Source: Helianthus annuus
Taxonomy: Eukaryota > Streptophyta > Magnoliopsida > Asterales > Asteraceae
Length of the DNA stretch: 64,000 nt
NCBI RefSeq assembly: GCF_002127325.2
Contig: NC_035448.2
Span: forward strand, 112,989,660-113,053,659
Direction of reading: 5' to 3'
The notes under the pieces were generated by a model. The model made no database searches. It saw only the letters and a program-made list of their open reading frames with translations, and was not told where the DNA came from. Positions 1-64,000 of this stretch are shown piece after piece; position 1 is the stretch's first letter; each line of letters begins with the position of its first letter. Position numbers and translations under genes: made by a program.

Positions 1-137
1 TTCTCCCACAAGAACTAAACACCTTTTGTGATCTACTAAGACAGTGAAAACAAACATAGTAAGCTGGTGAGCTTCATAGGTTTCAATGAAATATACCAAT
101 AAAAGATATAATTCATAAAAGTTATATATATACACAT
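1..137. other. Unassigned AT-rich flank left of element A
   Basis: AT-rich sequence without an ORF or a recognisable motif. It lies outside the first LTR-like boundary near 138, so it is either the target DNA of element A or part of another element that continues off the window. I see nothing else in it. Confidence 0.4.
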
Positions 138-804
138 TGTTTTGGCCAAAAATCATTTTAAGGATAATGTAATCAAATTTTGATTGTGAGGTACAGTGCT
201 TATGTGTATGAACAACAATGTAATCAATTTATAAAGTGAAAATGATAATGAACACTGATATTTGTACAAGGAAAAAGCCCTTGATCCTTATGAGATCCCC
301 GACACAAAAAACCTCGGGTGATGGAAACTACCAATCACCAACTACATTGAAAAGTAAGTAGTAATTCAATACAACTTCGGAAGATAATGAGCTTAATACA
401 ATAGAAACTAGTGTTTGCAGTTTGAGTGTTTGCGAGAGAGAGTGTGAATGTTGTCGTGTGTGTTGTTATTATCCCTAAAATGAGCCTCATTATCCCCTTA
501 TAAAACTGAAAATAACTAGATAACAAACAATCAAAAATTGTGCAAGTATCCCATGTTCTCCATAACGGCTACATTCGAATATGCACGTGCCCATTGAGAG
601 CATATTCACTGATATTCTAACATAGACCAAGTCCAATTCGTTAATTACCTACGAATACAAGTTTAAACATAGGATACAATTGTTAGTCAATATAAGTAAT
701 AATAAGGATCCTTGATCCTCAGACTTCCTACACATTAAGGATCAGTGATCCAGGCTAAATCTAAGGATATGTGATCCATAGTATTAAAAATTAATCCCCT
801 AACA
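138..804 (-). mobile_element. 3' LTR of Tat-like element A (minus strand)
   Basis: The block matches 57132-57851 in order and content: a ttttggccaaaaatca-type left end, a cctcgggtgatggaaactacc segment and a right end cccctaaca. On the minus strand it begins TGTTAGGGG directly after a purine tract (TTTGGGGGCAAT, complement of 805-816), the order PPT then 3' LTR expected of a minus-strand LTR element. The left end (TGTTTTGG, about 138) is less certain. Near its right end it carries several GGATC...GATCC palindromes (705-779). The Tat assignment rests on the antisense gene next to it, not on pol, which is absent here. Confidence 0.6.
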
Positions 805-1083
805 ATTGCCCCCAAATATGGCGGGTGTGATACTCATTAAATCTGCCATATTTCCGTTGGAAAAGGACTAGCTGTTACTCAAGAAACTAGCTGTTACAGA
901 TTGATGACATCACTTATGGGATTGCTTGCAACAATCATCACGATATATAGGGACTAGATATGGTTTTGAAAACCCATTTAAGATCAAGAATTCCTAATTT
1001 ATATCCCATTCCGGAAGCTAATCAGGTATTCTCTCTTCTCATAATCCTTTATTTTCAATCTCTTCTTCTTCCTTAAATCGATC
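805..1083 (+). promoter_or_regulatory. PPT of element A and upstream region of its antisense gene
   Basis: The complement of 805-816 is a G-rich polypurine tract abutting the LTR. Further right is a near-repeat of actagctgttac at about 868-880 and 886-897, and a degraded TATA-like gatatatagg near 940-949, in the place where element B has a clean TATATATA. This is probably the 5' control region of the plus-strand aORF. Whether it still works cannot be told from sequence. Confidence 0.45.
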
Positions 1084-1227
1084 ATGGCCAAGATGGTTAC
1101 TCGATCCTCCCCAAGCAAGAGCAAGGATATCAACAGTTCACCATAGAGCCAAAACCTCTTGAAGAATCCTTCCACTGAGTTGTGTGGATTCACCGATCCT
1201 GAGATTGATCGTTTGTACACCTGTTTT
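1084..1227 (+). pseudogene. aORF (Transposase_28-like) of element A, 5' fragment
   Basis: The translation from ATG at 1084 matches the start of the element B gene at 58151: MAKMV, then RSSP, then a block ending FTDPEIDR. An in-frame TAG at 1144-1146 breaks it and E6 interrupts it at 1228. Coding resumes on the far side of E6 at about 25112. The product would resemble the putative plant transposon (gypsy-type) proteins often annotated in plant genomes. Its function is unknown. It lies on the strand opposite to the LTR element, as the antisense additional ORFs of the Tat lineage do. The family name is a recognition call without a search. Confidence 0.6.
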
Positions 1228-1828
1228 TGTGAGTGCATTTTATATGTCCATAGTTAGAAATCTGTCTGTATTTGTAATGTTTAAAGTCTTGAGTCTGTAA
1301 TATACCGGACAGAGGTTTCACTAGGTGTTGTTAGGTAATGTCAGGTCAGTATACGGTACGGCACGATGCGAGGCAACTGAACAAGATCAATCATGATGTC
1401 ATCATTATGTAGTGATGACATCATAAATTTATAATATACAAAATTAGTTGCATGGAACATCAAATACTGCACGTGAAGATTATACAACTCCAACATGCAC
1501 AGATGTGGTTATCAGCCATTCGAACGGATGAAATCAACTATAATTTGTTCGGATGGGCAAGACCTCATCCGATCGGATGAGGAATCTTTACTTAGCACGT
1601 TTCAACTATAAATATAGCATTCCATCCGATTAAGAGATACAGATCAGTGAACATACATCAGAGAACAACAATACATCAGAGAGAACACACATCGCCCATC
1701 CGTTTCAAAGTTCTCTGTTCATCAAACTTCAACAGATCTTCATAAACATCATACAAAACACTCTCGGTTTCGTCATGATTCATAGATTTTGAGTGTTCTA
1801 GTGTGTAGATCGAGTCGAAACTCTATCC
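1228..1828 (+). repeat. E6 left LTR, 3'-truncated
   Basis: About 600 bases align with 24373-24975, from TGTGAGTGC to gaaactctat. Roughly the last 135 bases of the right LTR are absent and the sequence jumps into integrase. A TATA box, TATAAATA, is at 1607-1614; in the right LTR the same site reads tatgaata. A direct repeat of about 26 bases (ttcgtcatgattcatagat core, near 1766 and 1830) straddles the junction. Confidence 0.75.
1607..1614 (+). promoter_or_regulatory. TATA box of E6 left LTR
   Basis: TATAAATA about 380 bases into the LTR. It is followed by a region rich in cacacatc and agagaac, typical of a plant LTR start region. The match is by motif only. Confidence 0.5.
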
Positions 1829-1854
1829 GGTTTCGTCATGATTCATAGATTTTG

Positions 1855-4813
1855 TGGCATCGAAAGATAGGCTAGATCCACCTGCGAATGATGAATCACC
1901 TAGTTCATAACGATCTAGTCAAAGGTGTGAATTTGAAAAGTTTTCACTTGGAGGGAGAATGCATAAGTTGCGAAAAAGGTAAACAAACAAAGAAGTCTCA
2001 CCCCAGGAAGATGGAAAACTCGATCTCGAGGCCACTTGAAAGACTTCACATGGATATCTTTGGTCCTGTGAACGTGAAGAGCATAACTGGTGAGGCTTAG
2101 TGGTTACAGATGACTACTTGAGATATTCGTGGGTGATGTTCTTGAAGACAAAGGATCAAACATATGAGAGTTTTTTTAAATCTGTTCAGGAAGATAAAGA
2201 ATTTGTACCAAAGGCACATATGTCGACTACGAAGCAATAATGGCACCGAGTTTAAAAATAATCAGATGGAAGAATTTTGTGACAGAAAGGGTATGCTGCA
2301 AGAATTCAGTGCGCCGTACATTCCACAACAGAATGGAGTAGCAGAGAGAAAAACCGGACACTGATAGAGACAACACGAACTATGTTGGCCGACTCAAAGC
2401 TTCCTGTAAACTTTTAGGGAGAAGCCGTATCTGCTGCTTGCTATACTCTCAATCGGGTGTTAACTGTAAAAAAGCATAACAAGACGTGTTTTGAGCTACT
2501 CAACAATCGAAAGCCTAACTTGGAATATCCAGAGTCGTTTGGGTCTCCCTGCATGGTTTTGGACCCTGATGGAAAGTTTGGTTCTAAGAGCTTCGAAGGA
2601 ATCTTTGTGGGTTATTCTAGTCTACTTAGACGAGTATTTGTTCAGAATCATGGAAAGATCATTGAAGCTCAGCACGTGGAATGTCAGGGTTATACTGTGC
2701 CTCCACAGAAACCTAGTGACTCATGGCGATTCAACTACGAGATATTATGGGAGTCATTTGATCTACCAGAAGAGCCGGAGTTTATTGATCAGATAAATCT
2801 ATATCGGGAATATGAAGCTTCCCAGATGAACAAATGCCCAACCAAGTCTTCTAAGCGTCAACAGAATCCAAATGATCATGATGCTGGTCCTAGTCACAGT
2901 GGTCACATTGATATAGATTTGCAGCAAACTCAGACAACTTTAGAACAGGAGCCTGCTTAAGAAAATCAGAAAACAGTTTTTGATGATTTAGAGTCTGATT
3001 CGGATAGCCCGACCTTTGATCAAGGTGATTCAGAAGCTGAGGGGGAGCAGATCCAGTCATCAGATCAGACAGTCCAATTCGATGAACAAGTTGCAGATCA
3101 AAATGTCACGAGTTTGGAAAGCGAGGTGAACGTTCCTGGTGAAGTTATGCCGAGGACTCTATCATATCACCCCGAAGAGTTGATAATTGGAGAGTTGCAG
3201 TCAGGAGTTAGAACGAGAAGTCAAATTGACCAAGGCTTTGCTTGTTTTTACACTAAAATTAAACCGTTACAAAATGATTTTTCACTCAGTTGCTTTATTT
3301 CGAAGGTTGAACCGAGAACGTATAAAGAGGCGCTGACAGAGGAATCATGGGTTAATGCGATGCAAGAGAAGCTAGGTCAGTTTGAAAAGCTTGGAGTATG
3401 GAAGCCTGTCGATCCTCCTGATGGTCATAGAAAGATTAACACCAAATGGGTGTTCAAATGCAAGCAAGATGATAGGGGAGTGATCGTGCGCAACAAAGCT
3501 CGCCTAGTCGTTCAGGGCTTTAGTCAACAGGAGGGAATAGACTTCACGGAAGTTTATGTTCCAGTTTCCAGACTCGAAGCCATCAGAATCTTTCTCGAAT
3601 TCGCTTCATGGAAAGGGTTTAAAGTCTATCAGCTGGATGTCAAGTCGGCGTTCCTGTATGGCAAAGTGAAAGAGGAGGTCTAAATCGGTCAGCCATTGGG
3701 CTTCACCGATCCGATTCACAAAGACAAAGTCTACCTCTTGGATAAAACTCTATACAGATTGCACCAGGCCCCAAGAGCCTGGTATGAGACGCTTTCTCAA
3801 TATTTGTTTCCAACGGCTTTATTCGAGGAAAGGTAGATGCCACTCTTTTCACAAAGGAGGTCGCTGGACATCTTCTAAGTGTGCAAATATATGTTGATGA
3901 TATTATCTTCGAGTCCACGAACAAGGAACTCTGCAAAGAATTCGAGAACATGATGAAGCAGAAGTTCGAGATGTCATCAATGGGTGAGATGAAGTTTTTC
4001 CTTGGGCTACAAGTCGATCGGATGCTGGAGGGGATCTTCATACATCAAACAAAGTATGTCCACGATGTTCAGGAGAAATTTGGGATGTCAGAGACTGCAC
4101 CTATCTCCACCGCATTAGCAACTAATCACGGTATCAACCTTGATCTCACCAGAGAGAAGGTCGATGAAACGCTTTACCGCTCAATGATAGGTTCGCTAAT
4201 GTACCTTACTGCATCTCGGCCCGATATAATGTACCCGACCTGCCTCGCGACCCGTTATTAGTCGAGTCCAAGATCTTCACACATGGTTACCGTCAAGCGG
4301 ATTCTACGCTACCTGAGAGGAACCCCAAGCTTGGGGTTGTGGTATCCAAAAGACGGTGATTTCAGACTGGAAGGTTACTCAGATTCTGATTTCGGATGCT
4401 GCAAACTGAATTCAAAGTCTACAACAACAGGATGCCAGTTTTTCGGACCACGACTGGTGACTTGGTAATGTAAGAAGCAGACCACTGTTGCACTCTCAAC
4501 ATGTAAAACAGAGTATGTCTCAGCAAGCAGTTGCTGCTCTCAGATTCTGTGGACCCAACAGCAAATGAGGGATTACGGTTTGCAATTTCTTACTACTCCT
4601 ATTTTTGTAGAGAACGAGGCTGCAATCAACATAACTAAAAACCCAGTACATCACGCTAAAACAAAACATATTGAAATTCGACATCACTTCATCCGTGATT
4701 ACTGCGAGAAGAAGTTGATTTGAATTGAAAAAATCCACACCGACGAACAAAAGGCTGATTTACACATAAAACAGTTTGACAAATCATGTTTTCAATATTT
4801 GTTAAAACTAAAC
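1855..4813 (+). pseudogene. pol: E6 copia pol: INT-RT-RNase H, degraded
   Basis: Starts inside the pre-integrase zinc region (WHRK, then CISCEKGKQ at about 1966) with stops at 1873, about 2098 and beyond. The integrase core shows DIFGP and PYIPQQNGVAERK, but the expected second catalytic Asp is Asn (RSNNGTEF, about 2238). RT covers about 3330-4260: KWVFKCK, KARLVVQGF, YQLDVKSAFL, YVDDI (3887). RNase H follows (SDSDFGCC, 4378; LSTCKTEYVSAS; KTKHIEIRHHFIRD, 4660). Stops or frame changes occur near 2365, 2958, 3681, 3836, 4259 and 4466. Copia domain order is clear. The ORF is cut by E1 after 4813 and continues at 12544. It is not functional. Confidence 0.9.
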
Positions 4814-7038
4814 TGTCACACCCCAACCAATGGCGGAAACATCGGGATGAGACGAAGTGTGAAGATTGCTAGAGACATCATAACGCTATTTGTGACAATA
4901 TTTAGAAAATCCAAATTTCATTTCATTTCATAACTTCAAATAGTCAACGTTACAGGAAATTCAAATACGACAAGTTTAACAAAACAACATGATAACATAT
5001 CAAAATTTTGATATAACATTTTAAACCCTAACGTCTATATGTGTATCTAGGCATCAACGCTACTTCATTTCATAGCATCATCGTCCTCAACCTGTAACAT
5101 GTTTAAAATAAAGTTCAATGCAAAAGCAAAGGCGAGTATACAAGTTTGATACGTACATAGCAAAAGATAAGTTTGAACAATTCCTCATAGCAAGCATGTG
5201 ATTCAAGATAAACATTTAAACATGGCATGTGTCTAACATATAAAACCAAGAAAACACAACTTGCTCATGACATAACCAAAGTTTCAGTAGAGGCGGGTCG
5301 TTAATCCTATAGCGCTACATATGTCAAGGTTTGGCTCGTACGAAGTTAATGATAAGTTCAACACATAAGAATCACCCAAATTTAAAGTATCAAGTCATCA
5401 CATATACAAGCATGTTATAGGAATGTTCATGTGTTTAGACAAAAGTTCATGTGTAAGTTTCAATAGGTAAACATGTTACACCCCAAAAGTAGTAAAAGTA
5501 AAAAGGGGAAAAGTACGAGTATACTCACAAAGTTTGCATATGTTTTCCGATTATCCAATTGTTGACGAGTAGAGATTTAGAGTCCGAATGTATAAGGGTT
5601 AAGGTTCAAGTATGTTTAGAGTCGAGATTCGGTGTTCAAAACAACATAAAAATAAGATATGAGAATAACATGCAAAATAATCATTTAGTACATATGATGC
5701 TTGTTCTTGACACTAGGAAACTCGAAGGAGTTTAGATGTTTTCATGGAACAAGGTTCCATTAGAATCGTGACAAGTTATCATAGTCTAGGATGATGTAAT
5801 CTAGTACCCCGACATATGAACACTAGTTCATCATCAAAGATTCGATTATTCGAATAATATATTTAGGTTATATAATATATGTCCAATAGTTCAAGCATGA
5901 GGTAGAAGATTAAAATCTTCATTTTGGTACCTCTAAATGTCATAGAAGTCATGTAGGAGGTAGGAAGATCAAGTCTTCCATTTAGGCACCTCTATGTGTT
6001 CACCATTACACTTGATGTAAAAAAAACAACCAAGGAGGGTCATGAACATACAATAAAGAATAAGAAATATACATACTAACTAAGAGAAATCATCAAATCA
6101 TGTGAGGATTGTATGTTTGGACAACCCAAGTTGTTCCATAATCACTCATGTATCAAAGACAAAGTTTGACATGACTTGTGGGTTAAAAACCCTAAACAAA
6201 ACACCAAGTTTATGAGGTTTAATCCTCTGATTTTAAATGTCTCAACCTTGTTTTTAAGCTTAACCAACCATGGGATAAGTTGTAAGCATTAGGACATAGG
6301 TATGAGATGTGTTAGACACAAGTTGCATAGGTTTAAACAAGTTTTTGATGAACATAAAAACAAACAGAAAGTTTATGGACTATTTCGGGGCATTTCCAGG
6401 TCTGATTTCTCCAAGGAGAAGTCTAGGAATCGAACCCCATGATTATACAAGCAAGTAGGAAAAAGAATCGAGTGAATCGGATAAGAATTGAGTGAGTTAT
6501 GCTCATTTTCATGAAGGGGTGTCAATCTACTCGAACCCTTGCTTTCAGCTACGGTTTGGTGGATGTTTTGTGAGTTTTTAGGGTTGCAAAAGTGGTAGGG
6601 AGGCTGGTTATAAGTGGTATTTATAGGGGGAAGGATTAGGGTTTCAATGGGTTGGGCTTTGGAAGTGTTTAGAAGGGGTTACACCTTGAAACTAGCCCAC
6701 AAAACCCAACTATATGGGGCTGAATTTTGCTGAATTGGGCTGCCATATTTCTTTATTTTTTTTTATTTTTTTAAAACATTATAATGAGTAATTTTGTTAA
6801 TTAAGTTGTGTAATAATATGCAACAATGTTTCCCCTAACTTGTAACAAGGTAAAATATGAAATAAAACATGAATTAACTAGGTAAAAAGTGTAATGTACA
6901 AGTTTTATTTACGAAGCAAGTTCCGTATTTTACAACGATTACGATGAAAGAATGGTTATAAGAACACAAGATTTCCAAAGATAGAATTTCACGTAAGGTT
7001 TCTAAATGTAGGATGTTTGAAAACGCAGGGCGTTACAG
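4814..7038 (-). repeat. E1 3' LTR
   Basis: TG...CA-bounded (TGTCACACC to GCGTTACA), 2225 bases, nearly identical to 10313-12538. It holds hairpin-prone segments at 5719-5733 (AACTC/GAGTT), 5745-5759 (TGGAAC/GTTCCA), 5905-5920 (GAAGATT/AATCTTC) and 5963-5980 (GGAAGA/TCTTCC). A minus-strand TATAAATA lies at 6618-6625. Confidence 0.92.
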
Positions 7039-7072
7039 TCTCCCCTCCTTTAGGAAATTTCGTCCCGAAATT
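7039..7072 (-). other. PPT and adjacent palindrome of E1
   Basis: On the minus strand: AAATTTCGGGACGAAATTT (8-bp arms, GGA spacer), then CCTAAAGGAGGGGAGACTG, then the LTR. The same palindrome plus purine tract precedes the 3' LTR in E2 (20115-20148), E3 (33856-33892) and E4 (42886-42922). Confidence 0.8.
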
Positions 7073-7636
7073 TATTCAAGAGGAAGGCTTGAAAGAGTTT
7101 TTGGCATAAAGGTGATCATTAAGAATTGAAACTTGGGAAGTTTGAAAGTTTTGAAAAGTACCAAATTTTGGAGAACGTCAAGGTAGATTTGCAAGGGGAA
7201 GTTTTTAAGGATAGTATAAAAAAAATCATACTTTCGTAAAACCTGTTTATTGAGAGGAACGAAAAGGTTTGTTACTTTAAATAAAGCAATAGAGGTATAC
7301 TAAGTATAGTTTCACAAGAATCAAGAATAGGGAGGCTATTTTATAGGTAACGAGGTAAGTTAGGACTCAAATGTTTAAACAAGCTGGATTGCGAACGAGT
7401 TTTGTATAAAATAATACGAGTATAGAATGAACGAATGACTCTTAAAGAGTACAAGTATGTGAATAGCATAAGTGTTGGATAGATGAACGTAGTGTGTTAA
7501 GGATGAAGTCTCGTCATGAATAATCGGATATAATGCGTTTGTGAGTTGCGTGAAGTTGTATTAGGTCCAAAAGGTCTGCAACACACTGAATTTCTCATGG
7601 CACGTTTTACGAAAGTTTGGTAACATGGTGAAAACA

Positions 7637-7671
7637 CTTATATATAGGAAGTACCAGCGGCGTATCCACCA
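7637..7671 (-). other. Shared 35-nt structured core, copy in E1 internal region
   Basis: The core (contains GGATACGCCGCTGGTAC on the minus strand) matches the copies at 19766, 28181, 31545, 39530 and 46485. Its flanks ggtgaaaaca (7627-7636) and tgttttaacc (7672-7681) pair with one mismatch, and pairing extends to about 17 positions with three mismatches. See the first finding. Confidence 0.8.
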
Positions 7672-8029
7672 TGTTTTAACCACATTACGTCCGTTTCGTT
7701 ACTTGGGGTCATGTTACGTTCCGTGTCTTACCATACACAGTAGTACACTCTATGGTTCTCATACGCCTATCACTATAATCCCGTGTGCACCCGCGATTAT
7801 ACTGATTGTCGCATGATCCACATAGCTTGTACTAGTTATGTATGAATCAAGGTATACATGAATTTGAAAATAAGAATGTGTACGTAGAAGAATGTCGTAT
7901 GTAAGCATGTTTATGTTTAAGCATGTATGGAACCCACGTAAGCGAATCCCTCGGATTACGCTCGCGTATAGGTACGAATGTACGAATCATGAGTAAGGAT
8001 GAAAGTATGAGCATAAGTTTAAGTATGAA

Positions 8030-8150
8030 TACGCATGTATGTATGAGCATAAACATAAAACGTGTAAGTAGTATGTGTACAAGCAGAAGCGTAAAACGTA
8101 TAAGTAGTATGTGTATGAGTACAAGCATAAAACGTATGAACATAGGTGTA
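8030..8150. repeat. Short tandem repeat in E1
   Basis: Two to three imperfect copies of a unit of about 36-40 bases containing aaaacgt(g/a)taagtagtatgtgta. Flanking bases echo the unit (gagcataa). This is low-complexity expansion and the apparent ORFs across it are artefacts. Confidence 0.6.
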
Positions 8151-8542
8151 GGTATGAAAAATAAATATTGCGTATATGGTGTACGTTGAGACATTGTAGA
8201 GAAAAAAAAAGGTTAAGTATGTAGATACGAACGATATAAATGATGTTATCGCGAGATATCGACTAAAATGTGTATGATGATGTGCATGTATAGTTGTTTA
8301 AACAAAACGTTGAGTTTGTCGAATCAAAATTAGATTGAGCTTGGTTTGAAAGGTAGAATATAGTTTGTATATGTAAAGGAACATAAAGTACTCATTGGTC
8401 ATGCTTAACGTATTTTGTAATGATTGAAATGCTACTTTTGTTTAAAAAAAAGGAGTTCACGTATGTTAAAAATTGTCGGTCCCCATGAAGTCTCCTAGCC
8501 CACGTGTTTTGAAATTTGGATGACGAGTTAAGCGTTGTAGAG

Positions 8543-8546
<4 letters not shown>

Positions 8547-8578
<32 letters not shown>
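8547..8578. repeat. T32 homopolymer (A32 in E1 sense)
   Basis: Uninterrupted run of 32 T on the plus strand. In the sense strand of E1 it is an A32 tract. No target-site duplication or retrogene body is visible next to it. Confidence 0.9.
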
Positions 8579-8585
<7 letters not shown>

Positions 8586-9143
8586 GGGTTTGTTTCATTT
8601 GCATCAAAACATGAAAATTTGGACTTTGAAAGTTCTTGTGAAAACGTCGACCCTTAGAAAAGAAATTTAGTAAAAGAACTTAGTGATTGTTTAAAAATAA
8701 TTTTAACAAAGGATTTATTGATGTTGGAAAGAGTATTTGTAAACGGTCATATAACATCTATGAGGTCTTATAAGTAATTGAGAAAGGTTAGTTTGATTTC
8801 GATTAAGAGTGGAAGTCTCTAGTATGATGATATAATGTGAACGTGTTTCAGTTAATAAATCAGATGTGAAGTTCATGGGCAAGAGATTCATTAGACCGAT
8901 TAAATTGATAGGTAGCATTTCGTAAGGTTTGGAAATTCGTGTAGTAAAACGGTAAAGACATGATTAAGAATCTCGTGTATATGATTTGAGTGAAAATGGA
9001 TGGTAGAATAAGAAGTACGTTTGATAAACAATGTATTTTGAAATCGGTATAAGTAGGTATTTTGAATAATGATAAATGATTTAGGTATAAAACATGATCG
9101 GGTTTGCATAATAAAATATTTTGAAAGATAAGTTTTGGGTAAC

Positions 9144-9883
9144 GGTCACCTAAGTAAGGGAATCACCCCTAACTCGTTGGTGAAGTCGTTTTAAGGGAAG
9201 AGGGGTGGAGTCAATCGTCAAGGTAAGGAAGTCACTCCAATCTCGATGATACATCTCCACTAGTTGTTACAAGGAATATGAATTTAAATTATATGAAAAT
9301 CATGCGTATATAAGTGTATCGAAAAGGTTCGATATGTTGTGCGTGTGAAAAGAGAAATCAAAAGTAAACTCGAGGTTGAAAGATTGCATCGTATAAAATG
9401 AACAATAGAAACACATGTTTGACCAAAGTTTGGAGTGTTCCAAAACGGAACTTTGACTAACCAAAGTGGTCGAAAAGTCTTTTGAATTTGAGGAGCATGT
9501 TTTGGCCTAATAGGTAAAATACTCTCGCCGACAAGTCGGTTAACGGTATTTACCCTTCCGGTTACTACATGTCCCAAATCAATCGAAATTTCGAGACTTG
9601 GCGGGATTTATGAAAAAAAATGCCAAGGAGTGGAACTAGTCGACAAGGTGCGGGTTTCACCCCTAACTTGACGATTTCGTATCCTAAGTGTGGTTGGTAC
9701 TCGCCGGGTCAAAATTTAATTTCGACGTGTTGACGAGGGTCCACTAGAACTTGAAATTTGAGATTTACCATTAAGATGTGGATTTCACTCCTAGCTTAAT
9801 CGCGATATCTCGTGTAAAAAAAAAAGAATAGGTAGATTGAGAGTCGTTCACCAAATTGTGGGTTTCACGCCTATTTTGGTGAA
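9144..9883 (-). repeat. Five dispersed hairpins with conserved loop in E1
   Basis: Units at about 9146-9183, 9215-9248, 9640-9674, 9770-9800 and 9847-9883. Each has a loop like gggtTTCACcCCTA and arms that differ between units but pair within each: TTCACCAAA/TTTGGTGAA, ATTAAG/CTTAAT, TCGaCAAG/CTTGaCGA, and two weaker ones. Conserved loop plus co-varying arms suggests selection on structure. Confidence 0.65.
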
Positions 9884-9967
9884 TTCGTCTCATTTGTACA
9901 ATATGAGTGTTGTCGGATTTAGAATAATCGAGTAAAATGCATGAGGGAAGTGTATGTCGAAGGAGAT

Positions 9968-10150
9968 ACACAAACAAGTATAAACACATAAGAAAGCATA
10001 TCAAGGATGATACTTAAATAATGAAATAAAACAAGTATTAACACATAGAGAAATATGTCAAGAATAACACATAAAGAATCGAACAACGAAACAAGTGTTA
10101 ACACATAATAAAACAAGCATTAATGCGTAAGAATAACATGTCGAATATTA
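9968..10150. repeat. Imperfect tandem repeats next to E1 PBS
   Basis: Three to four degenerate copies of a unit of about 55-65 bases containing acaagtattaacacata and aagaataacac. Frames across it are artefacts of the repeat. Confidence 0.55.
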
Positions 10151-10296
10151 CACATGAGTAACATACATGTTTAAAAGAGCATAAATAAGTAACAAATAAA
10201 GTATCATGTAGTAGTCCAAGCAAAGCATACGAATAAGGTTCTAAAACTATAGACTAGGCTAAAGCATTCCTACTTTTCCTAATTCCCTATAGTTAT

Positions 10297-10309
10297 GGCT
10301 CTGATACCA
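10297..10309 (-). other. PBS of E1 (initiator-Met tRNA)
   Basis: Minus strand TGGTATCAGAGCC, three bases inside the LTR end. It is complementary to the 3' end of plant initiator-Met tRNA. Confidence 0.9.
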
Positions 10310-10312
10310 ATC

Positions 10313-12538
10313 TGTCACACCCCAACCAATGGCGGAAACATCGGGATGAGACGAAGTGTGAAGATTGCTAGAGACATCATAACGCTATTTGTGACAATAT
10401 TTAGAAAATCCAAATTTCATTTCATTTCATAACTTCAAATAGTCAACGTTACAGGAAATTCAAATACGACAAGTTTAACAAAACAACATGATAACATATC
10501 AAAATTTTGATACAACATTTTAAACCCTAATGTCTATATGTGTATCTAGGCATCAACGCTACTTCATTTCATAGCATCATCGTCCTCAACCTGTAACATG
10601 TTTAAAATAAAGTTCAATGCAAAAGCAAAGGCGAGTATACAAGTTTGATACGTACATAGCAAAAGATAAGTTTGAACAATTCCTCATAGCAAGCATGAGA
10701 TTCAAGATAAACATTTAAACATGGCATGTGTCTAACATATCAAACCAAGAAAACGCAACTTGCTCATGACATAACCAAAGTTTCAGTAGAGGCGGGTCGT
10801 TAATCCTATAGCGCTACATATGTCAAGGTTTGGCTCGTACGAAGTTAATGATAAGTTCAACACATAAGAATCACCCAAATTTAAAGTATCAAGTCATCAC
10901 ATATACAAGCATGTTATAGGAATGTTCATGTGTTTAGACAAAAGTTCATGTGTAAGTTTCAATAGGTAAACATGTTACACCCCAAAAGTAGTAAAAGTAA
11001 AAAGGGGAAAAGTACGAGTATACTCACAAAGTTTGCATATGTTTTCCGATTATCCAATTGTTGACGAGTAGAGATTTAGAGTCCGAATGTATAAGGGTTA
11101 AGGTTCAAGTATGTTTAGAGTCGAGATTCGGTGTTCAAAACAACATAAAAATAAGATATGAGAATAACATGGAAAATAATCATTTACTACATATGATGCT
11201 TGTTCTTGACACTAGGAAACTCGAAGGAGTTTAGATGTTTTCATGGAACAAGGTTCCATTAGAATCGTGACAAGTTATCATAGTCTAGGATGATGTAATC
11301 TAGTACCCCGACATATGAACACTAGTTCATCATCAAAGATTCGATTATTCGATTAATATATTTAGGTTATATAATATATGTCCAATAGTTCAAGCATGAG
11401 GTAGAAGATTAAAATCTTCATTTTGGTACCTCTAAATGTCATAGAAGTCATGTAGGAGGTAGGAAGATCAAGTCTTCCATTTAGGCACCTCTATGTGTTC
11501 ACCACTACACTTGATGTAAAAAAAAAACAACCAAGGAGGGTCATGAACATACAATAAAGAATAAGAAATATACATACTAACTAAGAGAAATCATCAAATC
11601 ATGTGAGGATTGTATGTTTGGACAACCCAAGTAGTTCCATAATCACTCATGTATCAAAGACAAAGTTTGACATGACTTGTGGGTTAAAAACCCTAAACAA
11701 AACACCAAGTTTATGAGGTTTAATCCTCTGATTTTAAATGTCTCAACCTTGTTTTTAAGCTTAACCAACCATGGGATAATTTGTAAGCATTAGGACATAG
11801 GTATGAGATGTGTTAGACACAAGTTGCATAGGTTTAAACAAGTTTTTGATGAACATAAAAACAAACAGAAAGTTTATGGACTATTTCGGGGCATTTCCAG
11901 GTCTGATTTCTCCAAGGAGAAGTCTAGGAATCGAACCCCATGATTATACAAGCAAGTAGGAAAAAGAATCGAGTGAATCGGATAAGAATTGAGTGAGTTA
12001 TGCTCATTTTCGTGAAGGGGTATCAATCTACTCGAACCCTTGCTTTCAGCTACGGTTTGGTGGATGTTTTGTGAGTTTTTAGGGTTGCAAAAGTGGTAGG
12101 GAGGCTGGTTATAAGTGGTATTTATAGGGGGAAGGATTAGGGTTTCAATGGGTTGGGCTTTGGAAGTGTTTAGAAGGGGTTACACCTTGAAACTAGCCCA
12201 CAAAACCCAACTATATGGGGCTGAATTTTGCTGAATTGGGCTGCCATATTTCTTTATTTTTTTTTATTTTTTTAAAACATTATAATGAGTAATTTTGTTA
12301 ATTAAGTTGTGTAATAATATGCAACAATGTTTCCCCTAACTTGTAACAAGGTAAAATATGAAATAAAACATGATTTAACTAGGTAAAAAGTGTAATGTAC
12401 AAGTTTTATTTACGAAGCAAGTTCCGTATTTTATAACGATTACGATGAAAGAATGGTTATAAGAACACAAGATTTCCAAAGATAGAATTTCACGTAAGGT
12501 TTCTAAATGTAGGATGTTTGAAAACGCAGGGCGTTACA
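10313..12538 (-). repeat. E1 5' LTR
   Basis: Same sequence as 4814-7038 with few changes. It is the promoter-bearing LTR because the PBS adjoins it. TATAAATA lies on the minus strand at 12119-12126. A possible 3' splice site, ACATGTTACAG|GTTG, lies on the minus strand near 10594. Confidence 0.92.
12119..12126 (-). promoter_or_regulatory. TATA box of E1 5' LTR
   Basis: Minus-strand TATAAATA. The LTR continues about 1.8 kb downstream to the PBS. Called by motif and position. Confidence 0.55.
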
Positions 12539-12543
12539 TAAAC

Positions 12544-12663
12544 GGTATGAAACTTTTGTCGTCAGGGGGAGCAATTTTTGGTGTTGATGAGCAATCCAAA
12601 GCAGAGGAAGTCGAGAAGCAATCTGTTATGGTTTGTCACATTTTTCGTTGTTTTGGTATTTAG
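12544..12663 (+). pseudogene. pol: E6 pol C-terminal tail
   Basis: Reads in the same frame as the last RNase H segment before E1 (codons at 4796-4813) once E1 and one TSD copy are ignored. It runs to TAG at 12661-12663 and includes GAIFGVDEQSKAEE. This shows that E1 landed inside the pol C-terminus about 40 codons before its end. Confidence 0.7.
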
Positions 12664-13405
12664 GAGGAGATAGTTTTTCATACAGAAAATCCAAAAACAT
12701 TAAAAAATGTAAAAATACAAAAACAATAGAAATTTCAAAATGTAAAAAACAATAGAAACCCAAAAAGAGTTTGTGTAAAAAGAGGAAATGATAGCACATC
12801 AGCTAGACTGTCACGGTACGCTAAAGATTTGTAAAGATAAAAGCGTTAAACAGTCTCACTGATGATATGCCAGTATATTTTTACACATTCAGTAGATTGA
12901 TTTCGAGATAAAAACCTAAATATCAATAACTTTCTTATTTTGTGGGGAACACCTTTCGGATATATAGGTAACCCCTGAAATCTTGTTTGAAAGATTGCCT
13001 GTTTCTGAGACACGAGGTCTATATACTTAGTGATATCTGGGGTATTATACCTGGACTTCTGATATTGCGGAAGCAATGGCCTAGTACTCGTATAATACTT
13101 TATGCGCTTTAAATAAAAGCTTTCCCTCAGCATAAAAACTGATAAATATCGAAAGATACAAATCAAGTGCTATTGTAAAGAAGATCCCTAAGTGGAACAC
13201 ACCTAAAGTCGAGCCATCATCTCTCTGTCTGAACGAAAGTTCTAACCTGAGCTCTCATGGTCTCGCACTACCCAGAGAACAAATGTCATTATAGTATATT
13301 CACTTGTAAGACTGAATATAGGGAATCTGGATACGAGAGTATATTCTGAGGTGGGACACGCAAATAAGTTAAGTACTTAAAACACTAAATCACATATCTT
13401 GAAAC
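12664..13405 (+). other. E6 3' non-coding region, first part
   Basis: No ORF. From about 12846 it aligns with the reverse complement of about 48490-49070 in E5, over most of its length. This is the conserved 3' region between pol and the PPT in these copia elements. E2 is inserted at its end. Confidence 0.75.
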
Positions 13406-14488
13406 TGTGACACCTGTGTCACCGCGAGCACCAAACAAATTCCAAGTCAATGAAATATTGTGTTTCATACTTGGGATTTGTATAAACATATGTGTATCTT
13501 TTGCACATATCAATTCTTGTTCAATTCCGAGCTTTAAATCGCTTTCTGGAAAGTTATACGTGCACTGGTGCGTAAACATAATCAGTTTAGTGCGACAAAC
13601 ACTCCGGAATAGTGAAATAGGCTTAACATACCTTAAATGACCTTTACATAACTTAGAAATAAGTTTTGGAAGGTTTGGAATGGCAAAAACAAGTTTATTC
13701 GATCGCAGGGACTATTTGCGTCAAACTGCGAAACTATACCGATTCGTAAGGTAACGAACAGTCCGGAATTTGATCATAAGTTAAACATACCATATATAAC
13801 CTAAACATGGCTTAGAAATAAGCTTTGATAGGTTCGGTGTGCGAAAACATGCTTATATGATCTTACAAGGACTAAAAGTGTCAAAAACGGCGTATGTTTG
13901 CATTTCCGCATATCTTATGTTCTGACCACATCTGGACATCCAAAATTTGTGTACACACTAAAATATTTTTATTTTAGTGATCGGCATGCAAAAATCCCAT
14001 TCGTCGCTTAATTTGGTTCGTTTTCGCGTCCGTTTGAGTTCCGTCGTAATTTAACGAACAACGCGACCGTACGACCAAATGAGCCGACATCCGAGAGTGT
14101 TCCAAGCATATTTTGAGTCCTCTAAACTTTATTGACCTTGTAGAGCCTTGAAAATGGCTTAACGGGGGTCAAAAAGGCCTGAAATGGACTCGAATGCATG
14201 TAGGGACTAAAGCTGCCAAAATTGAAAGTTTGCTGATCTGGGGAGCTCAGGCGGGGCGCGTAAGCCCCTCCCCATTTCTTATGCGGGCCGCCTCAGATGC
14301 CCAGCGACCAGAAAGTTGTTTTTAGCAATCTGTTGCTAATTCAGGGGCTGTTTATGCAAATTCTTTGTGTGGTAACCAAGTTACCACCTCTGCAAGGCTT
14401 TGCACCTGCTCCTAACACTTGTATGGATGAGATTTCATGCTTGGTGGCCAAACAAACACATGGAATGATCTTGTTGATCACCAACAAC

Positions 14489-14496
14489 TATAAATA
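14489..14496 (+). promoter_or_regulatory. TATA box of E2 5' LTR
   Basis: TATAAATA followed by a CT-rich segment (cattctcttctctcat). The E3 LTR has the same layout in the other orientation, with a matching downstream stretch up to gatagcaaggac. Copy in the 3' LTR at 21229-21236. Confidence 0.65.
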
Positions 14497-14616
14497 CCCA
14501 TCCATTTCTCATTGTTCTTTGCTCATTTCTCATTCTCTTCTCTCATATCTGCTTTGGGGCTCTCTCAACTGAGTTTGGGACTTGTCTTCTTTGTAGAAAA
14601 GATAGCAAGGACTTGG

Positions 14617-16700
14617 GTGAGCCTTCTTTCATTCTTTTATTGCTTTCTAGTTTAAAAAGTCAAACAAGTGTTTGACTTTCAGTTTGACCAGTCTTTGGTC
14701 AACGCAAAGTTTGGTTAAACTTTGCAACATGATTGTAATCACGTTGGTTATAATCCTTAGTGATTATACCCGCTGATTACCACGTTAACTAGGTGTAGTG
14801 TCAAGTCAAAGATTCGGTCGAAATGCGTTTTAGCACGCATTTTGCAACGGAACTACTTTAGGGTATCAAAACACTTTGTTTTGATACCAAATCAGTAGGT
14901 TAAACATGTTTTGACATGTTTAACTCGACACTATTAGTTTAGTGCTTATTTAGGGTCGCAAGGTAAGCGGTCTAAACAACCGCTTAGCCTTTCGAACCCG
15001 ACCCGTTTGGTCGATCTTTAGGATCCGACCAAGTTTAGTTAGTGATCATTGTTGCATAGGGAATAACCACTGAGGTTATACCTTATGATCACATAGGATT
15101 GGTTAATCGTATGCTAGTTAGCTTGTATGCCCATAGGAAATGACCAAAATACCCTTTTGAAGCTTAAATCCGTATTTTGACTATGTGAACATATTTTTGA
15201 CATATAATCTGATTTAGTAACATGTTTAGGGATAATTGGGCATGTAAGACTTGACATAGCACATAGTTAACCATCCAAACATAGTTTTACGTAAACAACG
15301 CATTATAGTGGCTTATACTATCATAATGGGTCGAAACGGGTCAAAAGCACTTAGGTAGACTTCCAAATCAGAATGTTAGGTCTATTAAATCATGCCATAT
15401 GAGTTGCAATACTCATTTGATTTATAGAACTTCATTCTATCCTATCTTCCTATTTAGGATCCGATTGTTTAACATAGTGATCCATACTAGGTGCCACTTG
15501 ATTCCTTGATTTCCCGAGCTTTGTTAGGACACTTAATCAAGGATACTTGCAATCTCAATTGAGTACATAGTCCCCTCCTTTACTGTTTTCAATTGTTTTG
15601 GGGTGAAACATATATGCCTATCTGTTATTTTCCTGATTTTAAGCTATATGATTATACATGCTTAGTACATATACTTTTGATAAATTAAACGATTACCCAT
15701 GGTTTAAACATTGATTTTCCAAAACTTATAAAACTATTTATTGGATTGTACCCATTTTATACATTCACCCAGCCGATTGGTAGTATGATATAGCGCTATA
15801 GGACTAGACACCCCATTCCTGTTGTATGGAATGTCAGAAACCAAATTTTAACCAAATAGAAATTGCCTTTCTGGTATTTCTATAGTCTCCAAAGTGTAGT
15901 TTGATACACTAAGGCTTGACTGAATACTAAATCACACTCTTTTTGTATATGTTGATATACTACGAAAGTACAGTTTGATGTACTCTCAAATGTGATCTAC
16001 CAAAGTATATTTTGATATACTAAGTACAAAATCCAACATATGTTTTAACATACTACTTTGTTAATTACCAAAAGCATAGTTTGATATGCTACTGTTTACC
16101 AAAATATAATTTGATATACTACCAACCTTGTTATTTTAAACCAAAGTATATTTTGATATACTATCCAAAGCATAGTTTGATATGCTACTGTTTACTGAAG
16201 TATAGTTTGATATACTACCTACTTTGTTATTTCATAAACTAAAGTATAATTTGATATACTACCAAAGGCATAGTTGATATGCTATTTTTAAATTAAAGCA
16301 TAGTTGACATGCTTATTTCAAAACCAAAGTATAATTTGATATACTACCAATACTTTTATTCTTAAACTAAAGTATACTTGAGATATACTACCTAATCTAT
16401 TATTTTAATTACTAAAGTATATTTTGATATACTACCTATTAACTATTTCAAAACTAAAGTATACTTTGTTATACTATTTATACAAACTTTCCAAAACCAA
16501 AGTATATTTTGTATATACTATAAACCCTTTTCCAAAACGACACGTTTTCAGAAACAAAACTTTTTACATTGGATTCATGGCTATTTTGAAAACATAAAAC
16601 CTTTTCCTCCTTTATCCAAAGCCATGAATCTAATACATAAAATCCTATGTTACTCACAGGCATTTTTATGCTGACGTACCTATTTTCATATATGTTTCAG
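14617..16700 (+). other. Putative leader intron within E2 5' LTR
   Basis: Donor-like GTGAGC follows gatagcaaggacttgg at 14617. Acceptor-like TATATGTTTCAG|GTACTG ends at 16700. Equivalent pairs exist in E3 and E4, with the acceptor sequence notably conserved. Splicing would remove the palindrome array and shorten the leader by about 2.1 kb. This is inference; no transcript is available. Confidence 0.4.
15889..16530 (+). repeat. Array of about 18 short palindromes, E2 5' LTR
   Basis: Unit AAAG TATA (G/T)TTTGA TATA CT ACC, about 22-45 bases apart. Arms vary together: AGTGTA/TACACT, AGTACA/TGTACT, AGCATA/TATGCT, AGTATA/TATACT, with the GTTTGA spacer kept. The second copy is at 22629-23270. Confidence 0.85.
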
Positions 16701-16941
16701 GTACTGCTATGTGATGATTGTTGATGCATGCTACACATAGGATTGACATGTGCCTTAGCGACTTTAAAACTGAGAAACAATTATTTGTATTTATCTGAAT
16801 TGTACCAAAACATTGAGTTTAATAATTCAATACAACGAAACTATTTTGATCCATGGTTGTGAAACAATGATTCTGTTACAACACTCCCCGACGTTTCTGC
16901 CCCGATTTGTTGTTTTACGTGGTCGGGGTGTGACAGAAAAG

Positions 16942-16954
16942 TTGTATCAGAGCC
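16942..16954 (+). other. PBS of E2
   Basis: TTGTATCAGAGCC, one mismatch from the initiator-Met PBS TGGTATCAGAGCC, seven bases inside the LTR. Confidence 0.8.
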
Positions 16955-17189
16955 AATGGTTATAGGGAATTAGGTTATTAGTAATGCTTTGACCTAGACT
17001 ATAACCTTCCTAGGACCCTAACACAAGTTATCTTGTGTTTAGTCTTAAAACAACACACTTCACCTATCCTTAGGTGATTAACAAAAACAAAACACAATTC
17101 ATTCTCTCGAGTCAAAATTTTTCAAAACATCACAAGAAGTCATCTATCCTTATATGATTTGTTATTAGGCTTTTAAACCTTTGGTGTTT

Positions 17190-17415
17190 TCAAAATCTTG
17201 TCAAAGTTTGGGTCTAAATAATGTGAACACGTGCAAACTGGAAGGTTGAATGCCTGTACCCTGAGTTTTCTGTCTAAGGCTAGAGTGTTCGTACAAATCC
17301 GCAGTATCAGACCAGTCACTCTTACCTGGGAACTCTTGGGGTGAGTGTTCACTTATAGGCGAGCATGTCTTCAGTGATACATTATATTGACCCATTTACT
17401 TTGATTTGTCACAGT
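17190..17415 (+). other. Conserved leader of E2 (PBS to gag)
   Basis: About 200 bases (for example gaacacgtgcaaactggaag, acaaatccgcagtatcagac, cttataggcgagcatgtctt) recur as reverse complement at 38505-38732 (E3) and 45450-45665 (E4), more alike than the sequence around them. A packaging or dimerisation signal is plausible, as this is the usual place for one. Confidence 0.7.
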
Positions 17416-17552
17416 GTCGTTTGTTTGTTTTAGGTAACGAACAAATGGTCACAATCCTTATGCCTTGTCGATATTCTTAACATCTAGTTTTGAATATCCA
17501 ATAACATCTCACTTGTTTTTCCCTCATGTTTCTTTCCTTGCTCTTTTAGAAT

Positions 17553-18707
17553 ATGCCTCCTCGACGTGATTAAGCTCAGGATGCCGCTTTGGCAGCCTTA
17601 ATCACTCAGCAATTCACTGCTGTACTCCCGAACCTTATCACCCAGATAAATCAGGCAAACAATAACAATAACAATGTTCAGTGCACCTTTAAGACGTTCA
17701 ACTCAGTCAAGCCACTTACATTTACTGGGTCTGAAGGGGTCACTGGGCTCCTACAATGGTTCGAGAGTCTCGAAAGCACGTTTCGTCATGTACAATGCCC
17801 AAACGAGCGAAAAGTTGAGTTTGCGTCGAGTGTATTCCAGAAAAGAGCACTCACATGGTGGAACGGGATAATGAGGGATCGAGGTGCCGATGTGGCAATG
17901 GCACAAACCTGGGAAGAGCTTCGGGCTCTAATGATGAAGGAATTCTGTCCTCGTCATGAGCTTAGGGCTTTAGAACGGGAATTTGATGATCTCAAACAAG
18001 ACAGCGGTGAACATCGAGCCTACACTGATCGTTACGAGGAATTGAGTCTGTTATGTCCTACCATGGTTACACCTTTGGATAAGGCGATTGAAAGGTACAT
18101 CGATGGCCTTCCTGACCCAGTTCAGGATATTGTTACTGGTAGCAACCCTACTACCGTCAGACAAGCCATTGAACTATCTGCTACCCTGATTGAGTCTCAA
18201 ATCAGGAAGGGTAAGCTTTTCCGAAAAGGCGATCCGAAACCATCTGACAAGTCAGCACAAGATAAACCAAAGGATAAACAGACTGAGTCCTCTAAGAAGT
18301 CGAAGAAGCGTAAGGCTTCACAAAACTTCACAGTGATCGCTCAGAATGATCAGGTTGCACCAAATCAGCCAGCACAGCCTCGTGCTAGGAAGAACTATAT
18401 TGGTACTGCACCCTTGTGCAACAAATGCAACCGTCATCATGTGAATCAGACACCGTGTCACAAGTGTACCCACTGTGGGCGATTGGGACATTTGGTCGAA
18501 ACCTGCCGTCATGTTATCCAAAACCAAAATGCTGCAAATCCTGCTGCTGTTCGAGCACAGTTTCCACCTGGATCGTGCTATAACTGTGGTGATCTTACTC
18601 ACTACCGGAACAATTGCCCAAGACTTGTTAATGCAAATCCAGCATGCGGACGAGTATTTAACATAAACGAGGCAAACGCGAACGACAATGCAGCAGTGAA
18701 CAATTAG
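17553..18707 (+). pseudogene. gag: E2 Gag (capsid + two CCHC knuckles), early stop
   Basis: ATG at 17553 corresponds to the E3 Gag start (MPPRR), but codon 7 is TAA (17571). After it, 378 codons are open to TAG at 18705. The Ty3-type capsid domain covers roughly residues 60-190 (for example [16 protein letters not shown] and REFDDLKQ). Basic linker KKSKKRKAS follows. Zinc knuckles are CTHCGRLGHLVETC and [14 protein letters not shown] (CX2CX4HX4C), preceded by a further Cys/His cluster. The frame ends just where E3 Gag runs into protease, so the deletion removed all enzymes. An alternative start downstream of the stop might still give most of Gag. Gag assembles the particle and binds element RNA. 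Confidence 0.88.
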
Positions 18708-19439
18708 TCTTTTGTATTTCCTTTGTTTTTTATCTTTTGACATTTGAGACAATTCAGTTATTATAAATAAAATGGTTGTTCCAATTTTATTTCCAAAACT
18801 GATACGATTGTGTGTATGTGTCGACATACCCCTACAATATCGACACCAAAGAACCATGTTCTTTTCCAGAACAAACTTCTCGTGTGATTCCTTTATTCTA
18901 TGACAATTTGTGATCTCCCCAAAAAAATCCTAAGTACTAGTTCCTTTTAAGAAACAAAGTACAAGTACAAATTTCAAATCTTTAATCAGATACTTGAAGT
19001 ACCATTTCAAATCTTTGATTTGATAAAAGTACTGCCGTAAGTCCTTAATTGGATTCTTTATATATCCTAATACGAATGTTATAACACGACAGAAACAAAT
19101 TCCAAATCCTTATAAGATCTTCCTATCTTCATAGTTAGATTCTTGAGGATGTTTTAAGTACTAATTGAAGTCCGTGATTGGATTTCTAGTGTACTTCAAA
19201 ATACATTAATTCAAAATCGAGCTAATAATTAAATTAACGAATACACAATTTGGTGATTTTGTGTTTATGTGTAACTCCAAATCTCGTTATCTGAGTCCTG
19301 GTGGAATCTTCCGTATTTTCATATGTTAGATTCTCAGAAGGATACTCAAAGTACTGTCTTAAATCCTTAAGGGGCTTCTATGCAAATAGTAAGAACCTTG
19401 GATTCCAAAGTGCTGATTCAAAACGATTATTTGGTTCCG

Positions 19440-19572
19440 AGTTATAAAGATCCCTTAAATGGTCTATTTAAAGAGATTATACGACGATCTAGATAAGGAG
19501 ATCATGTGTTGATCTAGTTAAAAAGATCGTTCGTTGATTTAATTAAAAAGATCTTTTTGTGATCTAGTCAAG
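19440..19572 (+). repeat. GATCT hairpin repeats in E2 3' region
   Basis: Successive units such as GATCTagataagGAGATC and TGATCTagttaaaAAGATC, about 30 bases apart, each able to form a short hairpin. E4 has a counterpart with different arms at 43280-43440. Confidence 0.6.
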
Positions 19573-19765
19573 TCATTTCATGTTTATTCGATTGATTTTA
19601 CCCTACACATTATGAAATGAACTGTGTGGACTGTGCAAGGAATTACGTAATTATGGATGCATACGTAATTATGGAATTCAGTGCACAGAAACCACAGCAA
19701 GTTTTGTCATGTGTTAAGACTTATAGTGATGAGAATAACGAGACAGGAACAATGTAAAAAGGGCA

Positions 19766-19800
19766 TGGTGGATACGCCGCTGGTACCTCCTATATATAAG
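19766..19800 (+). other. Shared 35-nt structured core, copy in E2 3' region
   Basis: Same core as in E1, E3 and E4 with one change (CCTCC for CTTCC), which turns a G-U pair into G-C in the proposed inner stem. Flanks caatgtaaaaagggca (19750-19765) and tgttccttattacattg (19801-19817) pair over about 15 positions with one bulge and one mismatch. Confidence 0.8.
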
Positions 19801-20148
19801 TGTTCCTTATTACATTGCGAAAGTAGCGTTATTTAAATTATTAGAAGTCCTGGACCTTGGCCAATGTCATTTTATTCTGCAATCTCTGACTCTGTTTTCG
19901 AGCACACACAAGTTTCCTATAATAGTCTTCATAGGAAACCTCCTCCTATCCATTACTCGAAACTCCATGTTTCTGTTATTTCAACAACAACATTTTGGCA
20001 ATTAACAGATTCGCTAAAAATCCAAACGTGACCTAGAGTTTTACTTGGGAAACGGAGGATTCATTAGAAAGCGAAACAATCACAGTTGTCTTCACAAGTT
20101 TCCTTTAGAATTAAATTTCGGGACGAAATTTCCTAAAGTAGGGGAGAC

Positions 20149-23100
20149 TGTGACACCTGTGTCACCACGAGCACCAAACAAATTCCAAGTCAATGAAATA
20201 TTGTGTTTTATACTTGGGATTTGTATAAACATATGTGAATCTTTTGCACATATCATTTCTTGTTCAATTCCGAGCTTTAAATCGCTTTCTTGAAAGTTAT
20301 ACGCGCACTGGTGCGTAAACGTAATCAGTTTAGCTTGACAAACACTCCAGAATAGTGAAATAGGCTTAACATACCTTAAACGACCTTTACATAACTTAGA
20401 AATAAGTTTTGGAAGGTTTGGAATGGCAAAAACAAGTTTATTCGATCGTAGGGACTATTTGCGTCAAACTGCGAAACTATACTGATTCGTAAGGTAACGA
20501 ACAGTCCGGAATTTGATCATAAGTTAAACATACCATATATAACCTAAACATGGCTTAGAAATAAGCTTTGATAGGTTCGGTGTGCGAAAACATGCTTATA
20601 TGATCTTACAAGGACTAAAAGTGTCAAAAACGGCGTAAGTTTGCATTTTCGCGCATATCTTACGTTCTGACCACATCTGGACATCCAAAATTTTTGTACA
20701 CACTAAAATATTTTTATTTTAGTGATCGGCATGCAAAAATCCCATTCGTCGCTTAATTTCGTTCGTTTTCGCGTCCGTTTGAGTTTCGTCGTAATTTAAC
20801 GAACAACGCGACCGTACGACCAAACGAGCCGACATCCGAGAGTGTTCCAAGCATATTTTGAGTCCTCTAAACTTTATTGACCTTGTAGAGCCTTGAAAAT
20901 GGCTTAACGGGGGTCAAAAAGGCCTGAAATGGACTCGAATGCATGCAGGGACTAAAGCTGCCAAAATTGAAAGTTTGCTGATCTGGGGAGGCGGGGCGCG
21001 TAAGCCCCTCCCCATTTCTTATGCGGGCCGCCTCAGATGCCCAGCGACCAGAAAGTTGTTTTTAGCAATCTGTTGCTAATTCAGGGGCTGTTTATGCAAA
21101 TTCTTTGTGTGGTAACCAAGTTACCACCTCTCCAAGGATTTGCACCTGCTCCTAACACTTGTATGGATGAGATTTCATGCTTGGTGGCCAAACAAACACA
21201 TGGAATGATCTTGTTGATCACCAACAACTATAAATACCCATCCATTTCTCATTGTTCTTTGCTCATTTCTCATTCTCTTCTCTCATATCTGCTTTGGGGC
21301 TCTCTCAACTGAGTTTGGGACTTGTCTTCTTTGTAGAAAAGATAGCAAGGACTTGGGTGAGCCTTCTTTCATTCTTTTATTGCTTTCTAGTTTAAAAAGT
21401 CAAACAAGTGTTTGACTTTCAGTTTGACCAGTCTTTGGTCAACGCAAAGTTCGGTTGAACTTTGCAACATGATTGTAATCACGTTGGTTATAATCCTTAG
21501 TGATTATACCCGCTGATTACCACGTTAACTAGGTGTAGTGTCGAGTCAAAGATTCGGTCAAAATGCGTTTTAGCACGCATTTTGCAACGGAACTACTTTA
21601 GGGTATCAAAACACTTTGTTTTGATACCAAATCAGTAGGTTAAACATGTTTTGACATGTTTAACTCGACACTATTAGTTTAGTGCTTATTTAGGGTCGCA
21701 AGGTAAGCGGTCTAAACAACCGCTTAGCCTTTCGAACCTGACCCGTTTGGTCGATCTTTAGGATCCAACCAAGTTTAGTTAGTGATCATAGTTGCATAGG
21801 GAATAACCACTGAGGTTATACCTTATGATCACATAGGATTGGTTAATCGTATGCTAGTTAGCTTGTATGCCCATAGGAAATGACCAAAATACCCTTTTGA
21901 AGCTTAAATCCGTATTTTGACTATGTGAACATATTTTTGATATATAATCTGATTTAGTAACATGTTTAGCGATAATTGGGCATGTAAGACTTGACATAGC
22001 ACATAGTTAACCATCCAAACATAGTTTTACGCAAACAATGCATTATAGTGGCTTATACTATCATAATGGGTCGAAACGGGTCAAAAGCACTTAGGTAGAC
22101 TTCCAAATCAGAATGTTAGGTCTATTAAATCATGCCATATGAGTTGCAATACTCATTTGATTTATAGAACTTCATTCTATCCTATCTTCCGATTTAGGAT
22201 CCGATTGTTTAACATAGTGATCCATACTAGGTGCCACTTGATTCCTTGATTTCCCAAGCTTTGTTAGGACACTTAATCAAGGATACTTGCAATCTCAATT
22301 GAGTACATAGTCCCCTCCTTTACTGTTTTCAATTGTTTTGGGGTGAAACATATATGCCTATCTGTTATTTTCCTGATTTTAAGCTATATGATTACACATG
22401 CTTAGTACATATACTTTTGATAAATTAAACGATTACCCATGGTTTAAACACTGATTTTCCAAAACTTATAAAACTATTTGTTGGATTGTACCCATTTTAT
22501 ACATTCACCCAGCCGATTGGTAGTATGATATAGCGCTATAGGACTAGACACCCCATTCCTGTTGTATGGAATGTCAGAAACCAAATTTTAACCAAATAGA
22601 AATTGCCTTTGTGGTATTTCTATAGTCTCCAAAGTGTAGTTTGATACACTAAGGCTTGATTGAATACTAAATCACACTCTTTTTGTATATGTTGATATAC
22701 TACGAAAGTACAGTTTGATGTACTCTCAAATGTGATCTACCAAAGTATATTTTGATATACTAAGTACAAAATCCAACATATGTTTTAACATACTACTTTG
22801 TTAATTACCAAAAGCATAGTTTGATATGCTACTGTTTACCAAAGTATAGTTTGATATACTACCAACCTTGTTATTTTAAACCAAAGTATATTTTGATATA
22901 CTATCCAAAGCATAGTTTGCTATGCTACTGTTTACTGAAGTATAGTTTGATATACTACCTACTTTGTTGTTTCATAAACTAAAGTATAATTTGATATACT
23001 ACCAAAGGCATAGTTGATATGCTATTTTTAAACTAAAGCATAGTTGACATGCTTATTTCAAAACCAAAGTATAATTTGATATACTACCAATACCTTTATC

Positions 23101-23674
23101 CTTAAACTAAAGTATTCTTGAGATATACTACCTAATCTATTATTTTAATTACTAAAGTATATTTTGATATACTACCTATTAACAATTTCAAAACTAAAGT
23201 ATACTTTGTTATACTATTTATACAAACTTTCCAAAACCAAAGTATATTTTGTACATACTATAAACCCCTTTCCAAAACGACACGTTTTCAGAAACAAAAC
23301 TTTTTACATTGGATTCATGGCTATTTTGAAAACATAAAACCTTTTCCTCCTTTATCCAAAGCCATGAATCTAATACATAAAATCCTATGTTACTCACAGG
23401 CATTTTTATGCTGACGTACCTATTTTCATATATGTTTCAGGTACTGCTATGTGATGATTGTTGATGCATGCTACACATAGGATAGACTTGTGCCTTAGCG
23501 ACTTTAAAACTGAGAAACAATTATTTGTATTTATCTGAATTGTACCAAAACATTGAGTTTAATAATTCAATACAACGAAACTATTTTGATCCATGGTTGT
23601 GAAACAATGATTCTGTTACAACACTCCCCGACGTTTCCGCCACGATTTGTTGTTTTACGTGGTCGGGGTGTGAC
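20149..23674 (+). repeat. E2 3' LTR
   Basis: Near-identical to 13406-16934, with TATA copy at 21229-21236 and palindrome array at 22629-23270. Its right end keeps a nested inverted repeat (CCCCGA/TCGGGG around CCACG/CGTGG, reverse strand) that is partly mutated in the 5' LTR. Confidence 0.93.
22629..23270 (+). repeat. Array of short palindromes, E2 3' LTR
   Basis: Second copy of the array at 15889-16530, with a few point differences, among them one arm change (atatgct to ctatgct) and a C-for-A change that weakens one unit. Confidence 0.85.
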
Positions 23675-23679
23675 AGAAA

Positions 23680-24372
23680 CAATTGAACTTTGTGTGAAAA
23701 TTTAAGTGGATCAATATATTGACAATCTAAGTGAATCGTTTAGAACTGAAAGTGTTTATAACTCAACGGTGCTAGTGATTTGTCACAAACTGGTATGATC
23801 CTCTGACACAAACTCAACAAAAATATGTTTGTAAATATTTCTTTACTGCTTTTCATTAAAGAAAAATTACAAAAAGATTTTTCAGTGTGTTTTAGCATAA
23901 ACTTTGTAAAAATACAAAAAGATTTTGTTTCACTTTGTGTTTCAACAACCGATGATGAAAAGTTGAGTTTCAAAATCTGAAGATGCTAAACATAAACAAG
24001 TTCATTAATTTGAAACTTGAATTTTTAAAATGAAAATTTAAGAAGTTGGTAAGTTGGATAATCAAGGTCATTAATTTGAACTTGATCATCTGTGAGGGTT
24101 ACTGAAATTGATCATGCTTAAATGGCATATATGATAATAAACATTTATATGTTTAGAAAACTCTCACCAGTTGAATCTGAAACGTTTATTTGAATGATAA
24201 AAGATTTGACAGGCAGCTAAAACAAAGGGGGAGCAAGATTAATTGTCAAATCTAAGATCCGAAGCATTATTCAAGGGGGAGCTTACAGTTTTAGTTTGTT
24301 TGCTTGAATATGTTTTCCGTGGCAGTCAAGACTAAATTTCGCAGATTTCTAAGCTATGTCCAAGGGGGAGTC
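23680..24372 (+). other. E6 3' non-coding region, second part, with multiple PPTs
   Basis: Continues 12664-13405 after E2. It aligns with the reverse complement of about 48130-48480 in E5 (for example gatttgtcacaaactg, tgatcctctgacac). Contains AAAGGGGGAGC at about 24223, CAAGGGGGAGC at about 24274 and CAAGGGGGAGTC at 24361, the last abutting the LTR. Confidence 0.75.
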
Positions 24373-25111
24373 TGTGAGTGCATTTTGTATGTCCATAGTT
24401 AGAAATCTGTCTGTGTTTGTAGTGTTTAAAGTCTTGAGTCTGTAATATACCGGACAGAGGTTTCACTAGGTGTCGTTAGGTAATGTCAGGTCTGTATACG
24501 GTACGGCACGATGCGAGGAAACTGAACAAGATCAAAGGTGATGTCATCATTATGTAACGATGACATCATAAATTTATAATACACAAAATTAGTTGCATGG
24601 AACATTAAATACTGCACGTAAAGATTATACAAATCCAACATGCATGGATGTGGTTATTAGCCATTCGACCAGATGAAGTCAAATATGATTTGTTCGGAAG
24701 GGCAAGACCTCATCTGATCGGATGAGGAATCTTTACTTAGCACGTTTCAACTATGAATATTACATTCCATCCGATCAAGAGATACAGATCAATGAACACA
24801 CATCAGAGAACAACAATCATCAGAGAGAACACACATCATCCATCCATTTCAAAGTTCTCTGTTCATCAAACTTCAACAGATGTTCATTAACATCATACAA
24901 AACACTCTCAGTTTCGTCACGATTCATAGATTTCGAGTGTTCTAGTGTGTAGATCGAGTCGAAACTCTATCTGGTTGTTGTTGATACGTAATGAAACGAC
25001 GTTTTTTTTACGTTTTCACGCACGATTACGGTTTGATTTAATGGATTCCGCACGTTAAATCGAATTCATCGCGGATCTAGTGATCGTTTACGATCCGATC
25101 CTGAACTCATA
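24373..25111 (+). repeat. E6 right LTR
   Basis: Starts TGTGAGTGC after the PPT. The first 600 bases match the left LTR. The end at 25111 is set by the imperfect TSD (gtttt and gtttc) and by resumption of the aORF homology, so it may be off by a few bases. Confidence 0.7.
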
Positions 25112-26890
25112 GTTTCCCTCCGGGAACAATCTTTCATCCTTTTGACTCTTCCACCAAGAGTGTTTCTGTTTCTCTTGTTTGGGTGTGCTTTCATGCCATA
25201 CCCTTTCATATTGGCTATACCTATCCATTCCCCGACTTGACCCATAGATTTTTCACCCTTACCGGCCTGCTACAGTCTGGCAATGCCCATGTTATGGAGG
25301 ATATTCTACATTGTCGAATAGATCATCAGCAATGAAGGATTAGACTTCAATCTTTCTGAACTCTTACACCTGTATGCCCTTGTGTCTCATGGATCCTACC
25401 GGTTATTGTTCAAAGCCAAGCCCCATTAGCCACTCCCAATCCTTAAGACCACCAAAAATGATACCTCATGGAAGAATTAGTTCTTCTTCGTGAGAAGGGA
25501 TTCTATTCCTCTAGGGGATAGTCTCCCGAAAAGATGGATCTTAAAGGTTAGGATATAGGATCCTTAGATATAGACTGTAGAGAGTTATTTTATTGTTACT
25601 GATTGATCCTGTTTTCTTTATTTGCATGCAATGAACAACTTTGCCTCTATCGCTGAGTTATCCGGAATAGAAGAAAGAATTGCTGCATTCTGGGCTTTGG
25701 ATTCAACCATCAGGACGTTCAAGCTAAAGATAAAAGAGTTAGAAGAAACCACCTTCACTTCCTACACAATGTCAAGTAAGTACTTGTATGTTATGTATTG
25801 AAATAGTTCGTAAAGGATTAAGGATACTTATTTGTTTGTTGACTGAATAGGATACTTAGCCAAGGGCCAAAGCCATCTGGAGCCTAAGACGATGACCGCC
25901 AGAGCCAAGGCAGGATCCAAGAGGAAGAAGCCTTTTAAACCTGAAGAGGACATCCTCCAAATTGAATGACAATTCCATGAGTTTGTCACTGAGGTAAGGA
26001 TCCCTGATCCTCATAATTAGTCTTGACTGTAGTGAAGGATCACTGATCCTGACTTTTCTATCTTGTAATATGCAGAGGTTTGTCCGCCTCAAGGCTCTTC
26101 AGGATAAAAGCCTTTCACAAGCTGAGGAGGACGTGGCTGATCTCTGTTCCATCGCCGCCGCTAAGGATAAGAAGATCACTCAGTTGGAGAAGGAGGTCAA
26201 CAGCTTGGAGAAGCAGATCATGGTGACAGAGATACAGGCTAACAAGGCTGAAACGGATGCCAGTGATGAGGCCAAAGTCTGTGCTGCTCGCGCTATCCTT
26301 CAAGCAAGGATCAAGATATCCCAAGAGGCTATGGATATTGCTAGCTGGAGGCAGATTCTCCTGGAGCTGGGCGGTAATTAGAGGTGTACAAATCGATTTT
26401 TTTTTCAAAAACCGGTTCCGGTTATTAACCGATTTTCATCAAAAACAAAAACAAGGTCTTTTATAACCGGTTTTGGTTATTAACCGTTTTTTTACTCAAA
26501 ATAATAATCGGTCCAATCGGCTACGACCGGTTTTTAACCGGTTTATTCCAAAAAAGCCGGTTTTTTACCGGTTTAAACCGGTTTTTTATAATCGGTTTCG
26601 GTTTTAAAATCGGTTTTGAAGATGAATATCCTTAACCGGTCTACAACCGGCAGTTCGGTTCGGTTCTAAAACCAGTTATAAAAAAACTGGTTAAAAAAAC
26701 CGGTTTTGGTTTTTTTCCCGGTTTCGGTTCTAAAACCGGTTTTTTTGTACACCTCTAGCGGGATGCTGAACTAGAACAGGTGAAGGCTCTGGAGGCAGGT
26801 CCAAGCGCGGTCAAGGAGGTGAAGGAAGGTGGTGAAGGAGGTGTTGGTGCAGCTGAAGGTGATGTTGCTGAAGTGGGCAATGAAGGATAA
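25112..26890 (+). pseudogene. aORF of element A, 3' exons
   Basis: Continues the gene broken by E6 and matches element B in order. An exon holds YRLL-type sequence equal to B's SHRYLFKHKP. Conserved splice sites follow: donor GTAAG at 25776, acceptor AG at 25850, donor GTAAGG at 25994, acceptor TGCAG at 26075. The last exon encodes a charged coiled coil (LSQAEEDVADLCSIAAAKDK). The hAT-like MITE splits it at 26379; a Gly/Glu/Val-rich tail ends with TAA at 26888-26890. Stops and frame breaks in the middle exons make it a pseudogene. The intron positions agree between two diverged copies, so the gene model is well supported. Confidence 0.65.
26379..26757. mobile_element. hAT-like MITE rich in ACCGG/CCGGTT
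   Basis: Perfect 14-bp terminal inverted repeats TAGAGGTGTACAAA and TTTGTACACCTCTA bound 379 bases of repeated (A/T)ACCGGTTTT words. The flanks gcggtaat and gcgggatg are a possible 8-bp TSD with three mismatches. It has no coding capacity. TIR sequence and TSD length fit hAT. It lies in the last exon of the A aORF. Confidence 0.75.
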
Positions 26891-27202
26891 TTTAGACGAG
26901 GCCTGAGCCCACTTTTTTAGGATTTGTTGTTTTTATTTGGTGGTGTTTTTTATTTTGAACAATTATGGTCTATAATAAACTTTGAACAATAGTCTCTTAG
27001 GATAAGGATCACTGATCCTGAAAACAATGGGGGGTTGAACAAGTGGATGGGTCCTTCTTTTTCATAGAGGATGAAGCCTTTACACCCCTCCCTTTTATTT
27101 TCCTTCACTTCATGAACTATTAGTATCGGACAACCTGCATCAACCCGAGTGGCTGGGCCACAGATTGCTGGCGAAGCTCGGGTTGATCTTTTTGGTAACT
27201 TT
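26891..27202 (+). other. Element A region downstream of aORF
   Basis: Non-coding, aligned with 62829-63150 of element B (shared gcccacttttttaggattt-type and gaacaatagt segments, then ctcgggttgat against cttgggttggc). One GGATCACTGATCC palindrome at 27004. Interrupted by solo LTR S. Confidence 0.6.
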
Positions 27203-27510
27203 TGTTATGGGTGGAATTCTGAGCCCATATCCTGACACTATATCTTGATTTTATGATAGCTGATTACGATCAGGATACTGGACCAGGATATTGGTAACAT
27301 CCTGAGGCAGTATCCTAGCAGTTACTAATAGTTTGCTTGGAGGTTATGGCTGCAGGATCACAACGTTCACAAGGACCCTTTCTCCGAAAGACTCGCTCAA
27401 TTTAGTTGGGAAATAGACGTTGAAGTCGGAAGAACAGGTCTCCAACGTTCAAGAGGAAATATTCCAAAGTATCCCTAGGTTATATGAGAAGTTGTTTGTT
27501 ATTCTAATTA

Positions 27511-27518
27511 TATAAATG
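27511..27518 (+). promoter_or_regulatory. TATA box of solo LTR S
   Basis: TATAAATG followed by cttcacttcactcctagctc, a typical plant LTR start region. Called by motif only. Confidence 0.4.
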
Positions 27519-28180
27519 GATAGCCAGATCATAGGTCACTTCACTTCACTCCTAGCTCTTGAACTCGTACACAATTCTCTCTTACAATCACACATTAACA
27601 CTTATCACTAGTGTCACACCCCCACCACGTAAAACAACAAAACGTGGCGGAATCGTCGGGGAGTGTTGTAACAGAATCATTGTTTCATAACACATGGAAA
27701 ATTGAAATTTTGTTTTATTGGATTAAATGTATTACAACGTCTTAACAACAAAGAAAAATATAACATAGTTAACTAGTCTTGCATCTTTTAATGTCACTAA
27801 GGCCTCGTCCAATCCTACGTGAGCATGCATCAATATCATCAACTATTGTACCTGAAACACATGTGAAAATACATCAGCATAAAAATACCGGCGAGTACAT
27901 AGGTTTTGTGAAAATAGGATTCATGACTTAGGTTTAAGAAAATGTTTAATGAAAACTTGTCATGAATCCAGTTTAAGTGTTTGCTTTTATAAAACGTTTG
28001 AAAAGTGATAGTAAGGTAGATGATATGTAAAAGAGAAATGAAAGTTTAAATGAATAACCAAGTGAAAATGAGTTTGCATAAAATAAGTTGTTTGTAAAAT
28101 AATGTCTTGTGAAAAATATGTTATATGTCTAAACTGAAAATGATTTAAACAACGTTGTGATATGTAATATCATACAAACA

Positions 28181-28215
28181 CTTATATATAGGAAGTACCA
28201 GCGGCGTATCCACCA
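28181..28215 (-). other. Shared 35-nt structured core, E4 3' LTR
   Basis: Core identical to E1 and E3 copies. Arms tgtaatatcatacaaaca (28163-28180) and tgctggtatcatattaca (28216-28233) agree at 15 of 18 positions as complements. Confidence 0.8.
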
Positions 28216-28799
28216 TGCTGGTATCATATTACACATGCCTCATTACTTAAATCACCTTACCCAATCAAACCACCAATGTATAAATGTCGTTGTTTAAACT
28301 AATTGCCAATTGTATTGAATAACATGTCAAATGTTTATGTCAAAATGTAAATCATGTAATGTATAACCAATATAAAAAAATGTTTATGTGTGAAATGTAA
28401 ATCATGTAATGTGTAACCAAAATGATATGTATGGCTAGCGAAATGCATCAACTAAACCATAGGTGAAAATGCACAGAACAAAGTATTGAAGTAAAACTTG
28501 GTTTAAATCAAAGATATGTTTTGTGGAAATGCATGCTATACTGATACAAACATTTATGCAGTGTTGTGAAAATTCATACATTTAAGCCTTGTGACTGTGG
28601 CGATAAACCCCTAAACGAATTTAAAGGTCCATCTTGTGTAAATGTATATCGAATTCGGTCATTCCTTCCATCCAAACATACCTAGGATGTCAGGAACGGG
28701 AGTTGTCAATTCCTATGGTACCATTACCTACTAACGAGCGGCGTGATCAAAGTTAATGAATGTACATTGTCCCATTTAAACAAACCAAATGTCATACCA

Positions 28800-29030
28800 A
28801 AATGTAAGGATGTGATGTGATGTGAATGTACTAAGTATGAACTAAATGAACATACATAGCATGTGATATGATGTAAAACAATGTACTAGTATGATGATCA
28901 TACATAGCATGAAAAGGTAATGTAAATCAAATGTACTAAGTATGCCACAAAGGACATATATAGCAAAAACATAATGAAATCATGTACTAATAGTGTACTA
29001 GTGAACATAGCAAGTATATGATATGAAAAC
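28800..29030 (-). repeat. Hairpin-like tandem repeats in E4 3' LTR
   Basis: Three to four units with tactaaGTATGaac...aaCATACatagca organisation, about 60 bases apart. The arm GTATG/CATAC is kept and outer bases vary. E3 has a related array at 40140-40400. Confidence 0.55.
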
Positions 29031-30979
29031 ACGAAAAGCACGAAAGTAACAAGTAGGCACATGTGTTTCACCCCAAAATGTTTGAAAAACAGTAAAAGAG
29101 GGGTCTATGTACTCACTTGAGATTGCTCAATAGACTTTAGATATCCACCAAGCAAGCTAGAAGATCACGGATTCAAATGGCACCTAATATAGGTATCTAC
29201 ATTAATAAACGGACCTATCGGAAGATCGGGTAGTACGAGGGTTCGTAAACCAAATAAGTGTGGGAACTTATGTAATATGGTTTAACAAAGCCTACATACT
29301 AAAACGAAGCTTTTCCTAGGTGCTTTTGACCCGTTATGACCTGTTTAGGTAGCTTATGCTACTTTAACGCGTCGTTCGCGTAAAACGTGTTCGGACCGCC
29401 TAACTAGTCCTATGACAAGTGAAATATGCCTTAACATGTTTAATATTGTTGCTAAATCAGTTTAGATGTCAAAAGTTATGTTACATAGGCTTAAAATGAA
29501 TTTTGGCGCGAAAAGGGTATTTTGGAAATTTTCCTAAGGCATAGGAACTACTTGTCATACAACTACTTAAACGACGTGACCATAAGGTATAACCTCGGAA
29601 GGTTATCCCCTATACAACTATGGTCACCTAAAGTGTTTGGTCGAATCCTAAAGATCGACCAAATGGGCCGGGTTCGAAAGCATAAGCGATTGTTTAGTAA
29701 AGTTAGAAAACAGGTTTGGTATTAAAACAAACGGTTTTAATACCCTAGAGTAGTTTGGTTACAAAATACGTGAGAAAACGCATTTTGGCTGAAACTACGA
29801 CTCGTCAGTGAGCCTAGATAGCGTGGTAATCAGTAGGTATAGTCACTAGGGACTATAACCATCGTGATTACGCTCACGTTATGAAGTTCAAACGAACTTG
29901 GCAGTGACCATAAACTGGTCAATGCAGAAAGTTAAACACAGTTTGACTTTAACGCTAAAACGAACGAAAAACGCGAAAGAATACTTACAGAAGGTCCCCG
30001 CAAGATTTGACCCGATTCACTCTCAGGTAGGAAGCATATACTTCCACTTAGAGAGCTTTGAATCAGATCAAATGTGAGGAAAAGAGTGAAATGCGTTGGG
30101 TTTATATAGGCATGGCACAACCGTTAGGATCGTTCGTCGGGAAACGTTCTTCGATCTAGGCCGTCCATGTGTGCCCCTAGTTTTGGAAAACCATTAGAGC
30201 CCATAGATTCAGTCCCTTGTTTGAGAAATACCATTTGCAAGTGGTTTTTGGGTGTTTAACAGCTGTAAACAGTTGTTTGCAACAATTTTGCAGATCTGGG
30301 GGGCTCTCACGCCCCGTGTAAACATGTGCAAGACCTTACACGGGCCGCCTGGGAAACATAGTTCAGCAACAAGTTTGCAGTTTGACAGTTTCAGTCTCTG
30401 TTATGCAATAAGCTCATTTCTGACATGTTTAAGGCCTGTCAAGCCAACTTTAAGGCCCTAAAATGATGCTTAAACATTGTGGACATGAAACATGCTCAAA
30501 AATATGCCGGATGTCGGTTCTTTTGTTCGTACGATCGCGATGTTCGCATAATTACGACGGAATGTGCATAAGCGCGAAAAACGATCCAAATTGCGCGACG
30601 AATGGATTTTTCTCATGCCAAACACTAAAATAAAATATTTTAATGCTTACATAAATTTTTGGATGTCCGGATGTATTTAGATCGTAAGTTATGCGAGAAA
30701 ATGCAAACTTATGCACTTTTTGACGCTTTTAGTCCCTGAATGACCAGAAAGTTTATTTTAGCACACCGAACACCTCAAAGCCTATTTCTAAGCTATGAAA
30801 AGGATATTTAGGGTATGTTTAACTTATGGTCAAGTTCCGGAATGTCCGTTACAGTATAAATCGACATACTTTCGCAGTTTGTTGAATTTAGTCCCTGTAA
30901 TCGAATAAACTTGATTTCGGCACACCAAATCTTCCAAAACTTATTTCTAAGTTATGTAAAGGTTATTTAAGGTATGTTA

Positions 30980-33855
30980 TGTCACACCCCGGCCGCGGTA
31001 AAACAACGAAAGCCGCGGCGGAAACGCCGGGGAGGTGAGTAGCGACAGAATTATTGTTTCAACAACCATGGCAAATAAAGTTTTGTATTATTAAAATTTA
31101 AGTTACATTGTCTTGAGTTCCAACTAAAACTATATAATAACTGTCTTTTAAGTCACTAAGGCCCGAGTCCGCCTAAGTGAAGCACAAACACCCTTATGCA
31201 TTAGCACCTGAAACACATGTTAAAATAGGTACGTCAGCATAAAAATGCCTGTGAGATACGTAGGTTTTGTTTATGCAGATTCATGACTTGTATTTGAAAG
31301 AAGTGTTTAATAAAATGATGTCATGTATCTTGTAAAATGTTTTTCTTCGTAAAATCATGTGAAAATGGATATGAAAATCAAATGATAATGAATGAACAAT
31401 GCATGGTTAAATAAATAACCAAGTGAAAATGATTTTGTATAAAAATGTGTAATTTGTAAGACAATGTCATGTTTTTGTATAAAATGTTTCATGTTTTGTC
31501 CAAGTGGTTTATATAACGCAACGATGTATAATACGATAAAAGCACTTATATATAGGAAGTACCAGCGGCGTATCCACCATGCTTTTATCATATAACACAT
31601 AGCCTCGTTACATAAGTCACTTATCAAGAACCAACCAAAATGTCTTGTTCCATGTCAAAATGTGTATGTGTAAACCGTGTACAATGTCATGTGTATCATG
31701 TATAACCAATGAAATGCACAGCAAGTAGGAAATCATCTACTTAACTATGTAATGATGTCTAATGTGAAAACAAATGTCATGTATGGTGAATAACTAGAAG
31801 TTACTCAACCCCATAGAAAATGTACAAAACATGTTTTTGAATAAACCTAAGTTTAAATCAAATGTTATGCTTTGCAGAAAAACAATGCTTTATGATTACA
31901 AACATTTATGCAGTAATGTTAATCGCATACATTCAAGCCTTGAGACTGTGGCGACAAACCCTTAAATGAATTATGTGCTATGCCAAGTCTTACATGCCCA
32001 ATAATCCCTAAACATGTTACTAAATCAGATTACATGTCAAAAATATGTTCACATAATCAAAATACGGATTTTAGCTTCAAAAGGGCATTTTGGTCATTTC
32101 CTATGGGCATACAAGCTAACTAGCAAATGACTAACCAATCCTAGGTGATCATGGGGTATAACCTCACTGGTTATTCCCTAAGTAATTATGATCACTAACT
32201 AAGCTTGGTCGGATCCTAAAGATCGACCAAACGGGTCGGGTTCGGAAGTATAAGCGGTTGTTTAGACCGCTTACCTTACCACCCTAAACAAGCACAAACT
32301 AATAGTGTCGAGTTAGACATGTCAAAACATGTCCAACCTACTGATTTGGTATCAAAACAAAGTGTTTTGATACCCTAAGGTAGTTCCGAGGCAAAATGCA
32401 TGCTAAAACGCATTTTGACCGAAACTTTGACTCGACACTATTACTAGCTAACGTGGTAATCAGATGCTATAATCACGAAGGATTATAACTATCGTGATCA
32501 CAATCACGTTTCAAAGTTCAATTGAACTTTGACTTGACCAATTGATGGTCAAAACCGAAAGTCAAACCGTTGGCCAAACGTTTGACTTTCTGCACTACAT
32601 AAGGAAAAAGCCATAAAAAGAAATGAAAGAATGCTCACTAAGGGTCCTTGCTATCTTTTCTACAAGAAGACAAAGTCCCAAATGCTTGAGAGAGAGCTCC
32701 AAAGCAGATGTGAAGAGAGAATGAGAAGAAATGAGCAAAGAATGAAGGAGTTTGGATGGCTATTTATACTTGTGGTGAGTTAATAGGATCATCACAAGTG
32801 TTTTGCTTGGTCATTAAGCATTAATCCTAGCCATACATGTGTTACAAGCTGATTAGAAGCCTTGGTGAACACACAAACTTGCCCACCACACAAAGAATTA
32901 ACCATAACAGCCCCTGAATTATCAAACAGTTAGCAAAATATGATTTCTGGTCGCTGGGCATCCTTTACGGTCCGCAAGGGGACCCTTACGGTCCATAAGG
33001 ACCTTGCTACAGATCAGCAAGTTTCCCAAAATGACAGATTTGGCCCCTGAGCTTGTTTCAACACGTATTGGCACTTCTAACACCCGTCAAGCCCATTTTT
33101 AAGCTTCATAAAGAAGTTAAAGTATAGGGAACATGAAACATGCTTAAAAATATGTCGGATGTCGGTTCGTTTGGCCATACGGTCGCGTTGTTCGGCTAAT
33201 TACGACGGAAATCGTAACGAGCGCGAAAATGATCCAAATTGCGAAACAAATGGAATTTTTGCATGCCGATCACTAAAATAAAAATATTTTAGTGTGTACA
33301 AAAATTTTGGATGTCCAGATGTGTCCAGAACGTAAGATATGCGCGAAAATGCAAACTTACGCCGTTTTTGACACTTTTAGTCCCTGTAAGATCATGTAAG
33401 CATGTTTTCGCACACCGAACCTATCAAAGCTTATTTCTAAGCCATGTTTAGGTTATATATGGTATGTTTAACTTATGATCAAGTTCCGGACTGTACGTTG
33501 CCCTACGAAAAGGCATACTTTTGCAAGTTGACGCAAATAGTCCCTGAGAGCGAATAAACTTGTTTTTGCCATACCAAAGCCTTTAAAACTTATTTCTATG
33601 TTATGTAAAGGTTATTTAAGGTATGTTAAGTTTATGATGATGTTCCGGAGTGTTTGTCGCGTTAAACTGATCGTGTTAACGCATCAGTTCGCGTATAACT
33701 TTCCAGAAAGCGATATAGAGTTCAAAATCGATCAAAAATCAACACGGGCGCAAAACCAAACATAAATGACAAACATTGGGATCAAAACACACTGTTTTAT
33801 TAATATTGTATTGTTCAGAGTTTGTAAAAATGATATTACAAGCACAGATGTCACA
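30980..33855 (-). repeat. E3 3' LTR with internal deletion
   Basis: Matches 38965-42664 except that about 824 bases equal to 39958-40781 are missing at about 31974, with a ta microhomology at the junction. TATAAATA on the minus strand is at 32761-32768. The shared core is at 31545. Confidence 0.93.
31545..31579 (-). other. Shared 35-nt structured core, E3 3' LTR
   Basis: Core identical to the E1 and E4 copies. Arms gataaaagca and tgcttttatc (31535-31544, 31580-31589) pair perfectly over ten positions and further with wobble. Confidence 0.85.
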
Positions 33856-33892
33856 GTCTCCCCTACTTCAGGAAATTTCGTCCCGAAATTTA
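33856..33892 (-). other. PPT and palindrome of E3
   Basis: Minus strand: AAATTTCGGGACGAAATTT, then cctgaagtaggggagactg, then the LTR. The stop of the last pol segment overlaps this area. Confidence 0.8.
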
Positions 33893-36807
33893 TTTAGAAG
33901 AAACTTGTGAGAATAGATGCGGATATTTCGCTTTCATCTGATCTTCACGTTCCCAAGTAAACTCTGGGCCATGTTTAGATTCCCAGCGAACTTTGACCAA
34001 TTTAATTCGTTTGCCCTTTAACTGTTTAAACGAACGGTCCACTATCTCCACAGGTTTCTCAACAAAATGCATCGTGTTATCAACACGAATTTCATCAAGT
34101 GGTATGTGGAGGTTCTCATCAGCTAAACACTTTCTGAGATTGGACACGTGGAATGTTGGATGAACATTTCCAAGTTCAAGAGGTAGCTCAAGACTGTAGG
34201 CTACTTTTCCGACTCTTTCAACGATCTTAAATGGTCCAACATAGCGAGGTGCAAGTTTTCCTTTCTTTCCAAATCTAATCACGCCTTTCTAAGGGGATAC
34301 CTTGAGTAGGACGTGATCACCAACTTGGAATTCCAAGGGCTTGCGTCGTCGATCCGCGTAACACTTCTAACGGCTTCTAGCTGTCTGAAGGTTTTCACGA
34401 ATCTTCTTGACCTTATCTGTAGTCTCTAGAATGAGTTCAGGTCCAGTAAGCTGAGCTTCACCTATCTCATTCCAGCAGACCGGTGAACGACATTTTCGAC
34501 CGTATAAAGCTTCGAAAGGAGCCATGTTAATGCTAGAGTGATAACTATTGTTGTAGGAGAATTCGATCAACGGTAGATGCGAATCCTAACTACCACCAAA
34601 ATCAATCACACACGCTCTAAGCATATTCTCCAGTGTCTGGATTGTTCTCTCAGATTGACCATCTGTCTGCGGATGGTACGCTGTGCTCAAATGAAGTTGA
34701 GTACCCATGGCAGATTGCATGGTTCTCCAAAAACGAGACGAGAATCGAGCATCTCTGTCAGATATAATGTTCAAAGGAACACCATGTCGAGATACAATCT
34801 CATCAACATAGATCTTAGCAAGATCATCAGCAGATAGACTCTCATGGATTGGCAAGAAATGTGCTGACTTTGTAAGACGATCAACAACAACCCAAATGGC
34901 GTCATGACCCTTCTTAGTGCGCGGTAACTTGGTAATGAGATCCATAGAAATGTTTTCCCATTTCCAAATCGGAATCTCTGGTTGCTCCAATAATCCAGAG
35001 GGATGTTGATGTTCTGCCTTAACCTTGAGACAAGTAAGGCATTTGGAAACATATAAGGCTATGTCTTTCTTCATACCCGGCCACCAGTACTGGGTTCGAA
35101 GATCCTTATACATTTTGTTTGCACCAGGATGAATAGAATAACGAGACTTGTGAGCTTCATCCATAAGCAAGGTGCGAAGATTGTCTATACTTGGGACCCA
35201 CAAACGGCCCAAGTAATAGAAAATTCCAAAATCTCTCAGTTCAAGCTCAGGATTGGTATGACACGGTATCTCTTTACCCATCAAGTCTTGTGCAACACAA
35301 GTATGTTGAGCTTGAATTATGCGAGATTGAAGGTCAGATCGAACCTGAACACAGTGAAGCTTGACACGTTCCTTACGACTCAATGCGTCAGCCACGACAT
35401 TCGCCTTACCAGGATGGTAGCGAATTTCGCAATCGTAGTCGTTTAGGAGTTCAACCCAACGTCGTTGCCTCATGTTTAGTTCTTTCTGATTAAAGATATG
35501 CTGGAGACTCTTGTGGTCAGTAAACACTACACACTTTGTACCATACAGGTAGTATCTCCAGATTTTGAGAGCAAAGACTACTGCACCTAACTCAAGATCA
35601 TGAGTTGTGTAGTTCTTCTCGTGCACTTTCTGCTGTCTTGATGCATAGGCTATAACTTTGTTTCTTTGCATAAGAACACAGCCAAGGCCTAAGTTGGATG
35701 CATCACAGTACACAACAAAATCGTCATTACCCTCGGGCAAAGATAGAATAGGTGCATCACAGAGTTTCTGTTTCAAAGTCTGAAAAGCTTCTTCCTGTCT
35801 GGATCCCCACTCAAAAGGTTTGCTTTTCTGAGTTAAAGCAGTGAGAGGAACCGCAATTTTGGAGAAGTTTTCAATGAAACGGCGGTAATAACCCGCTAAA
35901 CCAAGAAATGAACGAACCTCGGTAGGAGTAGCAGGAGTATCCCAATCCTTAATCGCACTGATTTTGGCGGGATCTACATGTATACCTTGTTCATTGACTA
36001 TGTGCCCCAAAAATTGAACTTCCTTAAGCCAGAATTCGCACTTGGAGAATTTCGCAAAAAGCTGTTCTTTCTTTAGGAGCTCCATTGTAAGACGAAGATG
36101 TTGTTCATGATCAGCTCGAGTCTTAGAATAGATCAGAATATCATCAATGAAGACGATGATGAACTTGTCCAAATAAGGGTTACAAACCCTATTCATCAAG
36201 TCCATGAAAACAGCAGGAGCATTTGTTAAACCGAAAGGCATAACAGTGAATTCATAATAACCATAACGCGTACGAAAGCTGTCTTGGGAATATCTTCTTC
36301 AAGAACTCGAAGCTGATGATACCCAGAATGTAAATCAATCTTTGAAAAGCAAGTAGCACCCTGTAGCTGATCAAAGAGATCATCAATGCGAGGTAGGGGA
36401 TATCGATTCTTGATGGTAAGCTTGTTAAGCTCACGGTAATCGATACACATCCTAAAAGATCCATCTTTCTTTTTCACGAATAGGACAGGAGCGCCCCAAG
36501 GGGAAAAGCTTGGACGGATGAATCCTTTGTCAGATAGCTCCTGAAGCTGCTTAGATAACTCTTGCATCTCAGATGGTGCAAGACGATAAGGTGATTTAGC
36601 AATGGGATTAGCGCCAGGCACAAGATCAATGCGGAACTCAACTTGGCGCACAGGGGGTAAACCAGGTAATTCTTCAGGAAATACCTCTGGATAATCCCGA
36701 ACAACAGGGATATCTTGGATAGTCTTACCCTTGCCTTTATCCTCTACGACATGTTCTATAAGAAAGCAACATACTTCTTGCGTAGATATTTGCGGGCTTG
36801 GGTACAA
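33890..36807 (-). pseudogene. pol: E3 Pol: RT, RNase H, integrase, chromodomain-like tail
   Basis: RT begins near 36640 ([31 protein letters not shown]) and has the catalytic FIDDILIYS near 36150. RNase H shows CDASNLGLG (about 35710), [10 protein letters not shown] and DALSRK. Integrase has an HHCC finger ([12 protein letters not shown] to CLTCLK, about 35130-35010) and DDE residues in [18 protein letters not shown] and [12 protein letters not shown]. The C-terminal [17 protein letters not shown] resembles a chromodomain, which targets chromovirus integrase to chromatin. Breaks: a frame change between protease and RT (36740-36800), a one-base loss near 36272 in RT, and TAG stops at 34588, 34369 and 34291 (minus-strand starts). 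It copies RNA to cDNA and inserts it. It is inactive as read. Confidence 0.92.
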
Positions 36808-38380
36808 GACATGAGTTTAACAGGTTTCTCCCCATGAATGTTAAGATCTCACCAGTCGATAGCGGTATACGGACCAACTTCTCAAAACATACCACCTCAG
36901 CATGGTACTTTGATAACCAATCCATTCCTACTATAATATCGAAGCTCCCGAGTTGCATCGGTGTGAGGTCGATAGGGAAAAGATGGTTATTGAGATTCAA
37001 CTGGCAATTTCGAAGAACAGAGTCGAGGACAACAGGTTCGCCACTAGCTACTTCTACTGTCAAGGGCTTTCCTAGTTTTGTTCTAGTCATCGAAAGCAAA
37101 GGCTCAAATGCTAAGGACACAAAACTCTTATCGGCACCCGAATCAAATAGAACAGAAGCAGGATGGTTGTTAACAAGGAACGTACCGTTCACCACTTCGT
37201 TATCCGCACGCGCCTCATTGGCATTCAAGTTAAAAGCTCTACCACGAGCCGGTGCCTGATTTGCATTTGCCAACCTCGGGCAATTGTTCCTGTAGTGGGT
37301 CAGATCCCCACAGTTGAAACATGAACCAGGCGGAAAGTGAGGTCGTGCAGGATTCTGGGCAGGGTTTTGTGCAGCTGGGTTCAGATTAGGAACAAAATGG
37401 CAGGTGTTCGCAAGATGACCAGACTTGCCACAATTCGTGCAGATACGACATTGCATCTGTGGCTGGTGGTGGCTATTACATCTGTTACACAGAGGTGCAT
37501 TACCAGCATACTGCCTTTTGGCAGCAGGTTGTGCAACCTGATTCTGCGCTGCCTGATTAGGAGCAGCCTGGTTTGTCTGAGCGGTAACAGCAAAGTTCTT
37601 GGAAGCCTTACGCTTCCTCGATTTCTTTGAAGACTCAGCAGTCTTCTTGCCCTTGTTATCCTTGGCGTCATCAGACTGTTTCTGCTTCTTGTCACCCTTT
37701 CTGTGGAGTTTACCCTTCTTGATTTGAGATTCAGTAAGGGTAGCAGCTAGCTCAATGGCCTGTCGGACGGTAGTAGGGTGACTGCCAGTGACAATATCCT
37801 GAACAGGATCTGGCAAACCGTCTATGTACTTCTCAATAGCCTTATCCAAAGGCGTGACCATTGTCGGACAGAGCAAGCTTAACTCCTCATATCTGACAGT
37901 GTAAGCCCGGTGTTCACCACTGACTTGCTTCAGATCCTTGAACTCATCTTCGAGTGCCCTCTGCTCATGTCGAGGACAGAATTCTCTCATCATGAGAGCC
38001 CTGAGTTCCTCCCAAGTCTGACCCAAAGCAACATCTGCACCTCTATCTCTCATTACCCCATTCCACCAGGTAAGGGCCCTCTTTTGAAATACACTAGAAG
38101 CAAACTCGACTTTACGATTGTTCGGACACTGAACATGGCGGGATGTGCTCTCAAGACTCTCAAACCACTGGAGAAGCCCTGTTGCTCCTTCAGTACCACT
38201 AAACTTGAGTGGTTTAGCCGAGTTAAACTGTTTAAAGTTGCACGGAGCAGGTGCATTAACATTGTTATTGATGGCTTGGTTTATTTGAGTTATGAGACCA
38301 GGTAGCATAGCAGCCATCTGCTGTGCTATAATAGCTGCCAGTTCGGCATCAGGTTGAGGAACGTTACGTCGAGGAGGCAT
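36737..38380 (-). CDS. gag: E3 Gag-protease, frame open
   Basis: 547 codons from ATG at 38380 ([13 protein letters not shown]). A longer frame from 38452 is possible, but the MPPRR start matches E2. The capsid domain lies at about residues 65-190 ([16 protein letters not shown]). A basic linker [11 protein letters not shown] follows. CCHC knuckles are [14 protein letters not shown] and [14 protein letters not shown]. The aspartic protease region is at about residues 405-500, with active-site [13 protein letters not shown] and [13 protein letters not shown]. The frame then runs out of phase with RT near 36740, ending at 36737. Gag forms the particle and packages RNA. The gene itself has no stop before protease, in contrast to pol. 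Whether the frame change is a recoding site or a mutation is unclear; I favour mutation. Confidence 0.9.
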
Positions 38381-38964
38381 TCTAAAAGAGGAAACATGAG
38401 AGAAAACGAGTGAGATGATGTGATGAAAATGAGATAACAATAAAATCGACAAAAAGCAAGGAAGGTGGTCATTTGTTTGTTACCACAAAGCAAACAAACA
38501 ACACACAGTGACAAATCAAAGTAAATGAGTCATAATAATGTATCACCGAAGACATGCTCGCCTATAAGTGAACACTCACCCCAAGAGTTCCCAGGTAAGA
38601 GTGACTGGTCCGATACTTCGGATTTGTACGAACACTCTAGCCTTAGACAGAAAACTCAGGGTACAGGCATTCACTCTTCCAGTTTGCACGTGTTCACATT
38701 ATTTAGACCCAAAACTTTGACAAGATTTTGAAAAATTTGGAAGGCACACGGTCAAAAGAAATCATCTAAAGATAGATGATTGATTTCAAAATCGTTTTGG
38801 AAATTGTGTTCAAGTTTTGGTAATCACCTAAGGATAGGTGACGGGTATTGTTTTAAAATCTAAACACAAGTAAACTTGTGTTAGGGTCCTAAAGTTATAG
38901 TCTAGGTCAAAGCATTACTAATAACCTAGTTCCCTATAACCATTGGCTCTGATACCAACTCTTC
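38381..38964 (-). other. E3 leader with PBS and conserved block
   Basis: PBS TGGTATCAGAGCC (minus strand, 38945-38957) seven bases from the LTR. The conserved leader at 38505-38732 matches E2 and E4. A paired atcatct...agatgat hairpin lies at 38760-38780. No ORF. Confidence 0.8.
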
Positions 38965-39529
38965 TGTCACACCCCGGCCGCGGTAAAACAACGAAAGCCG
39001 CGGCGGAAACGCCGGGGAGGTGAGTAGCGACAGAATTATTGTTTCAACAACCATGGCAAATAAAGTTTTGTATTATTAAAATTTAAGTTACATTGTCTTG
39101 AGTTCCAACTAAAACTATAGAATAACTGTCTTTTAAGTCACTAAGGCCCGAGTCCGCCTAAGTGAAGCACAAACACCCTTATGCATTAGCACCTGAAACA
39201 CATGTAAAAATAGGTACGTCAGCATAAAAATGCCTGTGAGATACATAGGTTTTGTTTATGCAGATTCATGACTTGTATTTGAAAGAAGTGTTTAATAAAA
39301 TGATGTCATGAATCTTGTAAAATGTTTTTCTTTGTAAAATCATGTGAAAATCGATATGAAAATCAAATGATAATGAATGAACAATGCATGGTTAAATAAA
39401 TAATCAAGTGAAAATGATTTTGTATAAAAATGTGTAATTTGTAAGACAATGTCATGTTTTTGTATAAAATGTTTCATGTTTTGTCCAAGTGGTTTATATA
39501 ACGCAACGATGTATAATATGATAAAAGCA

Positions 39530-39564
39530 CTTATATATAGGAAGTACCAGCGGCGTATCCACCA
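39530..39564 (-). other. Shared 35-nt structured core, E3 5' LTR
   Basis: Core identical to that in the 3' LTR. Arms pair over at least 14 positions (atatgataaaagca with tgcttttatcatat), longer than in the 3' LTR copy, where one base differs. Confidence 0.85.
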
Positions 39565-40139
39565 TGCTTTTATCATATAACACATAGCCTCGTTACATAA
39601 GTCACTTATCAAGAACCAACCAAAATGTCTTGTTCCATGTCAAAATGTGTATGTGTAAACCGTGTACAATGTCATGTGTATCATGTATAACCAATGAAAT
39701 GCACAGCAAGTAGGAAATCATCTACTTAACTATGTAATGATGTCTAATGTGAAAACAAATGTCATGTATGGTGAATAACTAGAAGTTACTCAACCCCATA
39801 GAAAATGTACAAAACATGTTTTTGAATAAACCTAAGTTTAAATCAAATGTTATGCTTTGCAGAAAAACAATGCTTTATGATTACAAACATTTATGCAGTA
39901 ATGTTAATCGCATACATTCAAGCCTTGAGACTGTGGCGACAAACCCTTAAATGAATTAAAGGTTCATCTAAAGTTATGTTGTCGGATTCTGTCATCCCCA
40001 ACTTCCAAACAAACCCAGGAAGTCGGAAACGGGAGTTGTCAATTCCTATGGTACCATTACATAAGTCCGAGCGGCGTAGCTAATGTTAATGAATGTATTA
40101 TTGTCCCGATTGAACATACCAAATGTCATAACCAATGTA

Positions 40140-40400
40140 GCATGTGAAAGCCATGTACTAGGAATGCTAAGTAAACATGCCTAGTAGAAATGTTCATGTA
40201 AAAACAATGTGCTAGCATGCTTAGTAAACATACATAGCAGAAATGTCATGTAAAACAATGTGTTCCATATGCTAAGTAAACATATGCAACAAATGTGAAA
40301 TAAATCAATGTGCTAGCATGCTTAACATACATAGCAAAACACAATGGAAAACATGTACTATAAGTGTACTAGGTGAAATTAGCATGTTTATGTCATAAAA
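40140..40400 (-). repeat. Hairpin-like tandem repeats in E3 5' LTR
   Basis: Units about 55-60 bases apart with co-varying arms: ACTAGGAATG/CATGCCTAGT, CATATG/CATATG and a weaker GCTAGCATG/CATACATAGC. This block lies within the stretch deleted from the 3' LTR. Confidence 0.55.
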
Positions 40401-41569
40401 GCATGAAATGCACAAAAGTAACATGTATGTACATGTGTATCACCCCAAAACATTTGAAAACGGTAAAAGAGGGGAACTATGTACTCACTTGGGATTGCTA
40501 ATTAGTCTTGAGAATAAGACCAATTTAAGCTCCAGGGGTTACGGAATCAACCGGCACCTAGTATAGGTAACTATGTTAATAAACGGCCCTAAAACGGGAG
40601 ATAGGATAGAATGAGGTTCTATAAATCAAATGAGTAACTGAACTCATATGGTATGATTTAATAGTCCCAACATTCTGATTAGAAAGCCTACCTAAGTGCT
40701 TTTGACCCGTTTTGACACATTATGGTAACATAAGTCACTATAAGGCGTCATTAGCGTAAAACTATGTTCGGATGGTTAACTATGTGCTATGCCAAGTCTT
40801 ACATGCCCAATAATCCCTAAACATGTTACTAAATCAGATTACATGTCAAAAATATGTTCACATAATCAAAATACGGATTTTAGCTTCAAAAGGGCATTTT
40901 GGTCATTTCCTATGGGCATACAAGCTAACTAGCAAATGACTAACCAATCCTAGGTGATCATGGGGTATAACCTCAGTGGTTATTCCCTAAGTAATTATGA
41001 TCACTAACTAAGCTTGGTCGGATCCTAAAGATCGACCAAACGGGTCGGGTTCGGAAGTATAAGCGGTTGTTTAGACCGCTTACCTTACCACCCTAAACAA
41101 GCACAAACTAATAGTGTCGAGTTAGACATGTCAAAACATGTCCAACCTACTGATTTGGTATCAAAACAAAGTGTTTTGATACCCTAAAGTAGTTCCGAGG
41201 CAAAATGCGTGCTAAAACGCATTTTGACCGAAACTTTGACTCGACACTACAACTAGCTAACGTGGTAATCAGATGCTATAATCACGAAGGATTATAACTA
41301 TCGTGATCACAATCACGTTTCAAAGTTCAATTGAACTTTGACTTGACCAATTGATGGTCAAAACCGAAAGTCAAACCGTTGTCCAAATGTTTGACTTTCT
41401 GCACTACATAAGGAAAAAGCCATAAAAAGAAATGAAAGAATGCTCACTAAGGGTCCTTGCTATCTTTTCTACAAGAAGACAAAGTTCCAAATGCTTGAGA
41501 GAGAGCTCCAAAGCAGATGTGAAGAGAGAATGAGAAGAAATGAGCAAAGAATGAAGGAGTTTGGATGGC

Positions 41570-41577
41570 TATTTATA
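41570..41577 (-). promoter_or_regulatory. TATA box of E3 5' LTR
   Basis: TATAAATA on the minus strand, followed in sense by ccatccaaactccttcattc. It has the same arrangement as in E2. Confidence 0.65.
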
Positions 41578-42669
41578 CTTGTGGTGAGTTAATAGGATCA
41601 TCACAAGTGTTTTGCTTGGTCATTAAGCATTAATCCTAGCCATACATGTGGTACAAGCTGATTAGAAGCCTTGGTGAACACACAAACTTGCCCACCACAC
41701 AAAGAATTAACCATAACAGCCCCTGAATTATCAAACAGTTAGCAAAATATGATTTCTGGTCACTGGGCATCCTTTACGGTTCGCAAGGGGACCCTTACAG
41801 TCCGTAAGGACCTTGCTGCAGATCAGCAAGTTTCCCAAAATGACAGATTTGGCCCCTGAGCTTGTTTCAACGCGTATTGGCACTTCTAACACCCGTCAAG
41901 CCCATTTTTAAGCTTCATAAAGAAGTTAAAGTATAGGGAACATGAAACATGCTCAAAAATATGTCGGATGTCGGTTCGTTTGGCCGTACGGTCGCGTTGT
42001 TCGGCTAATTACGACGGAAATCGTAACGAGCGCGAAAATGATCCAAATTGCGAAACGAATGGAATTTTTACATGCCGATCACTAAAATAAAAATATTTTA
42101 GTGTGTACAAAAATTTTGGATGTCCAGATGTGTCCAGAACGTAAGATATGCGCGAAAATGCAAACTTACGCCGTTTTTGACACTTTTAGTCCCTGTAAGA
42201 TCATGTAAGCATGTTTTCGCACACCGAACCTATCAAAGCTTATTTCTAAGCCATGTTTAGGTTATATATGGTATGTTTAACTTATGATCAAGTTCCGGAC
42301 TATACGTTGCCCTACGAAAAGGCATACTTTTGCAAGTTGACGCAAATAGTCCCTGAGAGCGAATAAACTTGTTTTTGCCATACCAAAGCCTTTAAAACTT
42401 ATTTCTAAGTTATGTAAAGGTTATTTAAGGTATGTTAAGTTTATGATGATGTTCCGGAGTGTTTGTCGCGTTAAACTGATCGTGTTAACGCATCAGTTCG
42501 CGTATAACTTTCCAGAAAGCGATATAGAGTTCAAAATCGATCAAAAATCAACACGGGCACAAAACCAAACATAAATGACAAACATTGGGATCAAAACACA
42601 CTGTTTTATTAATATTGTATTGTTCAGAGTTTGTAAAAATGATATTACAAGCACAGATGTCACATGTTA

Positions 42670-42885
42670 AGCCTATTTAACTGTTCCGGAATGTTTGTTG
42701 CATTAAACTGGTTATATTTACGCATTAGTGCGCGTATAACCTTCCAGAAAGCGATTTGAAGCCCGAAATTGAACAAGAGTTGATATGTGTAATTGATACA
42801 CATGTTTATACAAATCCCAAGTATGAAACACAATATGTTATTGGTTTGGTATTTGTTTGATGGTAGAAGTGACACAGATGTCACA
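42670..42885 (-). repeat. E4 3' LTR, second part
   Basis: Continues 27612-30979 on the other side of E3 and ends gtgacacagatgtcaca, the LTR terminal palindrome. It matches 56446-56660 of the other LTR. Confidence 0.9.
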
Positions 42886-43279
42886 GTATCCCCTACTTCA
42901 GGAAATTTCATCCCGAAATTTATCTTAGAGGAAACTTGTGAGAGCTTGAAATATGAAGTTGAAAAGATCGAACAATACTGGTTAGAGTCCTGAACTTCTA
43001 GTAACTTTAAATAACATCATGCTTGAAATGTGAGAGGGACACTTATATATAAGTATATAAAGTGTTATTGGTGCGTTCACCGTACCTCTATTACATTGTT
43101 CATATTTTGTTACGGTTGCCACTATTGGTTCTTACACATAATAGTCTTATTGTGGTTTCCGTGCACTGAAATTCGTAATTATGTATGCATCCATAATTAC
43201 GTAATTCCTTGCATAGTCACGTAGTGCATCTTATAATGTGTAGGGGAAGGAAACAATGAACGAGCCAGTGATGATTGTG

Positions 43280-43440
43280 CTTAGACCACCATAGGGTCTT
43301 TTAATTAAATCAATGAATGATTTAAATAGACTACCAAGGAGTCTGTTCAGCTATATCACCACATGTCATTCCTAACCAGATTCTGAATAAATCTTTAGAC
43401 TTAGATCCCTCAAAGGGTCTCTTTTGAATCATGGAATGGT
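43280..43440 (-). repeat. Short hairpin units in E4 3' region
   Basis: AGACCaccataGGGTCT, AGACTaccaaggAGTCT and AGATCCctcaaaGGGTCT occur in succession. They correspond in place to the GATCT units of E2 but have different arms. Confidence 0.55.
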
Positions 43441-44099
43441 ACTATATAATCCAATGGTCTTTAACGATTACGTAGAAGCCCATTAAGGATTTATGGTAGT
43501 ACCTTTGAATATCCTACTATGAATCACTCATATGAAGATATGGAAGATTTTACGAGGATTTGGCTAACGAATATCCAGAGTATTCAAAAGCACAAAATGC
43601 ATAAAAGAAAACACAAAATGCATAAACACATAATCACATAATTGTTTAACTTGATTTTAAATTTGTTATCATTTTGTTAATTTGTTCTGTTAATTGAGCA
43701 CATGAATTTAAAGCACACTAGGAATCCATTTCGTGGATTTTATTTGTTACTTTAAACATTATCAAGAATCTAACTATGAAGATAGAATGATCTTAAAGAG
43801 AAAATCCGATTTCGATTATAAGGAACCGAAATGTTCGAATTAAAGTACACAAGGAACCCAATTAAGGACTCTGATTTGGATGATAATCATCCACAAGGGT
43901 CTAATTTTGGAGATAAAAAGATCCCATATGGATTTTAGAAGTTGAAGATGTTTTGAAACCTTGCACTGGATGTGCTTAAGTCAAAATATGAAGTAAAAAA
44001 AATGCTTATGAAGTTGAGATGCTAGATATGCCAAGGCGACATATGAAGCGGATTTTGAAGGTTAAGTCAATGTATGAAGAAAATATTTTGAAAACTATA

Positions 44100-44395
44100 C
44101 ATGGGGTTCTAAATGTGTTCAATGTTTTTGGAAACCTTATATATAATACTTTTGAAATCATATAGTAGGTGTATTAGGTAGGTATATTTATAAAAATGTT
44201 TAAAATCATGCGAGATGAGTTTTGAAATTATGTATAAGGTTTTTGAAAACATGTATGATGCTTTTGAAATCATGCACTTGATATAAGTAACTATACTGTA
44301 TTAATAATATTTTGAAATCATGAAGGTTGTTTTTGAAAACATAGACAATGTTTTTGAAATCATGGAGGTTGTTTTGAAAACTTATGCTATGCATG
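44100..44395. repeat. Degenerate tgaaatcatg/tgaaaaca repeats
   Basis: Multiple imperfect copies of ttttgaaatcatg and tttttgaaaacat in about 300 bases. A 62-codon minus-strand frame (FKNNLHDFKN) is a by-product of the repeat. Confidence 0.65.
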
Positions 44396-44796
44396 TTGAA
44401 AAATCAGAACGTAATGGGTATGAGATTTGAAAATACCCTTAGTTATCTAACCAAGGATTTAAAGGCACAGATGTGCAAGAAGCACGATTACTCAAAATTT
44501 TGCTTTATTTCTTGTACTTCGTCTCCTAGAATGAAACGAGTACTTAAAATTTCGAGGAAATCATGCGCGATCACTTGAAAAGGGAGAATCACAAGAGTAG
44601 TTTGTAAGGAGCATAGCTCCTTGATGTAGGTATCATAGGGAAATGCCATACACCCATATAACTACATTTGTATATCAGAATTGCGAACAACGACTTTTAT
44701 TTATGAACAAAACATATTGTTTCACAATATAAGAAAACAAAATAAACAAAGGCATAAGACAACAACATTTTTTTTTTCCTTTGCTCGGCCAAATGC

Positions 44797-45324
44797 TCAT
44801 CCAAGGGTTGGATTTGCATTGACAATCTTTGGGCATTTGTTCCTGAAATGGCTCGTTTCGCCACAGTTGTAGCACGATCCACGTGGAAAACGAGCTTGGA
44901 TAGGGTTGGCTTGTGGTTGACTTGGACCACCTTGGCTTGGGTCGATTCGACAAGTACTTGCCAGGTGACTAATTCGCCCACATGATACACACACATGACA
45001 CTGTAGGTGAGCTTGGTGATGCCCGTTACATTTGTCGCATAGTGGTGCCGTTCCCTTGTATTGCTTCTTAGCAGGTGGTGTTGCCTTTTGGCTAGGTCCT
45101 GCTGGATTAGGTGCAACTGCTGCGGGTTTCTTTGAAGCCTTACGCTTCCTTGATTTTGGTGCAGGCTTGACTTCTACTTTCCTCAGTGACTCTTGAGTGG
45201 CTCCATTTTTGAGGCGAGACATGGCAATACCTAAATCCACGGACTTCAGAATTACTTCGCCTATTTGCTGGGCAAGTTTGGCTGCTTGCTCGGACATTTG
45301 ACCGTTGCTGAGGTAAAGAGACAT
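44797..45324 (-). CDS. gag: E4 truncated Gag (nucleocapsid only)
   Basis: 175 codons, ATG at 45324 to stop at 44797. The capsid domain seen in E2 and E3 is missing. The frame starts MSLYLSNGQMSEQ, passes a basic linker ([12 protein letters not shown]) and carries the CCHC knuckles CVSCGRISHLASTC and CYNCGETSHFRNKC, plus the upstream cluster CDKCNGHHQAHLQC. It ends at the point where protease would begin. It may bind RNA but could not assemble a particle alone. It looks like an internal deletion that kept the reading frame open, so either recent or under selection. I favour recent. Confidence 0.85.
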   Translation of the reverse strand: MSLYLSNGQMSEQAAKLAQQIGEVILKSVDLGIAMSRLKNGATQESLRKVEVKPAPKSRKRKASKKPAAVAPNPAGPSQKATPPAKKQYKGTAPLCDKCNGHHQAHLQCHVCVSCGRISHLASTCRIDPSQGGPSQPQANPIQARFPRGSCYNCGETSHFRNKCPKIVNANPTLG

Positions 45325-45902
45325 TCTACAAGAAAATGAAAGACATAGGAAGCAACAAATGAAATGTTATCGGATAAGCAAAACAGAAAGGCAATGCATA
45401 CGAATTGCGATCATATGTTTGTTACATAAGGCAAACAAATGAGATGGTGACAAATCAAAACAAACGGGTCATAATAATGTATCGCTGAAGACATGCTTGC
45501 CTATAAGTGAACACTCACCCCAAGAGTTCCCAGTAAGAGTGACTGGTCCGATACTGCGGATTTGTACGAACATTCTAGCCTTAGACAGAAAACTTAGAGT
45601 ACAGGCATTCACCCTTCCAGTTTGCACGTGTTCACATTATAAGACCCAAACTTTGACGAGATTTGAAAACTTAGAGGGTTCAAAACCTAGTAATCAATCA
45701 TCCTAGAACAGATAATTAGTTTTCAAAGCGGTTTTGAAATTTATGTTCTTGTTGTGGTTGTCGCCTAAGGATAGGTGACGGTATTGTTTTATGACTAAAC
45801 GCAAGTAAACTCGCGTTAGGGTCCTAAGAAGGTTATAGACTAGGTCAAAGCATTACTGATAACCTAATTCCCTATAACCATGGGCTCTGACACCAACTTT
45901 TC
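45325..45902 (-). other. E4 leader with conserved block and mutated PBS
   Basis: Conserved leader at 45450-45665, matching E2 and E3. The PBS at 45883-45895 reads TGGTGTCAGAGCC, one change from the Met site. No ORF of interest. Confidence 0.8.
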
Positions 45903-47194
45903 TGTCACACCCCGGCCACGTAAAACAACAAAACGTGGTGGAATCGTCGGGGAGTGTTGTAACAGAATCATTGTTTCATAACACATGGAAAATTGAAATT
46001 TTGTTTTATTGGATTAAATGTATTACAACGTCTTAACAACAAAGAAAAATATAACATAGTTAACTAGTCTTGCATCTTTTAATGTCACTAAGGCCTCGTC
46101 CAATCCTACGTGAGCATGCATCAATATCATCATCAAATATCATCAACTATTGTACCTGAAACACATGTGAAAATACATCAGCATAAAAATGCCGGCGAGT
46201 ACATAGGTTTTGTGAAAATAGGATTCATGACTTAGGTTTAAGAAAATGTTTAATGAAAACTTGTCATGAATCCAGTTTAAGTGTTTGCTTTTATAAAATG
46301 TTTGAAAAGTGATAGTAAGGTAGATGATATGTAAAAGAGAAATGAAAGGTTAAATGAATAACCAAGTGAAAATGAGTTTGCATAAAATAAGTTGTTTGTA
46401 AAATAATGTCTTGTGAAAAATATGTTATATGTCTAAACTGAAAATGATTTAAACAACGCTGGGATATGTAATATCATACAAACACTTATATATAGGAAGT
46501 ACCAGCGGCGTATCCACCATGCTTGTATCATATTACACACGCCTCGTTACTTAAATCACCTTACCCAACCAAACCACCAATGTATAAATGTCGATGTTTA
46601 AACCAATTGCCAATTGTATTGAATAACATGTCAAATGTTTATGTCAAAATGTAAATCATGTAATGTATAACCAATATCAAACATGTTTATGTGTCAAATG
46701 TAAATCATGTAATGTACTAAGTATGCCACAAAGGACATACATAGAAAAAACATAATGAAATCATGTACAAATAGTGTACTAGTGAACATAGCAAGTATAT
46801 GATATGAAAACACGAAAAGCACGAAAGTAAAAAGTAGGCACATGTGTTTCACCCCAAAATGTTTGAAAAACAGTAAAAGATGGGTCTATGTACTCACTTG
46901 AGATTGCTCAATGGACTTTAGATAGCCACCAAGCAAGCTAGAAGATCACGGATTCAAACGACACCTAATATAGGTATCTACATTAATAAACGGACCTATC
47001 GGAAGATCAGGTAGTATGAGGGTTCGTAAACCAAATAAGTGTGGGAACTTATGTAATATGGTTTAACAAAGCCTACATACTAAAACGAAACTTTTCTGAG
47101 GTGCTTTTGACCCGTTACGACCCGTTTAGGTAGCTTATGCTACTTTAATGCGTCGTTCGCGTAAAACGTGTTCGGACCGCCTAACTAGTCCTAT
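45903..47194 (-). repeat. E4 5' LTR, first part
   Basis: Matches 27612-29419 of the other LTR with a deletion of about 520 bases at 46712 (equal to about 28411-28930, aatgt microhomology). It has a nested stem at its tip (CCACGT/ACGTGG) and the shared core at 46485. E5 inserted at cctat. Confidence 0.9.
46485..46519 (-). other. Shared 35-nt structured core, E4 5' LTR
   Basis: Core identical to 28181-28215. The right arm tgcttgtatcatattaca pairs better with its left arm than in the 3' LTR copy. Confidence 0.8.
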
Positions 47195-47646
47195 TGTAGG
47201 ATCGAGGTCTGACCCAAACGAGTCGTTCAGAGGTGTTCAACTTCGTTTCAGGTGCGGAATAACAAGAAACGGAGGTAGAAACAGCTGATTCTTCACTAAA
47301 ACTGCTAATTGTATTGATTAACACTCGATTACACGCAGTTCTTCACACCGGCAGCACTTCGGTATGGAATACAAGGCAACCCTTATGATTTCGCTCATGC
47401 AACACCTATATATAGGGCTGATGGTTTCGCTCCAAGATACATGGCCTTATGAGCGAAACCCTAGCATGTACGCATAAGCGAAACCCTAGGTACAAATAAG
47501 CGAAATCTCCTGGTTATGACCCTATGAGTGAAATCATGATTCTAAACACAATACACTTCCTATTTTCTCGTAACACGTGCCCTAATCTATACAATGCTAT
47601 CTAAGACTCGATACAAGACGAAGTCGACAGATGTAGTGCACCAACA
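47195..47646 (-). repeat. E5 3' LTR
   Basis: TGTTGGTGC to GATCCTACA on the minus strand. Contains TATATATA at 47407-47414 and six copies of the GCGAAAY word or its complement. Confidence 0.93.
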
Positions 47647-49859
47647 GACTCCCCCTCAGATGTTGACGAGTCGACTATCGAGTCACGACAATGCTGTGTC
47701 TTCACATCTTCAGTCTTGATCAGTCTCTGGGCTTTTCTCTCTCTCTATCCTCATCAACAGACTCCTCTTTAACAATATCTGCTTGAATATCTTCAGACTC
47801 CCCTCTCGATTTGCTGGCATTTCTTTGTTCTTCAGCAACATCTGATACAGGATTATTGTCTGGCTTTTCATGTTCCAAGATCGAAACCTGGCTCAAACTA
47901 CAGAGTCTTCAATTTCCAGGATCGAAACTTGGCTAATCCTGCACATTCTTAACCCAGAAGTAAGAATTTAACAATTTAGGTATTAACGAATTCACCAACT
48001 TTCTGAAATTATCAGACGACTCCCTCTCAAAACATACACCAACAATCACTCTCTCTCAGATCACAAACTCATGATGAACCACTTGTTGATTTTAAAACAT
48101 ATTTTGACAGTTAAGACACACTCCCCCTCACAACAATGTCATCATGTTTAGCACTCGGAATTTTGAAAATCAGCTTTCCAACATCAGTTGTCGAAAATCT
48201 TTTTGACTTTTTCAAAAGTTTATGCTAAAACACACTCAAAATCTTTTTGGATTTTTCTGAAAGAAAGTAAATGACACCACTTGTAAAAACGAAGACTGAC
48301 ACCAATTGCAAAAACAACAAGATGCAGAAATGAAAATATTTACAAACAATATTTTTGTGAGTTTGCGTAAGAGGATCATATCAGTTTATGAGACATGTCA
48401 CTAACACCGTTAAGCTTCATTACATTATAAGCTTTAAACAATTCACCTAGATTGTCAGTATATTTGTCCACTTAAATTTTCACACAAATTTCAATTGATC
48501 TGAGATACGATGTTAATGATTTAAGCACTTAAACTTATTCGTGTGTCCTACTACTTGAATATACTCCCGTATCCAGATCCCAATATTCAGTCTTACAGGT
48601 GAGTATACCACAAATGATATCTGTCAGGGGTTAGGTGCGAAGGCCATGAGAGCTCAGGTCGATACTTCCGTATACGCAAAGAGATGACGGCTTCGACTTT
48701 TGGGTGTGTCCCTTTTAGAGGATCTTTTGATTACAACAGCAGCGACTATCAATTTTATTGTTTCATCAGCTTGCTGAGGGCGAAGCTATGTTTCAAGCTT
48801 TTGCGAAAAGCATTATCCGGGGACTAGGTCAGTAGTTCCATACAGCAGAAGTCCCGGGATAATACCCCAGATATCACTGAGCATAAAGACCTAGTATCTC
48901 AGAATAAGGGACCTTTCAATCAAGATTTAAGGGGTTACCTATATATCCAAGAATTTGCTAACCCACAAAACAAGCAAGTTTGAAATTTTTATGTTTATAT
49001 CTCGTCACAATTTACTAAGTGTGTAAAAACCTACTGACACATCCACAGTAAGATTGTTTATCACATTTTATCTTTACATTTCTTTAGCATGTTGTGACAG
49101 TCCACTGGTGTACTATCATTTCCTCTTTTCTCAACAAAACTCATTTTTGATTTTATCATGTTTTTGGCATTTTCAAATTTTCTAATGTTTTTGGATTTTC
49201 TGAAATTTTCTAATCCCCTAAAATGCAAACACATTAAAGAAAAATTTAAAAAACACACTAAGCTCTTGACCCACTTGAACATAAAACAAACTGTACAAAA
49301 ACTTGACAACTGACATCGGATTGCATCAATTCGCCATCCACTAATGCATAAATAATCAGAACTCCCCCTTTCACAAACCATTTTCTCATTTAGATCTCAA
49401 AACACTTAAGTTTGTTTTAATCAAAATGATTTTTCCAGAAAATGAATTTTTGTTAACCCTTTGAAGGTTTACCACTTATAAAGTACGGGGATATGGTTCA
49501 GCATTTTGTCAGTTATTATGTTAGTAAATCAAGTACAACTTAATGTCCCTGATTTACCGTGTTGCATTCAAGCAATCTCTGTACCACTTGTAAAGAATAA
49601 CCACAAGTAGGAACACAAACAATACCACTTGTAGGTATATCTGAACAATTACCCACTGTAGGAATGTTACGTCTACATTTACCAAACAGAATGCCGATTC
49701 CTGCTTCGCACTTACCAACCTGGAAGCTCCGGCGTAGTCCTTTCACCTGTAAACATTCAAATATTTTCAAAAATTTTCATACAAACTCATTAAAAACATG
49801 AATGATGCCGATTCCTGATCCACGATATAAACTGGGATCTCTGGCAAAGTCCTAAGACT
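47647..49859 (-). other. E5 3' non-coding region, conserved with E6
   Basis: No pol. From about 48130 to 49070 it aligns as reverse complement with E6 12846-13405 and 23680-23980. PPT at the LTR junction plus two internal PPT-like tracts. Short frames here have no recognisable motif. Confidence 0.75.
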
Positions 49860-52800
49860 TTAAGGGAAACAAACTTCCATCCAAGTCTTTTCAGACTTGA
49901 TGGTTTTCAATTCTTGCACAGTAGGGTTGTAAGTTGCCTTTTTAGTTGCATAAAAATCTTTAACCCCCTTTGCTTTCCCATTCAACATTTTCCCAAAAAT
50001 CTTTTTAACACTCCCGTTGAATGTTTTCTCGACATCAAATTCATTTTTCTCTTTGTAAAACTGATTCGAGATTTCAATTTTACCAACTTTCTTTTTAACT
50101 TCTTCAAACTTTAGTGATGGAAAATCATCATCATTCACTAAAATTTTCACCTCACCTTGTGGCTCTTCTGGCTTTGTGGAACCAGATTCATCGCCGACTT
50201 TCTCACTAACCTTTTTAACAACCCATATTTGGTTGTCATTCTCTTTCTTTTTATAAAAATTCTTTTTAAAACACTCACCAACCTCATATGTTGAATTTTT
50301 AAAAATTTTAATTTTGTCGGTTGGTGGTTCAACATCAACAACCTTATCTTTTAATTTCTGAGAAACTCCCTGTTTTGTTTTAGCGTTTTTCTGACAGTTC
50401 CATGCAATGTGATCAACTTCATTGCATCTGTAACAGGTTCGAGTTTCCTTTGGATGTGACACTTCAGCTCCAATCCTTTTCTTTTCAATAAGAAACTCTT
50501 GATTTGACTGTCTCCAGAATGGTTTCTTTTGTTCCTCTTCTGCACTTCCACCTGACACAAATTCTGTTTTTATTTTAGAATTTTTCATATTTTTATGTTT
50601 TTCTGGTGGAATAAAACCTAATCCTTTCTTTTTGTAGCTACGATTTTGGTTAGGTTTCTTTTGAAAATCAGAACCAGAATTGTAACCCTTTTTCTTGTTT
50701 AAACGTTGTTGAACTCTTGAAGTGTACTTTTTAGGTTTTTCGGTAAGATTTAAATCTTTTATTTCAGAAATATTAATTTCTGTCATTTTGAAAACCTTTT
50801 TGATCATGTCAAAACGAACACTTCTTATTGGAAACTCTTTGTCAGAGTATAATTTGTCCGAATCATTTAAAGTGTATGCGACTTCAAATGTTTCATCATC
50901 CAAATTTGCTTTCGATAACAAAAATTCTTTACTGTAAGACCATTTGACCGACGATTTTGGACTGTTGACTGACGAATTTGACCCTCCAGACTCAGACTTT
51001 GACTCATCCTCATCAGTGTCCAACACCTGATCGACCACCTTTTTGATTAACTCAGACTCATGATCAGTGTCAGATGAGGTAAACGTGACGTCAATGTTTT
51101 CTGGTAATTCATCAGTTGTGTTGGTTTTTAGCTTTATATTGACTGCTTTTTCAAGTTGCTCCTCGTTTGGTTTTCTAGGAGAATACCCTTCCTAAATCGG
51201 AGGCGGACACTTGTTATAGCTAACAGTCGGTTTCTTACCACTATCTTTCTTTTTCTTCGGCTTCTCGTCTTGAAAAGCTTCCATACCTGCAACAGTTGGG
51301 TAAATACGATCAATGAGATAATCAGAACTAGAGTAGCTTTGTAATAAACGTCTAATTCTCTCATTCTCGATTTTCTCTGTCTCCAACTCTTGCTTCCACT
51401 TAGCACTCTCTTCGATGTAAAAATTGATTGCTTTTTGCTTTGTCATCATCATAGCATTCATCATCGTTAGTGCTTGTTCTCTTTCTGAATTTGTCTTTTG
51501 GAGACCAGTTACTGTTTTTGTTCAAGACATCATAAGATTCATTCACATAGTTGAGGTTAAACAGTAACTGCTCCTTCTTCTTCTCTACTCAGCTATTATC
51601 TCGTCTTTTGTTGCACATCCCTTGCAAGTTTCCAAACACTTCTCGCAAGGCTTTACAACTTCAACAATCTTCTCAACTTCGATTGTTTTCACCACTTCTA
51701 CCACCTTTTCTGTCTCAATCACCTTTTCTTCTTCAAACATCTTTTCTTCACTCACCTGCTCAGTCTTATCATTCTCCTCAGCAACACTTTCAGTCTTCAT
51801 TTCCATGTGCTCTTTTGCAGCTCTTTTTGCCTTCAACTTTTCCATGCGATCTGCAAAATAGAAATGAAAACTTTCAGGGGAAAGATGAGTTTTAGCAATA
51901 TTGATATGTTTTTCTCTCTCATCATCACTGCTGCTGTCATCAGTCGGTGACTAATCAAACTGTGCAGATTTTTCCGAATCAACATCTGATAGACTAGAAT
52001 CTGATGGTGTTTGATCAAAAACAACTTCCTTTTCTGAACTAACATCGTTCTGAACACCCTCATTCGAACTTTGTGAACCTTCATCAGCACTTTCTGAGCT
52101 TTCATCAGATGCAACAGACTGTTCCTCCACACTTTTCACCGTCTCACCAATAGACTTCATCCAGGTGGCAAACATGTCTGGTTCTCTCACAATCTTAGCA
52201 ATGAAACCTTTGTACTCTCCCTTTTCATCAACAAACATATCCCAACTGAAGCCTTCAGGTAGTCTTTCATCGTCTTGATCGACTAAACATGCTTTGCTTT
52301 CAGGTGATATGTAGTTGCTCCAGTTAAAGTCTACTAAACACGCTCTTTTTGAATCCTCAATCTTCCTACCATGAGCCGTCTGTGAATCTTGCAGTTGACC
52401 AACCTGTTGATAAATGGCTTTCCGGTAGTAATCATCTTTTCCAAACGGATTCTGAGCACCACTAGCTTCCCTATTCTTGCACTCTCGCTTGAAATGGCCT
52501 TTCTCCCTGCATCGAAAACAAGTAACTTTAGATTTATCAAAACCTAAAGTAGATACATGAGCATCGAGAAAGTCATTTCTCCCGGTAATTGTCTTGAACT
52601 TTTCAGCACGTCTAAGAACACTAGCAAGACACCATTTGATATCCATCAGTTCCATCTCTTTGGCGTCTATCTGATCGTAATCCTCATTTGTAAGCATAGG
52701 ATTTTCGATCCGACCAGCAACTAGACCTTCATAAGAGAGCAACACTGAACCAAGTAAAGCCATGTGGTCTTTAGCAGTGTCTTCTGAAAAACTTTGACCT

Positions 52801-53783
52801 TCTGGAAGATTTAGAGCGATGTTGCACTGAATCACGTAACCATTTCCTGTTTTTGTGCCTTGAGACTGAAAGCTTGTATTTGACTCTTTAGGATTGACAC
52901 TTGGAAATGATGAAAATCCACTGCTGCTTTTGTTAGAACTCTGATCAGCTTTTTCTGTTGAATCCCCAGCACTGAATGCAGTTTGGATTTTCGGACTTCT
53001 CTCAGCTTCAGGAACCGGAATACTACCTTTGTAATACATCTTTACGTCCTATTGACCACTTGGACTATTCATCCTAGCAATCTTCTGTTGTTCCAGATCC
53101 TGACTCTCGATCTTTTCAATGAACTAAGAGATAGTTAGCCCGTCATAAACACCCGTATTTTTCAGAATCATCAAATATGTTCCCCACTCTTTCTGAGGTA
53201 ACGCATCGGCTAACTTATCTACCAACTCTTCACGATCTTTAGTAATACTCAACATCGGCATTGATCGTACAAGGTGGCAGTAGCGTTCTATCAGCTTTTT
53301 CGTATCCTCTCCTGGTAAGCTACTGGACAGATCAAACTTTTTCTTTAGCAGCGCCTTTTTGCTTTTAATCATATTCTCGCTACCCTCAAATTTGACTATA
53401 AGTGCATCCCAGATTGATTTTGCAGTTTTGTCGTGTTGTAGCAGAATGAAGATATCTTCTTTGATCGCTTGTTGCAATAAACTGATCATCATCTTTTCAG
53501 CTTTATACATAATCTGTTCTTGATCTGTGAATTCTGATAACTCTTTAAGAACCTGCAAGTCTGTTCGAGGCAACACGTATTTCTTCAAGATATATTCCCA
53601 TGACCTAAGATGGTTTGCCTGAACCCAGTTCTCGAATCTGTCTTTCCACCCGTAATATTCTTCGATACTCATCAATTTCGGGGGCTTTTGGGTGGTTCCC
53701 ATCTCATTTTCTAAACTCATAGCTTGAGCAATAGCAGCTGGACCAGACGGTGTTGCAAATGCGTTGTAGAACTCGGTATCCAT
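49860..53783 (-). pseudogene. gag: E5 giant Gag-like ORF with two CCHC knuckles, broken
   Basis: One reading frame spans about 1308 codons from ATG at 53783 (MDTEFYNAFATPSG) to 49860. It is interrupted by TAG at 53124, about 53046, 51951 and 51192, and by a short out-of-frame stretch at about 51480-51590. N-terminal part: copia-type gag (YYGWKDRFENWVQAN, IWDALIVKFEGSE). Knuckle 1 is CFRCREKGHFKREC (about 52510). An acidic Ser/Glu-rich stretch follows (52000-52130), then a coiled coil with Cys motif (VVKPCEKCLETCKGC). Knuckle 2 is CYRCNEVDHIAWNC (about 50420), and a Lys-rich tail ends GKAKGVKDFYATKKA. It is much longer than a usual copia Gag. The end looks like the stretch that precedes protease in related elements, which then is absent. 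Particle-forming role is inferred. Confidence 0.82.
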
Positions 53784-54349
53784 GATGACTTAGCACGTTT
53801 TTCAAGATTAGTGACAAATAAGTGAAATCAGATACTTGTGCACTAAGAGCGAAAACCCAGAAATCCTTAAAAGCGAAATTAGAATATTGAATGTACTTAA
53901 GAGTGAAATCCTTATTGTTCTTATGAGCGAAATAGGATGTTGCACATAAGAGCGAAACCTCAGCTAGTCCTTAAAAGCGAAATCAGATGATCCTTAAGAG
54001 CGAAATAGGATGTTGTACACAAGAATGAAATCAATGGTTATCCAGGAGCAAAACCTCAATACACTATGACACAAAAGCGAAATAACAGGATGTTCCAATA
54101 AGCGAAATTACACAAAGTCCGTAAAAGCGAAACCTAGTTCGAGGTCAATTTTGTCCATTTTTACTTTGAATTTAGATCTCAAATTCTCAGGGATTTGTCT
54201 ATGTTCAATTACACACAATCTGTAAAATTTTGATCCAATTTTGACCGTTAAAACTTTCTGAATTGAAGAAAAAAGGTGTAGAAGTAAGAAAACAAAATGA
54301 AATCCAGCTAATCTCTGCAGAACTCCTCCTCCTGAGCTCTGATACCACT
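53784..54349 (-). other. E5 leader with GCGAAAY motif array and PBS
   Basis: Between 53818 and 54135 about 13 copies of a word close to AAGAGCGAAAY occur every 15-35 bases, mostly in the plus orientation. The PBS (agctctgatacca, 54335-54347) is the Met site on the minus strand. Confidence 0.8.
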
Positions 54350-54801
54350 TGTAGGATCGAGGTCTGACCCAAACGAGTCGTTCAGAGGTGTTCAACTTCG
54401 TTTCAGGTGCGGAATAACAAGAAACGGAGGTAGAAACATCTGATTCTTCACTAAAACTGCTAATTGTATTGATTAACACTCGATTACACGCAGTTCTTCA
54501 CACCGGCAACACTTCGGTAGGGAATACAAGGCAACCCTTATGATTTCGCTCATGCAACACCTATATATAGGGCTGATGGTTTCGCTCCAAGATACATGGC
54601 CTTATGAGCGAAACCCTAGCATGTACGCATAAGCGAAACCCTAGGTACAAATAAGCGAAATCTCCTGGTTATGACCCTATGAGCGAAATCATGATTCTAA
54701 ACACAATACACTTCCTATTTTCTCGTAACACGTGCCCTAATCTATACAATGCTATCTAAGACTCGATACAAGACGAAGTCGACAGATGTATTGCACCAAC
54801 A
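54350..54801 (-). repeat. E5 5' LTR
   Basis: Pair of 47195-47646. TATATATA at 54562-54569. ATGATTTCGCTCAT (54540-54553) and ATGAGCGAAATCAT (54679-54692) are perfect complements. Confidence 0.93.
54562..54569 (-). promoter_or_regulatory. TATA box of E5 5' LTR
   Basis: TATATATA in the middle of the LTR, read on the minus strand. Motif-based. Confidence 0.5.
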
Positions 54802-54806
54802 CCTAT

Positions 54807-56660
54807 GACAAGTGAAATATGCCTTAACATGTTTAATATTGTTGCTAAATCAGTTTAGATGTCAAAAGTTATGTTACGTAGGCTTAAATTGAATTTTGGC
54901 GCGAAAAGGGTATTTTGGAAATTTTCCTAAGGCATAGGAACTACTTGTCATACAACTACTTAAACGATGTGACCATAAGGTATAACCTCGGAAGGTTATC
55001 CTCTATACAACTATGGTCACCTAAAGTGTTTGGTCGAATCCTAAAGATCGACCAAATGGGTCGGGTTCGAAAGCATAAGCGATTGTTTAGATCGCTTACC
55101 CTTACGACCCTAGACAAGCACAAAACTAAAAGCGACGAGCTAAACATGCTAGAACACGTTTAGTAAAGTTAGAAAACAGGTTTGGTATTAAAACAAACGG
55201 TTTTAACACCCTAGAGTAGTTTGGTTACAAAATACGCGAGAAAACGCATTTTGGCCGAAACTACGACTCCTCACTGAGCCTAGATAACGTGGTAATCAGT
55301 AGGTATAGTCACTAGGGACTATAACCATCATGATTACGCTCACGTTATGAAGTTCAAACGAACTTTGCATTGATCATAAACTGGTCAATGCAGAAAGTCA
55401 AACACAGTTTGACTTTAACGCTAAAACGAATGAAAAACGCGAAAGAATACTTACAGAAGGTCCCCGCAAGATTTGACCCGATTCACTCTCAGGTGGGAAG
55501 CATATACTTCCACTTAGAGAGCTTTGAATCAGATCAAATGTGAGGAAAAGAGTGAAATAGGTTGGGTTTATATAGGCATGGCACAACCGTTAGGATCGTT
55601 CGTCGGGAAACGTGCTTCGATCTAGGCCGTCCATGTGTGCCCCTAGTTTTGGAAAACCATTAGAGCCCATAGATTCAGTCCCTTGTTTGAGAAATACCAT
55701 TTGCAAGTGGTTTTTGGGTGTTTAACAGTTGTAAACAGCTGTTTGCAACAATTTTGCAGATCTGGGGGCTCTCGCGCCCCGTGTAAACATGTGCAAGACC
55801 TTACATGGGCCGCCTGGGAAACACAGTTCAGCAACAAGTTTGCAGTTTGACAGTTCCAGTCCCTGTTATGCAATAAGCTCATTTCCGACACGTTTAAGGC
55901 CTGTCAAGCCAACTTTAAGGCCCTAAAATGATGCTTAAACATTGTGGACATGAAACATGCTCAAAAATATGCCGGATTTCGGTTCGTTTGGTCGTATGAT
56001 CGCCATGTTCGCTTAATTACGACAGAATGCGCATAAGCACGAAAAACGATCCAAATTGCGCGACGAATGGATTTTTCTCATGCCAAAAACTAAAATAAAA
56101 TATTTTAATGCTTACATAAATTTTTGGATGTCCGGATGTATTCAGATCGTAAGTTATGTGCGAAAATGCAAACTTATGCACATTTTGACTCTTTTAGTCC
56201 CTGAATGACCAGAAAGTTTATTTTAGCACACCGAACACCTCAAAGCCTATTTCTAAGCTATGAAAAGGATATTTAGGGTATGTTTAACTTATGATCAAGT
56301 TCCGGAATGTCCGCTACAGTATAAATCGACATACTTTCGCAGTTTGTCGAATTTAGTCCCTGTAAGCGAATAAACTTGATTTCGGCACACCAAATCTTCC
56401 AAAACTTATTTCTAAGTTCTGTAAAGATTATTTAAGGTATGTTAAGCCTATGTCACTGTTCCGGAGTGTTTGTTGCTTTAAACTGGTTATATTTACGCAT
56501 TAGTGCGCGTATAACCTTCCAGAAAGCGATTTGAAGCCCAAAATTGAACATGAGTTGATATGTGTAATTGATACACATGTTTATACAAATCCCAAGTATG
56601 AAACACAATATTTCATTGGTTTGGTATTTGTTTGATGGTAGAAGTGACACAGATGTCACA
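54807..56660 (-). repeat. E4 5' LTR, second part
   Basis: Continues 45903-47194 beyond E5 and ends GATGTCACA. It keeps about 77-85 bases at 55089-55165 lost from the other LTR. TATA region at 55567-55574 (TATATAAA, minus). Donor-like GTAAGTATTC near 55453. Confidence 0.9.
55567..55574 (-). promoter_or_regulatory. TATA box of E4 5' LTR
   Basis: TATATAAA on the minus strand. The donor-like GTAAGT lies about 120 bases downstream, the same order as in E2 and E3. Confidence 0.6.
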
Positions 56661-56988
56661 ACTAGCAATCTTTGTAACACTTAGTAGCGATCTGAGCATT
56701 ATCCTGCACTGTATCATGGTCATTCAAGCAATAAGAAGAGCTCCCGAGGTTTTATGCCGGAGATCTAGATTGATCAAGGGCTTTCCTCGTATATCTTGTG
56801 TCCACTTTTTACTTTTGCAGCTCATTGTTTGATTATTGGTATAGCCTTATATATCCTGAGGCTATATCCTAAAACTGTTTTCTTAAACAATCAAACCAAC
56901 ATATTTTTTACAAGCATTACTAGCACACTACCTCACAAACTAATTTGATTACTTAATTGCTTCGGTAAGCTTTGACCAAAACAACTTT

Positions 56989-57131
56989 TAACAAGGTTTT
57001 AATAAAAATTATAACCTTTTGACTATACTTGGTGTTGTACTTTTGTCTTTAAAGTTTTATTCTGATATGTTTCTATTTCCACATTCATATAGGTTGTTTA
57101 TAAAGATAATCAGTTCAAAAAAATCTTAGGC
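56989..57131 (+). other. Element A remainder between solo LTR S and element B
   Basis: Aligns loosely with 63155-63260 of element B (aaccttttgactat against aatcttttggctta). It supports the view that S and B are both insertions into A. No ORF. Confidence 0.45.
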
Positions 57132-57851
57132 TGTTGATGTTTTGGTCAAAAATCAAGCAAGGATAATACAACCAAATCTTTTGTTGTGAGGTGTGATGCT
57201 TGAATCAATGAACAATTGTATGAACAATTTGCAAATTAAATGAACAAGTGACACAAGGATTTATACGAGAAAAAAGCCCTTGATCAAAAGTTGATCTCCG
57301 GCATAAAAAACCTCGGGTGATGGAAACTACCGATCACCAACTATATTTCAACAAATGATTATACAACTCGGGATGATAACAAGCTTGTTACAAGGATCAC
57401 TATTGTGCAAATGTGTATGAAATTGCCAAAGTATTGTTGAGAGCTATTGAGAGTTGTTTCGAGAGTGTGTGTTTGCTAAAAATTAGCCAAGTGTTCTAAC
57501 TCAAGCTTGTTATCCTCTTTTTAATTTAGAAATAACTAAAACAACTAACTATCCGCTAAATGTGCAAGCTTCCCACGATCTCCATAACGTTCACAAGGGC
57601 CAAGCACGTGCGGAATATTGAGGGCATATTCTCCAAGAATATCGGTAAGACTTGGTCCATGCATATACTCCTGCAAAACGAGCTCACATACAAGGTAGAC
57701 AACCGTTAGTGTAAGGATAACAATGAGGATCATGGATCCTGATCCTGCAACACCTTCTGAGGATTCTTAATTCAAACAGAATTGAGGATCCATGATCCTG
57801 GCAGTACTTGAGGATCCATGATCCTTAGGATTGGAAAATCCTCCCCTAACA
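57132..57851 (-). mobile_element. 3' LTR of Tat-like element B
   Basis: TGTTGATG to CCCTAACA, paralogous to 138-804. Followed on the right by the PPT complement attgcccccaaaa. Minus-strand element, whose body and 5' LTR lie off the right edge. Five bases before it are taggc (57127-57131), the candidate TSD. GGATC palindromes cluster at 57730-57825. Confidence 0.6.
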
Positions 57852-58150
57852 ATTGCCCCCAAAAATATGAGGAGTAAAATGTAAATTAGCGAGTTATATT
57901 TTTTGAGCTTATCTGCAACTGACTAACGGATATATAACCGTTAGAATCTAACTAGCCGTTACAGATCACACGTCATTGAAGTGACAATCCTGCAGAATCA
58001 TCATTATATATAGGTTAGAGATAAGGATTGATGTGCATTTAAATTCGAGCAATACTCCCTTTAAATCCTCATTCGAAGATCAACCAGGTACTTCTCTCTC
58101 CATTCTCTCTTCATCTTCTTCCGTTGTTCCTTATTTCTTTATCATCACCC
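57852..58150 (+). promoter_or_regulatory. Promoter and 5' UTR of element B antisense gene
   Basis: After the PPT, a region with TATATATA at 58005-58012 and a pyrimidine-rich leader (ctctctccattctctcttc) up to ATG 58151 in the context cacccATGGCC. It corresponds to 805-1083 of A. Confidence 0.5.
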
Positions 58151-61100
58151 ATGGCCAAGATGGTTTTAAGATCCTCACCGGCTAAGGATCACCAAAAAGA
58201 TAGTCCCCTAAAGAGCCAAGGGATTATCAAAGATTCTGCGAAGGAACGCTGCTGCTTCACTGATCCGGAGATCGACCGCATTCGTCACTACTTTCCAGCG
58301 GATGCTGTCTTTAAACCTTTTGACCCTACCGCCAAAAGTGACTTCGTTTCGAACACCTGGGTTACTTTTCCGGCCACCCCATTCCTGATAGGATACTCCT
58401 ATCCTTTCCGTGCTTTCACCCAGTCTTTCTTCTCCCTCACCGGCATGTGCTATATCCAGGTCATGCCAATGATGTGGAGGGTTTTATATACCCTGGAGAG
58501 CATCATTGAGCAGGAAGGCATTGAGCTAGGAATGTCAGAATTGGCTGAACTGTATAACCTTGCAAGCCATGGATCACATCGCTACCTGTTCAAACATAAA
58601 CCCGGTGATCCTCATCCAATCCACAAGACCACCAAAAACGACACCAACTGGAAGATGCGATTCTTCTTTGTTAAGAGGGACTCTATCCCTGATGGGAAAG
58701 ATCTCCCCATAAAGTGGACCACCCATGTTAGGATATAGGTTCCTTATAGAAGGATCATAGGGTAACTCTGGCTTTATTGATGATAACTGATCCTTTTCTG
58801 TTTTTATGCAACTATCTCGGTCTCTCACCTTATTCCATCACCTGCAATAAAAGAGAGGATCTCTGCCTTCTGGAACCTTGACCCTGCAATCAGATCATTC
58901 CAAGCAAATACAAAGGATTCACAAGAAGTATCCTCCGGCTCAGTCACAATGTCAAGTAAGTGTTTAAACTTATATGTAAGTAAATAAATGAGAATTAAGG
59001 ATACTTATCTATTATTTGTTCTTTGTAGGTGCTGGAAAGTCTTCAAGGTCAGCCACCCGTTTCAGCATCAGTGATCTTGACACCGTTACTGCCCGTTCTG
59101 GAAAGAAGAAAACTGCTGCTTGCCCCAGCGTTCCAATGCCTAAGCCTACCACCTCCAAGGGCAAGGTAGGAAAGAAAAGGAAGGCCACCGAGGCTGATAA
59201 TCTGGAAGGACTGCCCCTCATCCGCCACCAGTTCGAAGAGTACTTCTCTGATGTAAGGATCCTCAATCCTGACTGGTTATCCTGCCCCTCTGAGGATAAT
59301 GGATCCTGAACTTTACCTTGTCTGTTTTGCAGAAATTCGCCGAGATCCAGATGCTTTTTGATGCATATGTCGAAGAGGCTGAGCAGAAGCACCTGGAGTT
59401 CCAAAAGTTCTTCCTGGCAAAGGATGAAACCATCTCTTCCCTTGAGAGAGAGCTGAATTTGGCGAAGAAGCAGGTGGTCATGGCCCAAATCAATGCTGAT
59501 CACGAGAAGCTTGAGGTGCTGGAGGATGCTAAAATCTCTGCTGCCATCACCATCACTACTAGAAAATTGCTACTATTCCCACGTCAATTTCCGTGGGAAA
59601 TCCGTGGGTAACTGCGTTTACCCACGGATTTCCCACGAAAATGGGTTGTGGGAATTCTGCTCGTGGGTAATTTTTTTCTGACGCATTTCCTACGGATTTT
59701 CCTACTCCTTTCCCACACAAATGTTTCGTTAGATTTCTCCTACTTATTTCTCACGGAATAAATTTTCTTAACTTTCCGACGCATTTCCCACGGAATATTT
59801 ATTTTTTAAAATTTTGTGCTTAAAACAATTATATTTATATTTGTTATATAATATTTATTAAATTTTAATTTTCTTACACAATTCCTACGAATTTGTTTTT
59901 TCTTCCTACACAATTCCAACGGAATCTATTCGTTTTCCCTACACAATTGCTACCGAAATAATTTTTTTTTCCTACACAGTTCCTACGGAAATATTTTTTT
60001 TTCCTACACAGTTCCTACGGAAATATTTTTTTTCCTACACAATTCCAACTGAATGTATTCATTTTTCCTACGCATTTCATACAAAACTAGTTTTGTTTTC
60101 TACACAGTTCTAACGGAATGTATTCCTTTTTCCTACGTAATTCCGACAAAATTGGTTTTTTTTTCATACACACTTCTAACATAGTGTATTCTTTTTTTCT
60201 TACACATTTCCTACGAAGCTATCTTTTTTTCCTACAAAATTCCAACGGAATTTGACAAAACCTGTTGAGTCTTTTTCCTACACATTTCTTACGGATACAT
60301 TTAAAAAATAACAGGAAAAACAAAAAAATACCTGCTTTTTTCTGCTAAAAGATGCATACTGATAAATATGATTCGGAATATAAATTTAACAAAAACAAAT
60401 AACATAAATTCGGAGCACGTTTAAATTACAAATCATCCATTGTTAAACATAAAGATTCGGAATAAGTAACAAAAATTCCGAGCCCGTTTCAATCACAAGA
60501 TCACCATTGTTAAACATATTGATCTGGGATAATTAAAAAACTACTGCTACTGACTATCAGGAGGCTAGAATTTTTTCATAAACTCTTCAAATTGTTTTTG
60601 CCTCTTTTCTTCATTTTCTTTCATTTCTTTTTCCATCTGTTGCACTTTTTGCTCCAACTCCTGTCTCGCATCCCTTTCATTTGCAAGTTCCTTTTCCATT
60701 TCAACTTGGACTTTTTCAACCTAAATTGTTAAAACGGGTCAATAATCTAAGTTATTGTTTTCTACTAATAATTGTTAAAAACTATATAATTTATAGAATT
60801 GTGATACTTTGTAAGAAGTAAACAATACCTCCTCGTGTGACCTTATAGCATCAACATATAATTTAGATTCGGTAGATGTAGATAATTTCCCAGTTATCAC
60901 GAAATTAGGATCTGAAGATCCTACCCCGAACATCCGGCCCTTTTTATCTCCTGCCACTCTCGCCCACACATCAAGATCATCCGGATGTTGGTTGAGATCC
61001 GACCCATGCAACCTTATCATATCACTTCTGTACCATAACTACAATTATGGAAACAAATTGTTAGTTGTTGTACTAAAACTTAATACGCTAATGTTCTAAT

Positions 61101-62828
61101 TATTCAAAAATGATAAAGATAACTTACATAGATTTCTCTTGATTTTTAAGAAATAAACTCAAATCCCACAAGACTATTAATGTCCAGCTCTTCGGCCCAA
61201 TACTTCTTTTTACTTTCCTTTTTGAGATGGGTATCAAAATAAAATTCAATCCACTTTACTTTTCGGCCGTATTTTCTTTCCTAAAAAAGCATTTTCGTAA
61301 AACATTTTAGTACAAACAATTATATTTTTCAACCCAACTTTTTTACTAATTTATATAAAGATGATTAGCTTACCAAACGAATGCGATGCTCGTCAAACCC
61401 TATGGATCCACCGGTATGTCGGGATATACCTTTACCACTGCCCTTGCTATTGCGGTTTGTTCTCCCGCTCTCTGACTTTTTTAGCCATTTTTCGGTGTTC
61501 CAACCCTGAAAACGAAATATATATATATGTATATATGTGTGTAAGGCTAGACTATGTGCCAATTTAGAATATATAAAAAAGTAGTAATAAGAATGTAACT
61601 CCCATACCTTACACAATTGCTTCCATACTACCTTAGACACCGAAGCTGGTGGATATTTATAAATTATGTCGAATCTGTGCTTGTCTCCTATAACATGTCC
61701 AGCGTCTCTGGCTTTGTCTTTAGATTTTTCTCTCAAGTCCCTCATGTTGTCTCTATACCGATTCTCAACAACGTTACGAAATTCGTCATATATGTTTTTT
61801 TCACTCTCCGGGTCCCAACAGTATTTGGTCTGTTAAAAAATAAAGTAAAGCACTTAATTAGTATATTTTTTTATGACAAGATCCGTTTACTAAATGGGTC
61901 ATGTCCACAGAAAAATAACAAATAACTGATATAACCTTGTATTTTTATAAAAGAAAAGTATGTTTGATGACAAGATCCATTTATTGACTGGATAACTAAT
62001 ATAACCTTGTATTTTTATAAAAGAAAAATATGTTTGCTTAATAAAAATGCCAGCTGGTACATCATCTGATGTATGTGAACCGGGAACCGACCCGAAAAGC
62101 GCGTAAGTATAAAAAAATTATCAATTTCGTGAGTAATTTGTCGGTAATTTCTGACATACTTCCTACGGATAGGAAAATAGTTAAAATAAAACGTATTTCG
62201 TAGGAATTGTGTCGGTACGTTGCTACACATTTTCTACGGATATTAATTAAAAACTATGCATATTAATAAATTTATTTTAAAAATAACATATATTTTTTTA
62301 TAAATAATAAAACTTTATATTTGAATATCAGTAATTTCATTTTATTATGATGATAAATTGGATTCCTACGCATTTCCTACCGCTGATTAAAATGAAAACG
62401 GATTCCGTAGGAATCCCATCGGGAATTGCCGGGACACTTTTCCTACGCATAACGATTCCTACGAATTTCCGACTAATGGTTAAAATGAAAACGGGTTTCG
62501 TCAGAGATCTGTCGGAATTTTCCTACATTTTTCCTACGCAAACCAATTTGTCGTTTTTTGTCGCTTTTTTTTCACAAAACTAAGACCCTTTCTAATACGT
62601 CGGAATTTCGTAGGAAATGTGTCGCCATTTTCATTCGTAGGAAATTCGTAGGAAATTTTGGTAGGAATAATAGCAGTTTTCTAGTAGTGCATGTATAAGA
62701 TCAAGCTACAGATGGCCAAGGAAGCTGAGGAGGAGGCTACCGAGGTCTTGGCAATTGAGGCAAGTGGCAGCGGGGCTAAGGATCAAGCTGGCGGTGCTGA
62801 TGCTGGTGGTGATGCTGCCAAGGTGTGA
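58151..62828 (+). CDS. aORF of element B (putative plant transposon protein)
   Basis: Exon 1 starts at 58151 and is open to about 58726 (MAKMVLRSSPAKDHQ; FTDPEIDRIRHYF; a conserved MWRVLYTLESIIEQEGIEL block; KWTTH). A middle exon ends at 58955 (GTAAG). Exon 59029-59252 is basic (KKKTAACPSV; KVGKKRKATEA). The last exon starts at 59333 after TTTTGCAG and is a long coiled coil (EFQKFFLAKDETISSLEREL), split by the CACTA element at 59554 and resuming at 62693 to TGA 62826. Across the CACTA site the frame stays open if one TSD copy is counted. It resembles the Transposase_28/gypsy-type putative transposon family by N-terminal pattern. Function unknown. Strand opposite to its host element. The acceptor of intron 1 is unclear. 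Confidence 0.65.
59580..60310. repeat. CACTA left subterminal repeats
   Basis: About 20 variants of TTTTCCTACACAATTCC(A/T)ACGGAAT, 25-40 bases apart. Such repeats bind the element's own TnpA-like protein in En/Spm. Confidence 0.8.
60565..61831 (-). CDS. CACTA-encoded Transposase_24-like protein, partial
   Basis: Five exons by splice motifs on the minus strand: about 61831-61609 (after TTTTTAACAG; KNIYDEFRNVVENRYRDNM), 61505-61376 (GWNTEKWLKKSESGR, HTGGSIGFDEHR), 61281-61145 (ERKYGRKVKWIEFYF), 61040-60828 (DDLDVWARVAGDKKGRMFG) and 60722-60565 (coiled coil EMEKELANERDARQELEQ, stop TAG). The pattern is that of the plant Ptta/En/Spm family domain (PF03004, recognised without a search). The 61281-61145 exon ends in a stop unless spliced earlier. 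No start was found. It probably binds subterminal repeats. Confidence 0.7.
61832..62100. other. CACTA 5' part, AT-rich
   Basis: Contains a near-duplicate of tatttttataaaagaaaa-type sequence (61936-61960 and 62006-62030), spaced about 70 bases apart. No exon could be recognised. Confidence 0.45.
62100..62689. repeat. CACTA right subterminal repeats
   Basis: Multiple TTCCTACG(C/A)ATTTCC and complementary GGAAATTCGTAGGAAAT words in both orientations up to the TIR. Confidence 0.8.
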
Positions 62829-64000
62829 GCTGCAGAAATGGGCGATGATAGATTTATCTAGACGCAGCCGGAGCCCATTTTTTTAGGATTTGAAATTTTT
62901 TTGGTTGTTGATGTTTTAAACAATGCCGGTTTGTACTTTGAACAATAGTTTTTAGGGTTATGGATCATGGATCCTTGGACAATAGGTAGGATAATGAGTG
63001 GTGGATGGATCCTCTGTTTGGGGGAGGAAACCACTTGTTATCCTTTCGCCTTTATTTCCTGCACTTAGACCTTGTTAAATATGGACACCCTTTGCCAACC
63101 CAAGTGGACGGGCCACGTTTTGCTTGTAGAAGCTTGGGTTGGCAATTTTGACAACCTTTAAGGGTTTAACTTTTGGTAAATAAATAAAACTTTAATCTTT
63201 TGGCTTATCATGTGTTGTTATTCTTGTGAATGCTTTATTTTTCAATTGTTGTGATAGACTTTGTTTGAATTCATAGGTAAAGAAGAAAAGTTCAATAGAT
63301 CATGTCAAAAAGTTTTAGGATATGATCAAGGATCAAATATCCTATAATCGATAAATTTGAAAAAGTAGTATAGTTTAAGGATCATGTGTCCTGTTGTCAA
63401 AGGATAAGGGCCACTTAAATAAATAATGAATAAAATCAAAGCAATTAAGGATCATACCTGGGAATCCAAGTTAGGATCCTAAACCTTTAACATTTACAAT
63501 CAGGATAACCAAAAGACAAACCTTGATGAAAGGTAAGGATCAAGGATCCTTAGTTATTTAGCTTCAAAAACCTGAAATAGAATATAACTTGGGACTAAGC
63601 CAATATAAGATAAGAGTTAGCAACTGGGGACAAGCCCAACAATTCTGGGGACAAGCCCAATAAACTGCGGACAAGCCCAAAAAACTGGGGACAAACCCAA
63701 AGGATCTTGTGTAAACTGGAGTATGGCCCTCACTGGCGACTATCCAAACTTAGTGACATGAAAATGCCAAAACCTTAGCTAACGTGAAAATGTTAGAAAA
63801 CTTAGGAACGGATGTATGGTACGTCTACCATTATACGTAGGATCCTGAATACAGCCAGTACAATGAAATTGTCAGCCCCTAAAGTGAGTACTGGTCCCAT
63901 TGCCATGAACTGCACCAGGATCTTCGTGCGCTACTGGCGATACTAGGGACAGGCCCAAAAAACTGGGGACTAGCCCAAATGACTGGGGTCAAGCCCAAAT
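62829..64000 (-). other. Element B internal region, non-coding, with tandem repeats
   Basis: After the aORF stop: aligned to 26891-27202 up to about 63150, then unique. GGATC palindromes at 62960, 63340 and 63545. From about 63615 the word ACTGGGGACAAGCCCAA is repeated. No coding signal. Pol of element B, if present, would lie to the right of the window. Confidence 0.6.
63615..64000. repeat. Tandem GGGGACAAGCCCAA repeats (two clusters)
   Basis: Five copies at about 63623-63700 and three at about 63945-64000, running off the edge. Spacing is 17-22 bases. Internal tandem repeats near the 3' end are common in Tat-lineage elements. Confidence 0.75.

Follow-up and report, generated by a model that had tools for sequence, protein, structure and literature searches.

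Ty3 Elements of the Window and Their Shared Hairpin

The 64-kb stretch of sunflower DNA analyzed here (the window) contains four Ty3 LTR retrotransposons, E1 to E4 (Table 1), of which E4 is interrupted twice, once by E3 (~30980-42664) and once by an element of copia type (47195-54801). The Ty3 domain order gag-PR-RT-RH-INT is found in E3 only, with Pfam matches to Retrotrans_gag, RVP_2, RVT_1, RT_RNaseH and Integrase_H2C2 and an rve match below its cut-off; region 33893-34288 of this element additionally matches a Tf2-1-like SH3 domain (80.7 bits) and, with 19.5 bits falling short of the 25.1 cut-off, Chromo (E 0.0009). A relative of the E3 pol was not found among viral contigs. E1, E2 and E4 encode no recognizable pol and yet have kept the hairpin described below, which is thus shared by elements with and without recognizable pol. 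The host elements are probably Ty3 chromoviruses of the Tekay clade, a name that we take to apply from the long LTRs, the primer site and the polypurine tract, and this clade is probably the most abundant one among the retrotransposons of this 3-Gb crop genome. Tekay is the largest clade in sunflower (PMC7730604); of two sets of highly expressed sunflower elements, one contains no Tekay elements, and in the other they are under-represented (PMC7730604, PMC9784723).

Table 1. Coordinates of the retrotransposons, hairpins and predicted intron in the window
Feature	Position	Strand	Remarks
E1	4807..12538	-	no internal ORF of at least 150 aa; LTRs ~4807-7041, 10310-12538
E2	13404..23679	+	only gag recognized; LTRs 13404-16939, ~20147-23679
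E3	30977..42664	-	gag, protease, RT, RNase H, integrase, weak chromodomain match; in-frame stops; LTRs ~30977-33855, 38966-42664
E4	27612..56660	-	only a weak zinc-knuckle match, below Pfam cut-off
E1 hairpin, 3′ internal, ~600 nt before 3′ LTR	7602..7717	-	core 7635-7673; covariance model 97.7 bits
E2 hairpin, 3′ internal, ~345 nt before 3′ LTR	19720..19836	+	core 19764-19802, T to C; 101.9 bits
E4 3′ LTR hairpin	28145..28261	-	core 28179-28217; 125.0 bits
E3 3′ LTR hairpin	31509..31625	-	core 31543-31581; 126.8 bits
E3 5′ LTR hairpin, inside predicted leader intron	39494..39610	-	core 39528-39566; fold z -4.86; 129.0 bits
E4 5′ LTR hairpin	46449..46565	-	core 46483-46521; 129.2 bits
Decayed hairpin, E4 internal region just before 3′ LTR	43009..43128	-	27.5 bits; homologous to E2 internal copy
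Predicted leader intron, E3 5′ LTR, encloses hairpin	39193..41083	-	donor AAG/GTAAGCGGT, acceptor TTTCAG/GT; sequence patterns only

Six copies of a core sequence are embedded in the four elements, all of them at the positions where the sequence-only reading had placed them; for a 17-mer of the core with up to three mismatches, the chance expectation is 0.04. The shared block is real but extends over 39 nt rather than the proposed 35, CATGGTGGATACGCCGCTGGTAC(T/C)TCCTATATATAAGTG, and across this length five of the six copies are identical, with a single change (T to C) in the E2 copy, as had been observed for the shorter core. The earlier description also held with regard to orientation (the sense strand of the element in 6/6 copies) and placement, the hairpins of E3 and E4 being located in the LTRs and those of E1 and E2 in the 3′ internal region. 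A decayed copy suspected near 43030-43096 was recovered by a covariance model trained on the six window copies; its arm-pairing score (41.0) is below the best of 500 shuffles (47.5). Over the window, the model yielded 52 matches up to E 10, mostly weak; leaving aside the six copies and the decayed one, the best are these hairpins read on the other strand. Two candidate further copies were rejected, namely 59561-59658, a different palindrome without the core, and 16539-16657, another hairpin without the core whose LTR twin (23279-23397) scores equally.

In the 3.0 Gb genome, the 39-nt core with up to three mismatches occurs 34,261 times and its exact 17-mer 22,201 times, compared with none for either reversed control. 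Among 74 copies, the majority-letter frequency is 0.99 in the core vs. 0.62-0.64 in the arms, and the core positions that were left out of copy picking are conserved as well. The apical domain is kept across tens of thousands of copies, and the hairpin is carried by intact and decayed elements of many families alike. Outside this genome, the exact 17-mer was matched once among viral contigs and 31 times among genome contigs, for which the chance expectation, estimated from the size of the set, is about 30; all 32 matches agree with the core at only 20-26 of its 39 letters. Four 16-letter forms of the core were not found in the paper texts searched, nor was a description of the motif found in the titles and abstract starts of the literature on structured elements of plant Ty3/Tekay elements, whose cis-acting RNA signals are hardly known.

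Pairing of the Arms and Its Sense-Strand Bias

Each arm pairs with its partner, as the sequence-only reading had it, over ~45 nt per side rather than 10, and the four E3/E4 copies form 36-42 Watson-Crick and 7-13 G-U pairs across ~56-60 nt. The arms had been said to differ fully between families; divergent arms indeed still pair, but the statement is too strong for E3 and E4 because their arms are recognizably related. In an alignment of the six copies, 90.7% of the 214 cells are paired and both sides have changed in 9 of the 36 pairs, neither value being reached in any of 500 shuffles, with an unremarkable count of further pair types (175/500 shuffles). On its own, the E1 hairpin does not fold better than its shuffled versions (z -0.84; 37/200).

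The case was extended to 23 dissimilar hairpins out of 107 copies, compared without alignment freedom. In this set, the arms are paired at 83% of positions in register vs. 29-56% out of register, and the in-register pairing (268 of 322 cells) exceeds that in 2000 arm swaps (mean 229, maximum 250). At the level of 14 representatives, pairing is 77.6% in register vs. 32-51%, whereas cells with both sides changed barely outnumber those at a slide of +1 (29 vs. 26), so that at this level the case is carried by the pairing percentage. The innermost collar co-varies, from CAT/GTG to CGT/GCG, in two hairpins. Selection acts on the arm pairing, and a chance palindrome is excluded.

In the 23 hairpins, the ratio of G-U pairs to A-C mismatches is 39:8 in register and, when 12 slides are taken together, 447:304 (p 0.001), and the sense fold is lower than the antisense fold in 22 of them. 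The first version of the G-U test, on a gapped alignment of 13 representatives, gave 75:30 vs. 1175:691 for swapped arms (p 0.095), and E1 alone gives 4:4. The G-U excess favors selection on the sense RNA. The register-specific pairing and the arm swaps, along with this strand bias, lend strong support to the proposed structured RNA.

The Apical Domain and Its Variants

The stem carries a near-invariant apical domain of ~33 nt, GGUGGAUACGCCGCUGGUACYUCCUAUAUAUAA, closed by a collar of C-G, A-U and U.G. The inner helix originally drawn (GGTGG-A-TAC with GTA-CYTCC) is among the near-equal folds but is not established, GGUG(GAUA)CGCC being preferred in 19 of the 23 hairpins, and the inner fold of the loop is weakly supported. 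Inheritance of core variants was gauged by a same-strand partner at 4-14 kb among the first 100 places listed for each form, which span the first contigs and are not independent: such a partner was present for 43/100 canonical, 21/100 G13-changed, 8/100 G16-changed and 10/100 C12-changed places (genome totals of the changed forms, 609, 920 and 644, respectively). Within these places, G13 changes were inherited more than those of G16 (p 0.015) or C12 (p 0.049), and G13 to A was found in LTR-spaced same-strand pairs of four arm families, a pattern that agrees with a replacement of U.G by U-A within GGUG/CGCC. The core variants that were inherited keep the fold. C12 to T (G.U) is expected to be tolerated too, but was not clearly so in this test. 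Complements of the loop of at least 9 nt, AT-only words excluded, include none common to all four elements, and therefore no internal kissing partner was found in E1-E4. The loop also contains an 8-nt palindrome, UAUAUAUA, which could serve as a dimerization site.

Position within the Elements

Among 60 sampled regions, the hairpin precedes a polypurine-tract motif by 346-668 nt in 16 and an LTR-end motif by 575-640 nt in 37, with seven lacking either in reach; the landmark lies downstream on the hairpin's own strand in 53/53 cases, and on the opposite strand in 0/60. Of the seven, one (L091) contains five tandem hairpins between the PBS and gag homology and shows pol homology in the stretch that follows, and another (L044) has hairpins downstream of gag homology. 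The hairpin can thus be tandemly repeated, and three placements are represented: in the LTR within a predicted leader intron, between the PBS and gag, and between the coding region and the 3′ LTR. Its position varies, but it is untranslated and in sense orientation in every resolvable sampled case. The donor of the leader intron is conserved in three of four LTRs and the acceptor in all four; the LTR hairpins of E3 and E4 are predicted to lie inside this intron, and the 3′ internal hairpins lie outside it.

Possible Function and Alternative Explanations

Most likely, the hairpin is a structured RNA that acts in cis in Tekay-type chromoviruses, tagging their unspliced genomic RNA for export from the nucleus, packaging or both; we assign this inferred role a probability of about one half. 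The ~45 bp stem, with its free sequence and maintained pairing, would present the apical domain as a binding site for a protein, either the Gag of the element or a host RNA-binding or export factor. The bound protein would recognize unspliced genomic RNA and license its export and/or packaging, and non-autonomous elements might retain the hairpin so that the machinery of autonomous elements handles them. In the LTR-type families, placement in the predicted leader intron would mean that, at its 5′ end, only RNA that has not been spliced carries the hairpin. Against such a tag, a packaging signal at the 3′ internal position would mark spliced RNA too. The absence or under-representation of Tekay in the two sets of highly expressed elements also counts against it, as do the weaker results at the level of 14 representatives, in the first G-U test and in E1. 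The near-invariant 33-nt domain exceeds most protein-binding loops in size, and a large domain of this kind would also be expected of catalytic RNA.

At gathering thresholds, no Rfam 15 family matches the window. A new self-cleaving ribozyme, that is, an undescribed class of catalytic RNA present in more than 30,000 chromovirus copies and cutting or ligating element RNA like the retrozyme hammerheads, appears rather unlikely. The large near-invariant core on varying but paired arms would suit a catalytic core whose stem is unconstrained, as would the tandem arrays, which reach five units, and retroelements are known ribozyme hosts; however, besides the negative Rfam search, the letters of the hammerhead catalytic core (CUGANGA and GAAA) are present in 0 of 108 copies, a monomer or circular-RNA layout was not seen in the sampled regions, and one or five cuts in the PBS-gag stretch or the LTR would leave the genomic RNA in pieces. 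A minor possibility is an RNA stability or 3′-end protection element that would act like the ENE of Evade through a different fold. The 3′ internal placement (E1, E2 and 16/60 regions) resembles the Evade spacer between ORF and LTR (PMC12501189), but U5 is found in the core of 0/108 copies and in both 45-nt arms of 0/108, and a hairpin in the LTR or between PBS and gag does not lie close to the 3′ terminus of the coding RNA. The leader position before gag, in the LTR-type families and L091, would also be compatible with a translation-control structure (a shunt or IRES-like), which we consider improbable, given that the same E1, E2 and 16 regions have the hairpin shortly before the 3′ LTR.

The remaining explanations fare worse. 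The core ends in a TATA-like word, TATATATAAG, as might befit a DNA-level element, whether a promoter/TATA region, a cruciform or a protein-binding site, but TATAAATA is located at about 41577, ~2 kb upstream of the E3 LTR hairpin, as well as at the aligned place of the E2 LTR and in the E1 LTR (the E4 LTR lacks the exact word), internal copies would be unable to promote genomic RNA, and the G-U excess favors RNA; the promoter reading is accordingly disfavored, and a DNA-level role as a whole is very improbable. There is equally little to recommend a host small-RNA precursor or target: owing to its long stem, the E3 hairpin has miRNA precursors as its best Rfam matches below threshold, the top score being 22.6 vs. 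a cut-off of 72 bits, and such precursors conserve the mature arm with a variable loop, the reverse of the conserved loop and variable arms seen among the 74 copies. Finally, near-identity of the core wherever sampled might reflect a functionless segment spread recently by gene conversion, template switching or insertion. This explanation is extremely improbable, being refuted by the covariation, including that of the collar; conversion of a segment including the arms, the alternative raised at the outset, is contradicted by arms that have diverged between families without losing their in-register pairing.

The sharing of the hairpin by autonomous and non-autonomous elements provides a testable handle on export or packaging, with relevance to how the former recognize the latter, and with 34,000 natural copies the function of the hairpin could be read from the variants that survived transposition.

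Comparison with Known Systems

The constitutive transport element (CTE) of type-D retroviruses, which binds the export receptor NXF1:NXT1, is located between the last ORF and the 3′ LTR, like the hairpins of E1 and E2. It is likewise a cis-acting stem-loop, of ~130 nt, and lies close to the 3′ end of the RNA of a retroelement (PMC4330390). However, the CTE consists of two equal lobes in two-fold symmetry, whereas each sunflower hairpin, judging from the computed folds, has a single asymmetric apical domain; CTE models were covered through Rfam, which gave no match. Retroviral packaging signals bind Gag, direct RNA into particles and occur in unspliced but not in spliced RNA. On this last point the sunflower hairpins diverge, those in the E3/E4 LTRs lying within a predicted intron and the 3′ internal ones outside it.

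The retrozyme hammerheads resemble the hairpin as a conserved RNA core in plant LTR-type elements, and differ in their catalytic letters and in a small circular-RNA layout that was not seen in the sampled regions. The paired U-rich internal loops of the ENE act as a clamp on a poly(A) tract; the sunflower hairpin is devoid of U-rich tracts, occurs also in LTR and PBS-gag positions and belongs to Ty3 rather than copia elements. Like the hairpin, the ENE of Evade (Copia93) is a fold-back RNA of a plant LTR retrotransposon, in which it occupies an untranslated spacer and promotes mobility (PMC12501189). For BARE1 and its parasite BARE2, of the copia superfamily, the comparison concerns the sharing of cis signals: these autonomous and parasitic elements have packaging and dimerization signals in common (PMC3735527).

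Host elements and hairpin copies

Self-comparison, Pfam searches (covering 10 of the 14 ORFs that reach 150 aa) and boundary reading identify four Ty3-type LTR retrotransposons, E1 to E4, whose LTRs start with TGTGACA or TGTAACG and end with TGTGACA. Their primer site resembles TTGGTATCAGAGCC, which we take to be of the initiator Met type, and their polypurine tract comes after a word resembling AAATTTCGGGACGAAATTT. E3 matches gag, protease, RT, RNase H and integrase, with in-frame stops; in its tail a Tf2-1-like SH3 domain is matched strongly and a chromodomain weakly (19.5 bits vs. a cut-off of 25.1). A pol fragment of this element shares 87% identity with a protein of Helianthus annuus. Gag alone is recognised in E2, the sole recognised match in E4 is a zinc knuckle under the Pfam cut-off, and no internal ORF of E1 reaches 150 aa. 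These elements probably belong to the Tekay clade, a putative assignment; this clade is reported to be the largest in sunflower, with more than 15,000 copies (PMC7730604). Both E3 and a copia-type element, the latter with 453-nt LTRs that are about 99% alike, are inserted in E4.

All six copies of the 17-mer within the hairpin core that the sequence-only reading had named were recovered, and the window holds no seventh even at three mismatches, a level at which 0.04 would be expected by chance. The core is a shared block of 39 nt in element sense with a single differing letter, in E2 only. The flanking arms do pair, but over about 60 nt in the anchored left-vs-right alignment rather than the roughly 10 nt proposed, with 42 Watson-Crick and 7 G-U pairs in the E3 5′ copy, 38 and 13 in the E4 5′ copy, 38 and 4 in E1, and 38 and 7 in E2. 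The outer part of the E1 arms is weak (arm score 53.0, barely above the top of 500 shuffles, 49.0), and a decayed copy in the E4 internal region scores below the best of its shuffles (41.0 vs. 47.5). Single-sequence folds are far beyond shuffles for the E3 5′ copy (z −4.86) and the E4 5′ copy (−3.15), moderate for E2 (−2.27), weak for the other E4 LTR copy (−1.35) and not significant for E1 (−0.84). In the six-row alignment, both sides change in 9 of 36 pairs, a count reached by none of 500 shuffles; slid controls gave 0–6 pairs.

Selection on arm pairing

The wider sample comprised 95 stretches of one chromosome, most of them around the first places among the matches listed, and together with the window yielded 108 copies of the core. 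Of these, 66 were identical, 36 carried a single change and 5 carried two; one with an indel was left out, and 107 were analysed. Because nearly all copies were picked via the exact 17-mer, core conservation within this word is a sampling effect; conservation outside it is unaffected by the picking. Clustering of the inner arms at 85% identity left 23 representatives, for which the letter at each distance left of the core was compared, with no alignment, with the letter at the same distance to the right. Standard pairs occupy 268 of 322 cells (83.2%) in register, compared with 28.7–56.0% when one arm is shifted by 1–6 positions and with a mean of 229 and a maximum of 250 paired cells when right arms are swapped among families (2000 trials). 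One representative lacking a matching right arm, probably a truncated hairpin, is retained in these counts. Both-side changes occur in 12 of 14 pairs (42 cells) in register, but the +1 slide likewise touches 12 pairs (29 cells), so that the argument rests on the fraction of cells paired and on the arm swaps. The innermost collar co-varies as well, CAT/GTG becoming CGT/GCG in two hairpins of one sampled stretch, L091, and U.G becoming U-A in a large family; in a few copies it is mismatched instead.

Apical domain and inner fold

Core positions beyond the picking 17-mer are conserved in 60–74 of 74 copies per position, compared with a mean majority frequency of 0.62–0.64 in the arm columns, and 50 of the 74 copies share an identical 39-mer. 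The inner helix proposed from sequence alone lies within about 2 kcal/mol and is one of several folds of similar energy; the small hairpin GGUG(GAUA)CGCC appears in 19 of 23 minimum-energy folds, with a mean probability of just 0.51. Variants were taken to have survived transposition where two same-strand copies had LTR spacing and matching arms. By this measure, G13 to A, which turns U6.G13 into U6-A13, was apparently passed on in four arm families, and it occurs in two more without an LTR-spaced pair; the decayed E4 copy has the same change (GGUG AACG CACC). The G13 variants, one-sided as evidence, favour the small hairpin, to which the C12 variants add no support.

Position, predicted leader intron and neighbouring repeats

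Within about 1 kb either side of the hairpin in 60 regions, the polypurine-tract motif lies 346–668 nt downstream in 16 and the LTR-end motif 575–640 nt downstream in 37; in all 53 regions thus resolved the landmark follows the hairpin on its own strand, and neither motif occurs on the opposite strand in any of the 60. A further LTR-end motif lies upstream in three regions. Seven regions have neither motif: L091 carries five hairpins within 1.1 kb, after the primer site and before the gag homology, the next stretch having pol homology; in L044 the hairpins are downstream of gag homology; and the remaining five best match E3/E4 LTR sequence.

The word TATAAATA precedes the LTR hairpin of E3 by about 2 kb and also occurs at the aligned place in E2 and in the E1 LTR; the exact word is absent from the E4 LTR. 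Splice patterns, with a donor conserved in three of four LTRs (AAG/GTAAGCGGT in E2 and E3, AGG/GTAAGCGAT in E4) and an acceptor in all four (TTTCAG/GT or TTACAG/GT), bracket the E3/E4 LTR hairpin, which would therefore lie within a predicted leader intron; intron and start site are both predictions from sequence patterns.

Other inverted repeats were also observed. One, ATTCATGRC ... GYCATGAAT, is common to the E2, E3 and E4 LTRs downstream of the hairpin position; another, conserved, lies directly upstream of the hairpin in the E2 and E4 internal regions. The E2 LTRs carry tandem palindrome-like units (CCAAAGTATANTTTGATATACTACC) near the hairpin site of E3/E4, and a strong unrelated palindrome lies near short tandem repeats.

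Coordinates of features in the window and in sampled stretches
Feature	Location	Remark
Tandem hairpin arrays	L091 1002-2073; L041, L044, L155	two to five units, own arms each
Long LTRs with a predicted leader intron	38966-42664 (E3); 13404-16939 (E2)	sequence patterns
Decayed hairpin copy	43009-43128	E4 internal region
Second inverted repeat	E3 LTR 39264-39313; E4 LTR 46223-46271; E2 LTRs 16573-16629, 23313-23369	
Upstream inverted repeat	E2 19611-19697; E4 43148-43230	E2 copy around GGAATTACGTAATTATGGATGCATACGTAATTATGGAATTC
Tandem palindrome-like units	E2 LTRs 16071-16521, 22811-23278	
Copia-type element	47195-54801	nested in E4 5′ LTR
Unrelated palindrome	59561-59658	
Short tandem repeats	59860-60251	

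Form and proposed function of the hairpin

That the hairpin is a structured RNA is nearly certain. The paired arms could in principle be selected as a DNA cruciform, which is less likely than sense-strand RNA given the excess of G-U over A-C (39:8 in register vs. 447:304 over 12 slides, p 0.001) and the lower fold of the sense than of the antisense strand in 22 of 23 representatives, or in 17 of 23 when an A33 loop replaces the apical domain (p 0.0003). An earlier gapped test on 13 representatives was weaker (75:30 vs. 1175:691 with swapped arms, p 0.095). Sense-strand RNA is thus the likelier selected form. The same strand bias, together with the position of the hairpin, disfavours a promoter. 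A ribozyme is possible, although one that cuts between PBS and gag would defeat its own purpose. Hammerhead and ENE signatures were each found in none of the 108 copies.

The stem needs only to pair while the apical domain hardly changes, the hairpin occupies three untranslated addresses and is multiplied in tandem, and it is common to elements with and without pol; these properties suggest that it may be a docking site on genomic RNA. Docking would serve export, packaging or both, each of which fits; we put the chances that the hairpin is such a tag, a step beyond its being a structured RNA, at about even.

The sunflower genome contains 22,201 exact 17-mers and 34,261 39-mers at up to three mismatches, and neither pattern when reversed. 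A chimeric query built from five core reading frames retrieved nine frames that encode the core peptide by chance, with E values of 0.0004 to 2.9 (four from H. annuus, two from H. anomalus and three from environmental entries). Helianthus is the sole named genus among them, which weakly suggests a narrow range, a result that is no test of absence elsewhere.

Structured cis-acting elements are already known as a kind from LTR retroelements. The hairpin matches no Rfam family at threshold, the core letters do not occur in the literature texts searched, and it appears to be new in sequence, fold and scale. For an export role the candidate analogue would be the CTE; for packaging, it would be the BARE2 RNA that is reported in BARE1 particles (PMC3735527).
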